Origin: Trichocoleus desertorum NBK24
GTDB taxonomy: Bacteria > Cyanobacteriota > Cyanobacteriia > FACHB-46
Length of the DNA stretch: 64,000 nucleotides
Direction of reading: 5' to 3'
Assembly: GCF_030409055.1 (NCBI RefSeq)
Contig: NZ_CP116619.1
Coordinates: 3,759,628-3,823,627, forward strand
Part shown: positions 1 through 64,000 of the stretch, one piece after another
Layout: the number at the start of each line of letters is the position of its first letter
Position numbering within the stretch: the first letter of the stretch is position 1
Translations under genes and position numbers: made by a program
Notes under the pieces: generated by a model
Told to the model about the DNA's origin: nothing
Database searches by the model: none
What the model saw: the letters and a program-made list of their open reading frames with translations, nothing else

Positions 1-108
1 CAAGTTTTCGTCATCGAATCACGATTAATCGCTGACTTTCTACCAGGGGAAAGAATTGCGAAACGGCTTGTGCCTGTACCTTGTCAGTGGAGGCTTAGAG
101 AGCTACTT

Positions 109-1572
109 ATGCAGATTTATACGCCAGACTGGGTCAAGCACGCAGTTTTCTACCAAATTTTCCCCGATCGCTTTGCCAAAAGCCACCATCCGCACAAAAA
201 ATTGTTAAAGAATGCCAGTTGGGAAGCCTGGGACGAGATGCCAACGCTACAAGGCTACAAAGGTGGCGACTTGTGGGGGGTAATAGAGAAGTTGGACTAT
301 CTCAAAGATCTGGGGATTAATGCTATCTACTTCACCCCGATTTTTCAATCTGCGAGTAACCACCGCTATCACACCCACGATTACTACCAAGTGGACCCAA
401 TGCTGGGGGGAAACACAGCTTTTCGCGATCTACTAGAAGCGGCTCACGAGCGCGATATTCGGGTGGTGCTAGATGGTGTGTTCAACCACGCGAGTCGAGG
501 CTTTTTCTTCTTTCACGATGTGCTAGAAAACGGGCCGCATTCTCCTTGGGTGGATTGGTTCAAGATTCATGATTGGCCTGTGTCCCCCTATAACGGCGAG
601 TACCCAGCGAACTACGAAGGCTGGGACAATAACCGAGCTTTGCCCGTGTTCAACCACGACAATCCAGAAGTACGGGAGTACATCATGGAGGTGGCGGAAT
701 ATTGGATCAAATTCGGCATTGATGGTTGGCGCTTGGATGTGCCTTTTGAGGTGAAAGCGCCCGGATTTTGGCAAGAGTTTCGCGATCGCGTCAAAGCGAT
801 CAATCCAGAAGCCTACATTGTGGGAGAAGTCTGGGAAGATTCTCGCGAGTGGCTAGATGGTACGCAGTTCGATGGCGTGATGAATTATCTGTTTGCTGCC
901 CCTACGATCGCATTTGCCGCAGGCGATCGCGTGGTGATGGAACAGGTGCAAGGCCGCTCCTATCATCCTTATCCACCGCTGTTTGCCAAGGAATACGCCG
1001 AGAAAATTCAGGAAGTGTTAGCGCTGTATCCTTGGGAAATTCAGTTGACTCAGTTGAATTTGTTGGCAAGTCACGATACGGCTCGTTTGCTCTCGATTGC
1101 GGGGGGCGATCGCGCCAGTGTAGAACTCGCCACCATTCTGCTGATGACTTATCCCGGTGCTCCTAGTATCTACTATGGTGATGAAGTGGGCTTGCCAGGG
1201 GCACTCGACCCGGATTCCCGACGAGCTTTCCCGATGGAAGACAAGTGGGAGCGGGATGTCCTCAACTACCACCGCTATCTGATTGATTTGCGGAACCGCT
1301 ATGCTGCTTTGCGGACGGGCGCTTATCAGGTGTTGTTTGCCGAAAGCACTGTTTATGTGTTCGCCAGAGTTCTGGGTGGCGAAGAGGTGATTGTCGCTGT
1401 GAATGTGGGAACCGCTTCCGGAAAAGCCCAGATTAATTGGGAGGAGACAGGATTGCGATCGCGTCCTAGTGAGATCCTCTATGGCTCCGCCGAATTGGAA
1501 TGGGATGGAGCGAATGCTTCACAACTGAACTTGACTATTCCCGCTCGAACAGGTTGTATTCTGACCCACTGA
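109..1572 (+). CDS. GH13 alpha-glycosidase (neopullulanase/cyclomaltodextrinase-like)
   Basis: A 487-residue glycoside hydrolase family 13 enzyme, predicted to hydrolyse alpha-glucosidic bonds in the cytoplasm (no signal peptide). The four GH13 regions are visible: DGVFNH near residue 122, RLDVPFE with the nucleophile Asp near 210, GEVWED with the acid/base Glu near 240, and ASHD with the third acidic residue near 323. The ATG at 109 starts MQIYTPDW, the usual beginning of this family. The frame stays open to a GTG at 70, but those extra residues do not look like the family. The substrate (maltodextrin, pullulan or cyclodextrin) cannot be decided from sequence. A GH15-like gene at 13266-16475 may act in the same glycogen/glucan metabolism. 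Confidence 0.88.
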   Translation: MQIYTPDWVKHAVFYQIFPDRFAKSHHPHKKLLKNASWEAWDEMPTLQGYKGGDLWGVIEKLDYLKDLGINAIYFTPIFQSASNHRYHTHDYYQVDPMLGGNTAFRDLLEAAHERDIRVVLDGVFNHASRGFFFFHDVLENGPHSPWVDWFKIHDWPVSPYNGEYPANYEGWDNNRALPVFNHDNPEVREYIMEVAEYWIKFGIDGWRLDVPFEVKAPGFWQEFRDRVKAINPEAYIVGEVWEDSREWLDGTQFDGVMNYLFAAPTIAFAAGDRVVMEQVQGRSYHPYPPLFAKEYAEKIQEVLALYPWEIQLTQLNLLASHDTARLLSIAGGDRASVELATILLMTYPGAPSIYYGDEVGLPGALDPDSRRAFPMEDKWERDVLNYHRYLIDLRNRYAALRTGAYQVLFAESTVYVFARVLGGEEVIVAVNVGTASGKAQINWEETGLRSRPSEILYGSAELEWDGANASQLNLTIPARTGCILTH

Positions 1573-1771
1573 TTCAGACTTCTTTCCTACGTGGGTTGAT
1601 ATTTGAACTCAGGTTAGGTTTCAGTCATAAACTCATAGATAAGAGGCGGCTGAGTTTCGGTTGCCTCATTCTGTGATTCATACTGTTATTCACGACAAAG
1701 CTACGTCGGCTAATATGCATTCATTTAAAAATTAGATTAGTTTAAAGATTGGTAATAACCAGGAGTTCGGT
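1573..1771. other. Intergenic spacer between GH13 gene and histidine kinase
   Basis: About 200 bp, AT-rich, with the AGGAG of the kinase at 1761-1765. I see no hairpin that would act as a clear terminator for the GH13 gene, so read-through into the kinase gene is possible. Confidence 0.35.
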
Positions 1772-4162
1772 GTGGATTTGCATCGTTTCGAGCAGCGAAT
1801 GAAGATAATTCAGGAAAGAATTTCTTCTCTAGCCCAATTTGCTGAGCAACTCTCTACCGATCAAGCAGCTACTTTAAAGGAATCACTAGAGGAGCTTTCA
1901 ATCCTCACAAAAGGGATTTCTCTCTCTTCAAATAATGACTTAGATAATAATAAAGACGCGCAATTCCTAATTGGTCAATCAGAGAAAAAGCTCTCGAAAA
2001 TATTTCAGGCGAGTCCTATCGCAATTAGCATTTCTACCATCGCTGAGGGACGTTTTGTTGACGTAAACAATAGCTTTGTAGACTTGGTAGGCTACAGCCG
2101 TGAAGAACTGGTTAATCATACGGTTTTAGATCTGGGTATCTGGCCCAGTGCAGAAGATAGAAAAAGGCTAATCGAACTGCTAAACCGTCAAGGCTTGGTT
2201 CGCAGTTTGGAAGCTAAATATGCCAAGAAGTCGGGTGAGATGCGAGATGCTTTAGTCTCTGTAGATGTTTTGGAGATAAACGGGGAAAGATGTGTCCTTG
2301 CTTTCTTGAATGACATTACCGAGCGTAAACAAGCGGAAACACAACTCCAGCAGCTTTACCAACAAACACAGTCTCAGGCGCAACGGGAGCGAGCCTTAAA
2401 TGGTTTTACCCAGGCGGTCCGCAGCTCTCTAAACATCGAGCGTATCTTTGCGATCGCATCCCAAGAAATTGGGCCAATGCTGCAAATTGATTACGTTTCG
2501 ATCTTGCAGTATCTACCGGAGCGGCAAGTATGGCTGAATGTGGCGGAGTATGAGCAGCAACCTGGCTTGGTGCCGGAAGGCATTGGCATGGAAATTCCAG
2601 ATGCTAACAATCCTTTAGCCGATCGCCTCAAGCAACTAGAAGTGGTGCGAATTGACAACACACAAGTACTGGAAGATCCGATCAATGCTGGTTTGGCAGA
2701 AGAGTATCCAGGTGCTTGGTTGCTGATTCCTCTACATTGTCAAGGAAATCTCTGGGGCAGCTTGACTTTATCGCAAAGAAACTCGCCTCACACTTGGCAA
2801 GACTCGGAAGTGGATTTGGGCTGTGCGATCGCAGACCAACTCGCCCTAGCCATTCAGCAGTCGGAACTTTACCAACAAGTGCAGCAACTGAATGCCAATC
2901 TAGAGCAACAGGTGCAAGAGCGTACTGCTCAACTGCAACAAGCTCTAAGCTTTGAAGCGTTGCTGAAACGCATCACTGACAAAGTGCGAGACAGCCTAGA
3001 CGAAAGCCAAATTTTGCAGACTGCGGTGCAAGAACTCGGCTTAGGGTTACAGGTCAAGCGTTGTGAAACGGCTCTGCATGACTTAGCGCAACAAACTTCC
3101 ACGATCGCCTATGAATTTACAGCGATTCCACATATTTACTCAGGGCAAGTGGTGCCGATCGCCGAGTATCCCCAGGTTTATGAGCAATTGCTGCAAGGTC
3201 AAGGCGTGCAATTTTGCTCCCTCTGCTCCCTAACTACTTGCGACCCAGAAGCGATCTTCAGTTGCCCGATCAACGATGATCATGATGTTTTAGGGAGTTT
3301 GCATTTGTGTAAACCTGCCCAAGCCTGGTTTGACGAGTCAGAAGTGCGGATTGTGCAGCAAGTGGCTAACCAATGCGCGATCGCCATGCGCCAAGCTCGG
3401 CTCTATCAGGCAGCCCAAGCCCAAGTCCAAGCCCTCGAAGCGTTGAATCAACTCAAGGATGACTTTTTGAGTACCGTTTCCCACGAACTGCGAACTCCCG
3501 TCTCCAACATGAAGATGGCGATCCAAATGCTGAAAATCGCGCCCAATATGGAACGGCGGCAGCGCTATCTAGAAATTTTGCAAATGGAATGTGCGCGGGA
3601 AATTGAGCTAATTAACGACCTGCTTGATCTACAGCGTTTAGAATCGCAAGCTTATGGCATCGCTTTAGAAGAAACAATTCTGCTCTCCGATTGGTTGCCT
3701 AGCGTAGTTGAACCGTTTCGCTCCCGCATCCAAGAACGCCAACAAATCCTCCACATGGATGTGCCTGCTGACCTGCTACCCCTGATTTCGGACCATGCCA
3801 ACTTAGGGCGTGTCTTAGCCGAACTGATTAACAATGCTTGCAAGTACACGCCAGCAGGTCATCAAATTATTGTGAGTGCTAGTTATGAGCCTGAGTCTTT
3901 GGCGATCGCCCCCACTCCTCAACCCGCGATCGCCGTGAGCATTCGCAACCAAGCAGAAATTCCTGCGGCTCAATTAGGTCGAGTTTTTGAAAAGTTCTAC
4001 CGAGTCCCCCACGCCGATCCTTGGCAGCAAGGCGGCACAGGCTTAGGACTGGCCCTAGTACAGAAGTTAGTTGAACAGTTACAGGGAGTATTGCAAGTGG
4101 AGAGCGCCAACGGCTGGACGACTTTTACCGTTTCCCTCCCCACTCAACCCCAAACTCTCTAA
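1772..4162 (+). CDS. PAS-GAF-GAF sensor histidine kinase
   Basis: A soluble 796-residue histidine kinase. It has a short N-terminal coiled region, a PAS domain (about 75-185), a GAF domain (about 210-370), a coiled linker, a second GAF-like domain (about 390-550), then HisKA with the phospho-acceptor His571 in VSHELRTP and a HATPase_c domain with N box (ELINNACKYTP) and G box (GTGLGLAL). No transmembrane segment is seen, so the signal is probably cytoplasmic. The start is a GTG six bases after an AGGAG ribosome binding site at 1761-1765. No response regulator lies next to it, so its partner is unknown. Confidence 0.9.
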   Translation: MDLHRFEQRMKIIQERISSLAQFAEQLSTDQAATLKESLEELSILTKGISLSSNNDLDNNKDAQFLIGQSEKKLSKIFQASPIAISISTIAEGRFVDVNNSFVDLVGYSREELVNHTVLDLGIWPSAEDRKRLIELLNRQGLVRSLEAKYAKKSGEMRDALVSVDVLEINGERCVLAFLNDITERKQAETQLQQLYQQTQSQAQRERALNGFTQAVRSSLNIERIFAIASQEIGPMLQIDYVSILQYLPERQVWLNVAEYEQQPGLVPEGIGMEIPDANNPLADRLKQLEVVRIDNTQVLEDPINAGLAEEYPGAWLLIPLHCQGNLWGSLTLSQRNSPHTWQDSEVDLGCAIADQLALAIQQSELYQQVQQLNANLEQQVQERTAQLQQALSFEALLKRITDKVRDSLDESQILQTAVQELGLGLQVKRCETALHDLAQQTSTIAYEFTAIPHIYSGQVVPIAEYPQVYEQLLQGQGVQFCSLCSLTTCDPEAIFSCPINDDHDVLGSLHLCKPAQAWFDESEVRIVQQVANQCAIAMRQARLYQAAQAQVQALEALNQLKDDFLSTVSHELRTPVSNMKMAIQMLKIAPNMERRQRYLEILQMECAREIELINDLLDLQRLESQAYGIALEETILLSDWLPSVVEPFRSRIQERQQILHMDVPADLLPLISDHANLGRVLAELINNACKYTPAGHQIIVSASYEPESLAIAPTPQPAIAVSIRNQAEIPAAQLGRVFEKFYRVPHADPWQQGGTGLGLALVQKLVEQLQGVLQVESANGWTTFTVSLPTQPQTL

Positions 4163-4186
4163 GCACTCACATTAGTGCTTGAACTG

Positions 4187-4603
4187 CTACTCCACCATCG
4201 CCAAAGTGGGCATCAGGACCGTATCAATGACATGAATCACACCGTTATCAGCCAAGATATCGGTTTTCAGCACATTGGCATCATTCACCTTCAAGCCATT
4301 CTCATGCTCTACAGCCACGATCGAGCCTTCCATCGTAGGAGCTTCATCGATCTGAGCTAAATCATCGGAGCGCACATCGCCAGAGATAACGTGGTAAGTC
4401 AAGAGCCGCTTTAGCTTTAGGGGTTCTTTCAACAAGCCATCAATGGTGCCTTCTGGTAGCTTGGCAAAGGCTTCATCGGTGGGGGCCAAAACCGTTATGG
4501 GGCCAGGATTTTTCAGCGTGTCGTTTAGATTGGCTGCTTCAAGCGCACTCAGCAGTTGAGTAAACGAGCCAGCCTGAGTAGCAGTTTCTAGTAGGTCAGC
4601 CAT
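4187..4603 (-). CDS. Fasciclin (FAS1) domain protein
   Basis: A 138-residue single FAS1 domain, a fold used in adhesion and protein-protein contacts. Both conserved FAS1 blocks are present: ITVLAPTDEAFAKLP near residue 36 and the C-terminal NGVIHVIDTVLMP. There is no signal peptide, unlike many FAS1 proteins. Cyanobacteria often carry such one-domain versions. It is convergent with the histidine kinase upstream; the two stop codons are about 25 bp apart. Confidence 0.9.
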   Translation of the reverse strand: MADLLETATQAGSFTQLLSALEAANLNDTLKNPGPITVLAPTDEAFAKLPEGTIDGLLKEPLKLKRLLTYHVISGDVRSDDLAQIDEAPTMEGSIVAVEHENGLKVNDANVLKTDILADNGVIHVIDTVLMPTLAMVE

Positions 4604-4761
4604 AGTCGCTTATTTAGCTTCTTGATAAATTAGGTCTCTTGTTAAGGAATAAAAGCCAGAGACCAACTCGGCATCTTTCTACAGGCTGACTCTTGCTGGT
4701 TTTGGTTGTGTGAGGTGAACTTTGCCCACCCCGCAAATCTAGTTTGGTGAAGCGACAGATT

Positions 4762-5742
4762 TTAATGGCTGGATTGAATATTGCGCTGGCGTAACTGCTC
4801 CATGAAAAACTCTTCTAGAGTAGGCCGAGCTAGGCTTACAGTCATGATTTGTGCGCCCATGAGACTGAGGCTCGCCAAGAAATCGTAGGGATCGCCACGT
4901 AAGTTTCCTTCCCAAAAGCCATCTTGGAATTCTAGGTTGATCATGCGTTTTTTCAACACATCGAGGCTGCCGCCTTTGCCTTTGACGTAGTAAGTGTCGG
5001 CAGTTCCTAACAGCTCATTCAAGGAGCCGACACAGACTAATTCACCCTCAGCCAGGATGGCAACGCGATCGCAAATTTGCTCCACGTCCGACAAAACGTG
5101 ACTGTTAAAGAAAATCGTTTTGCCTTGCTCTTTCAGCGACAGAATAATCTCTCGAATTTGGTAGCGTCCCATCGGGTCTAATCCCGACATCGGTTCATCC
5201 AAAAACACTACTTCTGGATCGTTGATCAAGGCTTGAGCCATGCCAATGCGCTGCAACATGCCCTTGGAGTATTGCCGCAGTGGTTTCTTGCGTGTCGTTT
5301 TTTGTGACAAACCCACGAGTTCGAGCAATTGCGGAATTCGTTGCCGCTGCACAGAGCGCGGAATCTGGAAGAGGCCCGCGACAAATTGCAAAAACTCCCA
5401 TCCGGTGAGGTAGTCGTAATAGTAGGCGTTTTCTGGCAGGTAGCCGACTTTTTGCTTCACCAGGCGATCGCCCAACGGCCTATTTAACAGTAAAGCTTTG
5501 CCTGAGGTGGCGCGGACAATGCCCAGCAACGTTTTAAGCAGGGTCGTTTTGCCCGCACCATTCGGCCCCAACAAGCCAAAAGTTTCTCCCTGATACACGG
5601 TGAGCGAGCAGCCTTTTAAGGATTCTACGCGCTGATTAAACCAGAACCCAGTGCGATAGACTTTGCGCAGGTTATTGGTTTTTACTACCGTGGGTCGCTC
5701 GTATACGACTAGTTCGCTTGGTGAATCTGTTGCAGCAGTCAT
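4762..5742 (-). CDS. ABC transporter ATP-binding protein (ABC-2 export type)
   Basis: A 326-residue ATPase subunit of an ABC-2 type exporter. It shows Walker A GPNGAGKTT near residue 58, the signature YSKGMLQRIGMAQAL, Walker B VVFLDEPMSGLDP and the H-loop NSHV. The C-terminal extension after about residue 230 is typical of the CcmA/drug-exporter group. No permease is adjacent. The next gene on the same strand (5807-9727) is a large membrane protein that does not look like an ABC-2 permease, so the permease is either elsewhere or unrecognised. Confidence 0.88.
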   Translation of the reverse strand: MTAATDSPSELVVYERPTVVKTNNLRKVYRTGFWFNQRVESLKGCSLTVYQGETFGLLGPNGAGKTTLLKTLLGIVRATSGKALLLNRPLGDRLVKQKVGYLPENAYYYDYLTGWEFLQFVAGLFQIPRSVQRQRIPQLLELVGLSQKTTRKKPLRQYSKGMLQRIGMAQALINDPEVVFLDEPMSGLDPMGRYQIREIILSLKEQGKTIFFNSHVLSDVEQICDRVAILAEGELVCVGSLNELLGTADTYYVKGKGGSLDVLKKRMINLEFQDGFWEGNLRGDPYDFLASLSLMGAQIMTVSLARPTLEEFFMEQLRQRNIQSSH

Positions 5743-5806
5743 GCCAGTTCCACTGAATACCTAGTCTTCTAGAGTAGCTTGGTCTTGGCTCCTCGCAGCG
5801 AGAAGG

Positions 5807-8800
5807 TTATTGCCATTCGTCGAGTTCGCTCACCCAGTACTGCAACAGCGCCGAAACTTGACTGCGACGGGCTTCAAAGGTAGCCGCAATCCAGATTAAA
5901 GCTAAACCCAAAACAATCAGCAACGCCCACAGCAGCAACGAGTAGTTGTCAATCAAGAGCCAAACTTGCCGTAACACTTGGATCATGAAGCTGGCAGTAC
6001 CGACATAAAGAAAGGCCCGGACTTGCAAAGCTAATCCCGCCAAAATCAGCCCGATGCTGAAGCCCAGCGTACCCAGAGCGATCGCTAAACTGGTTTCTGA
6101 TTGGTAGATTGCCGTTAAACAAATCAGACCTACGGCTAAGCTGCGTAGCCAATGCCGTTTCTCCCGTTCGGTTGGCGATCGCAAGGCGGGGTCTACTTGC
6201 GCCACATAGAGCAGCGACCCACCCAAAACGGCGGCATACCACAACGGTTCCTCTTGGGCGCGATCGCTGAGAAACCTTAGTATGGCCCAATCTGCCAGAA
6301 GAATACTGAGATAACTCAGTCGTGCTTGGCTTCTGGTTTTGGCTAGCCACGCATAAAAAGCTGCCACAATCAGCAAGCTTTGCAGATTTACCCCATCCGC
6401 AGTCGCTAGGGCGATCGCACCTGGTAAAAAACTTGCTGATCGCTGCCAAGGCACCAACCGCCACCCCCAACGCTGCCAAGGTAGAACGTACATGCCATAG
6501 GCCATCGCACTAGCGATCGCGGCTCCCCAGGTTAGCAGAGCCGAATCATGTAGTTGGCGATCGAGCAAGTAGGCGATCGCCAGCAAACCAGTCACGATTC
6601 CGGCGTAAGTCCACGGTTCACTAGCTCGACCTTCGACTAAAGCATAGATGGCGAGCACAGCCGTGATGCCAACCCAAAGCATTTCTCCGGTTTGGCTGAG
6701 AGGACTGAACAGTGCCAGCAGCATCAGGCCACTACTGCCGATCCAGTGCAACTGAGCGATCGCGTGAATCTGGCGCAGATCGAGTCGGAGATAAGGCACT
6801 AACCAGCGGGATAGTAGGCGATCGCAAACCGCAATAGCCGCAGCCAGAGCCGCCAGCAAAATGATGCCATCCCCCGCTTTGCCACCTTCTGCTTGCATGA
6901 GCTGGTAGATCAGCAACTCATAGGCCGCGATCGAAACACCTGCGATCGAGAGGTAAGTGAGTGCGGGGCGAGGTTGTTGTCGCCCCACCCCGATGCCAAT
7001 CAGAGCTGCGCCTAAGGTATATAAGCCTGTAGTGGCGGTGAAACTGGTATGAGTGCTGATGAGCGCCAAACCTGCATAAGCCACGGGAATCGCATGCCAA
7101 CTCAGGAGATAGGGCTGCTGAGTTCTCCTCACCCACCAATCACTCGCCAGTTGCGCGATGAATCCCAAAGCCAGATTCGCGATCGCCAACCGTTCCAGCA
7201 GGGTAGGAACCAGGGAGACATCAGGCGACCACAGCAGACGAACCACGAGTAACTCAACGCCCCAAGCCAAGCCATAAAAACCTAAGTTGCTTGTTTGCTG
7301 CCAAGTGCGGTAGCCAATTGCCAACGTCGTCAAAGTGATCGCGATGGTGTAACCCACAGAGCGATCTTCAAACCTGCCGTAAAGTGCTAAATCATAACCA
7401 GTCAAAATCAAGAGATTGGTAATGCTAAGCGCGATCGCCCAACCGTCACTCGCCTGAGCATAGATTTTGGCTAAAGGGCTGGTTTGTCTGCGGCCCATGT
7501 CATGAACGAACCACAGAACTAGAGTTGCGATCGCTATTAGATTCAGCGTGAGCGGTACGGTGAGCTGAGTGGAGAAACCTTGCCAAGTTACGGCACTGGC
7601 TAAACCCAAGCTGAAACCAACGGTGAGAACGGCCGCGCCCAAATGCTGCAAGCGGTAAGTATTCACCAGCATCAAACTGGTGGCGATCCCTAAACCGATC
7701 AAGCGAGGAATCGCAAAACCAAGCGTCAACGGTTGCGCCACCACTAGGGCCAGCGTGCTTAACCAACTTGCCTGTCGGACATGAGGCCACTGCCTACGAG
7801 TCGCCAAACCAGTCATGGCAGCAGGAGCCAGCAGCCAAAATTGTCCCGCCGAACTGGCTTCACTAAACCAAGTACTGATGAATAAGGTGTAGCTCAAGGC
7901 GGCGAGCAGCAGGCCCAAATACCAAGCACTGCGCCGCCAAAGCGACCAACGAGGCACTAAGGTAAAACCCCACTCCAGCAGCATCCCAGTGAGCAATACT
8001 CCCGCCCAAAGCTGAGTCGTCAAATTGGGAAAGCAGAGATCAATCGTAGAAGCGATCGCTGTTAAACCTGTGATATGAGTCAGATAGATCAGCCCAGAGG
8101 ATGCTTGAGGACGCTGACGCACTACCAGCGCTAATAGCAAAACAGAAAGCGCTAAATTGAGCGATCGCAGCAGGGGATTGGTCAGACTAAACAGCGTTAA
8201 AGTAATGCCCAAGCCTAAAGCTAAGAACTCACTCCAGTTCGCGAGGCGGGGTTGTTGCCGTTGTCGCCAATACTGAGCTACCACGAGCGTCAACGCTAAA
8301 TAGGGGAAGAACCCTACTCCAGCCAAGTTGGCAGCGGTGAATGAAGCTCCTGCTACCTGTTCACCCCAACTCAGAACAGCTTGCCTGTTTCCGATCGGAA
8401 TCAACCGCCATAGTAACCAGTAAGCCTGTAGCCCCACTAGAAAAGCAGCGGTGAGTGGAACAACTTGAGGCAACTGCCGTAAGCGATCGGCGAGGAGCCA
8501 TAACCCTAAGCCACTAATTGCGATCGCTTGCCAAGGAGGTGCCACTGCGACTGTAGCCAACCAGCTAATCAGCAATAAAGCCGCTCCCGCTGGAGTCCAC
8601 AAAGCTCTGCCCGGATTCTGTCGTGCCAGCCAACACAACAACCAACCACAAATGCCCACCGCCAACCCTAACTGATGGACTGGGACTTGGGCGACCAAAA
8701 CAGCTCTGGCAATCAGTAGCAAAGCTGAAGCTGCAACTGCAATGATGCTAGGCGCTAGCCATGCCTGCCCTGGTGTGGGAGCAGCAACGGCCTCTGAATT

Positions 8801-9727
8801 ATCTGAATCAGGCGATCGCGCTTCTGGAACTGTTTGGGTCGTAGTAGTTGAAGCTTGGTCTTGTTGCAACAACACAAATGCAGTGCCGACTGTCCCTAGA
8901 TAGGTAGCAATCAGCGGAAATCCGGGCCACCCCCACCCCCAATGCAGCCAACTGAGGGCAATGCTATCGAACAGGAGCAAACGGGAACTGGTGATCGCCT
9001 GCCGCAATCTCAAAAGTTGTAGTAGCAGAGCTGTCAGCACCAAAGCTGCAATAGCCGCGATCGCCCAGCCCCCAGGTTGTTGCCACAGCTTAAACCCATC
9101 CATCATCCAGAAGTTAACTGGAATGATCAGCAACGTCGCCGTCTGCAACATGCGAGTAGTGAGCTGTAAGTGAGGTTGCTTCGCAGTCCACAAACCGACT
9201 GCCCAGAATGCCAAGGTGTAGGTAAATAAAATGCCGTATTGCCCTGTGGGAGGAAAGTTGCGCCACTGGCTGGCTGCGAGCACCCCAGAAGACACCACCA
9301 CCATAAATACGCCCAGGAATAGCAGCCAAATGACGCTAATCTCGGCCATTAATGATTGCAGGCGTTCGGCTAAGAAGTTGCTTTTCCTAGGAGCAGAGCT
9401 TGTAGCACTAGTAGGGCTAGCAACGCTGGCAGAGCGAGAAGAAGATCGAGCCCCTGTTCTAATGCGGGGTCTTGATGGCGATCGCTCAGGTAGCTCAGTA
9501 ACAAAGTCCGAGTCAAACTCAGCATCTTCAACAGACAGGGGGGCGGGCAGGGGAGTGACTGGAACAGGATCTGGTAAGGCACAGGTGAGATAGCGATCGC
9601 CAATTTGCTTAATTTGAGTGTCTGAGAGTAGCCCCAGGTGTTGCCATGCTTCCAGCCCTTCCATCAAGGCAGAAGTTTCCTGAACGGTGAGTTCAATCCT
9701 AACCAGGCGATCGGATCGAGATGCCAT
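5807..9727 (-). CDS. Very large polytopic membrane protein, function unknown
   Basis: A 1306-residue protein with a soluble N-terminal part (about 1-130, ending in a Ser/Pro/Arg-rich linker) followed by a long series of hydrophobic segments, probably more than 30 transmembrane helices, almost to the C terminus. The first 50 residues (TVQETSALMEGLEAWQHLG) look like a small folded module. Similar giant membrane proteins occur in other cyanobacteria, some with a DUF2157-type core, but I cannot assign a function. It lies 65 bp upstream of the ABC ATPase on the same strand, so the two may be co-transcribed. The gene is rich in HIP1 octamers. Confidence 0.8.
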   Translation of the reverse strand: MASRSDRLVRIELTVQETSALMEGLEAWQHLGLLSDTQIKQIGDRYLTCALPDPVPVTPLPAPLSVEDAEFDSDFVTELPERSPSRPRIRTGARSSSRSASVASPTSATSSAPRKSNFLAERLQSLMAEISVIWLLFLGVFMVVVSSGVLAASQWRNFPPTGQYGILFTYTLAFWAVGLWTAKQPHLQLTTRMLQTATLLIIPVNFWMMDGFKLWQQPGGWAIAAIAALVLTALLLQLLRLRQAITSSRLLLFDSIALSWLHWGWGWPGFPLIATYLGTVGTAFVLLQQDQASTTTTQTVPEARSPDSDNSEAVAAPTPGQAWLAPSIIAVAASALLLIARAVLVAQVPVHQLGLAVGICGWLLCWLARQNPGRALWTPAGAALLLISWLATVAVAPPWQAIAISGLGLWLLADRLRQLPQVVPLTAAFLVGLQAYWLLWRLIPIGNRQAVLSWGEQVAGASFTAANLAGVGFFPYLALTLVVAQYWRQRQQPRLANWSEFLALGLGITLTLFSLTNPLLRSLNLALSVLLLALVVRQRPQASSGLIYLTHITGLTAIASTIDLCFPNLTTQLWAGVLLTGMLLEWGFTLVPRWSLWRRSAWYLGLLLAALSYTLFISTWFSEASSAGQFWLLAPAAMTGLATRRQWPHVRQASWLSTLALVVAQPLTLGFAIPRLIGLGIATSLMLVNTYRLQHLGAAVLTVGFSLGLASAVTWQGFSTQLTVPLTLNLIAIATLVLWFVHDMGRRQTSPLAKIYAQASDGWAIALSITNLLILTGYDLALYGRFEDRSVGYTIAITLTTLAIGYRTWQQTSNLGFYGLAWGVELLVVRLLWSPDVSLVPTLLERLAIANLALGFIAQLASDWWVRRTQQPYLLSWHAIPVAYAGLALISTHTSFTATTGLYTLGAALIGIGVGRQQPRPALTYLSIAGVSIAAYELLIYQLMQAEGGKAGDGIILLAALAAAIAVCDRLLSRWLVPYLRLDLRQIHAIAQLHWIGSSGLMLLALFSPLSQTGEMLWVGITAVLAIYALVEGRASEPWTYAGIVTGLLAIAYLLDRQLHDSALLTWGAAIASAMAYGMYVLPWQRWGWRLVPWQRSASFLPGAIALATADGVNLQSLLIVAAFYAWLAKTRSQARLSYLSILLADWAILRFLSDRAQEEPLWYAAVLGGSLLYVAQVDPALRSPTEREKRHWLRSLAVGLICLTAIYQSETSLAIALGTLGFSIGLILAGLALQVRAFLYVGTASFMIQVLRQVWLLIDNYSLLLWALLIVLGLALIWIAATFEARRSQVSALLQYWVSELDEWQ

Positions 9728-10521
9728 GCTTCACTGCCTTCCCCGTTTGTATTCGAGATTGCTAGCAAGATACCAAGCTTTTTTACGTGACCGCTCACTA
9801 CTTGCACTTTATTAAGCATCATCCCTTTAGGGGCGTGATTTTTCAGAAATAGCTATCCCATAAACCAGCTTCAAAGGCCTGACGAACCTTTAGATTGCAA
9901 ATAGATTGCAAAGCAACGCCTTTCAAGACTAATTCGTCGCTAAGGAGTGCCGTACTAAAGTAACTGTGGTCAGACCGATTATCAGGCAGAAAGTTCGTTC
10001 CTTAGGGCGTTTGAGAGCATGAGTTTTTTATCTGAAATAGCAAGAATGAATTAGATGAACTTTTGTGGTTGAGGATAAATACTTACTGTTTTAAGTTTGT
10101 AATTGAGGATAAATACTTACTGATTTAGGTTGCAATATTGAATTCCATAATTGCTGTAGCTCTTGAGCAACTTATTGAGTCATTTATTGAGTTACTTTTT
10201 ATATCTATCTAAGGGGATCAGCACTTCAAGTTCACTGAAACCCTTGAAGCGGTGAGCGATTCGGCTTCTACCTCTACCAAAAGACAGAGATCATAGAACT
10301 CTCTAATTGCTTCCCTAATTCGCTCGTTCTTCATTAGTTAGCGTCACTTCTTAGTGATCCCTCAATTGTGTAACAAAGGCTGCTTTCTGTTTTAGTGAAA
10401 TATCAAATAACTTAATGATCGTTCTCTCTATCTAGTGATAAGCTTTTAGGAATCAAGCGAAGATGTGAACTAAACACATCAATCGCAAATTTAAAAAAGC
10501 TTAATCTCGGGGAGAAACACC
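9728..10521. other. Long intergenic region without a recognised gene
   Basis: About 790 bp of AT-rich, HIP1-free sequence between the divergent genes 5807-9727 (minus) and 10522-10728 (plus). It contains the 34-bp tandem repeat listed separately and a short tandem AGATTGCAAA[T/G] near 9893-9914. No open frame in it looks like protein. It probably holds the promoter and a long leader of the small gene at 10522. Confidence 0.5.
10063..10130. repeat. Two-unit 34-bp imperfect tandem repeat
   Basis: Two adjacent 34-nt units, 10063-10096 and 10097-10130, share the identical 20-mer TTGAGGATAAATACTTACTG (10069-10088 and 10103-10122). They differ at only a few positions outside it. They sit about 400 bp upstream of the small gene at 10522 in otherwise unstructured sequence. 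Confidence 0.8.
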
Positions 10522-10728
10522 ATGGCTATTACAGATAACTATAATGTTCAGATTGAATCGGGAACCCGTAACCACAAGGGTTTCTTCATTGAAGATACAG
10601 ACTATAAATTAGTTGGGATTGATCAATCAGGCTGGGCGCTGATTTGCATGAATGATGCTGTTTGCCATTACGTTGATCCTGACAACCTCAAGGTTCTGGC
10701 TGATGGTTCGGTAGAAATCGCCGAGTAG
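10522..10728 (+). CDS. Small conserved-looking protein, 68 residues
   Basis: An acidic, soluble 68-residue protein beginning MAITDNYNVQIESGT. It has a GGGGAGA-type ribosome binding site at about 10508-10514 and an intrinsic terminator just after it. The clean gene boundaries argue that it is real and separately transcribed. No domain is recognised. It appears to be a small beta-rich domain (KGFFIEDTDYKLVGIDQSGW). Confidence 0.7.
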   Translation: MAITDNYNVQIESGTRNHKGFFIEDTDYKLVGIDQSGWALICMNDAVCHYVDPDNLKVLADGSVEIAE

Positions 10729-10770
10729 TCACGGTTTAAGCAGCAGTCTTAAACTTCATTCCTGTTAATC

Positions 10771-10800
10771 GGCTGTCCATAAGGGCAGCCTCTCTTTTTT
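10771..10800 (+). terminator. Intrinsic terminator after the 68-residue gene
   Basis: The stem GGCTGTCC / GGGCAGCC closes an ATAA loop and is followed by TCTCTTTTTT. It lies 42 bp after the stop codon of the gene at 10522-10728. Confidence 0.85.
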
Positions 10801-10852
10801 GAAGCTTATCCGAATTGATGAACTGGGGAATCTTGATAGTAAGCCAGAGCCA

Positions 10853-12283
10853 TTACCCCCTTGAGATTAAGGAGTGATGACAAGTTAAGGTAACGGTAAA
10901 GGTTGTACCTTGTTCCGGTTGACTGTCAACGCAAAGACTCCCTTGATGATTTTCCACAATAGCTTGAGCGATCGCCAGTCCTAAGCCAGAACCCGTGGTG
11001 GCAGGTTTGGCGATGCTAGTTTCGGCGTTTTCGTGAGTGCGGGCGGGGTCTACTCGATAGAAGCGATCGAAGATATAGGGCAACGCCTCTGGCGGAATGC
11101 CAATGCCTGTATCTCTCACTTGGATTTGCAACTGCACGATATGATTGCGCTTCACCTGCTGTAGCATCACTTCAACCCGTCCGCTACTGGGCGTATACTG
11201 CACGGCATTGCCGACCAGATTGGTAAATAGGCGGGCCAGTTGATCGCGATCGCCCTGTAAGGTAAAAGGCTCTGGCGGAATTTCGCCTTTACTCCCGTTG
11301 CGTGGACGAGTCTCAGGGCGAGGCTCTAACGGGTATTCTGCTGGCTCCTCTATATCTAAGGATAAAAATACGCCTTTTTCTAAAGCGATCGCTTGTTGTT
11401 CTTCCACCACATCGATCAGCAGTGCATCCAAAGCCACGGTAGTCCAACGAGGCTGCACCATACCACTGTCTTGTCGCGCTAAAAAAAGTAGATCATCAAC
11501 TAGTCGCCCTAATCGCCGAGTTAGTCGTTCTACCACCTGAAGCTGTTGCTGTTGCCACTGTGGATCAGGATTGGGGTCAGAGAGGGCCACCTGTACATTG
11601 GTCTGAATCGTGGCGATCGGGTTTCTCAATTCGTGGGAGGCATCGGCTGTAAATTGTTTGAGTTGTTGGTAAGACGCTTGCACTGGCTGCATGGCTAACC
11701 CAGACAACAACCACCCAATAGCGGCAACTGCTACAACCATCAGCCCAGTTCCCAAGCTCAAGTCAAGGATTAACTGCCGAATCGGTTTCGTCACTTCAAA
11801 CCAGGGATGACTGACCCGCAAATAGCCCAACACTTGCCGCCCCACCTGCACTCGTTGCGTCACTTGCCGCAGCAGATCGGGTTCTTGGGTGCCATCGCTC
11901 GGCTGGGGTGGTAGATGTACCGTTTCGCCTGCACTATTGGGATGCAAAGGTACATTCAATGGAGCCGAGAGAGTAGACCACAACAGTTCGCCTTCAGGAC
12001 TGAACCACTCTAAGTCAATGTGGTCATCTTCTACGGTGTCGGCATTATTGCGAAAACTGGCCTCTATATTGATCCGTAAAGGGCCACCTTCTTTGTGAAA
12101 ATTTACTGGTTCCAAGACCAGCGATCGCTGAATCACTTCCACGACATGATTTAGCGTGTCGTCAATCCGCTCAATCAAAGTGCTACGCACATAGAAATAG
12201 AAGCCGCTGGCAAACAACAGCAGGAGCACTGCGGTCACGATCGTGTACCACAAAGCTAAGCGCCGACGAGTCGTTTGAAACAT
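10853..12283 (-). CDS. Membrane sensor histidine kinase (RppB/NrsS-like)
   Basis: A 476-residue two-transmembrane kinase. TM1 is about residues 9-31, an extracytoplasmic sensor region covers about 32-175, and TM2 about 176-198. HisKA follows with His217 in DASHELRNP, then HATPase with N box (NLVGNAVQYTP) and GTGSGLGL-type G box. The H box has Asn where most have Thr (HELRNP). The architecture and N terminus resemble the cyanobacterial RppB/NrsS kinases. Those normally sit next to their response regulator, but none is adjacent here, so this copy is an orphan within the window. Confidence 0.85.
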   Translation of the reverse strand: MFQTTRRRLALWYTIVTAVLLLLFASGFYFYVRSTLIERIDDTLNHVVEVIQRSLVLEPVNFHKEGGPLRINIEASFRNNADTVEDDHIDLEWFSPEGELLWSTLSAPLNVPLHPNSAGETVHLPPQPSDGTQEPDLLRQVTQRVQVGRQVLGYLRVSHPWFEVTKPIRQLILDLSLGTGLMVVAVAAIGWLLSGLAMQPVQASYQQLKQFTADASHELRNPIATIQTNVQVALSDPNPDPQWQQQQLQVVERLTRRLGRLVDDLLFLARQDSGMVQPRWTTVALDALLIDVVEEQQAIALEKGVFLSLDIEEPAEYPLEPRPETRPRNGSKGEIPPEPFTLQGDRDQLARLFTNLVGNAVQYTPSSGRVEVMLQQVKRNHIVQLQIQVRDTGIGIPPEALPYIFDRFYRVDPARTHENAETSIAKPATTGSGLGLAIAQAIVENHQGSLCVDSQPEQGTTFTVTLTCHHSLISRG

Positions 12284-12507
12284 AATCAGTTAATATAAGT
12301 TAATATTAAGGAAATAGACCCTCGCTTCAGTCGCAAAATCTAGCTGCGTTGTTTTGTCAACGGAACAAGAGATGGCCTTGGATGGGCTAAAGATTCTGTG
12401 CTACCGTGTCTAGTGAGCATTAAGTTTCGGCTGACGGGTTTGTTCTTTGATTGACAGGCATCTCTCCGAATCTCAATCTCTACACTTTTCTGATTCTGGA
12501 GTTTTCC

Positions 12508-12843
12508 ATGTCAATCTACATCGGCAACCTATCTTATGAAGTGACGCAAGAAGATGTGAGTGACATCTTCTCAGAATATGGTACGGTGAAGCGGGTTCAA
12601 CTTCCCGTGGACCGCGAAACTGGCCGTATGCGTGGCTTTGGTTTTGTTGAAATGTCAAGCGACGCAGAAGAAACCGCAGCGATCGAAGCTCTAGATGGAG
12701 CTGAATGGATGGGCCGCGACCTGAAGGTTAACAAAGCGAAGCCCCGTGAAGAGAGAAGCCCCGGCGGTGGTGGCGGTGGTAATCGCCGAAGCGGTGGTGG
12801 CGGTGGCGGTGGCAGCAGAGATGGATTTTCTCGTCGCTACTAA
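12508..12843 (+). CDS. RRM-type RNA-binding protein with Gly-rich tail
   Basis: A 111-residue protein with one RNA recognition motif: RNP2 IYIGNL at residues 3-8 and RNP1 RGFGFVEM near 43-50. It ends in a Gly-rich/RG tail after about residue 84. This is the Rbp family of cyanobacteria, linked by published work to cold response and RNA handling. The ATG at 12508 is chosen because [10 protein letters not shown] is the family start; the frame extends upstream but without similarity. About 220 bp of non-coding sequence precede it, consistent with the long, cold-regulated leaders known for rbp genes. rpsU follows 137 bp downstream, a pairing common in cyanobacteria. Confidence 0.92.
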
Positions 12844-12980
12844 ACCTTCCTTAAAGCTTAGGGTTTAACTTAAAGTTGTGGGCGAGTGAGGCAGGGGCCA
12901 GCCGTTGTCTCACTCTGCTAGAAATATACTGGGGTGATTCACAACCACCTAGCAAGTAATGAAGCTCAGGAGGCAATCGC

Positions 12981-13166
12981 ATGACCCAGGTGACTGTTGG
13001 CGAAAACGAAGGAATAGAGTCGGCGCTGCGTCGATTTAAGCGTCAGGTCTCCAAAGCAGGAATCTTTTCGGATATTAGACGGCGACGACACTTTGAGACT
13101 CCGATCGAGAAAAAGAAGCGCAAAGCGATCGCTAGAAGACGAAAGAGACGTTTTAACTCAGCCTAA
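12981..13166 (+). CDS. rpsU: Small ribosomal subunit protein bS21
   Basis: A 61-residue bS21 with the conserved core [16 protein letters not shown] and a very basic C terminus ([15 protein letters not shown]). It has a good Shine-Dalgarno (CAGGAGG at about 12968). It lies downstream of the RRM gene, as in many cyanobacteria, and is followed by a strong bidirectional hairpin region. Confidence 0.95.
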
Positions 13167-13182
13167 TTCAGCCAGTTAAATA

Positions 13183-13250
13183 AACCGCTATTATCCCCAC
13201 AGCGGTTGAACAGTAGGAGTGTAGTGAGCGATCGCTACACTCCTATCGTT
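13183..13250. terminator. Two hairpins between convergent rpsU and GH15 gene
   Basis: The first stem is AACCGCT (13183-13189) with AGCGGTT (13201-13207). The second is a perfect 11-bp stem, TAGGAGTGTAG (13214-13224) with CTACACTCCTA (13235-13245), followed by TCGTTTT. The second loop contains part of a HIP1 octamer. Placed between converging genes, they probably terminate both. Confidence 0.75.
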
Positions 13251-13265
13251 TTAAGTACGCTTTAC

Positions 13266-16200
13266 TTACACTGGATTGGCTTGACCCAACTGAGCCAGGA
13301 ACTGCAAAGCCTTCACTACATAGCTAGCACAGAGGTACGGTGAAGTGTCATAGAACGATCGCCAAGCTGAGGCTTTGTATTGGGGGTATTGCTCCGCGCG
13401 ATCGGGAAATTTGTCTAGCCAAGATAGACGTACGGCGTGACCGATCAATACGTCGAGTACAATCAGTTCTTCAATTTGGAGGTTGGGGTTGCGTTCTGCG
13501 ATCGCTGCCAATTCCATCAAAGTTTCGATGTTGACTTGGCGATACTCTGGAGCCTGAATTTTGTTCAGCAAATGCTCCACTCGCAATGCAAAATTGGGTT
13601 CTCCAGGCGTCATTTCCGCCAAAATTAAATGACTGTCTAGACGGTTGCGCCGCTCTAGCTTGTCGCCAATTACTAAGCCTTTGCAGTGTTTTAACAGTCG
13701 CCAAACTTTGAAGTAAAAGTCTTCTGGCACACGATTGAGAGCGCCATCGAGTTGGCGTTTTTGCAACCAACTACCCATCGGCGATTCAGCCTCAGATTGC
13801 TCTGGCAGCACCACCCACTCGATCGCCTGTTGTTGTTTGACGTGCAGCGATTCTTGCTGGAACAGAGTCTGATTCAAACCTTCGTATCCCGCTAAAACCT
13901 GGCGGAGGCGCATTTTTAGCTCAAAGGGGCTGAGTTCCATCAAGTGTTCGTAAGCTTCGTCTTGGGTGACTTGCAATTCACGGGACAAAGCAGTGGTAAT
14001 TAATAAGATCAGGTAGCCTACTCGCAGGGTCAGCAAACCATCGAACAGTTGTGGCTCTGATTGGATTAGCAAACCGCAGTAGATCAAGATTTCTTGAGTG
14101 AGGACGCGATCGCGAATGTCTTCGCCGCAGAACTCCTTGATTTTGTCGATGACCTCGGTGTAAGACATAGGACGGGTAATCAAGGAAGCTTCACTGTAGG
14201 ACTTGCCCACCGTAATTTGCTTTTGCCGCACCAAAATATCGGTCACCGCATCCGATAAACCAATATCTACTTTATTGAGCAAACCTGCTGCCCGCCGAAC
14301 TACCGCCCACAATTGCAACGTTCCAGCTTTGGTGTAGACCTCATTGAGGAGATCAACTACTGTCACCGAGCGTTGTGGGCCTTCAAACCCCGTCTCAAAC
14401 TCTAACCCTCGCAACCTGACCAAAGTTTGTAAGAGTTCAATTTGCTCGTAGATGTTTTCTGTTTCCCGCAAACTGCTCAGCAGCAAATCGATGTTGGTTT
14501 CACATTCCAAGACAAATTCCTGGGTGTAACCCAAGGGGCCGCTCTTCTCTGGATTGAACGCCAAGTAGGAGAAAACAGGCGAAGCATCTTGAACTGAGGT
14601 GGTAGAAAACTTAAAATTATGCAGAAAGTCGATCCGCTCAACTCCTGCCGTCAGGATCAGTTGGTTAAGTCGTCCCAATCGAACCGCAATGCCATTGCAG
14701 TAGCCATTCTGCAACTCTTGCATCAAGTCTAAAAGTGCTCCGCGACCTGTTTCTAGCATTGCTTTGGTGATTAGTAATGTCAGGGTGGGTCTACCGAGTT
14801 GACACCAATGGGATTGAATATAGGCCAGCTCACTTTTGATCTGGGCAACTAGGAAGTGGTAGTCCAGTGTTAGATAAAACTGTTGAGGGTCGAGGCAAGA
14901 TGGCAAGAAGGCAATCGTTTCGCCACAAATGCGGAAGACGCGGCAAGTGGTGAGACTGCGGAGCCGTCGTATAGGGCGACCGCTCAGAGCCAGTTTGTCG
15001 TTGCGACCAATCTGAGTGTACGCTGCCGATAACTCAGTGGCATGACGAACTTGTAACGGTTCTACCTGCTTCGGAGTTTGGGTGGCGATACCATAGGCCG
15101 CGAGTTTCTCCTGAATGGCTTCATCCTCGGCTAGCAAGGCAATCTGAATTAGGGGTTCGCGATGTCGCCCGACGCACAGATGCCGTCCTAGCGGATCAAT
15201 ATCTCCTAAGGCAATTAAACCGTCGCTGAGCATACAGCCAAGAAAATAAAGGCTCTGTGCCCAAACCAGAGGGATGTTTTCATTGGGTAAACGCTTCTGG
15301 CTCTGGGGTTTTTGACGCTCGGCATCAATACTTTCCTGGGGGACGTAGTACAGTTCTGGCAGCAGTTGCAGACCATCTTGCTCGACAAGCAATGTTTTCA
15401 ACTTGGCTTGGTAGTCTTCTACTTGAGCGCGATCGCCTTGGAACAAGCCGTCCAGCAGTAGATAGGTGAAGAATAACGGCCACTCACACTCCACATGCTC
15501 GAACTGCTTCAACTCCCAAGGTTCGTAGTGCAAACGAGTGGTGTCCTCTAGAACGGTCTGGTGACCGTCTCGCAAGAAACGCTTACAGCCGTACTTGCCT
15601 TGCAGCTTTTTAATGATGGCGTTGCGAGTCCGCTCCATCAATGAGCGATCTTCCACAGCGAAGGCAGGAAAGCCAATCACACTCAACAAAGCCGCATCAA
15701 TTTCTTTAGAGCCAGATTCCCGTGGCAATAGAGATTCCAGAGTGATTCGTGCCCGCGCAATTTCATCGGGTAACACGTGAATGACTGACGCTTGGCTACC
15801 CCGCACACCAAATAAATCTAGGCCATTAATTGCCTCTAGCGCCGCCTTCGCCATGCCGATGGAGCTAGCATTCAGCTCTGGATTGCCGTGGTTGGTTTTG
15901 TTGCCCCGTTCCCAAATGCCGTAGTCTGGGGTGCGGTAAGCCCGCCCAATGTAGTAGACCAAATTCTGAATAAAGTTGACTTCGTCAAGGCTATAGACAA
16001 TTGAGAGGCCAGAAGCGGTCATCTGAGCCAAGATCAACAAAAACAAGGAGGTGGCATCGAGTTGCAGGTGGCCCCATTCCCCATCTCCCACCACCGTATC
16101 GCCAGTGTGGGTGTCGTACTTGGCGTGGAGTGCATCTAGGGCTGATTGCGTCGCCTTAAACTTCTCGACTTTGTGGGTCTGCCGCATCATAGCGAACAAC

Positions 16201-16475
16201 AAGCCGCGCATTAACTTCACGACGCTGTGCTCTAGTTCGTAGGTACGACCTTGATCTTCGTCCACTTTGCGGTAAGCCAGCGCTAACCCCCACACGGCCA
16301 GAATGCTATAGACGTTATCCCTAACCCAGGCATCGGTGTAGTCGCCGTGGGCATTGACCGCTGTGCTTGCGGGTAGCAGCCCTGTTATGGGATTTTGGCG
16401 CGTCAGGATGATGGTGTTGATTTGGCGGTAGTAGTCATCTAATCGCGCTTGCAAATCAAGGGATGCGGTTGCCAT
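13266..16475 (-). CDS. GH15-related / phosphorylase-kinase-alpha-like protein
   Basis: A 1069-residue protein whose N-terminal ~450 residues match the (alpha/alpha)6 glucoamylase-like domain of glycoside hydrolase family 15, with the motif AHGDYTDAWVRDN near residue 43. The long C-terminal half resembles the regulatory alpha/beta subunits of phosphorylase kinase. Such GH15-PHK-like proteins are widespread in cyanobacteria but their role is not firmly established; a role in glycogen or glucan handling is likely. No signal peptide is seen. It is convergent with rpsU. Confidence 0.85.
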   Translation of the reverse strand: MATASLDLQARLDDYYRQINTIILTRQNPITGLLPASTAVNAHGDYTDAWVRDNVYSILAVWGLALAYRKVDEDQGRTYELEHSVVKLMRGLLFAMMRQTHKVEKFKATQSALDALHAKYDTHTGDTVVGDGEWGHLQLDATSLFLLILAQMTASGLSIVYSLDEVNFIQNLVYYIGRAYRTPDYGIWERGNKTNHGNPELNASSIGMAKAALEAINGLDLFGVRGSQASVIHVLPDEIARARITLESLLPRESGSKEIDAALLSVIGFPAFAVEDRSLMERTRNAIIKKLQGKYGCKRFLRDGHQTVLEDTTRLHYEPWELKQFEHVECEWPLFFTYLLLDGLFQGDRAQVEDYQAKLKTLLVEQDGLQLLPELYYVPQESIDAERQKPQSQKRLPNENIPLVWAQSLYFLGCMLSDGLIALGDIDPLGRHLCVGRHREPLIQIALLAEDEAIQEKLAAYGIATQTPKQVEPLQVRHATELSAAYTQIGRNDKLALSGRPIRRLRSLTTCRVFRICGETIAFLPSCLDPQQFYLTLDYHFLVAQIKSELAYIQSHWCQLGRPTLTLLITKAMLETGRGALLDLMQELQNGYCNGIAVRLGRLNQLILTAGVERIDFLHNFKFSTTSVQDASPVFSYLAFNPEKSGPLGYTQEFVLECETNIDLLLSSLRETENIYEQIELLQTLVRLRGLEFETGFEGPQRSVTVVDLLNEVYTKAGTLQLWAVVRRAAGLLNKVDIGLSDAVTDILVRQKQITVGKSYSEASLITRPMSYTEVIDKIKEFCGEDIRDRVLTQEILIYCGLLIQSEPQLFDGLLTLRVGYLILLITTALSRELQVTQDEAYEHLMELSPFELKMRLRQVLAGYEGLNQTLFQQESLHVKQQQAIEWVVLPEQSEAESPMGSWLQKRQLDGALNRVPEDFYFKVWRLLKHCKGLVIGDKLERRNRLDSHLILAEMTPGEPNFALRVEHLLNKIQAPEYRQVNIETLMELAAIAERNPNLQIEELIVLDVLIGHAVRLSWLDKFPDRAEQYPQYKASAWRSFYDTSPYLCASYVVKALQFLAQLGQANPV

Positions 16476-16862
16476 GTTTCGGTTACTTGGAGAACTGAGC
16501 CTAAAGTTGTAGAAGTCAATTTTAGTCTTTCGGCTACGCTTGAGTGATGCGATCGCGGCGTTGCCAAAGCCTGCTGAGCTACAGGCTGAGTGCCTTTATT
16601 ATCCCTGGTTTAAGAACGATTTATACCAAAGACGCGATCGCTGTGCCCCCTGCTTCCGCCTCAGTAATTTCACCATATCTTCACCCAAAGATTCAGCTCC
16701 CTACCCGCATCTTTACGAGGGATCGGGTAGAACAAGAGTGAGGACAAAAGAAAGAGATGAAATCGATCATTTGGCAGAAGTGGTCTGCTCGGCCAAATCG
16801 ATATCTTGAGCTTAGGAGCAGACAATTTACTCGTTCTTACTCCGATTCGTGAGGTAGTGTCT
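16476..16862. other. Intergenic region, no gene recognised
   Basis: About 390 bp upstream of the divergent GH15-like gene and the small gene at 16863. Open frames here have composition unlike protein. An imperfect inverted repeat, TTTGGC near 16770 with GCCAAA near 16793, could be a terminator or operator. Confidence 0.4.
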
Positions 16863-16997
16863 ATGTCTCGTCGTTGTAATCAAAACAAATCTCCCTTTCT
16901 AAAGATTGTTTATTCTCAAGTAAAAGTAAACGGTAAAGTTGAACTCGTTCCAATGGAAATGTACGCCGATGGTTCACTCAAGCGCTGTGAATACTAA
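16863..16997 (+). CDS. Small basic protein, 44 residues
   Basis: A short open frame starting MSRRCNQNKSPF and ending MYADGSLKRCEY. It has two Cys residues near the ends (C5 and C42) and a sensible amino-acid composition. The ATG at 16863 has a GAGG-like sequence at 16850-16853. It is too short for firm assignment and no family is recognised. Confidence 0.5.
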   Translation: MSRRCNQNKSPFLKIVYSQVKVNGKVELVPMEMYADGSLKRCEY

Positions 16998-17276
16998 AAC
17001 TATCAAATCTTGCTTTTGAGTTGTTTTCTGTAATTTAAGTTTCATTCAAGCGATCGCTTTTCCCAATTATTTTGATTAGCTTGATCTGCACATTGTTGAG
17101 GTTTGATCAGTGTTTCAGTTCCTCGTTGTTAAACTAACATCTTTTCCCAATAAGTCAGATTAGTTCAGCACTAAGGAAGCTTAAGCTGATTCTTTAGTAC
17201 GAATTACGTACAGAGTTTTCCAGATATAATAGAAGTTGTTTGGTGGTCTTGAAGATGACCTCAAATTGAGACAACT

Positions 17277-17531
17277 ATGCTAAAAACATTTAAGGCTTGG
17301 TTGAAAGGCAGCCGTTTAGAGTGGATTGACGATGTGCCTGATTTAGGGCAAGAGATGCTTCAGGTTCATGTCACACTTCTTGATCAGCAGCCAACCCTAG
17401 AACCAAAAACACGTGGGCAAAGAATGGCTGAAATATTAGCAGAGCTTGCTACGACTCAAGCCTTGAGTGAAGTTGATCCAGTTTTATGGCAACAAGAAAC
17501 TCGGCAAGACCGCTCATTGTCAGGGCGATAA
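17277..17531 (+). CDS. Probable antitoxin of a VapBC-type pair
   Basis: An 84-residue protein directly upstream (3 bp gap) of a PIN-domain toxin. It is therefore the likely antitoxin that binds and neutralises the nuclease and represses the operon. The sequence (FKAWLKGSRLEWID near the N terminus and a Gln/Thr-rich C terminus) does not show a clear AbrB, RHH or Phd signature. The role is inferred from position. Confidence 0.65.
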   Translation: MLKTFKAWLKGSRLEWIDDVPDLGQEMLQVHVTLLDQQPTLEPKTRGQRMAEILAELATTQALSEVDPVLWQQETRQDRSLSGR

Positions 17532-17534
17532 AAC

Positions 17535-17906
17535 GTGCTTCTCGACAGCAATATTATTATTTATTCTGCGCAGCCAGAGTATGATCACTTACGTGACTTA
17601 ATTGCTGAGCATTCTTCCGCTGTATCAGCCCTCAGTTACCTTGAGGTGTTGGGCTATCACCTACTAACAGAGCAACAACGCCAGTATTTTGAAGAGTTTT
17701 TTCAAGCTGCCCAAGTTCTGCTGATCTCGCCAGATGTATTAAGCCAAGCAGTAGCTTTGAAACAACGGAGACGAATGACTCTAGGAGATGCAATCATTGC
17801 AGGAACTGCATTGCTGTATGACTTAACCTTGATAACTAGAAACGTAGAAGATTTTCGTTGGATTGCTAAACTAAATTTGCTGAATCCATTCGACATCAAT
17901 CCATAA
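17535..17906 (+). CDS. PIN-domain toxin (VapC family)
   Basis: A 123-residue PIN-domain ribonuclease. The expected acidic residues are present: Asp4 in LLDSNIIIY, Glu in SYLEVLGY near residue 37, Asp in LGDAIIAGTA near 83, and Asp in NVEDFRW near 103. VapC toxins cleave RNA, often tRNA, when freed from the antitoxin. The GTG at 17535 follows the antitoxin stop by 3 bp, so the two genes are co-expressed. Catalytic residues are intact, so it should be active. Confidence 0.85.
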   Translation: MLLDSNIIIYSAQPEYDHLRDLIAEHSSAVSALSYLEVLGYHLLTEQQRQYFEEFFQAAQVLLISPDVLSQAVALKQRRRMTLGDAIIAGTALLYDLTLITRNVEDFRWIAKLNLLNPFDINP

Positions 17907-18187
17907 GACGCTTGAAAGCTGCTACTGGGCTCGCGGAAGTGATGCGATCGCCCTTCTGGGCCTGCGTATAGTCCAGGGTCTTGTGTTATCTTTGCGTATT
18001 AGAATTTACTTGACACGTAATTTGTCAGGATTTGATCCGATCGCGCCTGTAATGGGTAGTTGAAACGAAAACTGCGAAACCAGCAGGAATTTAGTAGCGC
18101 TCTGAGCTAGAGTGCGGTAAAATCTAGCGCCTGAGAGGGCTACTCAACGACCCTTACTAGATGCGTGAGGCAGTGCAAGTGCGATCT

Positions 18188-18952
18188 ATGTCTGAAGCAC
18201 CCAAACCATTTCCTGTGCTGGGTCTCCCAGTTCACCTATCGAACGATTATGCAGGTTGGCTGGCGGCTCGTCTGCAAGAGAAGCGGGGGGTGCATGTCGT
18301 CACGCTCAATGCTGAAATGACTATGCAGGCAGAAGACTCCCCTGCTTTGGCTAACATTATTCGTCAAGCAGAACTAGTGATTCCCGATGGGGCTGGGGTG
18401 GTGCTGTACCTGCGATCGCAAGGGCGACGGGTAGAACGGTGCCCAGGCATTGAACTAGCAGAAGCACTCCTCCAAAAAGCAGGACAAGCGGCAGAACCTT
18501 GGCCCGTGTTCTTTTATGGCGGCGCTCCTGGCGTGGCGGAAACTGCGGCAAACCGTTGGCAAGAGCAAGTTCCGGGGTTGGCGATCGCGGGAGTTCAGAA
18601 TGGTTTTCTTCCGGCTGAAGCTCAGCCAGAGTTTCGGCAAATGCTACAAACCTTACAACCTCGCTTAATCTTTGTGGGCTTGGGCGTGCCTCGCCAAGAG
18701 TTGTGGATTGCTGAACATCGCCACCTCTGCCCAGAAGCGATCTGGATTGGGGTAGGCGGTAGCTTTGACATTTGGGCAGGCGAGAAATCGCGGGCACCCG
18801 CTTGGCTGCGAGACAACCATTTGGAATGGGTCTATCGGCTCTATAAGGAACCTTGGCGGTGGCGACGGATGCTAGCGTTACCAAAATTTGCAATTCGCGC
18901 CCTAATTTATCGTTTTACCCAAAGACATCCCGTCACGCAACGAGTACCATAA
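18188..18952 (+). CDS. WecG/TagA/CpsF family glycosyltransferase
   Basis: A 254-residue GT26-family enzyme that transfers a sugar (ManNAc or related) to a lipid-linked acceptor in cell-surface polysaccharide synthesis. Visible motifs are VVTLNAEM with the family Thr-Asn pair, IPDGAGVV, FYGGAPG, VGLGVPRQELW and VGGSFDIWAG. The ATG at 18188 (MSEAPKPF) is preferred over the in-frame ATG at 18161. Downstream ftsE starts 44 bp later on the same strand. Confidence 0.9.
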   Translation: MSEAPKPFPVLGLPVHLSNDYAGWLAARLQEKRGVHVVTLNAEMTMQAEDSPALANIIRQAELVIPDGAGVVLYLRSQGRRVERCPGIELAEALLQKAGQAAEPWPVFFYGGAPGVAETAANRWQEQVPGLAIAGVQNGFLPAEAQPEFRQMLQTLQPRLIFVGLGVPRQELWIAEHRHLCPEAIWIGVGGSFDIWAGEKSRAPAWLRDNHLEWVYRLYKEPWRWRRMLALPKFAIRALIYRFTQRHPVTQRVP

Positions 18953-18996
18953 TCTCTACGTCACAATCACGCTGCTCAAAGGCACTGTTTTCCTCT

Positions 18997-19821
18997 ATGC
19001 CCCAGGTTTTGAACGGCAAATCTTCCCAGACTGCTGCCAGCGGTTCGGGTTCTTCAGTTAGCGATGTTTATGCCCACCTACAGACACCGCTTAGTGACAC
19101 TCAGCCTCAAGTCACAACTCAGGCTGCAAACGGGCCTCAGCCCACAGCGACCACGCCAATTATTCAGTTGCAAAGTGTCACGAAAACTTACCCCAATGGC
19201 AGCCGTGGCTTGTTAGGTGTGAATTTGGAAGTTAAGCGGGGCAGTTTCTTGTTTGTGACTGGCCCTTCTGGTTCTGGTAAGACTACTTTCTTGAAGTTGC
19301 TCTATGGGGCAGAACGTCCCAATCAGGGTGATGTGGTTGTAGATGACTACAATTTGTCTAAGCTGCGGGGCGATCGCTTGTCTCTGCTGCGGCGACGGAT
19401 CGGCATTGTCTTTCAAGATTACAAGCTGATTCCTCGTCGAACCGTGGCTGAAAACGTGGCTTTTGTGTTGCAAGCCCAAGGCTACACCCGCAAGGAAATC
19501 CAGCGACGGTTGCAACCTACACTCCGGATGGTCGGTCTGCAAGACAAAGCCGACTGTTTCCCCGATGAACTGTCTGGGGGAGAGCAACAACGAGTGAGTA
19601 TTGCCCGTGCGGTCGTCAGTACCCCACCGCTACTGCTGGCCGATGAGCCGACAGGAAACTTGGACTCGGAGAACTCTTGGCAGGTGATCAAGATTCTGAA
19701 GAAGCTGAACAGCATTGGGATTACGGTGATCGTCACCACTCACGATGAGCAACTGGTGCGGATGTCTAACCATCCCGTTGTACAAATCAAAAACGGCAGG
19801 CTCAGCACCGTGAAATCTTAG
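18997..19821 (+). CDS. ftsE: FtsE-like ABC ATPase
   Basis: A 274-residue ATPase of the FtsE/LolD type. With FtsX, FtsE links cell division to peptidoglycan hydrolysis at the septum. Motifs: Walker [11 protein letters not shown]-loop FQDYKLIP, signature [15 protein letters not shown], Walker [13 protein letters not shown], and H-loop [12 protein letters not shown] is characteristic of FtsE. About 50 N-terminal residues before the domain are Ser/Thr/Gln-rich and probably disordered. ftsX is not adjacent, as is usual in cyanobacteria. Confidence 0.85.
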
Positions 19822-19853
19822 TGATTTAGTATCTTAGTGATTTAGAAAAGCGC

Positions 19854-20984
19854 TTAAGGCCATTGGCGGCGATAACGGGCGATCGCGTCTTTGGCTTCTG
19901 GAGTACCAATTTCAGCTAAAGCTTTGGCGGCACTCTGGCTGACTCGTTCTACTTCATCTTTAAAGGCTTCGATCAAAGCGGGGACAGCGATTTCCGCATA
20001 TTTACCCATCAGTTGTAGGGCATGAGCAGTACTCGCTCGGACTGAGGCATTTTCATCTTGCAACAGCGGCATCAGTAGCTCCGCGATCGCGGGGTTCTCT
20101 GGCTCGATTTCTCCCAAGGCTTTTGCTGCCGTTGCTTTAACCTCAACAGATTTGTCTTCCAAGGCCAGAATCAAGTCAGGGACAGCGGCTTTGGCAATAG
20201 GACCGAGACCTTGGAGCGCTTCGGCGGCAGCTTGACGCAGACCCGCATCTTCTTGCCGCAAAAAATCGATTAGGGTGGGAATAGCAGCCTCGGAGCCGAT
20301 TTCTCCAATGGCTTCAGCGGCACGTCCCCGGAGATTTTCATCCTCTCGTTGGAGTGCTGCTAGTAAGTGTGGTAGGGCAGCTTCAGCTCCAGGCCCAATG
20401 CTACCCAGCGCCGAAGCTGCATAAGCCTCGATGTCATGCCAAAAGGCATCGATCAGGTAAGGAACGGCGGGCTCGGCTTCGTCCCCAAAGCACTGAATCG
20501 CGATCGCGGCATCTTGACGAACTTCTGCTTCTTCGTCAGCTAAGCCTGCGATCAAAATTGGCAGTACTTCCTCTACCGGAGCTAGCTCACCCAGCGTTGC
20601 CATTACGGTAGAACGGACAAACCAACAGCGGTTATTCACGGCTCCTACCAAAGCTGTAAACACCTGTTGTTTGGTGGAAGGGGGGAGGTCAAAGCGCTCC
20701 ACCATCGTAGAAATGCCTCTGGCAGCGCTATTACGTACCCGATCGTCGTCATCCTCTAAGTTCTGGATTAAGGCGGAGACTGTGGAATCGAGGTTGATTT
20801 TGCTGAGAGCGGCGATCGCACTGTCTCTCACTGCCGCAGAGCGATCGTTGACAGCTTTGAGTAAAGCAGGAACTGCTGCTTTGGCGGTTGCGCCCTGTTC
20901 ACCTAACGCTTTGGCAGCGTCAGCCCGAACCTCAACGGCTGGATCGCCGAGGTTCTGAATCAACTCAGATATCGTCTCACTCAT
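19854..20984 (-). CDS. HEAT-repeat protein (PBS-lyase-type repeats)
   Basis: A 376-residue protein made almost wholly of about 11 HEAT-like repeats of the EVRADAAKALGEIG type, each about 31 residues. Such all-repeat proteins are scaffolds. In cyanobacteria the same repeats occur in phycobilin lyases, but there is nothing here that marks it as a lyase. Convergent with ftsE; 32 bp separate the two stop codons. Confidence 0.85.
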   Translation of the reverse strand: MSETISELIQNLGDPAVEVRADAAKALGEQGATAKAAVPALLKAVNDRSAAVRDSAIAALSKINLDSTVSALIQNLEDDDDRVRNSAARGISTMVERFDLPPSTKQQVFTALVGAVNNRCWFVRSTVMATLGELAPVEEVLPILIAGLADEEAEVRQDAAIAIQCFGDEAEPAVPYLIDAFWHDIEAYAASALGSIGPGAEAALPHLLAALQREDENLRGRAAEAIGEIGSEAAIPTLIDFLRQEDAGLRQAAAEALQGLGPIAKAAVPDLILALEDKSVEVKATAAKALGEIEPENPAIAELLMPLLQDENASVRASTAHALQLMGKYAEIAVPALIEAFKDEVERVSQSAAKALAEIGTPEAKDAIARYRRQWP

Positions 20985-21042
20985 GGTCTTGGTCTCGCTG
21001 GCTGGAAAAGCAAATTGGTCGCAAGCAATCCTGAATTCGAGC

Positions 21043-22956
21043 TTACCCCACTGCGATCCCCCGCTCGACTTGGCGTTCTCGGATGCGTTCTAGACTGCCG
21101 ACGGGAATTGCTGCAATCAACTGACGAGTATAAGGCTGTTTCGGTTCGCGGTAGATGATTTCCGCTGGGCCAATCTCTTCAATCTTGCCGCGATTCATCA
21201 CCATGATGCGATCGCTCATAAACTTCACCACACTCAAATCATGGGAGATAAAGATGTAGGTGAGGCCAAATTCGCCTTGCAGTTCTTTGAGTAGGTTCAA
21301 GACTTGGGCTTGCACTGACACGTCTAAAGCAGAAACCGATTCGTCGCAAATGATGAACTTGGGGTTTAAGGCTAACGCTCGCGCGATCGCCACCCGTTGC
21401 CGTTGTCCACCGGAAAATTCATGAGGATAGCGGTGCATCAGTTTCGGATCTAAGCCGACCCGCTCTAGCAAATAGGCTGCTCGTTCGCGATTCTGCTGCT
21501 GATTGCCCCGGCGATGAATTTTGAGCGGTTCCATCACCGCTGCCCCAACCGTCATGCGTGGATCAAGGGAACCAAAGGGATTTTGAAAGATAATCTGCAT
21601 TTCTTGTCGCAGTTGCCGTAAGGCTTTACCTTCTAGGCTATGGGCTGGGCGACCTTCAAACAGAATTTGGCCTTGGGTCGGCTCGATCAAGCGCAACAAT
21701 GTCCGAGCTAGTGTGGTTTTACCACAACCCGATTCTCCCACCAAGCCCAAGGTTTCTCCGGGATACACATCAAACGAGACGCCATTCACAGCCATGACGT
21801 AGCGCTTGGTTTCCCCCCACACTCCTCGGACTGGGAAGGCGACTTGTAGGTCTCGTACCGATAACAAAGGAGATTGCTGTTGCAGTTCGGTGAGCCGACG
21901 GTCTAAGTCAAAATCACTCATCTCCGCCCCGTTCCGCACCGCTTGGAACATATCGGTTGGCTTTTCTTGGATGACCGTCTCGCCGCTAGGAGTAGTCACC
22001 ACTTCCATAAAGTCCGAGACTGTGGGGAGTAACTGCAAACGGCGATCGGGTCGGGGGCGACAAGTAAGTAGGCTCTTGGTATAAGGATGCTGTGGGCTAG
22101 AGAAAATCTGCCAGACCGAGCCGTATTCCACAATTTTGCCCTGGTACATCACCGCTACCGTGTCGGCAATGTCCGCAATCACGCCCAAGTCGTGGGTAAT
22201 GAACATGATGGACATGTTACGGCGATCGCGCAGTTCCCGCAGCAAATCCAAGATTGTGGCTTGCACCGTCACATCCAAGGCCGTGGTGGGTTCATCCGCA
22301 ATCAACAAGCTGGGATTGCAGCTAATCGCCATCGCAATCATTACCCGCTGAATCTGACCCCCAGAGAGTTCGTGAGGATAGCGGTCTAAGATGCTTTGCT
22401 TCTGCTGGTTAATATGACGATTTAGCGCAGCTTCACTAGGCGTATGTGCCAACTCACTTTGAGGCAATTCTTCTAAATAGCGCTGCTTGAGTTCTTCATC
22501 GCTGGGCAAGAGCTTCACTTCTTGCAAGAGAGCGATCGCTTGCCGCCGAGCCTCCGCTTCAGAAATGTTTTGGTGCAGGCGGATCGCCTCGGTGAGCTGA
22601 AAACCACAGGTATAGACTGGGTTCAGCGAACTCATCGGTTCTTGAAAAATCATGGAAATTTGATTGCCCCGATAGGTGCGGCGATGGCTAGAGGGCACTT
22701 TAACCAAATCGATCGCGCCCGTATCGCTCTCTGCCCCTTGGAACCAAAGTTCACCCCCCGCGACTCTACCGGGTGGAGGCACTAGGCCCATCACCGCCAG
22801 AGAAGTAACAGATTTACCTGAGCCTGACTCTCCGACAATCCCTAAGGTTTGTCCACGCTTAACCTCAAAGGAAATCCCATCTACTGCTTTAATCAACCGT
22901 TCATCGGTTTGAAATTGCACGTGCAAGTTACGAACGTCAAGGATGCTATCAGTCAT
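21043..22956 (-). CDS. Peptide/nickel-type ABC transporter, fused double ATPase
   Basis: A 637-residue protein with two Opp/Dpp-family ATPase domains in tandem, the GsiA-like layout. Domain 1: Walker A GESGSGKS near residue 40, signature [12 protein letters not shown], Walker [15 protein letters not shown]. Domain 2: [38 protein letters not shown]. Each ends in the Opp-type C-terminal Pro-Tyr-Thr motif ([16 protein letters not shown]). It energises uptake of peptides or similar solutes through unlinked permeases. The ATG at 22956 ([10 protein letters not shown]) is preferred to the GTG 15 bp upstream. Confidence 0.88.
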
Positions 22957-23051
22957 GGAGTCGTAGACCACAGGCTCACTGAATCTAAATAGAAAATTAG
23001 CTGCATCATAACAACCCCGAGGAAGGGATGGTAGCAGTTAGGCATTGTTTT

Positions 23052-25463
23052 TTAGTGAGCTGTCAGTACAACCCGTAAGTTTTGCAGCAGTTCTTCTGAG
23101 GTGTAGGGCTTGGGCAAGAAGCTCTTGACGTTGCCGCTATTGACAAACTCAGTCATCGGGCAATGGGAGATCAGCCCACTGACGCCAATAATCTTGACTT
23201 GGGGATTGATCTTTTGCAGCGTCCGAATGGTGGTGGGGCCATCCATCGACGGCATCATCATATCCACGAGCACCACATTAATCTCGCTTTGGTGCCGCAC
23301 ATAGAGGGCGATCGCTTCCACGCCATCTTTAGCCGTCAAAACCTTATAACCGTAATACTCCAGAGAAGTTTTGGTGACCTCACAAATCGCCTCTTCGTCG
23401 TCAACCACCAGTACAACTTCACCGTGCCCAGCTTTGAGTTCATCGTATTCAGTTGCGTCCGGTTGGAGGTCATAGGTTTGGGCGATCGGCAAATACAACC
23501 TAAACTCTGTACCTTGACCCATTTGGCTCTGAACTTGGACAAAGCCACCATGACCTTTCACAATTCCTACGACGGTTGATAACCCCAAGCCTGTGCCTTG
23601 ACCCACCTCTTTAGTGGTAAAAAAGGGTTCAAACACGCGATCGATAATGTTGGAAGGAATGCCAGTTCCGGTATCAGTGACAGTGACGAGAACATAAGGC
23701 CCGACCTTAGCATCAATATTGAGCTGAGCGTATTTTTCATCCAGCCAGACATTGCTAGCCGTAATTTTCAGCGTGCCTCCGTCAGGCATGGCATCGCGAG
23801 CATTGACGCAGAGATTGAGCAGCGCTTGGTGTAGTTGGGTTGTGTCGCCCGCCACCATCCACAGGTTTGGGTCTACATCCGCCTTGACTTCAATCCATTT
23901 GGGAAAGGTTTCTTGAGCAATTTGTCTGATTTCTGTAATCAGATGCGACATTTGCAAGGTAATGCGCTTACCTTCCACGCCCCTCGCAAATAAGAGGACT
24001 TGCTTAACTAAGGCAGCGGCTCGTTTGGTGCTGGCTTCCATCGTTTTTAGCAACTTTTGCTTTTTGTCTTCCGGCAGCTTTGTGGGCATGAGGAGCAGTT
24101 GGGCCGAAGACAAAATGGGAGTCAGTAAGTTATTGAGGTCGTGGGCAATGCCGCTGGCTAGGGTACCAATGCTTTCCATGCGTTGCGCTCGGAATGCTTG
24201 AGCTTCTAGTTGTTTTTTGGCGGTGACATCTAGCAGCATGGCGATCATGCCCGTTACTTCACCGTTGGCATTGCGGAGTGGGGCGGTGGAGAGGTTGAGT
24301 TCTAGTAAGGAACCATCTCGCTTTTGGCGGCTAACCTCCACGCCTGCAAAGGATTCCCCTTGCAGCACACGTTGCACAAAGGTCTGAAATTCCCCTTGTT
24401 TGGTGGTAGGCACGATGGGCAAAATTTCGCCCAAAACTTCTGATTCGCTCCAGTCAAAAATTTCCTGGGCGGCTGGGTTCCACAGTTGCACTCGACTTTG
24501 CGGATCAAGCACGACGATCGCCAAGGGAGAGGCTTGAATGAGGGCTTGCAGCATCTGGCTGGTTTCGCGTAATGCTTCTTCGTAGTGTTTACGAACAACT
24601 TCGTCGCGTTTCGCTTCGCTAATATCTACGATGAACCCCGTCATCCGGACTACTTGACCATCGCCGTCAGCAAAGAAATAACCCTTGCTCTCAACTGTGA
24701 TGTAAGTGCCGTCTTTACGTCCCACTCGAAATTCTTGGTGAAAGGGTTGTTTCGTCGTAACAACGCGATCGATTTCTGCGTGAAAGCGGCTACGGTCTTC
24801 AGGATGGATCAGGGTTACCCATCGATCTACCCCCCCTGCCATTTCTTCTAGCGAGTAGCCCAAGATAGCAGTTACGTTGCCGCCGTAAGTGACTTCGTGG
24901 GTTTGGGAGTTCCAATCAAACAGGATTTGGCCGCTGGCCTGAATGATGGCTTCGTAACGGTTTTTCCATTCAGTTAGCTCCGTTGTGTGAAGACGCAGGT
25001 CTGCTTCGACTCGTTTACGTTCGGCTATCTCTTGTTCTAGCTGTAAATTCTGGGCTTGCAACTGCTTTGTCAGCTTCCGCAGGTTGAGATGCAATTTCAC
25101 TCGTGCCAACACTTCTTCGTGTTGCAACGGTTTTGTGATGTAATCAACGGCTCCTAAATTTAAGCCTTTGACCTTATCGACGGTTTCGGTCAGGGCCGTC
25201 ATAAAGATGATGGGGATGTCTTGAGTAGCCTGATTCAACTTCAAAAGACGGCAAGTTTCAAAGCCGTCAATTTCTGGCATCAGCACATCGAGCAAGATTA
25301 AATCTGGAGAGGCATACTCAGCGATCTGTAAGGCGCTTTCACCATCCTCAGCAATTAAGACCTGGAACCCAGCATCAGCCAGAAAATTAAATAAAACTCC
25401 TAGATTAGCTGGGATGTCATCCACGATTAAGATGACACTTTCCTCAGTAGTATCAACGCTCAT
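23052..25463 (-). CDS. Hybrid histidine kinase REC-PAS-PAS-HK-REC
   Basis: An 803-residue soluble hybrid kinase. It starts with a receiver domain (phospho-acceptor Asp in LILLDVLMPEIDGF), then a coiled coil, two PAS domains, a HisKA-like domain with the box GIAHDLNNLLTP, an HATPase with GTGIPSN and GQGTGLGLS boxes, and a second receiver (VVLVDMMMPSMDG). HDLNN replaces the commoner HELRTP, as in NtrB-type kinases. The start MSVDTTEE is chosen because AGAGG lies 6 bp before it; an upstream in-frame ATG adds 11 residues. Its final target is unknown. Confidence 0.9.
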   Translation of the reverse strand: MSVDTTEESVILIVDDIPANLGVLFNFLADAGFQVLIAEDGESALQIAEYASPDLILLDVLMPEIDGFETCRLLKLNQATQDIPIIFMTALTETVDKVKGLNLGAVDYITKPLQHEEVLARVKLHLNLRKLTKQLQAQNLQLEQEIAERKRVEADLRLHTTELTEWKNRYEAIIQASGQILFDWNSQTHEVTYGGNVTAILGYSLEEMAGGVDRWVTLIHPEDRSRFHAEIDRVVTTKQPFHQEFRVGRKDGTYITVESKGYFFADGDGQVVRMTGFIVDISEAKRDEVVRKHYEEALRETSQMLQALIQASPLAIVVLDPQSRVQLWNPAAQEIFDWSESEVLGEILPIVPTTKQGEFQTFVQRVLQGESFAGVEVSRQKRDGSLLELNLSTAPLRNANGEVTGMIAMLLDVTAKKQLEAQAFRAQRMESIGTLASGIAHDLNNLLTPILSSAQLLLMPTKLPEDKKQKLLKTMEASTKRAAALVKQVLLFARGVEGKRITLQMSHLITEIRQIAQETFPKWIEVKADVDPNLWMVAGDTTQLHQALLNLCVNARDAMPDGGTLKITASNVWLDEKYAQLNIDAKVGPYVLVTVTDTGTGIPSNIIDRVFEPFFTTKEVGQGTGLGLSTVVGIVKGHGGFVQVQSQMGQGTEFRLYLPIAQTYDLQPDATEYDELKAGHGEVVLVVDDEEAICEVTKTSLEYYGYKVLTAKDGVEAIALYVRHQSEINVVLVDMMMPSMDGPTTIRTLQKINPQVKIIGVSGLISHCPMTEFVNSGNVKSFLPKPYTSEELLQNLRVVLTAH

Positions 25464-25746
25464 CGATGCCTCTTGTTCATGCTCTGTGATGAACACTTGA
25501 ATTTGTTGAATCTAAAAGTCTTTGCTAGACTGCTCAACTACACTATTCCCCATAAAACTCATCGCCACTCAAAGAGCAGCGGCTTGATACCTCTCTAGGA
25601 TGACAAACTCCTTAGTAAAGCGACTTTTGTGCAAACTTTATTTACTAATATTAGGGCGGTTGATTTGAGTTCAGTGGCTTCAAAAAGGCTTAGAAGCGAT
25701 CGCCATTGTAGAGGCTGGTCGCCAGTCGTAGTAAGGGAATCAAATC

Positions 25747-26334
25747 GTGAATCTTGGGCCGAACTCTTCATTTAAAAAGGCAGAATTACGACTACTTTTG
25801 TTGCAACAACGCCGAGCGATGACGATGGAGGATTGGCGAGCTAAAAGCGATCGCCTGTGTCTCCAGTTACAAGCAGCTCCTTTACTTACCGAGGCCAAAA
25901 CCATTTTGGCTTACTTTAGTTTTCGCCAAGAGCCAGATTTAACTCCTCTTATCACTCAAGCTAGCGATCGCGTTTGGGGCTTTCCTCGTTGCGTTGGTAA
26001 ATCGCTGATTTGGCATGTTTGGTCGCCTACCAGCAGTTTGCCTTTGCAGTCAGGAGCTTATGGGATTCAGGAACCTCATCCCGACTGCCTGACTTTAGCA
26101 GCGGATCAAGTTGATTTAATTTTGGTGCCTGCGGTGGCTTGCGATCGCCAAGGGTATCGATTGGGCTATGGAGGCGGCTTTTACGATCGCCTGCTCAGTG
26201 AGCCTGCTTGGGCCGCTAAGCCTACGATTGGCATTGTGTTCGACTTCGCCCACTTACCCCAGTTACCTGCTGACCCCTGGGATCAACCTCTTACAGCAGT
26301 TTGCACCGAAGCTGGCCTGTTTACTGTACGGTAA
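25747..26334 (+). CDS. 5-formyltetrahydrofolate cyclo-ligase
   Basis: A 195-residue enzyme that converts 5-formyl-THF to 5,10-methenyl-THF with ATP. Family motifs are KAELRLLLLQQRRAM at the N terminus and the loop RLGYGGGFYDRLL near residue 139. Starts with GTG. The next host gene, recQ, begins 80 bp downstream on the same strand. Confidence 0.9.
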   Translation: MNLGPNSSFKKAELRLLLLQQRRAMTMEDWRAKSDRLCLQLQAAPLLTEAKTILAYFSFRQEPDLTPLITQASDRVWGFPRCVGKSLIWHVWSPTSSLPLQSGAYGIQEPHPDCLTLAADQVDLILVPAVACDRQGYRLGYGGGFYDRLLSEPAWAAKPTIGIVFDFAHLPQLPADPWDQPLTAVCTEAGLFTVR

Positions 26335-26413
26335 TCGACTCAAGGTGAGTTTTGGGCATGCTGAGGCAAGTGCGCTCCTGTACACGCACAGGTACGCGAT
26401 CGCGAGCAGAGCC

Positions 26414-26872
26414 ATGAACTCAGTCCAAGCAACGACCTGGAACCAAGCCCAGCAGACCTTAGAAACAGTTTGGGGTTATTCGTCTTTTCGCCCGCCGCAG
26501 GGTGAAATTCTCCAGAGTTTGTTGGCTCAGCGAGATTCTCTAATTGTGATGCCGACGGGTGGGGGGAAGTCGCTTTGCTTTCAACTACCCGCCTTGCTGC
26601 AAACTGGTTTGACGCTAGTCGTCTCGCCCCTAGTAGCGCTGATGGAAAACCAGGTGCAAGAGCTACAAGAACGCCGTCTGCCTGCGGCTCTACTCCACAG
26701 CGAACTGCCGATTCGACAGCGCAAGCAAACCCTATGGGCGCTAGAACAACAAAAGCTGCGGTTGCTGTACCTCTCCCCAGAAACGTTGCTGAGTCCCGCC
26801 GTCTGGGAAAGATTATGCCAACCAAACTTGAGAATAAATAGTTTGGTTTTGGATGAAGCTCATTGCCATTAG
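26414..26872 (+). pseudogene. recQ: recQ, 5' part, cut at the DEAH box by the mobile element
   Basis: Codons 1-151 of an ATP-dependent DNA helicase RecQ. Motif 0 (WGYSSFRPPQGEI), Walker A (PTGGGKSLCFQLPAL) and VVSPLVALMENQV are intact. The reading frame matches RecQ through DEAHC at 26852-26866, then runs into element DNA and stops after one His codon at 26872. Motif II is therefore the last intact motif, and this fragment alone cannot be a helicase. The rest of the gene resumes at 44980. Only the two residues normally found here (Ile-Ser of DEAHCIS-W) are missing between the halves. Confidence 0.95.
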
Positions 26873-26924
26873 AAACGCAAAATTACATATAAATCATTAA
26901 TCACTTACAAGTAAAGGCTTTTGC

Positions 26925-26941
26925 TATGAGCTAATAGCTTA
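26925..26941. repeat. Left subterminal inverted repeat of the element
   Basis: TATGAGCTAATAGCTTA. Its reverse complement recurs with a small change in the 3-nt centre at 44902-44918. The arms TGAGCT and AGCTTA are themselves nearly palindromic, as expected of a binding site for a tyrosine recombinase. It lies just upstream of the first recombinase gene, so it may also act as its operator. Confidence 0.7.
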
Positions 26942-26972
26942 GAATCGGGTTTAGTCTCATTGGTGGTAGCTC

Positions 26973-28376
26973 ATGGCAAGGGCATATCGAATGGTAGCTA
27001 GACCTGGGGGGGTGGATCATGGGCATCCCTTTTTGGTTTATAACTGCCAACAGCAGCTTCACTATCCTCTGACTCGATTTAGCAAGTTCGCCGCTAAGTC
27101 TCGCACCCTCGCCACAGTCCGGGGCTATCTGTACGCACTTTTACCTTACTTTACCTGGCTCGATACGGACTCTAGGCAGGTTCAAGCTCAGCGACACTGG
27201 CAAGAGCCTCCAGAGCAAGTGCGCTTTGCTGTAGATGACTATTTGACCCAGCAAATGTGGTGCCAGATCGGGGAACACCCTGTTGGCTTTCAAATGGTTT
27301 ACCGAACCGGAAAGACCCCCGCCGAAGTCCGCACCTTTTTAACCGCTCTCAAGTGCTTCTATAAGCTCATGAAGCGGAACGGGTACTATTCCCATCCCAA
27401 TCCCCTGATTGACCCCTCAGCCGAGATGCTAGCGGCTCTGGAGGCCGAAAGAGACAATGTCAATCAGATACCCCGAATGCCGGACATTAGCGGGGTTGAA
27501 AAGCCTTCGCCTAGAAAACGCCTAACCGATAGCTATTTCAAGCTGGAAAGCGATGAGTGGGTGCCCCAAGTAATTGATAACCCTGATTTTCCTAGGCTGA
27601 TTCTAGAGGCTGGGCGACAATTGCCCAATTGGGGTTTAAGGGAAGAGTGTGTTACTCATTTACTTTTTGAATCCGGCGGACGGATTTCAGAAGTAGTCGG
27701 GCCTACCCTAGAAGACTGGATGAAGCTGGGGCTGAAGCAAGAAATTAGCACTTTTAGTAAACGTAGCAGAGGCAGACGAGTTAAAGTCTTACGGTTTTCT
27801 AACGAGACTTGCAAATTCTTGTGGCGCTACTTTAATACGGAGCGGATTAAGTTTGATTCGGGCGGGTATACACTTTACGACTATCAAGAGCAGGCAAGGC
27901 TAAAGCAGGTGGATTTAAGCGAAGTTCCGCTGTTTTTAACCATGCAGCGTACACCGTTCAGCCCGCAAAACTATCGTGACAATTACTGGAAGCCTGCTTG
28001 TGCTGTTGCTGGCATTGAGGCCGACTTACATCAAGCCCGTCATTGGTACGTCACCAATGCTATCCGACAAATTTATGCGGTTGCTGGCACTGACCAGGGA
28101 GAAGTGGAACGCTTAAAACGAGCGCTCCAAGAGTACATGAAGTGGAAAAGCGATGACACCATTAAGGCTTACGACCACTTCTTTGACAGCCTCGCTCACG
28201 CCAAGATTCAGGACGCGGTTCATAAACAGATGGATTGGGATCTTAGCCAGCAACTAGATTCAGCGAAAACTGAACCGCGTCAATCTTTTGAAGTCTACCC
28301 ACAGGTTTCAGCACCTGGCCCATTGAACCCACCGGAAGATGAAGACTTCGATTATCTTCGCAGGATAGGAGGTTAG
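26973..28376 (+). CDS. Tyrosine recombinase, TnpA-like
   Basis: A 467-residue phage-integrase-family recombinase. Catalytic residues by motif: Arg237 in ESGGRISEV, His353 and Arg356 in LHQARHWYVTN, and the nucleophile Tyr400 in TIKAYDHF. The N-terminal part (about 30-135) is the SAM-like core-binding domain. It is longer than TnpA of Tn554 (about 360 residues). It stands first in a three-gene run, 6 bp ahead of the second recombinase, so it is translated from the same mRNA. It catalyses strand exchange at one end of the element together with the second recombinase. Confidence 0.9.
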   Translation: MARAYRMVARPGGVDHGHPFLVYNCQQQLHYPLTRFSKFAAKSRTLATVRGYLYALLPYFTWLDTDSRQVQAQRHWQEPPEQVRFAVDDYLTQQMWCQIGEHPVGFQMVYRTGKTPAEVRTFLTALKCFYKLMKRNGYYSHPNPLIDPSAEMLAALEAERDNVNQIPRMPDISGVEKPSPRKRLTDSYFKLESDEWVPQVIDNPDFPRLILEAGRQLPNWGLREECVTHLLFESGGRISEVVGPTLEDWMKLGLKQEISTFSKRSRGRRVKVLRFSNETCKFLWRYFNTERIKFDSGGYTLYDYQEQARLKQVDLSEVPLFLTMQRTPFSPQNYRDNYWKPACAVAGIEADLHQARHWYVTNAIRQIYAVAGTDQGEVERLKRALQEYMKWKSDDTIKAYDHFFDSLAHAKIQDAVHKQMDWDLSQQLDSAKTEPRQSFEVYPQVSAPGPLNPPEDEDFDYLRRIGG

Positions 28377-28382
28377 TTCAGA

Positions 28383-30572
28383 GTGGTTAATTCAAAGCTC
28401 GATAATCAAACAGATGCTTGGCAACGTCTAGAGGAGAAGATTTCTCCACTTGTCCTACAAGCACCCAAAACAGGTGGAGACCCACTAGGTAAATGGACTA
28501 AGGTGCATGACAAACTGGTGTGCTATCTAGAGCGCAATACTCTGGGCAAACCCTGGGCAGATCATCTGGCACTGATAACTGCTGTCATGGTGACTCATCA
28601 TCTACAGATCAACTCTATTCTGTGTGTATTGAGATCTCTGAATGGTCGTTGGGACAAACTCTTTCCAGCTCTAGGGCTGCAAACCCTAACGGATTGGGAG
28701 GGCGAGAAGCACATGCGAATGTATTTGGAATTGGAAGTTCTACCTGAAGATAGTCCAATCACCCGTCTTGGTTTTTGGAGAAATTACGGAACAGCGGTTA
28801 CCCACACTCATCGTTGGTTAAAGTCTCTCCCTGAATCAATTCAAGCGAACTATCATCCCTTTATCCTGCCCTATATAGACTCCAGAGAGGTTGAAGGTCT
28901 CATCAGTGATAAAGAAATTCAAGAACGTCAACGGCAAAAGCGCAAGTCAGAAACCGATGCCCTAATGCCTCATTTCTTACGAATTCGTGCTCAGGCTCAT
29001 CTTCGCTACAACAAGATTTTGCGTCTGCGCTCCTGCTGGTTTCAAGCCCTTCAGACTATCGTTGAACAGAATTTGCCGTTCCCTTTCACCTTTTCCTATG
29101 AAGAGGGACAAGAGCGATTGCATTTTAAGGTGTGGGATCGCCGCAGTTTTGTAATTGCTCATGCCTCTGACTACCATTCAAGCAGCGTTAAGAAGGCTTT
29201 TGCAAGAGTGGGAACGTTTGTAGACGAGCGGAATAGACCATTCTTAGAATTTATCAAGGCAGAGCGTTTGAGTGATGAAGCTTCACCAGAAGGATTTTGG
29301 TTCGAGGACATGCTCCGTGTTGGGGTTATTGGGCAGGCTGGACAACGGATTGTAGATCAAGAACTTGCGGAGCAACGGCAGGCTTGGCTGAGAAACTGGG
29401 GTTACGGGGAGGAAGGTTCGGATAAACTGTCCGCTCCATTTAGAGTGGCGGCTCCTGAGGTTCTAAGTTGGAGCCAAAAAGATGCTGTATTTATTGCTCA
29501 AGCACAAATAAAAGCCAAAGGGGTTTTATTTCCTGTAGAAGCCTTGTATGTAGCTGCTGTGTTTGGGCTTCTAGCAGTGGAGTTATTCACGACAACCGGA
29601 ATGCGTATTAATGAACTTTTGCAAGTTCGTCTCAGCAAGGATGCGTTTACCCGTGTCGAGATTCCACCTACTACGGACGGACAACCCCCTTCTTTTCGCC
29701 ATGCCTTTCACCTAATTCCCAAGGGTGAACGTACAGACAAACCGCATGACTACTTCATTGCTCAAGAAACAACGCGCTTGCTGGTAAAGGTCGCCAAAAT
29801 GTTGCAGGAACACTATGCGATCAACCTGGACAACGGTGAAAGTCTACCTGCTGTGCCGTTTAATCCTGGTCAGAGCAGATCTCACCGATTCGGGGACGCA
29901 CCCTACCTTTTTCAATACAACTATACCCATTTCCATGATCGTGACATTACCGCCTGTATTCGATTTCTGCTACATGGAATGGTATTCAAAACTAGGGAGG
30001 GCAAACTAGTTGTCTTGAAGGCACACTTACTGCGACACGGCTTTGCAAACCATGCCGTTCAAGTTGAGAAGGTGCCCATCGATATCGTAGGAAGCTGGTT
30101 ACATCAGAAAAACACAGATATCACTTGGTACTACGCACAGGCAACCGAAACCCAAATTTCAGAAGCTTCTGACCTGTTCTTGGCACGGCTCTCTAGCCAC
30201 TTCAACCTGGGGGAATTCATTATCCGCTCTCCGGAAGAGTTACGGCAACAACGGGAAAACGCTTTGAAGCGGATCGGAACCTTAAACCCAGTAAACGGTG
30301 GAGACTGCACGTTTCATTCCGCTTGTGTACATGGCTTAACCTGTAACGGTTGCGTTCACAAAGTACCAGATCCCTCTAAACGCTATCAGGTCGAAGGAAA
30401 ACTAGACTGGGCAAAGGTTGGGTTGGCATTCTGCACTAAAGAAGGTTTACGCCCTGAAGCCGAGCAAATGAAAGAGCTTATCCGCAGGTGTGAAGTTGAA
30501 CTTCTAGAGATGGATCAGATTAAGCACTACCAGGAGGATGAAAACCGTGACGCTACCATCTGCATCGAGTAG
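28383..30572 (+). CDS. Large tyrosine recombinase, TnpB-like
   Basis: A 729-residue tyrosine recombinase. Catalytic motifs: Arg408 in TTGMRINELL, His548 and Arg551 in AHLLRHGF, His574 in SWLHQKN, and nucleophile Tyr583 or Tyr584 in TWYYAQAT. The N-terminal 380 residues include a basic, charged stretch near 178-190. After the catalytic domain comes a Cys cluster (C642, C648, C654, C657) that may bind zinc, as in TnpB-type proteins. TnpB of Tn554 is about 630 residues. It overlaps the next gene by 35 bp, so the three are translationally linked. Confidence 0.9.
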   Translation: MVNSKLDNQTDAWQRLEEKISPLVLQAPKTGGDPLGKWTKVHDKLVCYLERNTLGKPWADHLALITAVMVTHHLQINSILCVLRSLNGRWDKLFPALGLQTLTDWEGEKHMRMYLELEVLPEDSPITRLGFWRNYGTAVTHTHRWLKSLPESIQANYHPFILPYIDSREVEGLISDKEIQERQRQKRKSETDALMPHFLRIRAQAHLRYNKILRLRSCWFQALQTIVEQNLPFPFTFSYEEGQERLHFKVWDRRSFVIAHASDYHSSSVKKAFARVGTFVDERNRPFLEFIKAERLSDEASPEGFWFEDMLRVGVIGQAGQRIVDQELAEQRQAWLRNWGYGEEGSDKLSAPFRVAAPEVLSWSQKDAVFIAQAQIKAKGVLFPVEALYVAAVFGLLAVELFTTTGMRINELLQVRLSKDAFTRVEIPPTTDGQPPSFRHAFHLIPKGERTDKPHDYFIAQETTRLLVKVAKMLQEHYAINLDNGESLPAVPFNPGQSRSHRFGDAPYLFQYNYTHFHDRDITACIRFLLHGMVFKTREGKLVVLKAHLLRHGFANHAVQVEKVPIDIVGSWLHQKNTDITWYYAQATETQISEASDLFLARLSSHFNLGEFIIRSPEELRQQRENALKRIGTLNPVNGGDCTFHSACVHGLTCNGCVHKVPDPSKRYQVEGKLDWAKVGLAFCTKEGLRPEAEQMKELIRRCEVELLEMDQIKHYQEDENRDATICIE

Positions 30573-31317
30573 TGAAGGATCGGAAGCACCCAAATGGTTG
30601 CAGGACAAGGTTTACAGTCCCAAAATGGAGCGTACTGTCCGGTTAGTTAAAGAGAGTGTAGACGCGCTTATACAGGCGAAGCAGACAGTTTCCAAAGCTA
30701 CTGTTGTAGCAAAGTCGAAAGAGCTTGACCCGGAAGGGCAAGGTGTATCTGCCAGCGCCATCAAACGTAATGCGGATGCCTTTACATATTATGAAAAGTA
30801 TCGCAGTTACAAGGAACCTCAAGGAAGGCGTGTAGTTCCCGCTAAGCAACCTATCGAGATAGACGCGCTCCGGATTAAGCCTAACCGGGATGAAAACCGA
30901 GCACGGCAACGTTACTTAAAACTAACTAAAGAACACCTAGTAGCACGCCTTATTGCGGTCGAGAATGCCCTTGCCCAGCAGCAGGAATGCTGGAACCAAA
31001 ATAATGACGAGTTGCTCAGCCAGCTCTTAAAAGATGAGGAGCTGGCTGAGTCTCAAGTTGATGGCTTAGACAACAAGACCCAAAAGCTGATCGCCGAGAA
31101 CAAGCAATTAAAAAGTGAAAAGGAAAAGTGGCAGACAGAGAAGAGGGAATTACAGTCTCGTCTGTTGGGGCAGGAGTCGTTAGAAGCTGAAAATGAGAAG
31201 CTCAAGAAGGAGGTTTCATTTTTGATGAAGCGGTTGACTAGCATCACCGTTGAGAACGAAGCGATCAGGTCGTCCAAACAAGCAGTACTAACGGAAATTC
31301 CAGATATACCCTTTTGA
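30538..31317 (+). CDS. TnpC-like coiled-coil accessory protein
   Basis: A 259-residue protein. The first ~130 residues are basic and contain VSKATVVAKSKELDPEG and VSASAIKRN, suggesting a helix-turn-helix-like DNA contact. Residues about 135-235 form a long coiled coil (ENKQLKSEKEKWQTEKRELQ). Position and layout match TnpC of Tn554 (about 125 residues), which is not catalytic but affects orientation and efficiency of transposition. It starts inside the end of the TnpB-like gene; a GTG at 30547 is a possible alternative start. Confidence 0.75.
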   Translation: MKTVTLPSASSSEGSEAPKWLQDKVYSPKMERTVRLVKESVDALIQAKQTVSKATVVAKSKELDPEGQGVSASAIKRNADAFTYYEKYRSYKEPQGRRVVPAKQPIEIDALRIKPNRDENRARQRYLKLTKEHLVARLIAVENALAQQQECWNQNNDELLSQLLKDEELAESQVDGLDNKTQKLIAENKQLKSEKEKWQTEKRELQSRLLGQESLEAENEKLKKEVSFLMKRLTSITVENEAIRSSKQAVLTEIPDIPF

Positions 31318-31338
31318 ACAATCCGGATTAAGTTCTCC

Positions 31339-31481
31339 CAGCAATTCTCAGTATGAGAACCGTCCTCAATTCCTGTCTAACAGCAACAGCTAAAACACGC
31401 ATTCTCTCGTTAACCCTATGCAGAACTCAGTGCCTTTACAACCTGAAAAACAGTACAAAAGCACCAGAATGAGAATTGCTG
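31339..31481. repeat. Separated 12-bp inverted repeat after the recombinase operon
   Basis: CAGCAATTCTCA (31339-31350) and TGAGAATTGCTG (31470-31481) are perfect reverse complements 119 bp apart, within the gap between the TnpC-like gene and the winged-helix gene. The left arm also overlaps a small hairpin, TTCTCA-GTA-TGAGAA. The function is unknown. Confidence 0.5.
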
Positions 31482-31587
31482 AAGTTCTCCGGTGGTCATA
31501 CCCTTGCAAAGAGTTTTAAGGTAATATGCCCTTAAAGTGCAAAAGCGACCCCCTGTTAAGGTTGGTCGCCTTGCATAGCTCAGTATC

Positions 31588-31647
31588 CCGGTAGCTCTGT
31601 AGAGCAGGTTCTTGGCGGTTCCACGCTCGAACACGAGCTACCTGGGT
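31588..31647 (+). ncRNA. Nested stem-loop, structured leader or small RNA candidate
   Basis: An outer stem CCCGGTAGCTC (31588-31598) pairs with GAGCTACC-TGGG (31636-31647). Inside are two alternative small hairpins, GCTC-TGTA-GAGC (31595-31606) and GCTCG-AACA-CGAGC (31626-31639), which compete with the outer stem. It sits about 35 bp before the start of the winged-helix gene. It might control that gene by switching structures, or be a tRNA-like or protein-binding element. Seen from base pairing only. Confidence 0.4.
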
Positions 31648-31681
31648 ACATCTACTCCAAATAGTTAGGAGGCGGACTAGC

Positions 31682-32740
31682 ATGATTATGTCTAGCCCCA
31701 CGCTTGCCAGCATAGATGGTGTGGCTTTTAAGCGTCAAGGGGTGCCATTTAAGCATTTTTTAGGTACTTCCAACGATACTGATGAGGAAGAATCGATCAT
31801 CGGAACTCTAGAACCTCGACAAAGGCTTTTAGCGCTTACCGAACCTCAGCAACGGGTTGTTAAAGCTGTTCGCAAGTATCCAGGCAGTGATGCTAAGACG
31901 CTTGGCAGCATCTTTGGCATATCGAGGTACACTGCCCTCGCACAGCTAAATAGGTTGGTAGATCCTAAAAACGTTCTCCAATCTAAAAAAGGCCATAAGC
32001 CTAAATCTGGGGCAAAAGCAACGCTTTATTTCTACCTGGCAGAAGATATCTCAGCTGACTTAGTCGATACAGTTTTTGGTCCAGTTTTTGAATTAACCGA
32101 TCTATTGCAAGATGTTGGAATTTCCCCACCGACGAAGCAACAGACTCGCTCTAGCACGAAAGTAATCTCTAACTCAAGCGATCCTGCTTTATCGTTCGCA
32201 ACCATGCCCTCCCCGGCACAAGAGTTAGCTATTGCGCTTGCAAAAGCTGGAGACCAGGGGATTACTGCTTGTGGGCTTAGAGATATCACTGGACAAAATA
32301 TAAGAAGGGTTTCCGAACGATTGAAGTTCTTGATGGAGCATGAGCTAGCGAGCCGCAAAACCATTCTTGGTTCTAGGGCCCGCTATACCTATATTGCTAC
32401 CCCAACTCTCAAAACAATAGTTGAGCAGTTTACTCAAGAAGAGATAGGCATTTCACAAGCTACGCCTTCTTCTAACGTCGATGTACGCGATCAGCCTCTA
32501 AGCCTTACTATGACAGTCAAATCATCTGACCCTTCTTCACCCCAAGCATCTGAAGATACTCTGTCTCAAGTACTCAAAGAAAATCAACAAATGCTGCACG
32601 TCATGGCCGAGATGGCACGAAAGATTAATGAGCTAGAAAGTCGCTTTGAGCGCATTGAAGTAGCTGTAAACGGCAAGCTCACGCTTCAAGTCACAGACAT
32701 TTTGGCAATTTTGCATCCTAATCGAAAACCTCTGGGCTAA
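31682..32740 (+). CDS. Two-winged-helix DNA-binding protein with coiled-coil tail
   Basis: A 352-residue protein. Residues about 52-110 (LTEPQQRVVKAVRKYPG... GISRYTALAQLNRLVD) form one winged helix. Residues about 180-240 (ELAIALAKAGDQGITACGLRDITGQNIRRVSERLKFLME) form a second. Residues about 295-335 form a coiled coil (LKENQQMLHVMAEMARKINELESRFERIE). AGGAGG lies at 31669-31674. No known family is recognised. It could be a regulator of the element or an accessory factor binding its ends. Confidence 0.75.
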   Translation: MIMSSPTLASIDGVAFKRQGVPFKHFLGTSNDTDEEESIIGTLEPRQRLLALTEPQQRVVKAVRKYPGSDAKTLGSIFGISRYTALAQLNRLVDPKNVLQSKKGHKPKSGAKATLYFYLAEDISADLVDTVFGPVFELTDLLQDVGISPPTKQQTRSSTKVISNSSDPALSFATMPSPAQELAIALAKAGDQGITACGLRDITGQNIRRVSERLKFLMEHELASRKTILGSRARYTYIATPTLKTIVEQFTQEEIGISQATPSSNVDVRDQPLSLTMTVKSSDPSSPQASEDTLSQVLKENQQMLHVMAEMARKINELESRFERIEVAVNGKLTLQVTDILAILHPNRKPLG

Positions 32741-32781
32741 GCGGTGAGGTCAAACTAACCTCACCGCTTGCCGTAGCCTAT

Positions 32782-32847
32782 GGGCGGCGACTGGCCCTCC
32801 TGCTCTCCTAAAGCCTCGGAGGAGGGGTTCAATTCCCCTGCCGTCCA
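32782..32847 (+). tRNA. Compact 66-nt tRNA-like gene, anticodon loop CTCCTAA (CCT, Arg)
   Basis: The 7-bp acceptor stem GGGCGGC/GCCGTCC pairs fully (one G-U). The T arm AGGGG-TTCAATT-CCCCT is perfect and is followed by discriminator A. The anticodon loop CTCCTAA is closed by GCT/AGC, with an outer CCTCC/GGAGG pairing. A normal D arm is missing: only 34 nt lie between the acceptor and T stems, against about 43 in a standard tRNA. CCA is not encoded. Acceptor and T arms are so well preserved that selection or recent origin is likely, but whether it is charged is uncertain. It could also serve as an attachment-site mimic. Confidence 0.6.
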
Positions 32848-32883
32848 CAAGCTTGTATCGACATGCTAATACAAACCTATCCC

Positions 32884-33117
32884 CTAACCAATCCCATAGT
32901 CAGTAAAGAGCTGGGCAATTGATATATCAAGTGCTTTTGCTAGCCTATTTATAATGTCTAAAGTAGGGTTTGCGTCGCCCCTTTCAAGATTAGAAATGTA
33001 AGTGCGGTGAAGTTCAGCTAGCTCAGCCAGCTTCTCTTGAGAAATATCTAATTCTCGCCGCCGTCGCCGGATGGCCTTACCAAAACGTTGTCGGATTTCT
33101 TGCTCATTTTGCGTCAC
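32884..33117 (-). CDS. XRE-family transcriptional regulator (C-protein-like)
   Basis: A 77-residue protein that is a single Cro/CI helix-turn-helix domain: QEKLAELAELHRTYISNLERGDANPTLDIINRLAKAL. The HRTYISNLERG helix is typical of controller proteins of restriction-modification systems and of small phage-type regulators. It is transcribed away from the gene at 33218. The 100-bp space between them holds two CAATTG palindromes, probably its operator. This suggests that it controls the operon 33218-35261, or at least its own synthesis. Confidence 0.88.
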   Translation of the reverse strand: MTQNEQEIRQRFGKAIRRRRRELDISQEKLAELAELHRTYISNLERGDANPTLDIINRLAKALDISIAQLFTDYGIG

Positions 33118-33187
33118 CGCATAATGCTGCTAGACGCTGAGCTACTTTTCCACAGTTAGGTAACCAAGTTTTGTCCGAATCAGTCTA

Positions 33188-33213
33188 CAATTGACATCAA
33201 TCCCTTGCAATTG
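33188..33213. promoter_or_regulatory. Candidate operator: two CAATTG palindromes 20 bp apart
   Basis: CAATTG occurs at 33188-33193 and 33208-33213, centre-to-centre 20 bp, which puts both on the same DNA face. The second lies 4 bp before the ATG of the gene at 33218. The site is between that gene and the divergent XRE regulator, the place expected for its operator. Inferred from position and symmetry only. Confidence 0.4.
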
Positions 33214-33217
33214 AGAA

Positions 33218-33529
33218 ATGCCTTCGGCGCGATCCTATTCGGCACAATTACTGCCAGAGGGTTTTCCTCACCAGATTCCTCAGCCAAAGCTAGGTATCGG
33301 GGATCGCGTTAGATGGCACCCAATCCCGGCCCAGGATTTTGGTACTGTGACAGGGCTGCAATATACTCCAGCAGAACACCTCAAGTCCTGGGCTTGGCGT
33401 TACTTAATTTGGCTTGACCCTCAATCGCCTTCCTTCGCTTGGACTTGTACAGATGCCGCCTGGGAAGCTGACTTGGAATTACTGGCTACCGCTCAGTGCA
33501 ATACCACTATTGAGGTGGGTCAGGAGTGA
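33218..33529 (+). CDS. Unknown 103-residue protein paired with an HTH protein
   Basis: A soluble protein with the segment KLGIGDRVRWHP...FGTVTGLQY, which looks like a small SH3-like or KOW-like beta barrel. The rest contains a Trp-rich stretch (LKSWAWRYLIWLD). Its stop overlaps the GTG start of the next gene (GTGA), so the two are translated together. Similar HTH-linked pairs are known to me only as cyanobacterial hypothetical proteins. No function is assigned. Confidence 0.7.
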   Translation: MPSARSYSAQLLPEGFPHQIPQPKLGIGDRVRWHPIPAQDFGTVTGLQYTPAEHLKSWAWRYLIWLDPQSPSFAWTCTDAAWEADLELLATAQCNTTIEVGQE

Positions 33530-33846
33530 GCCTACGAGACTTAGGACAACGAGAGATCGCTTTATTGAGGCTCTACACTCGTTGTCAGTTAGGCATGTCA
33601 CCTCAAGAGTTCTACGCCAAGTGGAACGTGACTCACGCTCAGATAGCTCAAATCTGTAGTTGCTCTGAACCCACGGTTGATCGCTGGTTTGCCAGAGCTA
33701 AGAATTACCGTCCACCCGAAGTAGTTTACCTAAGACGACTGGCAGAAATGGATTTGCTGTGGGAGTCGTATGAACAAATTCCTCCAGCGTTTAGACAGGT
33801 GCTCTGCCCGCCAACCTCCGACAATGGACAAGAGCTATCACCGTGA
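33526..33846 (+). CDS. Helix-turn-helix protein, 106 residues
   Basis: Starts with GTG overlapping the previous stop. Residues about 22-60 (MSPQEFYAKWNVTHAQIAQICSCSEPTVDRWFARA) form a helix-turn-helix of the type found in transposase-like and sigma-like DNA-binding proteins. Probably a DNA-binding regulator working with its upstream partner. Confidence 0.75.
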   Translation: MSLRDLGQREIALLRLYTRCQLGMSPQEFYAKWNVTHAQIAQICSCSEPTVDRWFARAKNYRPPEVVYLRRLAEMDLLWESYEQIPPAFRQVLCPPTSDNGQELSP

Positions 33847-33921
33847 TAGCAAAGGTTTGTCTGAGCTAGCTACAGGACTTACTGTGAGAGCAGTCTAAGG
33901 ATTTTCAGTTCTCCAGTACCA

Positions 33922-34578
33922 ATGACCATCCAAATCACCTTGGAGCATCGCCGTCTTCAGTTGTCTCAGGAAGAACAGGCACTTGCTAAAGCTGCTACCA
34001 GTAGGAATGCTTTACGTAGAGAATTTAAGGCTCAGATAGCTGACAGGCGCTTAACTTACGCTCCGGTCAGTGTTTTTCAGCTTCGCAGAGACACTCTGAA
34101 GCGAATGATCAGCAAGTACTCAGAGCAACTAGTCTACCGACCGCTAGAAGAGATGCAGTACTGGTTCACCTACTCCAGCGGCGCTTTTATCGAACCAGGG
34201 TATCAACCTCTGTACTACCTGCGCTCAGAAGGACGAGTCATTACGCCGAACAAAAGCGCAATCGCAGGGATTGGTGAAGGGGTTGCGGGGTTTTTGGCTC
34301 AGCGCTTCTACCACTGCCGGAAGCTGGCCCGACCTAACCACGACTATCCTGACATTGTGATGGGAGGAAGTGGAAACACTTATCTCATTGAGTCTAAAGC
34401 AACGACAGGATCAGCTATGGAGGCCCAACAGGTCATTGAAGAAGAAGTGGCGCGAATGGCCGTTTACACATCTGCTTGTGCTGAGTTGGATTCGCGGCCT
34501 GTGGTTGGGGTTTTAGTCGGCACTGCTCTTATGAGTGAAACGGACTACCGTTGCTACATGACTGAGGTGGCAGTATGA
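33922..34578 (+). CDS. Putative PD-(D/E)xK-type nuclease
   Basis: A 218-residue protein. Residues 117-119 (Gly-x-Glu in GIGEG), Pro143-Asp144 and Glu157-x-Lys159 (YLIESKAT) follow the order and spacing of the PD-(D/E)xK nuclease fold: an upstream helix acid, an Asp at the end of a strand, then ExK on the next strand. The N-terminal 70 residues are rich in basic helices that could contact DNA. It overlaps the next gene by ATGA. With the C-protein-like regulator upstream, a restriction or defence role is plausible. No methyltransferase is seen nearby, so this is not a classical R-M pair. Confidence 0.5.
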   Translation: MTIQITLEHRRLQLSQEEQALAKAATSRNALRREFKAQIADRRLTYAPVSVFQLRRDTLKRMISKYSEQLVYRPLEEMQYWFTYSSGAFIEPGYQPLYYLRSEGRVITPNKSAIAGIGEGVAGFLAQRFYHCRKLARPNHDYPDIVMGGSGNTYLIESKATTGSAMEAQQVIEEEVARMAVYTSACAELDSRPVVGVLVGTALMSETDYRCYMTEVAV

Positions 34579-35261
34579 GCTTCAAAGTCTTGTCTCAAGA
34601 AGAGTTCGTCTTGAAAAGCCTAGTGGAGCTGGTTGAAAGCTCTATGGAGAGAGGCTCGAAAAGGTACAGTAGTTCGATTGAATGCAATTTAACTGAGCTA
34701 GTCAAGGAGCGAATGCGCGGGATCGCGCAAGAAGATGATGGCTACCGATCAGGCGACATTCTGGGATTTGCGATCCAAGATGTTCGAGAAAAGTTGCAAG
34801 AGCTACTGGGTAATCGCGCCATTGGCTTTGACTTCAGACCTTACTTTAGAAGTACCGAAGCTACACTAAAGTTTCCAGCCAGGGAACTCACCGATTTAAG
34901 AAGCAGACTCAGACTCTCTAGAAGAACTAAGAGGATTGGAGAGCGCCAGAGGATTGCTGAGGCAGCTCAGGCTCCATTCGAGATAACCGAGGTAGGGCTG
35001 CAAAATTCAATAGAAGCTCTGATCGCGTCTCCAGTGGGCAAAGTGTACGAGTTGAACCTGGAAGAAGTGAAGCGATCCTATGAGGTCGAGGGGGAGTGGT
35101 TCCCCTTTCAGATTGCTGTTGAAGAGTTTGAATTTGTAGTTGATGACGACGGGACAGTTTTTATTTCAACTGAAAACTTTCCAGAAAAGCTTGTTATGGA
35201 GGCAAGAGAAATGCTTGTAGGCTTAGCGAAGCGGTTATATGTGACAGCCGCCACCTCCTAA
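34575..35261 (+). CDS. Unknown partner of the putative nuclease, 228 residues
   Basis: A soluble, charged protein whose ATG overlaps the stop of the nuclease-like gene (ATGA), so the two are coupled in translation and probably form a complex. It has a helical, Arg-rich middle (RSRLRLSRRTKRIGERQRI, about residues 107-125) and a C-terminal beta-rich acidic half (FEFVVDDDGTVFIST). No known domain is recognised. Confidence 0.7.
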   Translation: MSFKVLSQEEFVLKSLVELVESSMERGSKRYSSSIECNLTELVKERMRGIAQEDDGYRSGDILGFAIQDVREKLQELLGNRAIGFDFRPYFRSTEATLKFPARELTDLRSRLRLSRRTKRIGERQRIAEAAQAPFEITEVGLQNSIEALIASPVGKVYELNLEEVKRSYEVEGEWFPFQIAVEEFEFVVDDDGTVFISTENFPEKLVMEAREMLVGLAKRLYVTAATS

Positions 35262-35407
35262 TAAATATAGTTACTGGTAGCAGATATTAGGATGAGCACT
35301 TGATGTGTCATAAGCTTTTACGTAGTGATTTAAGATATTTAACGCCTTTAAGCTACTTCAAAGCAGAGCATGTTTTAGTGGTAATACTGAAATATTTCAA
35401 TTTCATT

Positions 35408-35851
35408 ATGCGTAAATCGTTGCTGCTGCTTGGTCTAATTTTATTTTCCACTTCGCCTGCTATCGCTGGTATTCCATCATGGTCTAGCCGAGGGGGGCAA
35501 ACTTCATTTGATGATGCCTTTGGTGGGGGTTGCAACTCAGACCCAGACAAAAGAGTGATCCGCTATAGAACTCAAGATGCTGGCGTGAAATATACAGGAT
35601 GGTTTTGGGTAAAGAAATCTACGGGATGTAGAGGACAAACGGAGCTGTCTGGCTATTTTGAAGACAGGAATGTGTCTTCTAACGGAACTCTGCAAGAGTG
35701 GTGTAAAGGCTCGCTGACTCTAACATTAAGTGGGAATGACGTTGGTGCCGTTGGAAAAGCGACCTGGTCCAATATTACGAGGGCAGACTCAAACATTCCT
35801 TGCAAAGCTGCTGGGAAAAGCTATACAGTCACCCTAAACTTTAGTCTTTAG
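35408..35851 (+). CDS. Secreted protein of unknown function
   Basis: A 147-residue precursor. The ATG at 35408 gives a textbook signal peptide, MRKSLLLLGLILFSTSPAIA, with cleavage expected after the AIA. The frame is open to an ATG at 35300, but that start would bury the signal. The mature part contains four Cys (in GGGCNSD, STGCRGQ, EWCKGS, IPCKAA), enough for two disulfides, and looks beta-rich. An exported disulfide protein is unusual cargo; its role is unknown. Confidence 0.7.
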   Translation: MRKSLLLLGLILFSTSPAIAGIPSWSSRGGQTSFDDAFGGGCNSDPDKRVIRYRTQDAGVKYTGWFWVKKSTGCRGQTELSGYFEDRNVSSNGTLQEWCKGSLTLTLSGNDVGAVGKATWSNITRADSNIPCKAAGKSYTVTLNFSL

Positions 35852-35939
35852 AGCTATAAGGCATGAGGCTGAGCACTAAAACAGAAGTTGTACTTGTCAG
35901 CTCTAAGTAGTTAGTGAGTAACACCTAAATAGCTGTTTT

Positions 35940-36305
35940 CTAAACTGAATCATCCGTCCAACCGCAGTATTTACAATCCCAGTGAACTCTCAAAGTTTCC
36001 GGAGCAATGCTAGTCTCGCATTGTGGGCATCGACCTGTAAAAAGTGGATGCGTATCGAATAGAGCTAGTTTTTCTAAACATGACCAACGCTGTTGCGGAG
36101 TAATGATCAGCTCAGCATTGTAATAGCTAGCTCCTTCCGGTTCCCATCGTTCTGCTTCTGCCACAGGATCGCGCTGAAAGTCTAGACAAGAATTGCTACT
36201 CACGCCCTCTGGATGGGTTGTGCAAACTAAGAAAAGGGTATGGGCATAGAAAATGCAGCGATCACACTCTGGTAGCTTCTTATGCTTAATGCTCGGTTCA
36301 CTCAT
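35940..36305 (-). CDS. Zinc-ribbon-like protein, 121 residues
   Basis: Cys-rich soluble protein. A first Cys pair is in ECDRCIFY near residues 14-17, and a C-terminal ribbon has CPQCE and CKYCGW about 18 residues apart. The C-terminal CxxC...CxxC pattern is that of a zinc ribbon and suggests binding of nucleic acid or protein. The middle (EAERWEPEGASYYN) is reminiscent of cyanobacterial hypothetical proteins. No function assigned. Confidence 0.65.
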   Translation of the reverse strand: MSEPSIKHKKLPECDRCIFYAHTLFLVCTTHPEGVSSNSCLDFQRDPVAEAERWEPEGASYYNAELIITPQQRWSCLEKLALFDTHPLFTGRCPQCETSIAPETLRVHWDCKYCGWTDDSV

Positions 36306-36342
36306 CCTAAGGTTCCAGTTTCAAAGCCCACCTTGACCAGAC

Positions 36343-36495
36343 TCATCCATCCTCTCTCTTGACTTCTAGCTGGTAAATCCGGTTGGAGGGGTGCTCTGCC
36401 ATTAGTCGCCAGTAGTAGCCGTTGGGTGATGGCTGGACTCGTGATCCACACCGATACAGCAAAGTAGTCTCATCGCGCCTGATCCCATCTCTCAC
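36343..36495 (-). CDS. Small unannotated protein, 50 residues or more
   Basis: An open frame on the minus strand that reads like real protein: RDGIRRDETTLLYRCGSR...NGYYWRLMAEHP, ending KREDG. With a GTG start it is 50 residues. The frame is open to an ATT at 36532-36534, which would add 13 residues (IATKNESQKLEKA). No ATG is available. It lies just upstream of the zinc-ribbon gene on the same strand, so the two may be co-transcribed. Confidence 0.45.
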   Translation of the reverse strand: MRDGIRRDETTLLYRCGSRVQPSPNGYYWRLMAEHPSNRIYQLEVKREDG

Positions 36496-36771
36496 AGCCT
36501 TTTCCAGCTTTTGAGACTCATTCTTCGTAGCAATGTGTCAAAAAGTCTGTTCAGGTCTCGACCTCAGATGTATCATGCATACGAACCTCTAGTTGACTAT
36601 CCATCCAAAAGTATTATGAAATCTCTACTGTGTCTGAACCACTCCTTGAGGGTGGTAAATAGAGGCTCAGTCTAGCTATTTTGGAACGCCACTTAAATAG
36701 TAAGAGTCTATTTAAGCACCTGTAATCAGGAGGATATACTGAAACTAAGTGAGAGAATCAGTCTAGATATT

Positions 36772-37380
36772 ATGTTAGAGGACCTGATCCAGAGCGTAGA
36801 CCTAAACGCTTGTCAGCAAAAAGAAATGAAACGAAGTGTAATTTCTAACTACGGCATCGTTTCTACTGAGGCATTAAACGCTTATCAATGCCTACAAATG
36901 AAACATGATGAAATTTATCACCACGAAATTCTAGTTTTAGGCATTTCTCGGCGGATGAATCATGTTGCATTGCATCTAATTAAATACCTTGGCTCTCTTA
37001 CCTCTACACCTATCTCAGCGGAAAAAAATAGAAGAGCTTTTATTGATGCATTTATCATGGTTGTCTCTGCAAGTAACTTGCTAGGAATCTCCTTAGAAAA
37101 GGAGCTAGTAATTGAAGAAATAAATACTAATAGTAATGAGTCTTTCATTTTTGGCTATATTCAGCTTCTTGCTGAATTAGCTAAGGCATGTGAAGCAACC
37201 GATCATCAAGAAGACTATCCAATCCGGGCAACCTGGAATAAGAATACAAAAAGTTTCTTCCGCCTTCTTATGCATGAAGCAGTATCACGCAATATTTCTA
37301 TCATAGAAGAGGCTATTCAGCGTATAACTGAGGTTGAAAAAAAACATCCACTTAATAATATTCTCTGGCGTAAAGAATGA
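36772..37380 (+). CDS. All-helical protein, MazG-like (weak)
   Basis: A 202-residue helical protein. AFIDAFIMVVSASNLLGISLEKELV (about residues 89-113) resembles the second half of MazG-type nucleotide pyrophosphohydrolases (DVLxYLLxLANxLGIDLEE). The metal-binding acids of that family are not all present. It overlaps the next gene by ATGA. AGGAGG lies at 36729-36734, 37 bp from this ATG but only 4 bp from an in-frame CTG at 36739, so the true start may be 11 codons upstream. The family call is tentative. Confidence 0.55.
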   Translation: MLEDLIQSVDLNACQQKEMKRSVISNYGIVSTEALNAYQCLQMKHDEIYHHEILVLGISRRMNHVALHLIKYLGSLTSTPISAEKNRRAFIDAFIMVVSASNLLGISLEKELVIEEINTNSNESFIFGYIQLLAELAKACEATDHQEDYPIRATWNKNTKSFFRLLMHEAVSRNISIIEEAIQRITEVEKKHPLNNILWRKE

Positions 37381-38135
37381 GTTTTTGGTCGTCACAAACT
37401 TTAAGGCTTCGTCTTCCTAATTTGATCACGCCTTTTAACGCTGATCGAATTGAATCAGCATCATATGAATTGTGTTTAGGTGAGGAAGCTTATATTTCGT
37501 CCCTTCCAGATACACCTATAAAGGACAGAAAAAAATTTTTTATTAAAGAGCGAGAAACAGTTGCCATTCCGCCAGGACAATTTGCGTTTCTCATAACTTT
37601 TGAAACAGTTACTGTTCCCGATAATGCAATCGCATTTATTTCCATGAAATTTGGGATAAAAGCAAAAGGAATGGTTAATGTTTCTGGCTTTCATGTTGAT
37701 CCAGGTTACAGTGGTCGTCTGATTTTCGCGGTATATAACGCTGGACCATTAAATTTTCATGTTCAGCACGGTGATCGGCTCTTTTGTATATGGTTTGCAG
37801 ACTTAGATGATAAAGATGATTCTCCACATAACAAGCCAGGTTTTGATTCGATTCCTACTTCATTAATGAATTCTCCAGATGCAGTTTCGTCCCTTCCTTC
37901 TCTTGTAAAACGTTTAGACGACCTAGAGAAGAAAGTAGAAACTTATTCCGTTAAACAGGCTCTTATTTGGACTTTTGTCTTCTTCCTCGCGACAGCTTTA
38001 CTAAAACCTTGGCTAGATATGGCACAGAATTTTTGGCTTGGTTTAGGTAATATCAGACCCGAATTGGTGAAGCCAAATTCTACCGAAAAACAAGTAGATG
38101 AGCCTAAGAAAGGCCCTACGCAATTAGTTAAATAG
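37377..38135 (+). CDS. Membrane-anchored dCTP deaminase/dUTPase-fold protein
   Basis: A 252-residue protein. Residues 1-165 follow the Dcd/Dut fold: ESASYELCLG near 26, IPPGQFAFL near 64, and the nucleotide-binding block NVSGFHVDPGYSGRL at 101-115 with Asp108 and Tyr111. The catalytic Glu of dCTP deaminases (Glu138 in the E. coli enzyme, in VLEFYNSG) is Ala118 here (IFAVYNAG), and the Arg of the ARLG motif is Lys. A coiled coil (about 173-192) leads to one transmembrane helix (about 195-210) and a polar tail. Probably binds a deoxynucleotide at the membrane rather than deaminating it. Overlaps the helical gene upstream; a DUF1643 gene follows 4 bp later. Confidence 0.8.
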   Translation: MSFWSSQTLRLRLPNLITPFNADRIESASYELCLGEEAYISSLPDTPIKDRKKFFIKERETVAIPPGQFAFLITFETVTVPDNAIAFISMKFGIKAKGMVNVSGFHVDPGYSGRLIFAVYNAGPLNFHVQHGDRLFCIWFADLDDKDDSPHNKPGFDSIPTSLMNSPDAVSSLPSLVKRLDDLEKKVETYSVKQALIWTFVFFLATALLKPWLDMAQNFWLGLGNIRPELVKPNSTEKQVDEPKKGPTQLVK

Positions 38136-38139
38136 CTCA

Positions 38140-38727
38140 ATGATGCGACAGGACATAAGGAGTTCGAGCTATCGCTATCTGCTATCACGAGATATTGCGA
38201 TACCATCGAACCGTACTTTGTTGGTTTGCATGCTAAATCCCTCAACAGCAGATGAGCAAAAAGACGATCCAACGATTTCGCGGGTGTGCCGTCTTGCTGA
38301 GAACGGAGGGTTTAATCGGTTGCTGGTTTTAAATCTTTTAGGTATTCGTGCTACTAACCCTGTAGATATTTGGTTACATGAAGATCCCTTAGGAGCAGAT
38401 AATTGGCGAGCCTGGGATAGCGCTTTAAAAGAATTAGTTCCAGATAGAGATAGCATATCTTTGGCTTGGGGACGTGCTCCGACGCAGCGTAATCAGTTGG
38501 TGAAATTCACTCCTGTCTTAGTTGAAGCAGCACGTCGGTTAAAGGTTTGGTCAGGGCCACTTATGACTTGGGTCCAAAACCTTGATGGTTCGCCCAGACA
38601 TCCGCTTTATATTCGTGTCCAAACAGAGTTACAGGCCTATGATCTTGATAGCTATGTGGATAGGGTCTTAAAGCACCACAACTGCCCACCTTCTGACGAA
38701 TTGAAAGGCTCGTCTAATGCTAAGTAG
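38140..38727 (+). CDS. DUF1643 family protein
   Basis: A 195-residue protein matching DUF1643, with the signature MLNPSTADEQKDDPTISRV near residue 30 followed by GFNRLLVLNLLGIRATNP and a late SLAWGRAP. The biochemical role of the family is not established; its members are common on mobile elements. It starts 4 bp after the Dcd-like gene, completing a three-gene operon. Confidence 0.85.
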   Translation: MMRQDIRSSSYRYLLSRDIAIPSNRTLLVCMLNPSTADEQKDDPTISRVCRLAENGGFNRLLVLNLLGIRATNPVDIWLHEDPLGADNWRAWDSALKELVPDRDSISLAWGRAPTQRNQLVKFTPVLVEAARRLKVWSGPLMTWVQNLDGSPRHPLYIRVQTELQAYDLDSYVDRVLKHHNCPPSDELKGSSNAK

Positions 38728-39670
38728 TCATCACCACCAAAAGCAAGGCTATTGAGAGGCTGTTCTTAAGGCAATCACATCCACTTTGATCATGGGACGA
38801 TATTTGTCCTAAACAACCGTTACAGCAATTTTGAAATTACAAGATGTAGTGATCAAGTCATAGGATCGCGTAATAGTTAGCTTAGCAAGCACAGCGATCC
38901 CCTCATCCATGAGCAAGTGAGCCTTGAGTCCCTTCACGGTAACGGTCAGTCAACCCGGTTCGGTAGGGGTTGACGGATGGAAAATGCCGTGCGATTAAGA
39001 TGTCTCTAGGGTGAGGGGCAGGAGGCTGTAGCTTCCCCTCCACTCGCTTCGTTTCGCCCCTCGCCCTTCACAGGTTGAATCGGCACGGCATTTTTCAAGC
39101 GGCGCTATTGACCTGAGCGGGATGGCGCGGATCGCCTTGACTAATTCAATTGTTGAAATCTTCTAAGTGCGGGCAAACTGAAACTCTTTTTGGCTTGAAC
39201 CTGGCAAGCCATGTAAGTAGTCTCTACCTGGTGCTGAGTCTGACTGAGACTACAATAGTTAGTATCAGAGAGAAGCGCCGCCCTTTAGTTCATTGTAGTG
39301 AACTTGACCAACGCTTCCCTTACTTGCATCGGTTTGACGATCCTTCACTTCAGAACACGCCCTCTACAGCAGTCTGGAATGTTCGGTCATCGGTTTAATG
39401 CAAGTACAAATACCTATTTTAGGTCTAGAACCTAATATTGATACTTTGTTCATCTCAACCAAATGGATGAGTTATTCGATTGCGGCTGGGTTGAAGGCGA
39501 TTGCGTCATAGTTACGTGACACTCTAAGAGAAGCTATTCCAAAAGGCGAGAGAAGCTGCTCAGGCTATGGATATAGAGCTTTTATAGACGCTCTCCCTCT
39601 GTATAGACGTATACCTATCATTCTTGATTTATCACAAAAGATGATGGTCTACAGTTCTATGTGAACCGCC
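38728..39670. other. 940-bp region with no convincing gene
   Basis: Contains the long inverted repeat at 38980-39096 and two very short protein-like frames of low credibility: minus strand 38809-38937 (GTG start, LKAHLLMDEGIAVLAKL) and plus strand 39398-39511 (MQVQIPILGLEPNIDT). Near 39585-39625 TATAGACG occurs twice around CTCTCCCTCTG. Probably eroded gene and insertion remains. Confidence 0.4.
38980..39096. repeat. Long nested inverted repeat (hairpin-forming)
   Basis: Outer arms GAAAATGCCGTGCGATT (38980-38996) and AATCGGCACGGCATTTTTC (39078-39096) are inverted copies differing by two indels. Inner arms AGGGTGAGGGGC (39008-39019) and GCCCCTCGCCCT (39056-39067) pair with one mismatch. The whole 117 bp can fold as one interrupted cruciform. 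It could be a MITE-like insertion, a bidirectional terminator or a protein-binding site. Confidence 0.65.
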
Positions 39671-39952
39671 ATGTTGCCTTTAGTTTTGTCTCATGAGCTA
39701 GTACATCCGTTTAAGTTTTGGCATCACAACGAGATTTGTGAAGGCATGTACTCCGGTGCCGAGCTGTACCGCCTCTGCACGACTTACCAGGCTGAAGATA
39801 GGCAAAAGGCTTTTTGCTTGGCCCTAAGTTTGTCGGAACACGGTGCTCAAGTTTGCATTACTGCCATGAGAAATGAATACAAAGTTTGGGTGGGGCTAAG
39901 AAATTCGCCTACGGCTGCACTGACTCCATTAGAAGAGGCGATCACAGCTTAA
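39671..39952 (+). CDS. Small protein, 93 residues, unknown
   Basis: A soluble protein with HELVHPFKFWHHNEICEGMYSGAELYRL in the first half and an Ala/Leu-rich second half (KAFCLALSLSEHGAQVCITAMR). The composition supports a real gene. No domain is recognised; HELVH is reminiscent of a metal site, but the context does not support a peptidase this short. Confidence 0.6.
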   Translation: MLPLVLSHELVHPFKFWHHNEICEGMYSGAELYRLCTTYQAEDRQKAFCLALSLSEHGAQVCITAMRNEYKVWVGLRNSPTAALTPLEEAITA

Positions 39953-39981
39953 GCTTTGGTCGTGAGATCGCCGCAAATGCA

Positions 39982-40110
39982 ATGCCCCGCTCACAGCGTG
40001 AAATACTGTCCAAACCTAATCTGCGATTTAAGCTACCTGAGCCGATCAACTTAGAGGACTTTAGGCCAGCAAAAGCACCGACTAGTTCACTAGTCTATGG
40101 TTGGAGTTGA
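39982..40110 (+). CDS. Very small protein, 42 residues (tentative)
   Basis: An open frame starting MPRSQREILSKPNLRF and ending SSLVYGWS. Its composition is protein-like and the frame extends further upstream over the end of the previous gene. No good ribosome binding site is seen. It could be a real small gene or the tail of a frameshifted longer version of the upstream gene. Its end overlaps the convergent gene by about 20 bp. Confidence 0.3.
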   Translation: MPRSQREILSKPNLRFKLPEPINLEDFRPAKAPTSSLVYGWS

Positions 40111-40410
40111 AGCTTCATTCTCTTTTGGTCGGATTGCCTTTTGGTAATTCTCCAGCGTTACCTCATCCGGGCTTGCACCGTGCTGAGCCATTACCTGCTT
40201 AAAATGCTCCCACTGCTTCCGCTTCTCAAACCACTCCTGACAAACCTCTTCAACTAGGGCTTTGTTACTGCTGCTTAGGTTCTCGTTGGGAATATTTAAG
40301 GCAAGAATTCGGGCCACTTTGAACGCTTTTTCAAGCTCTATTCCCCACTTGACCAGCTCTGCGCGATACTTTCGTTCTTGCTGCTGGGTGGGTGAGAACC
40401 TTTCTTCCAC
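40090..40410 (-). CDS. Helical charged protein, 106 residues, unknown
   Basis: A hydrophilic, mostly helical protein beginning MEERFSPTQQQERKYRAELVKWG. Rich in Glu, Lys and Gln, without membrane segments or Cys motifs other than one Cys (EEVCQEWF). No family is recognised. Confidence 0.6.
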   Translation of the reverse strand: MEERFSPTQQQERKYRAELVKWGIELEKAFKVARILALNIPNENLSSSNKALVEEVCQEWFEKRKQWEHFKQVMAQHGASPDEVTLENYQKAIRPKENEASTPTID

Positions 40411-40559
40411 GAGGACTCATAGTAACAACTACTCTATTTAAGTACCTTAAGATACAAAATCGCCCTAACTAAAGGTAGAGTTTGCTTAGCTCGATCTTTA
40501 AGGTGTCTATGCCATAAGTATTAGAGCTTAAGTAGACGTGTTTACAGGAGCAGAGAGAA

Positions 40560-40961
40560 ATGAGCCAGCGGTCATTGCTGCTGGGACAACGAATCCTTGT
40601 GGTTGATGATGATATTGACACCCTTTTTTTGCTAACTTTTATGCTTGAGGAATGTGGAGCAGAAGTGGCTACCGCACCTTCAGTTGCAGAAGCAATTGAG
40701 CTATTTAAGGATTTACACCCTACTCTGCTCATCAGCGATCTCGGCCTCCCTTTTGAGGATGGTTTCTCCCTCATTCGAGAATTACGCACCTTGGAGTTAA
40801 AGCTAGGGTGGCAGGTGCCAGCTATTGCTTTGACAGGTTATGCAGGAAAAGAAGCGCGGGAACAAGTGTTAGAACGGGGATTTCAGAAATACCTCACGAA
40901 GCCGATCCTTCCGGACGCATTGATAGAGGTCATCGTTCAACTTCTAGGGCAGTCTGAATAA
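40560..40961 (+). CDS. Single-domain response regulator (CheY-like)
   Basis: A 133-residue receiver domain with nothing attached. It has the acidic pocket VVDDDID near residue 15, phospho-acceptor Asp in LLISDLGLP near 60, Thr in ALTGYAG near 96 and Lys in YLTKPI near 119. All residues needed for phosphorylation are present. No kinase lies in the element, so it must use a host kinase. An AGGAG precedes the ATG. A decayed partial copy lies at 43277-43372. Confidence 0.9.
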   Translation: MSQRSLLLGQRILVVDDDIDTLFLLTFMLEECGAEVATAPSVAEAIELFKDLHPTLLISDLGLPFEDGFSLIRELRTLELKLGWQVPAIALTGYAGKEAREQVLERGFQKYLTKPILPDALIEVIVQLLGQSE

Positions 40962-41115
40962 GTAATGAATTGCTGGGACAAGAAATAAGCGGGTAAATCC
41001 CCCCATAGGCAGAAATCACATCTTCTGCCAGAATAGGGAGTATAAAAGCCGTCAGCTAGCCTTTAGTACCCGAAGCAAATATTAAAACCGTTAGCTGGCA
41101 TTTAATATTTCTGAA

Positions 41116-41152
41116 CAAGCCCTGGTCTAGTGATCGGGGCTTTGTTCTTTTG
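41116..41152 (+). terminator. Probable terminator downstream of the response regulator
   Basis: CAAGCCCTG pairs with CGGGGCTTTG around a 9-nt loop (one mismatch), followed by TTCTTTT. It lies 155 bp after the stop codon. Just before it are two diverged copies of a ~27-bp sequence (around 41044 and 41083, core GTTAGCTGGC/GTCAGCTAGC). Confidence 0.55.
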
Positions 41153-41178
41153 CGGTCGAGACACTTGAGCTTGGAGCG

Positions 41179-41385
41179 TCAGCTCAATTCTTTTAAATGG
41201 TTAACAAACTCAAGCCCTTTTTGATTTGCTAATTCCAAGGCAAAGCTACAAGCCGTAGAGTAGTCAGTCTGACTAGCGAGAAGACGACCCTTGGTAGAAT
41301 CTGCCTCCTGATCCGAGTACAACCTGACCGCAGTTCTATCAATGTAAATTGAATAAAGTGTCTGCTGTGTACTGTTGACGCTCAT
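41179..41385 (-). CDS. Small protein, 68 residues, unknown
   Basis: Begins MSVNSTQQTLYSIYIDRTAVRL and ends NQKGLEFVNHLKELS. Beta strands then a helix (STACSFALELANQKG) suggest a small alpha/beta domain. No family is recognised. It is convergent with the response regulator and its terminator. Confidence 0.55.
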   Translation of the reverse strand: MSVNSTQQTLYSIYIDRTAVRLYSDQEADSTKGRLLASQTDYSTACSFALELANQKGLEFVNHLKELS

Positions 41386-41639
41386 TCAATAAAGCTTGTA
41401 GGGAACGGTTTTATTTTCTGAAGCAGACTCAGCAAATTAGAAGTATCGCTAGGAGTATTCCTTTTCTACGTCTCTAGAAATACAAGTGGGAGTATTTAAG
41501 GGCTATCGTATGTGTAAGCAATATTACTCGCGTGCTCATAAGGTGAATGCCATCAGCTTTTGGTCACTGAGCTAAAACGGTTCACTATAGGCTTCGCTTC
41601 TCTCAAAAGCGAGCTATGTTACGTGACTCAGCTACTTGA
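41386..41639. other. Intergenic region, nothing recognised
   Basis: AT-rich sequence upstream of the small minus-strand gene at 41179. I see no hairpin or credible frame in it. Together with the gene fragment that follows, it makes a gap of about 420 bp without an intact gene. Confidence 0.4.
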
Positions 41640-41831
41640 TCAATTATTCTGACCACTGCTCCAGTTACTAGCATCGGAAAGTTTGTTACGTTATGGCCTA
41701 CGGTTAAGAACCGGATCGCCACATCTCTCCCAGACCACCCCGCAAGCGCTAGAGGGCTAGAGTTTCAGCGCTACCAGTGGGCTGAGATGAAGAAGATGTA
41801 TGAGGCTGAGCTTACTCAGCTAGCAGCCTAG
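41640..41831 (+). pseudogene. 3' remnant of a lost gene
   Basis: An open frame of 63 codons reads like protein at its end (RIATSLPDHPASARG... EFQRYQWAEMKKMYEAE), but it has no ATG, GTG or TTG near its start and a stop lies just upstream. It is most simply the tail of a gene whose beginning is gone. The end overlaps the convergent gene at 41812. Confidence 0.3.
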
Positions 41832-42102
41832 GAAAAAAAGAAACCTCTATGTCACCCAGGGTGCCACTTAGTATCAACTGTGTTAGAGGTAAAACACTAC
41901 CAGTGTGGACAACTTCTACGACCTCATCCCAGTCCAGCTCTGTGGCACCTTCTACCTTAGAAAAATAGACCCGACACTTATAGAAGTTACATTCTAGGTT
42001 TCCAGTCATTCCCCTCCGACCTTTGGAGTCTATGATGATCGATCCTACGGGTACTTGACTAAGCGGTTTTATATTCTTTGAAGCTGGTTGGAACGTAGTC
42101 AT
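41812..42102 (-). CDS. Small protein, 96 residues, unknown
   Basis: A soluble, beta-rich protein starting MTTFQPASKNIKPLSQ, with KCRVYFSKVEGATELDWDEVVEVVHTG in the middle. The composition is convincing. No known domain is recognised. It is divergent from the frameshifted small gene at 42195. Confidence 0.55.
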   Translation of the reverse strand: MTTFQPASKNIKPLSQVPVGSIIIDSKGRRGMTGNLECNFYKCRVYFSKVEGATELDWDEVVEVVHTGSVLPLTQLILSGTLGDIEVSFFPRLLAE

Positions 42103-42194
42103 AGTAAGCCGTTGCGCTTCTTCAAGTTTTCATTATTTAACTAGTGTTTTAACCCAACAGCGCCAAGAATAAACCGCCCAAGGGTATAGGCAGT

Positions 42195-42354
42195 ATGTCT
42201 TTGAGGTATGTAGTGAAGCTTACACTCGATAGATGAAGCTCTCGGTCTTAATGTTTGGGGAGAATTTACAGTCGTTGCCTACGTCGAGCGAAATGATCAG
42301 CCGCCTGTACGGGTCACTCGCTATCTTGATTTACCAGGTCGCCCAACTGCGTAA
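42195..42354 (+). pseudogene. Small gene broken by (or using) a +1 frameshift at AGA-TGA
   Basis: ATG at 42195 reads MSLRYVVKLTLDR and meets TGA at 42234-42236. Skipping one base there continues without a break as EALGLNVWGEFTVVAYVERN to a TAA at 42352-42354. Together they make a coherent 52-residue protein. The slip site, a rare AGA codon followed by TGA, resembles sites of programmed +1 frameshifting (release factor 2 uses CTT-TGA). A simple frameshift mutation or a sequencing error explains it equally well. The 3' end overlaps the convergent rhodanese gene. Confidence 0.45.
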
Positions 42355-42903
42355 TAGTCGATTATCCAATGGCTTTAACCGTCCCAACTTGGAAGTACGG
42401 ACAACTTCTTTCCCTTCAAACGGGATCTTGGTGGTGACAACATCCAGCAGTGGACCCAACTCAAACACGTTACTGTACCCGTAAGCTTCCAGAGAAGTGT
42501 AGGTGGAGAGGTTGAGAGAAGCCGCAGGTGCTTTTGCGGCAAAAGCAGTCTGACTACCTTCAAAGTTGTTATTGCAATAAATGAGAACCTTAGTGTCCTT
42601 GCTGGGAATTACAGCAGCCAGGGATTCTTCGGTAAATTCTGTAAACGGCAGATTGATCGCGCCTTTGATGTGCCGGAGGTTGTATCTAGCTTCACTACGA
42701 GCATCCAGCAGTACGATCCTTTGCTCTTTCATCATCGCCATGAACTGAGCTTCGGTGAGCCGCCTTGATTCTCGTTCTTCCGAAGACTGAACGACAATTT
42801 CCCTGAACTTGTCATAGTCAATCAGACGATTGGGGATCGTTTCTTGGGCACAGACTGGGACAGCAACCAGAGTAATCAAAGCGAGGGAAAGAGGAAGTTT
42901 CAT
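42331..42903 (-). CDS. Exported rhodanese-domain protein
   Basis: A 190-residue precursor with a signal peptide (MKLPLSLALITLVAVPVCAQ) and one rhodanese domain at about 50-185. The substrate motif RIVLLDARSEARYNLRHIKGAINLPF is typical, and the active-site loop IYCNNNFEGS contains the catalytic Cys. It should act in the periplasm or outside the cytoplasmic membrane, in sulfane-sulfur or redox chemistry. It is not a known partner of any neighbour. Confidence 0.85.
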   Translation of the reverse strand: MKLPLSLALITLVAVPVCAQETIPNRLIDYDKFREIVVQSSEERESRRLTEAQFMAMMKEQRIVLLDARSEARYNLRHIKGAINLPFTEFTEESLAAVIPSKDTKVLIYCNNNFEGSQTAFAAKAPAASLNLSTYTSLEAYGYSNVFELGPLLDVVTTKIPFEGKEVVRTSKLGRLKPLDNRLLRSWATW

Positions 42904-43041
42904 AGGCTTGCAGTTACTTAATCAATCAGGGTTTCTGGTAGGTCTAGGTATCATTTTTGACCCCCTACCATATTACCGCTCAGTCTAACTCTGCCAATTT
43001 CGACTGAGTAGAGTAGAGGATCAGTTTCACTTCATTGCCTG

Positions 43042-43270
43042 GGAGGGGGACAAACCTGCCCAAAAGCTAAAGCCATGAAGCTTTCTAGCCTCTCAACAGT
43101 TAAAGTGATTGATTCCACTTTTGTAGCTTCTTGATTTCATTCTCAACTAGTAAAAGCTGAGTCCCTACTAATTCCGTTATTGAGCTCCCAGGCCTTCTGC
43201 CAATTTTCCTACAGGGTAGTTGCTTGGAACGTTTATCCAGACAGAGCTTGAGCTATGTTTGTCCCCCTCC
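43042..43270. repeat. 14-bp perfect inverted repeat around decayed DNA
   Basis: GGAGGGGGACAAAC (43042-43055) and GTTTGTCCCCCTCC (43257-43270) are exact reverse complements separated by 201 bp. The right arm ends 6 bp before the decayed response-regulator fragment. The arms could be ends of a small inserted sequence. Confidence 0.55.
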
Positions 43271-43278
43271 AGCTTCAT
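43100..43278 (-). pseudogene. Small frameshifted gene, minus strand
   Basis: The ATG at 43276-43278 reads MKLEGDKHSSSSVW. In another frame the sequence continues as LDKRSKQLPCRKIGRRPG and VENEIKKLQKWNQSL to a stop at 43100-43102. Both parts look like protein and are joined by a -1 shift near 43240. No family is recognised. It begins exactly where the response-regulator remnant begins on the other strand. Confidence 0.35.
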
Positions 43279-43372
43279 TGCTTTAACAGGCTATGCGGAA
43301 AAAAAGCGCAGTAGAGAGCACTAGACCTGGGATTTCAGCAACACATTACGAAACCCATCCTGCCTTGGAGCG
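43277..43372 (+). pseudogene. Decayed fragment of a response regulator copy
   Basis: Reads IALTGYAEKKRSREH, a stop, then in another frame GFQQHITKPILP. It aligns in protein and DNA with the C-terminal half of the intact regulator at 40560-40961 (ALTGYAGKEAREQ... RGFQKYLTKPILP). The rest of the gene is missing. It is a leftover of a second, related receiver-domain gene. Confidence 0.7.
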
Positions 43373-43468
43373 CGATCTCAATTGACCCATAACTGAAGCC
43401 AGTGGTTCACCGTACCTGCGAAGCAGGGGGAAAGGTGAATCACTGGCAGTTTGAAAAACTAGGCTTGA

Positions 43469-43714
43469 TTAATTTTTCTTTCTGAAGTAAACAGACAAAT
43501 CGGAGGGCAATGAATCAACGATTGCTGTGAGACTTGCAGGAATTTCTCGGCTTTGCATAACCTGATTGATGTTGCCACCGCTATCTTTCCAAGCAGATAT
43601 CAGTAGTGGCAAGAGTCGTGCAAGATCGTACGCTGTCATGTTCTCTTGCGGCTCAAATATGTAGGTATTGCTTTGAGATCCGTGGAAGTATAGCTTAGAA
43701 CGAGAAAGACTCAT
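43469..43714 (-). CDS. Small protein, 81 residues, unknown
   Basis: Begins MSLSRSKLYFHGSQSNTYIF and contains MTAYDLARLLPLLISAW and a C-terminal basic KKN. Soluble alpha/beta composition. It lies 28 bp downstream of the next minus-strand gene (43743-44030), so the two probably form an operon. No family recognised. Confidence 0.55.
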   Translation of the reverse strand: MSLSRSKLYFHGSQSNTYIFEPQENMTAYDLARLLPLLISAWKDSGGNINQVMQSREIPASLTAIVDSLPSDLSVYFRKKN

Positions 43715-43742
43715 AGTTACTGTTCTTGATTTAGGCTTTAAT

Positions 43743-44030
43743 TTAGTCGTAATTTGAAGAGTTCATGTAGTGCTGCATCTGGGTGTTTGACTCCAGTTCA
43801 CTGTACGATTTCCCGTGTGCTGCGAGAATAACGGACTCCGCTTCTTCATCGTCAAGATGGCGCTCTTTAGGTCGTGTATTTCTACGGAAAATTTCCCACA
43901 GTTGCCCCCAACACCTTCCTTTTGTTAGCTTTTCCCAGTCAACCCAAAAGCCTGAATCAGCATATTGACTTTCTAAATTTTTCTTTAAACTTGCCGTCCA
44001 GCAGTCGAATTTTTCTTTTTCGCTAGCCAT
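43743..44030 (-). CDS. Small charged protein, 95 residues, unknown
   Basis: Begins MASEKEKFDCWTASLKKN and contains WVDWEKLTKGRCWGQLWEIFRRN, with many Trp and charged residues. Likely helical and soluble. Upstream member of the two-gene minus-strand operon with 43469-43714. No family recognised. Confidence 0.55.
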   Translation of the reverse strand: MASEKEKFDCWTASLKKNLESQYADSGFWVDWEKLTKGRCWGQLWEIFRRNTRPKERHLDDEEAESVILAAHGKSYSELESNTQMQHYMNSSNYD

Positions 44031-44345
44031 AGTTATTTTCTAAAGATTGAACCGAAAAGTTTTGTAAACCTTTTAAACGCTAGCGTGGAAATTGTTTTGA
44101 CTGCCTGCTAGTAATTACGGAATCTTGCTGCCAGCTTCACGCGAGACCGATAGTAGCTAAAAAATAAGAACTGAGCGTTAACTACGGAGCTCAGTCGTAA
44201 TATTTATTCACATCATCCAACTTCAAGACTTTACCTCGTAGAAAGACTAAAAAAGTGAAGTTCTTATCCAGTAAGCATTACAGCGATTTTATCAAAGATA
44301 AAGTGTCTAACAAAAAACTATGAAAGCCGCAAAGGAAACCTAGGT
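44031..44345. other. Intergenic region, nothing recognised
   Basis: About 315 bp between the divergent genes at 43743-44030 and 44346-44816. AT-rich; promoters for both are expected here but no clear site stands out. Confidence 0.4.
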
Positions 44346-44816
44346 ATGACAATGAAAAAGCGCTGGAAAGACGGAATAATCAGAGCTTATGAACTCTCCG
44401 TCTCTTTGGAGGAAGAGGCGCAAGACCTCAAAAAAATGTTGGAGCTTTACAAGTGGTGGCGCGATGGATGGCTCAACATTGTACAAAAAGCTGACTGTAT
44501 TGCTACGGAGCTATCAACCGAATTGTCAAATCTTGATTCGTTAATGCTGGAGTACGAAGCTTGGAGGACTACAGCAGACTCCGGAAAAGGGGCACCATAT
44601 GCTCTTACAGACTTTTGTAGCGACGTAAGTTTTGATGGATTGTCCGGTCTAAGTGAGGATATTGAGGGCTTGCTGCCAGAACCTAAAGTTGACTTTAATC
44701 CAATAAGTCCTGACGACTTAAGCACGATTATTGGTTCTATAGAAGAAATAAAAGAGGAATTGGCAGGATTCAAGGATTTAGATCCTCCTGAAGCTGTGAC
44801 TCACAGGAAGAGTTGA
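44346..44816 (+). CDS. Helical protein, 156 residues, unknown
   Basis: A soluble protein with an N-terminal helical half (about 1-75, SVSLEEEAQDLKKMLELYKWWRDGW) and an acidic C-terminal half ending in a short helix (IIGSIEEIKEELAGF). The last gene of the element; its stop is 163 bp from the right recQ junction. No family recognised. Confidence 0.6.
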   Translation: MTMKKRWKDGIIRAYELSVSLEEEAQDLKKMLELYKWWRDGWLNIVQKADCIATELSTELSNLDSLMLEYEAWRTTADSGKGAPYALTDFCSDVSFDGLSGLSEDIEGLLPEPKVDFNPISPDDLSTIIGSIEEIKEELAGFKDLDPPEAVTHRKS

Positions 44817-44901
44817 TCCCCCTTCTTCAAACCGCCTTACCCCTCCCTCACCTTTAGCAATCCGCCCCTGAAAGCTACCCCCAGACAACTCAAAAGGGAT
44901 A

Positions 44902-44918
44902 TAAGCTTATAGCTCATA
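44902..44918. repeat. Right subterminal inverted repeat of the element
   Basis: TAAGCTTATAGCTCATA, the inverted partner of 26925-26941. Only the three central bases differ. It stands 61 bp from the right recQ junction, nearly the same distance as its partner stands from the left junction. Confidence 0.7.
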
Positions 44919-44979
44919 TAAAAAGACTTGCTGGGAGAGGCTTTGAGGCTATTTTGAAAACATAAGTTAAAACCTAGCC

Positions 44980-45975
44980 CAGTGGGGGGATAGCTTCCGA
45001 CCCGCTTACTATCGCCTCGGTGCCGTTCGTCCAGCGCTGCTGAAAACCAAGCCGACTGGCACGAAGATCGCGATCGCCACCTTTACTGCTACTGCCGATC
45101 CCCAAGCTCAGCAAACTATTCAACGCATTTTACAATTGCGGCAACCGCAGGTCTTTCGCTGCAATCCCTACCGCGATAATTTGCGCTTGTTGGTCAAAAC
45201 CGTTTGGACTCCCAGAGGTCGCAAACAGCAACTCTTGCAGTTCATTCAAGCGAGACCACAGCAAGCAGGTTTAGTGTATGTCCGCACTCGGCGCGATAGT
45301 GAAAGTTTAGCCACTTGGCTAGAGCAGGCAGGTTATGCCACTGCTGCTTACCACGCTGGGTTAAGCCCAGAGGAGCGTCGTGCCATTGAGCAAGCTTGGT
45401 TGCACGGACAAACCCAATTTGTGATTTGTACCTCTGCTTTTGGCCTAGGGATTAACAAGCCAGATTGTCGCTGGGTAGCGCATTTTCACGTTCCTTTCCT
45501 ATTGTCAGAATATGTACAGGAGATTGGCCGAGCGGGACGAGATGGAGAACCAGCCACAGCATTGACATTGGTGAGTGAACCCACAGGATGGCTGGATTCT
45601 GGAGATAAACAACGTCGTCAATTTTTTGCTGATAAGCTGCGATCGCAACAGCAAACCGCTAGTCAGTTAAGCCACAAACTTCCGCGTCAAGGCACTGTAG
45701 AAGCGGTATTACGGCAGTTTCCCGATGGGGCGATCGCCCTCTCTTTATTGCAAGCTGCTGGACAACTGCGTTGGCAAGATCCATTTCATTATGCAATTAC
45801 CTCTACTCATCAAAATTTCGCTGCTTCGAGCCAACTTCAGACCCAAGCAATGGCTCAAATGACGGATTATCTAAGCACTCAGCAATGTCGGTGGCAGTTT
45901 TTGTTAAGCGCTTTTGGCTTCGCCGCAGAGGCAACTAATTTTCGCTGTGGGCACTGCGATCGCTGCAAAGTCTAA
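44980..45975 (+). pseudogene. recQ: recQ, 3' part, downstream of the mobile element
   Basis: The frame resumes at 44980 with QWGDSFRPAYYRLG, directly continuing the DEAHC(IS) of the 5' part. It then carries the remaining RecQ helicase motifs: TATAD, YVRTRRDSE, AYHAGL, ICTSAFGLGINKPD, and QEIGRAGRDG (motif VI). It ends in a C-terminal zinc site of the CGHCDRC type. There are 332 codons including the stop, so the intact protein would be about 484 residues. This half has no start of its own. The many HIP1 sites resume here. Confidence 0.95.
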
Positions 45976-46479
45976 ACAACTTGGCTTTCCTGAATCTAGA
46001 GTCTCAACCGTAAACCTTTGGGTTTTGTATCAAGGTTGACTGTTGTCCATCCCACTGCATCGCTTAGCATCGGACAATCTTGATGAGACTGCTATCCGTT
46101 AGTCCCGGTCGCTCAAGGTTAGTTAAAGGCCAGTTAAAGAATTCGCTCTCTAGAATAGAACTAAGAGAGGTTAGTGACTGCTCACTCCTAAGTTGATGAA
46201 TTAAGTTTACGACAAGGGATAGAAGCAATAAAGATTGCACTAGTTCCCTACACCCGACCACAAGGTTAGAGAAACATAGTTGCAGCCGACTAGAGATGGA
46301 TTCTCCTGGCGATCGCTGCTTAAGGGGTGACAGTGTGAATACTTTTATCTCAGTTTCTGTAGTTTACCTAAAGTCAGATTTCAGTTTGCAAATCCCTCTC
46401 TAAGATAGAAGGCAGAAATAGCCAGGTTTTGAACTCAGTGAGTTCTTTACTAATACTCACTAGATCAGGAGGAGAAGAC
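45976..46479. other. Intergenic region upstream of fbp
   Basis: About 500 bp with no credible gene. It should hold the promoter of the fbp-tal-zwf-opcA run. AGGAGGAG at 46467-46474 is the fbp ribosome binding site. Confidence 0.5.
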
Positions 46480-47547
46480 GTGGTTGATACTCAACAACCT
46501 TTGGCGCAGGAAGAACATAGCCTGGATCGCGATTGCACGACCTTATCCCGCCACGTATTACAGCAATTAAATAGCTTTTCCGCCGACGCTCAAGACTTGA
46601 GTGCCATCATGAATCGGATTGGCTTAGCTGCGAAGCTGATTGCTCGTCGTCTCAGTCGCGCTGGTTTGATGGAAAACGTCTTGGGGGTCACAGGAGACAT
46701 CAATGTCCAGGGAGAAACCGTCAAGAAGATGGATGTCTATGCCAACGATGTCTTCATCTCTGTTTTCAAGCAAAGCGGTTTAGTCTGTCGCCTCGCTTCT
46801 GAGGAAATGGAAAAACCCTACTACATCCCTGAAAACTGCCCCATTGGTCGTTATACGCTCCTTTATGACCCCATTGATGGTTCATCCAATGTAGACATTA
46901 ATATCAATGTGGGTTCCATCTTTGCGATTTGCCAACAACAAGGAGAAGATGACGGTACAGCCAGCGACCTACTCCAGAGCGGACGGAAGCAGATCGCGGC
47001 AGGTTATGTGCTCTATGGCCCTAGCACGATGCTGGTTTATTCGATCGGGAAGGGAGTGCATGCGTTTAACCTTGATCCCAGCTTAGGCGAGTTTATTTTA
47101 TCGGGCGAAAACATTCGCATTCCGGATCACGGCTCCATTTATAGCGTCAATGAAGGCAACTTCTGGCAGTGGGAAGAATCGATTCGAGACTACATCCGCT
47201 ACATGCACCGTCACGAAGGCTATACAGCTCGTTACAGCGGTGCCTTAGTGGGAGACATTCATCGCATCCTATTCCAGGGTGGTGTGTTTCTCTATCCCGG
47301 CACTGTGAAAAAGCCAGAAGGCAAGCTGCGTTTGCTGTATGAGTCTGCTCCTCTCGCCTTTTTGATTGAGCAAGCAGGGGGGAGAGCGAGTGCTGGCACT
47401 CAGGACATTCTGGATGTAGTGCCTGACAAGCTGCATGCCCGCAGCCCTCTGTTTATTGGCAGTAAAGAAGATGTGGCGCTGGTCGAGTCTTTTATTCAGG
47501 AGCGCGATCGCGAACAAGACGAAAGGTTGATGGCAGCCAGACGATAA
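46480..47547 (+). CDS. fbp: Class I fructose-1,6-bisphosphatase
   Basis: A 355-residue FBPase that removes the 1-phosphate of fructose-1,6-bisphosphate in the Calvin cycle and gluconeogenesis. Class I signature: metal ligands in [12 protein letters not shown] (about residue 127-138) and [19 protein letters not shown] near the C terminus. GTG at 46480 follows AGGAGGAG by 5 bp and gives the normal length; the frame also opens upstream. It heads a co-directional run with tal, zwf and opcA, the gene set of the oxidative pentose phosphate pathway in cyanobacteria. Confidence 0.95.
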
Positions 47548-47617
47548 CTAGCTACCCTAAGCCTCAACGCCCAAGTGATTTTCAAGAACTAGATCAAGAA
47601 CTAAATAAAGGACTGTT

Positions 47618-48763
47618 ATGACTACAAACCATCTACTAGAAATCAAAGATCAAGGTCAGAGTATCTGGATGGATAACCTGGCCCGTGATTTGATTCAATC
47701 TGGTGAACTGAAGCGATTGATTGAAGAGCAAGGGATTCGCGGACTCACCTCCAACCCAGCTATTTTTGAGAAAGCGATTATCGGCAATGCTATGTACGAT
47801 GCCGATATTGAAGCAGGCGTACGGGCTGGCAAGCCTCTGCAAGAGATCTATGAATCGTTGATCTTTGATGACATTCGGAATGCTTGCGATATCTTCCGCA
47901 CCGTATACGACGAGTCCGGTGGCCTAGATGGCTACGTCAGCATTGAAGTGCCTCCCACGATCGCGAACGACACGCAAAAAACTATCGAAGAAGCCCGTCG
48001 CTACTACCGTGAGATTGGTCGTGAGAACGTCATGATCAAGATCCCCGGTACCGCAGAAGGTCTACCCGCCGTTGAGCAAGTGATCAGCGAGGGGATCAAT
48101 GTTAACGTCACGCTGCTGTTTTCGGTTGATAGCTATATCGAAACCGCTTGGGCTTACATTCGGGGTCTGGAAAAGCGAGTCGCTGCGGGTGGAGACATTA
48201 GCAAACTAGCCTCAGTTGCCAGTTTCTTCCTGAGCCGCATTGACATCAAAGTGGATGAGGCTATTGATAACCAACTGAAGGCAGGGGTCGATCGCCTCGA
48301 AAAAGAAGCCAAGCTGAGAGCGGTGAAAGGTAAAGTCGCGATCGCCAATGCCAAAATTGCTTACCAAGAATACAAAAAGATCATCCAGACGGATCGTTGG
48401 AAAGCCCTCACTGAAAAGGGTGCGAATGTGCAACGTCTGTTGTGGGCGAGCACCGGGACTAAGAACCCCGACTACAGCGATGTCATGTATGTAGATGGTT
48501 TGGTGGGGCCAGACACCGTCAACACCCTACCCCCCAGCACCATTGATGCTTGCGTGGATCACTGTGATGTCGCTAGCCGCATCGAAACTGACGTGGACCA
48601 TGCGTATAACCTGATTGAGAGCCTGAAAGATCCCGACATCAACGTCGACCTTGATCAAGTCATGACTGAACTGTTACACGAGGGGCTTGATAAGTTCGTT
48701 CAACCCTTCCACTCGCTGATGCAGGCGTTGGAAGAAAAAATCAATCTTCTCTCTCCTGTGTAG
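47618..48763 (+). CDS. tal: Transaldolase
   Basis: A 381-residue transaldolase that transfers a dihydroxyacetone unit between sugar phosphates in the pentose phosphate pathway. Motifs: GLTSNPAIFEKAI near residue 43, VMIKIPGTAEG near 140, NVTLLFSVDSY near 163, and the C-terminal RLLWASTGTKNP and DTVNTLPPST. It lies 70 bp after fbp on the same strand. Confidence 0.95.
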   Translation: MTTNHLLEIKDQGQSIWMDNLARDLIQSGELKRLIEEQGIRGLTSNPAIFEKAIIGNAMYDADIEAGVRAGKPLQEIYESLIFDDIRNACDIFRTVYDESGGLDGYVSIEVPPTIANDTQKTIEEARRYYREIGRENVMIKIPGTAEGLPAVEQVISEGINVNVTLLFSVDSYIETAWAYIRGLEKRVAAGGDISKLASVASFFLSRIDIKVDEAIDNQLKAGVDRLEKEAKLRAVKGKVAIANAKIAYQEYKKIIQTDRWKALTEKGANVQRLLWASTGTKNPDYSDVMYVDGLVGPDTVNTLPPSTIDACVDHCDVASRIETDVDHAYNLIESLKDPDINVDLDQVMTELLHEGLDKFVQPFHSLMQALEEKINLLSPV

Positions 48764-49003
48764 ACCTCAGTTAGCGGTTGGCTGATAGCGATTAACGGTT
48801 AGCAGTTGGCAATCAGCCAGAGCGATCGCCTGCTTGTTCCGTTTAACCAGGACACTCCATCAGCCCCTCAGAAGCCTCTCGGATTATCGGGAGTGTCCCA
48901 AGCTAATAGCCAACCGCTAGGCGCTAACCACCAACCCGCTAGGCGCTAACCGCCAACCGCTAACCACTAACTCTTAACTCATTAATTAATCACAAATTCT
49001 AAT
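48764..49003. repeat. Repeat-rich spacer between tal and zwf
   Basis: Contains two copies of a 21-bp unit, CGCTAGGCGCTAACC[A/G]CCAAC (48915-48935 and 48937-48957), plus several shorter GCTAACCGCCAACC variants. A 12-bp inverted repeat, TAGCGGTTGGCT (from 48772) with AGCCAACCGCTA, flanks the block. A 9-bp stem, GGACACTCC with GGAGTGTCC, lies in the middle (about 48850-48899). Such GC-rich spacer repeats are common in cyanobacteria and may end or attenuate transcription. Confidence 0.75.
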
Positions 49004-50533
49004 ATGGTGACTTTGCTCGAAAATCCCCTGCGCGTTGGTTTGCAGCAGGAACGAATTCCTGAACCCCTGATTATGGTTATTTTTGGTGCCTCAGGGGATT
49101 TGGCGCAGCGCAAGTTAGTGCCCGCTATCTACCAACTCAAGCGAGAACGGCGACTACCCGCTGAAATGACCATTGTGGGAGTGGCGCGTCGGCCTTGGAG
49201 TCACGACTACTTCCGCGAACAAATGCGCGAAGGGATCGACCAGTTCTCCGATGGGGTGGGTTCAGAAGACGCTTGGCAAGATTTTGCTCAAGGCTTGTTT
49301 TACTGCTCTGGCGACATCGATGATCCAGATAGTTATCTCAAGCTCAAAGAATTTTTAGGGGAACTGGATGGCAAAAGAGGCACCAGAGGTAATCGTGTCT
49401 TCTACTTAGCGGTTGCTCCCAAATTCTTTGGAGAGGCAATTCGGCAGTTGGGCACAGCCAACATGTTGACCGATCCCCAGAAAAGCCGCTTGGTGATCGA
49501 AAAACCCTTTGGGCGGGACTTAGGCTCGGCCCAATCTCTTAACCAAGTGGTGCGTCAGGTTTGCAAAGAAGAGCAGGTTTACCGCATCGACCACTACTTG
49601 GGTAAAGAAACCGTTCAAAACCTCCTTGTGTTTCGCTTTGCCAACGCCATCTTTGAGCCGTTGTGGAACCGTCAGTTTGTTGATCACGTACAAATTACAG
49701 TTGGTGAGACGGTCGGGGTTGAAGATCGCGCAGGCTACTACGAAAGCTCTGGGGCGCTGCGAGATATGGTGCAAAACCACCTGATGCAGCTGTTTTCACT
49801 CACGGCAATGGAAGCTCCCAACTCTCTGGATGCCGACAGTATCCGCACCGAAAAAGTCAAAGTTATTCAGGCGACGCACTTAGCCGACGAGCATAACCTA
49901 GAGTTTTCCGCGATTCGGGGGCAGTACACAGCCGGATGGATGAAGGGCAAGCAAGTGGCGGGTTATCGCGAAGAACCAGGAGTTGATCCCAACTCAACCA
50001 CGCCGACCTATGTCGCCATGAAGCTAGTGGTAGATAACTGGCGCTGGCAAGGAGTGCCCTTCTACCTGCGAACTGGGAAGCGATTGCCCAAGAAGGTGAC
50101 AGAGATTGCGATCCAGTTTCGGGAAGTGCCATTTTTGATTTTCCAGTCGGCTACGCAGCAAGCAAACCCCAACGTGCTGGTACTACGAATTCAACCGAAC
50201 GAAGGGATTTCTCTGCGCTTTGATGCCAAAATGCCAGGGCCAAGCTTGCGGAGCCGCTCAGTGGATATGGATTTCCAGTACGGTTCCACCTTTGGCGTTT
50301 CTAATGCTGATGCTTACAATCGCCTATTGCTGGATTGCATGATGGGGGATCAAACCCTATTTACCCGCGCGGATGAAGTGGAAGCCGCTTGGCGAGTCGT
50401 GACTCCCGCCCTGACAGTTTGGGAATCTCCCACTGACCCCACCTTGATTCCTACTTACGAAGCGGGTACGTGGGAACCAGCCGAAGCTGAATTGTTGCTG
50501 AACCGCGATGGTCATCGTTGGCGGAGGCCGTAG
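49004..50533 (+). CDS. zwf: Glucose-6-phosphate dehydrogenase
   Basis: A 509-residue enzyme that oxidises glucose-6-phosphate to 6-phosphogluconolactone with NADP, the entry to the oxidative pentose phosphate pathway. NADP-binding [11 protein letters not shown] near residue 27, active-site block [14 protein letters not shown] near 195, and the downstream RTGKRLP. It is followed 90 bp later by opcA, its known activator in cyanobacteria. Confidence 0.96.
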
Positions 50534-50623
50534 TTTTTTGGTAGCCAGCACATCGAGAGCACTGAACGACATCTCTAACCTCAAAACGCTGATTCCTGAA
50601 CCCTAACTACCCCAATAAATCCT

Positions 50624-52006
50624 ATGGCTAAACAGTCTTCTCCTGTTGTTTCTCTGCAAGCTCCCAAAGATGTTTCGCTCAGCGAAATTGATGGGGAACT
50701 TGGTAAGATTTGGCAAAGTTATAGTGCTACAGGTGATGATGGCTCCTTTCCTGTGGCAACCAGGGCCGCTACTTTTAGTTTGATCGTTTATGAACCGGAG
50801 GAAACTCAGCATTTACTGGCTGATCTCGGTTTTTATACGGGGCCGATTGATGGCATTACTGGCCCTCGTATGGAAGCAGCTCTGAGGACAGCCCAGGAAA
50901 CCTATGGTTTACCGGTTACAGGCAGAGCCACTTCCGAAATCCTCCAGAAGTTGCAGGAGGAAGTCACCAAAAAGCGTACAAGTGCTGCCAGTGATGCGTC
51001 TTCCTCGGTCAGCCCTTCCTATGCCAGAGATGCCAGAGGGGCAGGGGTGGCAGATGCGATCGCCAGCCAAAACCCTTGCCGCATCATCGCTCTATTCCCC
51101 GTTTCTGGGGAGGATGAAGGAGTAACAGCGCAAGTTTCCGCTTACTGCCCCGTGCAAAAGCAAAGCCGCAGTACTTTAATTTGTTGTGAGTACATTACTC
51201 TGCGAGGCACAGAAACAGCGCTAGATCGAGCGAGTAGTTTGGTTTCTTCTCTGTTGATTAGTGATCTGCCAAAGTTTTTGTGGTGGAAAGCGACGCCTGA
51301 GCCTAACCAAGCCTTGTTCAGGCAATTAGCAGGTTTTTCTACCTGTGTCATCGTAGACTCCAGCACCTTCTTGGAAGCAGAGACTGGCCTACTCAAAGTC
51401 CAAAGTCTTGTGGAACAAGGAACTCATGTTGCTGACCTGAACTGGCGACGGCTGGCCCCGTGGCAGGAATTAACTGCGGAGGCTTTTGACCCCCCGGAGC
51501 GTCGGGCTGCCTTAACAGAAGTCGATCGCGTCACAATTGACTACGAGCAAGGAAATCCGACCCAAGCTTTAATGTTCCTAGGTTGGTTAGCAAGTCGGCT
51601 CCAGTGGCACCCTGTCTCTTACGAGTACGAAGGAGGCGACTATGATTTGCGGCGAGTACGGTTTGTCGCGGCTGACCAGCGCCCGATCGAAGCAGAATTA
51701 GCAGGAATGCCTACGGCTGATTATGGAGATGTAGGGGGTGACTTGATGGCCCTGCGTCTGACTTCGACGAATCCCAAGGCCGATTGTTGTACAGTGCTCT
51801 GCTCTGAAACCTCTGGTTGTATGCGGATGGAAGCGGGGGGTGGTGCCCAAGCTTGTCGCATTCAGCAGGTTTCCTCTCTATTGGATCAGAAAGCGGAGAA
51901 TCTGCTCAGTCAACAACTCCAAAGCTGGGGTCGGGATGCACTGTACGAAGAAAGCCTAGCCGTGTCAGCTCAAATTGCTAAATTGCAGGAGCGCTCAGCC
52001 GAGTAA
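50624..52006 (+). CDS. opcA: OpcA, G6PDH assembly/activator protein
   Basis: A 460-residue OpcA. In cyanobacteria OpcA binds glucose-6-phosphate dehydrogenase and links its activity to thioredoxin redox state. Residues about 60-115 (LLADLGFYTGPIDGITGPRM) form a peptidoglycan-binding-like helical repeat that is usual in cyanobacterial OpcA. The rest contains Cys residues in FSTCVIV, DCCTVLC and GCMRMEAGG. The neighbour zwf supports the call. Confidence 0.93.
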   Translation: MAKQSSPVVSLQAPKDVSLSEIDGELGKIWQSYSATGDDGSFPVATRAATFSLIVYEPEETQHLLADLGFYTGPIDGITGPRMEAALRTAQETYGLPVTGRATSEILQKLQEEVTKKRTSAASDASSSVSPSYARDARGAGVADAIASQNPCRIIALFPVSGEDEGVTAQVSAYCPVQKQSRSTLICCEYITLRGTETALDRASSLVSSLLISDLPKFLWWKATPEPNQALFRQLAGFSTCVIVDSSTFLEAETGLLKVQSLVEQGTHVADLNWRRLAPWQELTAEAFDPPERRAALTEVDRVTIDYEQGNPTQALMFLGWLASRLQWHPVSYEYEGGDYDLRRVRFVAADQRPIEAELAGMPTADYGDVGGDLMALRLTSTNPKADCCTVLCSETSGCMRMEAGGGAQACRIQQVSSLLDQKAENLLSQQLQSWGRDALYEESLAVSAQIAKLQERSAE

Positions 52007-52089
52007 ATACCTGAGTTAGTTTATTAAGGTGTTGGCAAGATCATCATGGGGTGATTTCTGGCTAGCACCTTATTTTTTATGGTTCAGTT

Positions 52090-53478
52090 ATGGCTTTGGC
52101 GATCGCGGGTGAGCGGAGTGGAGTTGGCAAGACCACGGTGACTTTAGCGCTATTGGCAGCCTTGCGGCGGCGAGGGTTGCAGGTGCAGTCTTTTAAGGTC
52201 GGTCCAGACTACATTGACCCGATGTTTCACACGCGGGTAACGGGTCGAGCTTGTCGCAACCTTGATCCCGTCCTTACTTCCGAAGCCTATGTTCAGCAAT
52301 GTTTCGCTCGTCATGTAGCGCGGGTAAATTGTGCCTTAGTCGAAGGGGTGATGGGCCTATTTGATGGTGCAACGGGAACTGAGGACTGGGCCAGCACCGC
52401 TCATATTGCTCGCCTGCTCAATATTCCAGTTTTGTTGGTGATCGATTGCAGTCGTTTATCGCGTTCTGTAGCTGCGATCGCCCACGGCTATCGTTCTTTT
52501 GATTCGCGCCTTCAATTAGCTGGTGTGGTGTTGAACCGAGTTGGCAGCGATCGCCATCTGGAACTGTTGCAGTCTGCTTTGGAGCCGCTCAATTTGCCGA
52601 TTTTGGGAGTATTGCGTCGCCAATCAGAGATCACCATCCCCGACCGTCATCTCGGGTTAGTCCCCACCGAAGAGTTAGATCAGTTCAACTCATTAATCGA
52701 CAGACTCGCTGACTTGGGCGAAACCTGCTTCAGTTGGTCATCCCTGTTACCGTTGCTCAATGTGCCATCTTCTCAGCGTTCTGAGCAGAGTAAGGGTCAA
52801 GACCAAAACTCGTTGCCGCAGTCTCAAGTACGAATTGCTGTGGCTCGCGATCGCGCCTTCAATTTTTACTACGCCGATAACTTAGACTGCCTAGAACAAT
52901 TAGGTGCGGAACTGCTCCCTTGGAGTCCTTTGAGTGATCCTCATTTGCCCACAGGAACGCAGGGAATTTATTTAGGTGGTGGCTTTCCGGAAGTTTTTGC
53001 CGAGCAGCTAGCAGATAACATCTCTGGACGGAATGCGGTACGAGCAGCAATTCAATCGGGCTTACCCACTTACGCTGAATGCGGCGGGTTGATGTATTTA
53101 TGCCAGCAGATTCAAGGGTTTGATCAGCAATCTTGGCCAATGGTTGGTATTTTGCCGACGACCGCTGTGATGGGGGGGCGTTTAACGCTGGGTTACCGAC
53201 GAGCGATCGCGCAACAAACCAGCCCCTTAGTCACAGCAGGAACGATGGTTTGTGGTCACGAATTTCACCGCTCAACTTTAACTAAAACCGCGCCTGAACC
53301 CTTATTTCAAACTTGCCGCTATGATCAATCGTCGCAGGAAGTACCCAGTCTAGAAGGCTGGCGATCGCATCAAGTTCATGCTTCTTATTTGCATCTCCAC
53401 TGGGGTAGCCGACCCGAGTTAGCCGCTCAGTTTGTGCGTTCCTGTGCTCAATTCCAGCCAGCCATCGCGAAAGCTTAG
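52090..53478 (+). CDS. Cobyrinate a,c-diamide synthase
   Basis: A 462-residue CbiA/CobB-family amidase of corrin (cobalamin) synthesis. The N-terminal ATPase domain has GERSGVGKTTV and KVGPDYIDPMFH. The C-terminal class I glutaminase domain has the nucleophile Cys in YAECGGLMYL near residue 340 and a late His in GHEFHRST. Its last 4 bp overlap the end of the convergent gene at 53475. Confidence 0.93.
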   Translation: MALAIAGERSGVGKTTVTLALLAALRRRGLQVQSFKVGPDYIDPMFHTRVTGRACRNLDPVLTSEAYVQQCFARHVARVNCALVEGVMGLFDGATGTEDWASTAHIARLLNIPVLLVIDCSRLSRSVAAIAHGYRSFDSRLQLAGVVLNRVGSDRHLELLQSALEPLNLPILGVLRRQSEITIPDRHLGLVPTEELDQFNSLIDRLADLGETCFSWSSLLPLLNVPSSQRSEQSKGQDQNSLPQSQVRIAVARDRAFNFYYADNLDCLEQLGAELLPWSPLSDPHLPTGTQGIYLGGGFPEVFAEQLADNISGRNAVRAAIQSGLPTYAECGGLMYLCQQIQGFDQQSWPMVGILPTTAVMGGRLTLGYRRAIAQQTSPLVTAGTMVCGHEFHRSTLTKTAPEPLFQTCRYDQSSQEVPSLEGWRSHQVHASYLHLHWGSRPELAAQFVRSCAQFQPAIAKA

Positions 53479-53984
53479 TAGGAAGAGGGCAGACGGTTAT
53501 CTTGCAGACTGTTCACATGACGATTGTACAAAGACAGTAATTTTTGATTTTCAGCGTCTTGAGCGTTAATCCTTTGATTTAGCTCCCGAATGCGGCGGGA
53601 CAACAACCGAATAATGTTGAGGGCGATGCCAGGAGTCTCATCAATGGCGTCGTAGAGCTGCTGCTGCGTAAGCACCAAGCACTCACAGGTCTCCAGAGTT
53701 GTGACTGACGCTGAACGTGGCTCTGCATCAAACAAAGACATTTCCCCAAAGCAAGCACCTTTTTCTAACTGCGCCAAATCCTGATTGCTGAGATGCACCC
53801 GGACTCGACCAGACACCACAATGTAAAGCGATCGCCCCTCCTGCCCCTCTTTAAAGATGGTGTGCTTTGTTGGAAAAGAAAGCTCATCCATAATGGAGGC
53901 TAATCTAACGAGGAAATCGTCCCGTAGTTCCTTAAAGATAGGCACTCCTCGAACAAAAAGCAGGCGATCGACGCTGGTTAACAT
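53475..53984 (-). CDS. Cyclic-nucleotide-binding domain protein
   Basis: A 169-residue protein with one cNMP-binding (CRP-like) domain at about 15-135: FKEGQEGRSLYIVVSGRVRV and the phosphate cassette GACFGEMSLFDAEPRSASV. There is no DNA-binding domain. The C terminus is a helix with coiled-coil character (RRIRELNQRINAQDAENQ). It lies 123 bp after the transporter-like gene on the same strand. This link is suggestive because similar CNB modules are fused to such transporters in other cyanobacteria. Confidence 0.88.
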   Translation of the reverse strand: MLTSVDRLLFVRGVPIFKELRDDFLVRLASIMDELSFPTKHTIFKEGQEGRSLYIVVSGRVRVHLSNQDLAQLEKGACFGEMSLFDAEPRSASVTTLETCECLVLTQQQLYDAIDETPGIALNIIRLLSRRIRELNQRINAQDAENQKLLSLYNRHVNSLQDNRLPSSY

Positions 53985-54107
53985 AAAGTTTAGGGTACGG
54001 ATGAGTTCACATCAGGCTTCAGTTGAAATAGAAATTTAGTGGGAAAACAGAGGGCTAAAAGACGGCTGTAAACGTTGTAATTGCCTTGAGTTTAGATAGG
54101 TAGAAGG

Positions 54108-57100
54108 TTAAATAGTCTCAAACCCCGCTATATCCGAAAAGTTTGTAGGCTGCTCCGGTGGTTTGGAGCCGTTGGGTTGCGCTTTAGGAGTCGCTAAGCC
54201 CAATTCTGCCATCATCTGCTGAACTTGAGCAGCTACCAGTCGATCTGGATCGTTAGTAAGCTTGGGCAAAAGCTCTTTGAGGGATCTAGGAGATGCAACC
54301 TGCAAATAAGTCAGGACGGCCTCCCGGACATATCCTGTGGGGTAGCGCAAACAAGCTAGAATTTGCTCGGATGTGAGACTCCAGCGAGCCTGACGCGCTA
54401 AATGAAAACAGCAGGCTAAAGGCCAGTCGGGTAGAAAATAGCGCAAATCTAACAAGTAGCGCAGGCGATCGCTAGCACTCATCGGTTCATAAACCACCAT
54501 ACCCGAAAGGCTTTGCAGCTTATCCAATTCGGGGCGGCGATCGAGCACACTCAACAAAGCGCGTTTATTGGCAATATCCAAAGTATTGTCCAAAATCTCC
54601 AAGCCCTGAGCCACACTAGAAGGCGAGGCGGATTGCAGGTTGAGTGCTGCTGCCTGAATCGCTTCTAAGGGATACAACACCTTCATCAACAAAAATATGC
54701 GTTCCACTGCATCGGTATGCACATCTTCTAATGCCCGACGTAGTAAAGCTGCCTCTCCGCCTAAAATCTGCTCAGAATTGAGATCGACTAAGGCAGCGTA
54801 GAGCTGTCCAATAAACAAAATTTCTTGATCAATCAGGGTTTCTACCCCACTCCGTCCCAAGCGATCGGAGATGGCATCAATCCCTTGCTCATGGGGAATT
54901 TTTAACAAAATTCTGAGAACGTTACGTCGGGTGGCTCCCCAAGCGGTCATCAAATGGGCTACCAGCACGTCTAGAGCCTTGTGGGTGCCAATCTGACCGA
55001 TCGCACTCCAAGCCTGCATACGGACTAAGTCTGGTTTATGGCTATCCTCGGCTAAATCCACTAGCAAAGGAATTGCTTCATCCTCAAGCCTAACTAGGGC
55101 TCGCATGGCTGCTTCACGAGTCGATTTGTAGTGCAAGCCCCGTAATAGCGAAGGATAGTACTCATCTAAATGGGTGGCCGCGATCGCCTCCAGCAAAGCG
55201 CAACGGACTCGCAAAGATTCATCTTGCAGCAAGTTGGGGATGTAAAGCCGCAACGCTTGGAGATAAACCGCCTCACCCAAAGCGCGACACCCCATCACCC
55301 GTTCGCGTTCTTTTTTGTGAGTCAGCATTTGCCGCAGCGTATTGGTAGCCTCCGCTTTCTGCCGAGGAGTGCCTCGCCGCAACATGAGAGATGCCGCCGT
55401 ACCTCGCACCACCGGATCAACTTCTGGGCGCAAATAAGGCCGCAATTGCCGAATATCAGGTTCTCGTTCTGTGAGCCAGATGTAGCGCAACGCTACTGCC
55501 AGCACTTCGGGGAACAAAGGTTGCTCAATTAAAGCTCTAATCTGACTGAGATAGGCTTCATTGGGATACACCAACATGGCCTCTAAGCCCTGACGCTGCA
55601 AGGCAGGCGGCAAATTTGCGATCAGGGGAGCTAGCGCATCACCCACATTCTGCGGATCAATCTGGCTCAGTAACTCAATACAAGAGCGCTTATCTGCTTC
55701 TGTGCCAGGGCGATTGAGTGTTTCAATGACAGCTCGCTTCAGCTCCCGCAAATCTACATCAGAAATGCTGAGTTGCCCTCGCTCTGCTCCCACCACCAGT
55801 AGCCCTACATAGCGGCTACGCAGCAGCCAAACCGTGAATAGCCAAATGGCTGCCAGAATAATAATTTGGGCCAGAAAGATCCAATCTCGTAACTGGATGG
55901 CAAGATCCGTATTTTTGTAAAACCAGATAATCCCTAAAATACTCAGTCCAGTTAGGCCCGTCGCGATCGGTTCCGCGACCCCTCGCACCAGAGACTGTAG
56001 ACCGCTGCGGACGCTCTCCGGTAAGGCTTGAAAGAGGACAGGCCCGGTACTGGTGAATAAGGTGTAGTGCAGCAACTCATCTAAAAACTTCAGGATCACT
56101 AAGCCTACAAAGAGGGGCACCAGACCCGTCATGGAAAAAGAGCCTAAAACAATAATGGCGATCGGTAAGACCATGGCCGCAGTAAACACCCCAATCCGCT
56201 CAATCACGCGGCTAGAGGCAAACCACTGCGTTGCCAATTCAAAAACGCCTAGCACTCCGTTAAAGAGGCCTAAAAAGCTAGCAATGCCACCAACCAATCC
56301 CTGCGCTGATAAATTTTGGTTTTCTAGCTGACTGAGGAATTGGAAATCCACAAGCAGAAATAGCACCTGCGCCATCATAAAGAAGGCGAATAGCAAAACT
56401 ACATATCGCCGCAACGGTCCTTTTAGCCGACGAGCTGTAAGTTGGTCAGGATGAGCTTCCTCTAAGCGTCTGCGGGGAGCCTCTGGAAAAAACTGATTGT
56501 AAGTTTGGCTCAAGTAGAATAAGACACCTGCTCCGATCGCCATAACCAAACAGGCAATCAAGATTACATCTGCGACTTTGATAAAAGACAGGAGAAATGG
56601 CAACGAGAAACCACTAATGACATCCGCCACCAAAACTCCACTACTAATGAGTGGAAATGTTCGTTTAATTTCACGAATATTAAAAAGCTGGTTGGCCGTA
56701 ATTGAGGTGTTGAGATCGTTAAGGACGTAAATCGCCTCTAGCCAGAGCCGCATCAACAAAACTGTCAGACTGAGAACGGTAATGCTGCCAATTGTTGCTC
56801 CATCCTCAACATTGAGACCGAAGCGAAATAAGAGTAAGGGAACTGCCATTAATAAAGCAGTTAAAACAATGACGCGACGTAGCGGTAGGATGCGCTGCAT
56901 CCAGGAATAAAGAAAGCCTAGTCCTGAACCAATCCCGGCGCTGGCAATATAAATCCAAGGTAGCTTATCGGCTCCGTACTCTTTCAAGAATAAAGCGACT
57001 GTACTTGCTTCTAACCAGAGCAACCCTATAGAGGTTGTGGTGTAAAAAGCAAACATCAACATCGTACGCTCGCTCTCTTCTGGGCGGAGATTGACCCATC

Positions 57101-57155
57101 GCAGTAGCTTTTGGCCAAGGCTATTTTTAGCAAGCCACCGATTTTTTAGCGTCAT
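54108..57155 (-). CDS. ATP/ADP-translocase-like membrane protein with HEAT repeats
   Basis: A 1015-residue protein. The first ~460 residues have about 12 transmembrane helices and resemble the nucleotide (NTT/TLC-type) carriers of plastids and intracellular bacteria. The following ~530 residues are HEAT-type helical repeats (VRMQAWSAIGQIG, REAAMRALVRLED). In free-living cyanobacteria the substrate of this group is not known. It may be a sensor or scaffold rather than a nucleotide exchanger. The small cNMP-binding gene lies next to it. Confidence 0.8.
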   Translation of the reverse strand: MTLKNRWLAKNSLGQKLLRWVNLRPEESERTMLMFAFYTTTSIGLLWLEASTVALFLKEYGADKLPWIYIASAGIGSGLGFLYSWMQRILPLRRVIVLTALLMAVPLLLFRFGLNVEDGATIGSITVLSLTVLLMRLWLEAIYVLNDLNTSITANQLFNIREIKRTFPLISSGVLVADVISGFSLPFLLSFIKVADVILIACLVMAIGAGVLFYLSQTYNQFFPEAPRRRLEEAHPDQLTARRLKGPLRRYVVLLFAFFMMAQVLFLLVDFQFLSQLENQNLSAQGLVGGIASFLGLFNGVLGVFELATQWFASSRVIERIGVFTAAMVLPIAIIVLGSFSMTGLVPLFVGLVILKFLDELLHYTLFTSTGPVLFQALPESVRSGLQSLVRGVAEPIATGLTGLSILGIIWFYKNTDLAIQLRDWIFLAQIIILAAIWLFTVWLLRSRYVGLLVVGAERGQLSISDVDLRELKRAVIETLNRPGTEADKRSCIELLSQIDPQNVGDALAPLIANLPPALQRQGLEAMLVYPNEAYLSQIRALIEQPLFPEVLAVALRYIWLTEREPDIRQLRPYLRPEVDPVVRGTAASLMLRRGTPRQKAEATNTLRQMLTHKKERERVMGCRALGEAVYLQALRLYIPNLLQDESLRVRCALLEAIAATHLDEYYPSLLRGLHYKSTREAAMRALVRLEDEAIPLLVDLAEDSHKPDLVRMQAWSAIGQIGTHKALDVLVAHLMTAWGATRRNVLRILLKIPHEQGIDAISDRLGRSGVETLIDQEILFIGQLYAALVDLNSEQILGGEAALLRRALEDVHTDAVERIFLLMKVLYPLEAIQAAALNLQSASPSSVAQGLEILDNTLDIANKRALLSVLDRRPELDKLQSLSGMVVYEPMSASDRLRYLLDLRYFLPDWPLACCFHLARQARWSLTSEQILACLRYPTGYVREAVLTYLQVASPRSLKELLPKLTNDPDRLVAAQVQQMMAELGLATPKAQPNGSKPPEQPTNFSDIAGFETI

Positions 57156-57550
57156 GTAGCGTTGATTTCCTCTATCGCAGCCTGGTTGAGTTGATTCTCA
57201 TCTAAACATGCTTTATTACTCTCGTTGCCCTTAATCTGTTACGGCAAGTTTTGTTTGCCAGGGGCACGGATTGAGATCTTCTGTAAGGTGTGGAACTCAT
57301 TCACGAAGCTTTCATACATGATCCTGATGCAAGATGGGTAAGGGGGTTTGAGAGTAAGAGCATGCTTAGAGATTACACGACTGGAGCCGAGGTCGATGGA
57401 TGACGCTGGCTGACCAGTGTTTTACCAAATTTGAGCAGAACCGCGTTCTCTCTAGGGTGCCCAAATTCAGCTCTATTTTAGAAAGCGAGTGGAATTGAAA
57501 TAGGCACGTTGTTGTGCCTTGAGTTGTACCTTGAAGTGTCATGACATTAA

Positions 57551-57590
57551 AAAACAAGGTTGGCAATAAACCCACCTTGTTCTTTGAATT
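57551..57590. terminator. Hairpin between two minus-strand genes
   Basis: AACAAGGTTGG pairs with CCCACCTTGTT (one mismatch) around AATAAA. TTCTTT follows on the plus strand and an A-run precedes it (T-run on the minus strand). It is placed to end infC transcription (minus strand) about 140 bp past its stop. Confidence 0.7.
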
Positions 57591-57631
57591 TCTTAATAGT
57601 ATTTAGCTTTAGGGGCAGCTGGGGCTACTCA

Positions 57632-57659
57632 ATATGGCATCCGTGATATGGCATCCGTG
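57632..57659. repeat. Perfect 14-bp tandem duplication
   Basis: ATATGGCATCCGTG occurs twice in direct succession at 57632-57645 and 57646-57659, in the spacer downstream of infC. Probably a recent slippage event. Confidence 0.75.
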
Positions 57660-57722
57660 ACTTTGCGATCGCAACTGGCTGACCGTTACGGTCGAAGTGA
57701 TAACGACAAGGATGCTGACTGC

Positions 57723-58271
57723 CTATGCTTTCTTGGGCGCAAGCAACATCATCATATTGCGTCCTTCTTTCTTGGGGAATTGCTGCACTTCAGCAATTTC
57801 TTGCAAATCTTTTGCCATTCGCATCAGCAGGGTTTCAGCCAAGTCGCTATGCTGAATCTCCCGGCCCCGAAACATAATCGTCGCTTTGACCTTGTCTCCT
57901 GCCTTCAGAAAACGCTCAGCTTGGTTAATGCGGACGTTGTAATCGTGTTCTTCAATTTTGTAGCGCATCTTCACTTCCTTTACGTCGGAAGTGTGCTGCT
58001 TCTTTTTAGCTTCTCTAGCTTTTTTCTCTTGTTCAAATTTAAATTTGCCGTAATCCATAATCCGGCAGACCGGAGGATCGGCTTTATCACTAACCAGGAC
58101 CAAATCCAGCTCTTTCTCCTCTGCAATTTGCAGAGCCTCACGAGGGGTAAGGATACCTAGTTGTGCCCCATCAGTATCAATGACCCGAATTTTGGGAAAT
58201 CGAATACGCTCGTTGATTTGGGGTAAATCACGATTTTGTTTTTTTTCGATTAAGGGTGCTCTCGTTGACAA
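57723..58271 (-). CDS. infC: Translation initiation factor IF-3
   Basis: A 182-residue IF-3 that binds the 30S subunit and checks the start codon. N-terminal domain [17 protein letters not shown], linker rich in Lys ([15 protein letters not shown]), C-terminal domain [20 protein letters not shown]. There is no ATG or GTG before the conserved start region. The best start is TTG at 58269-58271, and an ATC eight codons later (ATC GAA AAA) matches the usual N-terminal IEKK. infC of other bacteria uses rare AUU/AUC starts for self-control, which fits. Confidence 0.93.
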
Positions 58272-58510
58272 CTCGGTTTTGACCTACTGCTAAAGGATAA
58301 TTAGTGAGGGGTGTAAATTACAGATGAGTTCGAGTCCTATCAACCCTTGGCCCAAAGGGGTTTGGTTGAGATACGGCACTTGAGAACTTGATATTTGTTA
58401 TTTTACTCAGTCTGTTTAAATTTCTGTCTAGTTGTTAACTTAATTTCTGAAATAACTACAACTAAGTTTAAGTTTCGCTATCTTAGGAGCCTCACTTCAA
58501 GGGCCTCCCT

Positions 58511-59110
58511 CTAGGGTTGTTGAGCTGGAGGTGGCACTCGATATTGTCGGGCACTGTAATAAAAGAAGCGGTAGTAGTCATCAAACTGCTGACTTGGCGA
58601 TCGCCCTTGCCAGTTGTAGCGAATGTTGCCCTGTTCTAAGACCAGCTTCATTGAACTGATCTCTGGACCAATATCGACCTTGAGTTCACCAGGTAAACCT
58701 TGTTCAGTTGTGAAGTTAGGCTTTAGTGAGGGTACAGTACCCGATTTTGGTTTAGCGATCGGCTTAATTTGATAACCCGCCCAGCCTCGAATCTCCGCTT
58801 GAGAATTTTGAGGGTCGCGAAACGCTTGTCCGTCTTGATTGTCGGGAGGGGGTTCGGCGATCCAATTACTAGGAAAGGGAAACTCAAAGTTGTAGCGAGG
58901 GTTGCGGTAAGTCTGCCAACTGCCTGGGGGGGCTGCGTCAAAGCTTCGACAACTGATCAAGAAAACCAAGCTCATAGCCAGCCCAGCCAATCTTGTTACC
59001 TGAGCAAATCTAGGGCTTGTTTTAGGGTCGTAGGCATTCCTGTGGTCTCTAGGGTCGAAAGTTAGTGAATAACTTGTCTTTGTAAACAGATGTAACAATA
59101 ATGCTGTCAT
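58511..59110 (-). CDS. Probable lipoprotein, PsbP-like fold suspected
   Basis: About 199 residues. A hydrophobic stretch (LAGLAMSLVFLISC) ends in a Cys in a lipobox-like context, followed by a mature part starting RSFDAAPPG. The segment YRNPRYNFEFPFPSNW resembles the opening of PsbP-type domains (Y-x-F-x-P-x-W). The start is unclear: the ATG at 59110 puts about 35 residues before the hydrophobic core; a TTG just before it would make a standard signal. Function unknown. Confidence 0.65.
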   Translation of the reverse strand: MTALLLHLFTKTSYSLTFDPRDHRNAYDPKTSPRFAQVTRLAGLAMSLVFLISCRSFDAAPPGSWQTYRNPRYNFEFPFPSNWIAEPPPDNQDGQAFRDPQNSQAEIRGWAGYQIKPIAKPKSGTVPSLKPNFTTEQGLPGELKVDIGPEISSMKLVLEQGNIRYNWQGRSPSQQFDDYYRFFYYSARQYRVPPPAQQP

Positions 59111-59187
59111 AACGTCTTGCTGTCTTGACAGTACAAATAAGAGTCGATATTCTGACAAATACATACCCGGGTAGAACTGGAAGTTAT

Positions 59188-59541
59188 ATGCAAGATAAGC
59201 AAAAGGTTACGTTGTATCTTTCACCGGAGCTGCATCGAAAGTTGAAAATTCGGGCGGCAGTCGATGCAGAGCCTATGTCAACAATTGTTGAACGAGCTGT
59301 TGTCTTCTACCTAGCTCATCCAGAGTTGGTAGATGAGGTGGAAGCATCCTACGGCCAATCTCATCAGGTTTACAACTGTCCAGAGTGTACTAGCTCGGTT
59401 GTGATCCAAAACGGAGAAATGCTTACTCTTAAGGATCAACCAGGTGTATTGGATGAAGCGGGACAAGCCTTGCCCGTTCAACCAGCCCAAAAGGTTGGCT
59501 CTAATCCTAATCAGCCAGGTGAGGAACTCGTTCCTTGCTAA
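59188..59541 (+). CDS. Ribbon-helix-helix protein
   Basis: A 117-residue protein with an N-terminal ribbon-helix-helix (CopG-like) DNA-binding domain: QKVTLYLSPELHRKLKIRAAVDAEPMSTIVERAVVFYL. The C-terminal 65 residues include YNCPECTSSVV (one CxxC) and a Pro/Gln-rich tail. The ATG at 59188 starts the domain; the frame opens further upstream without similarity. It precedes ycf46 and could regulate it. Confidence 0.82.
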   Translation: MQDKQKVTLYLSPELHRKLKIRAAVDAEPMSTIVERAVVFYLAHPELVDEVEASYGQSHQVYNCPECTSSVVIQNGEMLTLKDQPGVLDEAGQALPVQPAQKVGSNPNQPGEELVPC

Positions 59542-59639
59542 GGCTCTAACCTGTAGGTTAATGCTAGCAAGGGTGCCGCATTAATTTCAGGTCGGGCGAA
59601 TTCGGGTCTAGCAACGTCTGCACCGTCTCTAGTAGGTCG

Positions 59640-61160
59640 ATGGTTATGCAAGAAGAGCTCAATATTTTAATTCAAGCTCAATACCCTCTTATCTATCTAG
59701 TTACCTCTGAAGAGGAGCGGGCTGAGCAGGCAGTTGCTGCAATTGTTCAAGCTAGATCACCCCAACGGCCTCAGCTGTTTATTTGGACAATGACTGAGGG
59801 CATGGTGGGGCACGAGCAGTCCCGTAGCCCAGTTCAAAACAATACTGTTTCTCCAGAAGCAGCGATTGATTGGGCCATTCGACAGCCCTCTGGTGTGTTT
59901 CTGTTCAAGGATCTACACCCTTTCAAAGATTCCCCAGCCGTGACACGGCGACTCCGAGATGCGATCGCCCGATTTAAGGGAACTCAAAAAACTATTATTT
60001 TGATGTCTCCCGTGCAGCAAGTTCCGATCGAGTTAGAAAAGGAAGTTGTAGTACTCGATTTCACCCTGCCAACGATGGCTGAGTTGAATCAAGTGCTATC
60101 CCAACAACTAGACCAACTGCCTCGTAACCGTCGGATTACAACTGAAGCACGAGAAAAACTCCTAAAGGCAGCTCTGGGACTTACCCAAGATGAAGCCGAA
60201 AAAGTTTATCGTAAAGCCTTAGTCACAGCAGGTCGCCTAACAGAGGCAGAAGTAGATATCGTCTTATCGGAAAAGAAGCAGCTCATTCGCCGTAATGGCA
60301 TTCTAGAGTACATCGAAGAAGATGAGACGCTTGATTCTGTCGGCGGTTTGGAAGAACTCAAGCGTTGGCTCAAACAGCGTTCTAACGCTTTCACTGAGCG
60401 AGCCAGAGAATATGGCCTACCTCAGCCTAAAGGGATGCTAATTCTAGGAGTTCCAGGTTGTGGTAAGTCACTGATTGCTAAAACCACTTCCAGGCTTTGG
60501 GGCTTGCCACTGATTCGTCTAGATATGGGACGAGTTTATGATGGCTCAATGGTAGGCCGCTCGGAGGCGAATCTACGTAACGCCTTAAAGACAGCTGAAT
60601 CGATCTCTCCAGCAATTTTATTCATCGATGAGATTGATAAGGCATTTGCGGGCAGTACTGGTTCAGCCGATTCTGACGGTGGTACCTCTAGTCGGATTTT
60701 TGGTTCCTTCTTGACCTGGATGCAGGAGAAGACCTCTCCAGTATTTGTGATGGCAACTGCCAACCGAGTGGAGCGCTTACCAGGAGAGTTCCTCAGGAAA
60801 GGACGTTTCGACGAAATCTTCTTCGTCGATCTGCCGACTAAAGAGGAGCGCAAAGAAATTTTCAGTATTCATTTAAGCAAGCGGCGGCGTGAAATCACTC
60901 GGTTTGATCTAGACCAGCTCGCGACTGTTTGCGAAGGTTTTTCGGGGGCAGAAATTGAACAGGCTTTGATTGCCGCAATGTACGAGGCATTTGCCCAAGA
61001 GCGTGAGTTTACTCAGCTCGACATTATTGCTGCCATCAAGTCAACATTGCCTCTATCCAAAACAATGAATGAGCAGGTGACAGCCCTAAGAGATTGGGCA
61101 AGGCAGCGCGCGCGACCTGCTGCATCTTCCGTCGCAGAGTATCAGCGACTGGAGTTCTAA
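59640..61160 (+). CDS. ycf46: Ycf46-type AAA ATPase
   Basis: A 506-residue AAA+ protein, homologous to the plastid Ycf46 family, which is reported to matter for inorganic-carbon-dependent growth control in cyanobacteria. An N-terminal region (about 1-210) precedes one AAA module: Walker A GVPGCGKS near residue 273, Walker B ILFIDEID near 325, sensor MATANR, and arginine-finger region GRFDE. GTG/ATG choice at the start is uncertain by two codons. ycf35 follows on the same strand. Confidence 0.88.
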   Translation: MVMQEELNILIQAQYPLIYLVTSEEERAEQAVAAIVQARSPQRPQLFIWTMTEGMVGHEQSRSPVQNNTVSPEAAIDWAIRQPSGVFLFKDLHPFKDSPAVTRRLRDAIARFKGTQKTIILMSPVQQVPIELEKEVVVLDFTLPTMAELNQVLSQQLDQLPRNRRITTEAREKLLKAALGLTQDEAEKVYRKALVTAGRLTEAEVDIVLSEKKQLIRRNGILEYIEEDETLDSVGGLEELKRWLKQRSNAFTERAREYGLPQPKGMLILGVPGCGKSLIAKTTSRLWGLPLIRLDMGRVYDGSMVGRSEANLRNALKTAESISPAILFIDEIDKAFAGSTGSADSDGGTSSRIFGSFLTWMQEKTSPVFVMATANRVERLPGEFLRKGRFDEIFFVDLPTKEERKEIFSIHLSKRRREITRFDLDQLATVCEGFSGAEIEQALIAAMYEAFAQEREFTQLDIIAAIKSTLPLSKTMNEQVTALRDWARQRARPAASSVAEYQRLEF

Positions 61161-61305
61161 AAGGCTTTCACTCCTGCTCCCAACAGGAGGAAAGGCTAGC
61201 AAATTATTGCTAGCAGTTTGACAAAATACCGTGCCAGTATCGCGGTAACCTCTCATCAAATCAAACGTTGTCGTTTCTCTCAATCTCTCCAGGAGGAAAT
61301 CCGAA

Positions 61306-61659
61306 ATGTCTCACTTCAGCACTCTACGCACCAAGATCACTGATGCCGAAATCCTGAAAGCTTCTTTACGTGATTTGGGTATCACGGTCAAATCTGAAGC
61401 TGATGTACGTGGCTACAACGGTCAAAGAGTTCGTTCTGACATCGTTGCTGTTCTCGAAGGTGAATACGACCTAGGTTGGTCTCGTAATAGCGATGGTTCT
61501 TTCGACCTCATCGCTGACCTCTGGGGCGTTGCTAAGAAGCACAACCAAACCGAACTCATCAACTCCATTAATCAAAAGTACGCAGTTAATAAGACTCTGG
61601 CAGAAGTTAAGCGGCCTGGTCTGCAAAATGCCAACGTTAAACTAGTTCTGCAAAAGTAA
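61306..61659 (+). CDS. ycf35: Ycf35 / DUF1257 protein
   Basis: A 117-residue protein of the Ycf35 family found in cyanobacteria and red-lineage plastids. It opens MSHFSTLRTKITDAEILKA, as in the family, with an AGGAGG ribosome binding site at about 61291. The function is not established. It lies 145 bp downstream of ycf46 and ends at a strong terminator. Confidence 0.92.
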   Translation: MSHFSTLRTKITDAEILKASLRDLGITVKSEADVRGYNGQRVRSDIVAVLEGEYDLGWSRNSDGSFDLIADLWGVAKKHNQTELINSINQKYAVNKTLAEVKRPGLQNANVKLVLQK

Positions 61660-61683
61660 TTTCTCTGCGCGTTCCCAAGCTTA

Positions 61684-61720
61684 CGGGTTAACCACTAAAA
61701 CGGGTTAACCCGTTTTTTTA
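61684..61720 (+). terminator. Intrinsic terminator of ycf35
   Basis: Two overlapping arms: GGGTTAACC near 61685 and AACGGGTTAACCCGTT ending in TTTTTTT. The second alone forms a perfect palindromic stem followed by a T-run. Confidence 0.85.
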
Positions 61721-61790
61721 TGCCAATCGTGTAGACTGACGGGAGTGACCTCTAAGATAGATACTTCTAGCCCTGTTGCGATCGCCCGCT

Positions 61791-62654
61791 ATGCCCTTGC
61801 CTTCTGCTGAACAAGACCAAAAAATTCGCCAAGTGATTCGTAGTTGCGGTTTGCAAGTAGAACGGATGGCGAAAGAGCAGTTCCAAGTTTCTCAAAAGGG
61901 TCCGGATGACTACGTAACCAATGTCGATCGCGCTTTAGATCGAGAATTGACAGCAGCTTTCTCAACTTTATTTCCTCACGATGGTCTAATTACTGAGGAA
62001 AATTCCCAGTCAAGGCAAGCTTTTGGGGCTGACTACTCGCGGCTTTGGCTGATTGATCCGCTAGACGGCACTGAGGATTTTATTAAAGGCAAAGCAGAGT
62101 TCGCCATTATGGTAGGGCTGTTGCAGGAATACCAGCCGATCGCGGGTTGGGTCTATGCGCCAATGCTGAACCAGATGTATTACGGTGGCTGTGGTTGGGG
62201 CTTATTCCAAGAAAAACCTGGGCAGGAGAGCGAGCGATTAGAGCCTGTAGAGCCACTTCCCCCTGGGCCTGGATTTTGTCCCATGATCATCGGCACTAAA
62301 GACCAAAATAACTTTGGAGAAGCGATCGCTCGGCTAATCCCGGATGTGCAATTTTGCACGCTAGGCAGCTTCGGCCTCAAGGTGATGGAAGTGATTTGTG
62401 GCCGCGCTGGTCTTTATGTTTACTTTAATGGTCGGGTCAAGCTTTGGGATACGACCGGGCCTTTGGCTCTGGCAAAAGCAGCAGGGTTAGTTTGTTGCGA
62501 TCTTGAAGGACAACCGATTCGTTTTACCCCAGACGCACTTGATCCAGAAACGCTGGCCCACAAACAGCCGATTCTGATTGGCTGGCCTGCCTATATGGAG
62601 CCGTTACGTCCCAAACTGCAAGAGGCGATCGGAATGGTACGGCTCCAGCGATAG
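61791..62654 (+). CDS. Inositol monophosphatase family (CysQ-like) phosphatase
   Basis: A 287-residue Mg-dependent phosphatase. Metal-binding signatures: EEN in LITEENSQS near residue 65, WLIDPLDGTEDFIKG near 89-101, and the C-terminal KLWDTTGPLALAKAAG. The substrate may be 3'-phosphoadenosine-5'-phosphate (CysQ) or an inositol/sugar phosphate; sequence alone does not decide. The ATG at 61791 is preferred over an in-frame TTG 15 bp upstream. Confidence 0.88.
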   Translation: MPLPSAEQDQKIRQVIRSCGLQVERMAKEQFQVSQKGPDDYVTNVDRALDRELTAAFSTLFPHDGLITEENSQSRQAFGADYSRLWLIDPLDGTEDFIKGKAEFAIMVGLLQEYQPIAGWVYAPMLNQMYYGGCGWGLFQEKPGQESERLEPVEPLPPGPGFCPMIIGTKDQNNFGEAIARLIPDVQFCTLGSFGLKVMEVICGRAGLYVYFNGRVKLWDTTGPLALAKAAGLVCCDLEGQPIRFTPDALDPETLAHKQPILIGWPAYMEPLRPKLQEAIGMVRLQR

Positions 62655-62691
62655 TTTGTTGGGTTTGGTTAAGAAGGTTGAAACTTCTGTC

Positions 62692-62961
62692 TTAACCTTC
62701 GCCACCCTCTCCACCTTCACCGCCCTCTCCACCAGATTCCGTTGGGGAAGGAGAAACAGTGGTTCCTGCTTCCCCATCCTCTCCGCCTTCGCCACCCTCA
62801 CCACCAGCTTCTGCTGGAGCAGGAGAAACAGTGGTTCCTGCCTCACCCCCAGCTTCTCCGTTCTGTTCAACGGGTTGGTTGGTTTCGTTTTCTGTTCCGC
62901 ATCCGGTTACGGGAGCCATCAAGCCTAGAAGTAGTAGTAGCCCAGCAGACTTTGCACGCAT
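62692..62961 (-). CDS. Small Gly/Glu-rich lipoprotein
   Basis: An 89-residue precursor. The ATG at 62961 gives a signal with a lipobox, MRAKSAGLLLLLGLMAPVTGC, so Cys21 is likely lipidated. The mature part is low complexity: two copies of GEAGTTVSP separated by Gly-Glu-Glu-rich stretches, ending in a run of GGEGGEG. The DNA is correspondingly repetitive. Likely an unstructured, acidic surface protein. It is convergent with the phosphatase gene. Confidence 0.7.
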   Translation of the reverse strand: MRAKSAGLLLLLGLMAPVTGCGTENETNQPVEQNGEAGGEAGTTVSPAPAEAGGEGGEGGEDGEAGTTVSPSPTESGGEGGEGGEGGEG

Positions 62962-63128
62962 TGAGTATTTGTCCTTAGTTCTATGTGAACTATGCACTGT
63001 ATAAGCCGTTCATTCTACAGGTTTTTGAGCCTCTACAGCCTAAAACTGTTAGAACCCAATTAAGCTAGAACTCGGCCAGTCTATGGTTTGTCTTTTTTGT
63101 TATTGCTGCTCTTTGAGGTTGCCTTTCA

Positions 63129-63800
63129 ATGATGCTGACCATTCCTGATGTCCTGACGTCAGAAGAGCTAAATTCTGTAGTTTCTAGCCTCAACACAGCC
63201 GATTTTGTGGATGGTAAAGCCACGGCGGGTTGGCATGCAAAGTTGGTCAAGCAAAATACGCAACTTAAAAATGAAGCTAACTATAGTCAAGACCTCAAAG
63301 AGACAATTAAAAATGCATTGAGGCGCAACACCCTATTTCAAATCGCGGTGCAGCCTAGGCTGATTCACTCGATGCTTTTTAGTCGCTACGAGGTAGGAAT
63401 GTCCTATGGTAGCCATATCGATAATGCGCTAATGGGAGGTCAGGAGTTTCTGCGTTCGGATGTTTCCTTAACGCTGTTTTTAAGCCCTCCCTCTAGCTAC
63501 GGTGGCGGTGAGTTAGTCATTGAGAGCGTTGAGGGGGAAACGACATTTAAGTTAGAAGCAGGCTCAGCAGTTGTGTATCCTTCTTCTACCTTGCATCGGG
63601 TTAATCTAGTCACCGAAGGTGTGCGATTGGTTGCTGTTGCTTGGGTGCAAAGCTTAGTGCGTGACCCCCACGAACGAGAGATCTTGTTTGACCTGGATGT
63701 AGCTCGTCGGGCTTTGTTCGACAAGCAGGGCAAGACGACAGAGTTCGACCTAATTTCCAAAAGCCATGCTAATTTGCTCCGCAAGTGGGCGGATGTCTAA
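63129..63800 (+). CDS. PKHD-type Fe(II)/2-oxoglutarate dioxygenase
   Basis: A 223-residue dioxygenase of the PiuC/YbiX hydroxylase family. Iron ligands are His and Asp in GSHIDNALMGG near residue 97-99 and His in STLHRVNLV near 157. The 2-oxoglutarate Arg is in GVRLVAVAW. In other bacteria these are linked to iron supply. No iron genes are adjacent here. Confidence 0.92.
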   Translation: MMLTIPDVLTSEELNSVVSSLNTADFVDGKATAGWHAKLVKQNTQLKNEANYSQDLKETIKNALRRNTLFQIAVQPRLIHSMLFSRYEVGMSYGSHIDNALMGGQEFLRSDVSLTLFLSPPSSYGGGELVIESVEGETTFKLEAGSAVVYPSSTLHRVNLVTEGVRLVAVAWVQSLVRDPHEREILFDLDVARRALFDKQGKTTEFDLISKSHANLLRKWADV

Positions 63801-63812
63801 CTAACGATCGCC

Positions 63813-64000
63813 CTAAGCAGGTGAAGTGAGGCTGAGCTTGCTAGCTTTAGCTTTCTCTAGCCACTGAACTACTTGATGTCCCAGTCTGGATTGATTGAGG
63901 CGATCGATCTCGCGGATACCTGTAGGACTGGTGACATTAACCTCTGTTAGGTAGCCACCAATCACATCTATGCCCACAAAAATTAGCCCATCTCGGCGTA
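63813..64000 (-). CDS. gshB: Glutathione synthetase, C-terminal part (runs off the window)
   Basis: The last 61 or so codons of a minus-strand gene. [29 protein letters not shown] is the conserved ATP-grasp C-terminal block of GshB, which joins gamma-glutamylcysteine and glycine. The stop is at 63813-63815. The start lies beyond the right edge of the window. Confidence 0.93.

Follow-up and report, generated by a model that had tools for sequence, protein, structure and literature searches.

The recQ gene interrupted in the window, a 64,000-nucleotide stretch of the complete 5.46-Mb genome of Trichocoleus desertorum NBK24, holds what is very probably a complete and potentially active Tn554-like transposon, which belongs to a clade distinct from Tn554 proper and sits in the codons for the DEAH box; the gene that it splits is a short paralog, one of several recQ genes in the genome. 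The insertion is defined by the following segments.

26414..26866, + strand: 5' half of the recQ paralog, ending in LVLDEAHC; 95% and 89% amino-acid identity to the intact RecQ of two congeners, with the frame continuing into the right half
26861..26872, + strand: left junction, read from the sequence as recQ CATTGC followed by element CATTAG
26867..44973, + strand: Tn554-like element, 18,107 bp, delimited by the gap-free intact recQ genes of the congeners (loci L003 and L004) and by a paired subterminal inverted repeat
44968..44979, + strand: right junction, read from the sequence as element TAAAAC followed by recQ CTAGCC (Leu-Ala)
44974..45975, + strand: 3' half of the recQ paralog, starting at Leu-Ala-Gln-Trp, with Helicase_C and RecQ zinc-binding domains; assigned from the joined frame and the domains

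In the junction alignment, 26414–26866 and 44974–45975 join to form one open RecQ frame split inside the DEAH box, as a preliminary description of this DNA had proposed. The reading frame of recQ meets CAT TAG directly after 26866 and restarts at 44974 with CTA GCC CAG TGG. That description called for empty-site recQ genes in close relatives, and two congeners, G002 and G001, have an intact gene (loci L003 and L004, 91% and 86% nucleotide identity) that aligns gap-free at the junction and encodes DEAHCLVQW and DEAHCLAQW, respectively. Compared with these genes, zero recQ bases were duplicated and zero were lost upon insertion. Only the dinucleotide CC is common to both flanks, which allows the break-point to slide by one base. 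The preliminary description had taken two codons (Ile-Ser, 6 bp) as missing because it assumed the usual DEAHCISQW motif, and had counted six bases as part of the element instead. Nearly all relatives of the interrupted paralog, by contrast, have DEAHC-L-(A/V/T/L)-QW rather than CISQW. The bases CTAGCC stand at the right junction, the element ends at 44973 and not 6 bp later at 44979, and the difference of 6 bp expected from the empty recQ of a relative is 0 bp.

The element is present once in the genome and is absent from both congeners. Its two ends carry an imperfect inverted repeat set slightly inward from the termini:

26914..26971, + strand: left arm of the subterminal imperfect inverted repeat; aligned over 60 columns with 44873–44929 in reverse complement, it matches in 44
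44873..44929, − strand: right arm, paired with 26914–26971

This repeat outscored all of 500 shuffles; it links the two ends as parts of a single element and, judged from sequence, is a likely recombinase-binding region. At the extreme ends, an inverted repeat with 11 of 24 matches at offset +6 was not significant (P=0.77 for the best score over all offsets). AGCTCAT boxes, possibly a common recombinase-binding word, occur in the recQ target (26857–26866) and at the element ends (26923–26932, 26967–26977, and 44910–44917). A resemblance of the element ends to the recQ target based upon these boxes is suggestive only, as the best alignment score was not significant (P=0.36). The element matched no Rfam family, and no tRNA was detected anywhere in the 64-kb window.

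A compact unit of three adjacent genes, all in one direction, occupies the left end of the element.

26973..28376, + strand: tnpA, 467-residue tyrosine recombinase; Arg237, Lys263, His353, Arg356, and Tyr400 invariant in nine homologues
28383..30572, + strand: tnpB, 729-residue long tyrosine recombinase with a C-terminal cysteine cluster; Arg408, Lys447, His548, Arg551, and Tyr583/Tyr584 invariant in eight homologues
30538..31317, + strand: gene overlapping tnpB for a tnpC-like coiled-coil protein of 259 residues, identified by homology to the third genes of the trios of relatives

These results bear out the earlier proposal that a tnpA-tnpB-tnpC-like trio with recombinase motifs begins the insert. 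Pfam and NCBIfam gave only weak integrase matches for the trio. The tnpC-like protein is 35% identical to the product of the third gene of a Jeotgalicoccus trio (E=3e-25) and also matches its counterpart in a trio inserted in umuC (E=2e-15).

Is the element a member of the Tn554 family? Tn554 and Tn558 of Staphylococcus and Enterococcus share with it the tnpA-tnpB-tnpC order at one end, a short and a long tyrosine recombinase, the conserved motif of a repair-annotated gene as insertion site, and the lack of target duplication. They differ in target (the HPSGD codons of radC, where Tn558 breaks RadC directly after AHSHPSGDP, rather than recQ) and in protein sizes (361, 637, and 121 residues versus 467, 729, and 259 here). 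Alignment by hhalign with genuine Tn558 (L063) gave 93% for TnpA and 89% for TnpB, part of which could come from the tyrosine-recombinase fold alone, and BLAST matches to the same proteins were marginal (E=1e-4 and E=0.027). Comparison of the TnpC proteins gave no profile similarity (2.8%) and no detectable homology, with a coiled coil in the same place. The element shows a subterminal inverted repeat, whereas papers on the Tn554 family disagree on terminal repeats, some stating that there are none (PMC3261861, PMC7843796) and another describing imperfect inverted repeats (PMC10214605). Thus, the earlier assignment to Tn554-like machinery stands with respect to gene order, the two recombinases, the absence of duplication, and the TnpA and TnpB profiles, but TnpC is unmatched and the clade is diverged; on the sequence evidence, the element is Tn554-like in the broad sense of PMC3414803 and falls in a diverged clade of its own distinct from Tn554 proper, to which the umuC-inserted plasmid elements and the Firmicutes elements also belong.

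The search for related tnpABC elements in other genomes, which the preliminary description had also suggested, recovered elements from Firmicutes, which have the closest proteins found, and next from enteric plasmids. All have the order tnpA-tnpB-tnpC, with identities of 28–40% for TnpA, 24–37% for TnpB, and 24–35% for TnpC. Close relatives of TnpA were found neither in genome_contigs nor in 59 cyanobacterial genomes, and close relatives of TnpB were not found in 390 cyanobacterial genomes. The Firmicutes elements (Lysinibacillus, Sporosarcina, Jeotgalicoccus, and Paenibacillus; TnpA 32–40%, TnpB 31–37%) differ from the recQ element in occupying other sites and having a shorter TnpC. In Lysinibacillus xylanilyticus (L046), a type II secretion ATPase-like gene lies at the end of the left flank, and no right side was found. 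Other Firmicutes copies adjoin genes without evident disruption. A Sporosarcina-like tnpABC element in the viral-collection contig L070 comes after a series of phage tail-like genes, so tnpABC elements may ride on prophages.

On enteric plasmids, elements of the same kind interrupt umuC (L037 and L038), a known hot spot (PMC8547460). These two-integrase elements, which include carriers of tmexCD-toprJ and CBASS, have the same trio order (TnpA ~29%, TnpB ~24%, and TnpC ~28% identity) and, like the recQ element, are inserted exactly and with zero loss in the conserved motif of a repair gene. They differ in their target, in other cargo, and in a TnpB of about 980 residues with an N-terminal extension. 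UmuC was split at TKTLA^K, where the caret marks the break, with no base lost, in four of four divergent alleles in which both junctions were read, and comparison with empty umuC plasmids confirmed zero gain or loss in one of these alleles. Three further left junctions (L038, L048, and L077) and viral-collection contig L071 fit the same split. Relatives of the element therefore use various sites, and the well-sampled group uses one conserved codon stretch. As to their cargo, a CBASS operon that includes NucC is found in the umuC-inserted element of the OXA-48 plasmid L037 (12637–23694), and the trio element of L038 carries tmexCD-toprJ.

How does this bear on target choice? The preliminary description had proposed specificity for near-invariant recQ codons and had regarded relatives at unrelated sites as evidence against it. 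Relatives at other sites do exist, yet the umuC group is site-specific, and the proposal is supported by analogy with UmuC TKTLA^K and RadC HPSGD but stands on one recQ insertion only. Insertion with little site preference, in which the DEAH box was hit at random, would agree with that single event, with the different genes and intergenic places occupied by relatives, and with the lack of a significant match between the recQ target and the element ends. Such a chance hit is nevertheless unlikely, because the umuC relatives lie at one conserved codon stretch in every allele examined and Tn554-type elements are site-specific (PMC3788773). By analogy with these systems, TnpABC-driven, site-specific insertion without target duplication, aimed at conserved codons, is well supported, specificity for the recQ DEAH codons is plausible, and Tn554-like elements appear to target codons that have almost no freedom to change in evolution.

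A broader generalization, which we hold tentatively and lean slightly against, is that separate Tn554-like clades each attach at the functional-motif codons of a widespread gene for DNA repair or DNA uptake: HPSGD in RadC, TKTLAK in UmuC, DEAH in RecQ, and perhaps a motif in a ComGA-like ATPase. In this scheme, the variable core would lie where sequence may vary, the invariant flanking codons would provide a target in almost every host, and integration and excision would toggle the repair gene. With radC, umuC, and recQ, three repair genes with motif-coding landing sites line up, giving a testable rule for the next insertion sites of elements whose cargo on enteric plasmids also includes drug-resistance pumps and genes for phage defence. 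In the literature searched, we found no earlier report of Tn554-like elements in cyanobacteria, to which the present element extends them, and none of recQ as a target gene.

While the element is inserted, this recQ paralog is inactivated. The paralog is present in most of the 390 cyanobacterial genomes scanned, and no second split recQ was found among the full-length matches listed from that scan. Two further recQ genes in the same genome are both intact, with motifs DEAHC-VS-DW and DEAHC-IS-EW. The split gene contains no frameshift, and comparison with G001 and G002 revealed no decay of its halves: with G001 as reference, nine nonsynonymous and 31 synonymous substitutions fall on the branch of the window recQ, compared to eight and 27 on the G002 branch. 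Hence, the insertion is recent or reversible, and the data fit both.

Reversibility recalls the nifD and hupL elements, an analogy drawn in the preliminary description, in which an element would be removed during development, here to switch RecQ on. The precise in-frame split, the recQ halves without decay, and the HetR homologue in the genome are consistent with programmed excision of this type. However, the nifD and hupL elements recombine between identical direct repeats, and no identical direct repeat beyond CC is present here; no nifD match above the cut-off exists in the genome (best 46 bits versus 654); the element is missing from both congeners; with two further recQ genes intact, no switch is needed; and recent insertion explains the lack of decay equally well. 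The analogy is thus weak, and we consider developmental excision highly improbable. Genomic islands of the GInt or SE type, which have three or four recombination genes and a 6-nt staggered exchange, are also cargo islands with a terminal recombinase operon, and precise insertion, a typical recombinase accompanied by a long one as described for them (PMC5385486, PMC10214605), and cargo partly of same-genus origin would all suit membership in this class. The published GInts and SEs, for which the 6-nt exchange is documented, differ in an additional recombination gene (GinC/Tfp), in imperfect repeats at their flanks, and in another gene order. GInts are recognized by three recombinase genes plus ginD, whereas the recQ element has two recombinases and one coiled-coil gene, with no third integrase (GinC/Tfp-like) before or after them, and its flanks share CC only rather than the 10–17-nt imperfect direct repeats of GInts. 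Assignment to GInts or SEs is therefore very unlikely.

For a Tn554-like transposon, insertion most likely takes the following course. TnpA and TnpB, aided by TnpC, would bind at repeated subterminal sites and, through tyrosine-recombinase strand exchange, join a circular form of the element to recQ at a short core, for which identity would not be needed and which would span about 6 bp by inference from work on Tn554 and SEs (PMC3261861, PMC10214605). Such insertion would be conservative, with host bases neither duplicated nor lost. Tn554 itself causes no duplication, has a circular intermediate, and leaves hexanucleotide junctions (PMC3261861, PMC10214605, PMC3788773). We infer a circular intermediate, recQ DNA as a preferred site, and present-day mobility for the element in the window.

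The left and right junction hexamers of the element differ. In Tn554 and SEs, the 6 bp of the target stay beside tnpA or intA, and the 6 bp of the donor appear at the far end (PMC3261861, PMC10214605). By this rule, CATTGC (26861–26866) would be the host core and TAAAAC (44968–44973) the passenger; the alternative, with CATTAG as passenger and CTAGCC as host core, fits equally. Carry-over of the donor's 6 bp as in Tn554 was not seen in the umuC relatives, whose terminal hexamers hardly vary from one target to the next and so do not decide which hexamer of the recQ element is foreign. For excision to restore recQ, the host hexamer would have to be kept; were the other one to remain, recQ would in both cases contain an in-frame stop (TGC CAT TAG or GCT TAA).

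The remainder of the element is cargo, about 13 kb in length.

31682..44816, unstranded: cargo region, including a winged-helix protein, a small HTH protein, and others
33922–35261: pair of uncharacterised proteins
36772–38727: 202-residue protein, dCTP-deaminase-like protein, and DUF1643 protein
40560–40961: response regulator
42331–42903, − strand: rhodanese

Several cargo pieces have DNA matches of 68–85% in the two congeners, and the cargo thus comes in part from the same genus. Ten cargo proteins were compared with PADLOC models, and no match was found. The three consecutive genes at 36772–38727 could be a nucleotide-related defence module; the dCTP-deaminase-like protein has a probable C-terminal membrane segment. 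By eye only, the first protein of the 33922–35261 pair has a PD...ESK pattern resembling that of PD-(D/E)XK nucleases. Just past tnpC, an 82-bp segment (31400–31481) is a small interspersed repeat with copies of 88–93% identity at 2.26 and 2.91 Mb of the genome. A 238-bp segment near the right end (43035–43272) has a second copy, 92% identical, at 4.64 Mb of this genome and a counterpart of 85% identity in G001.
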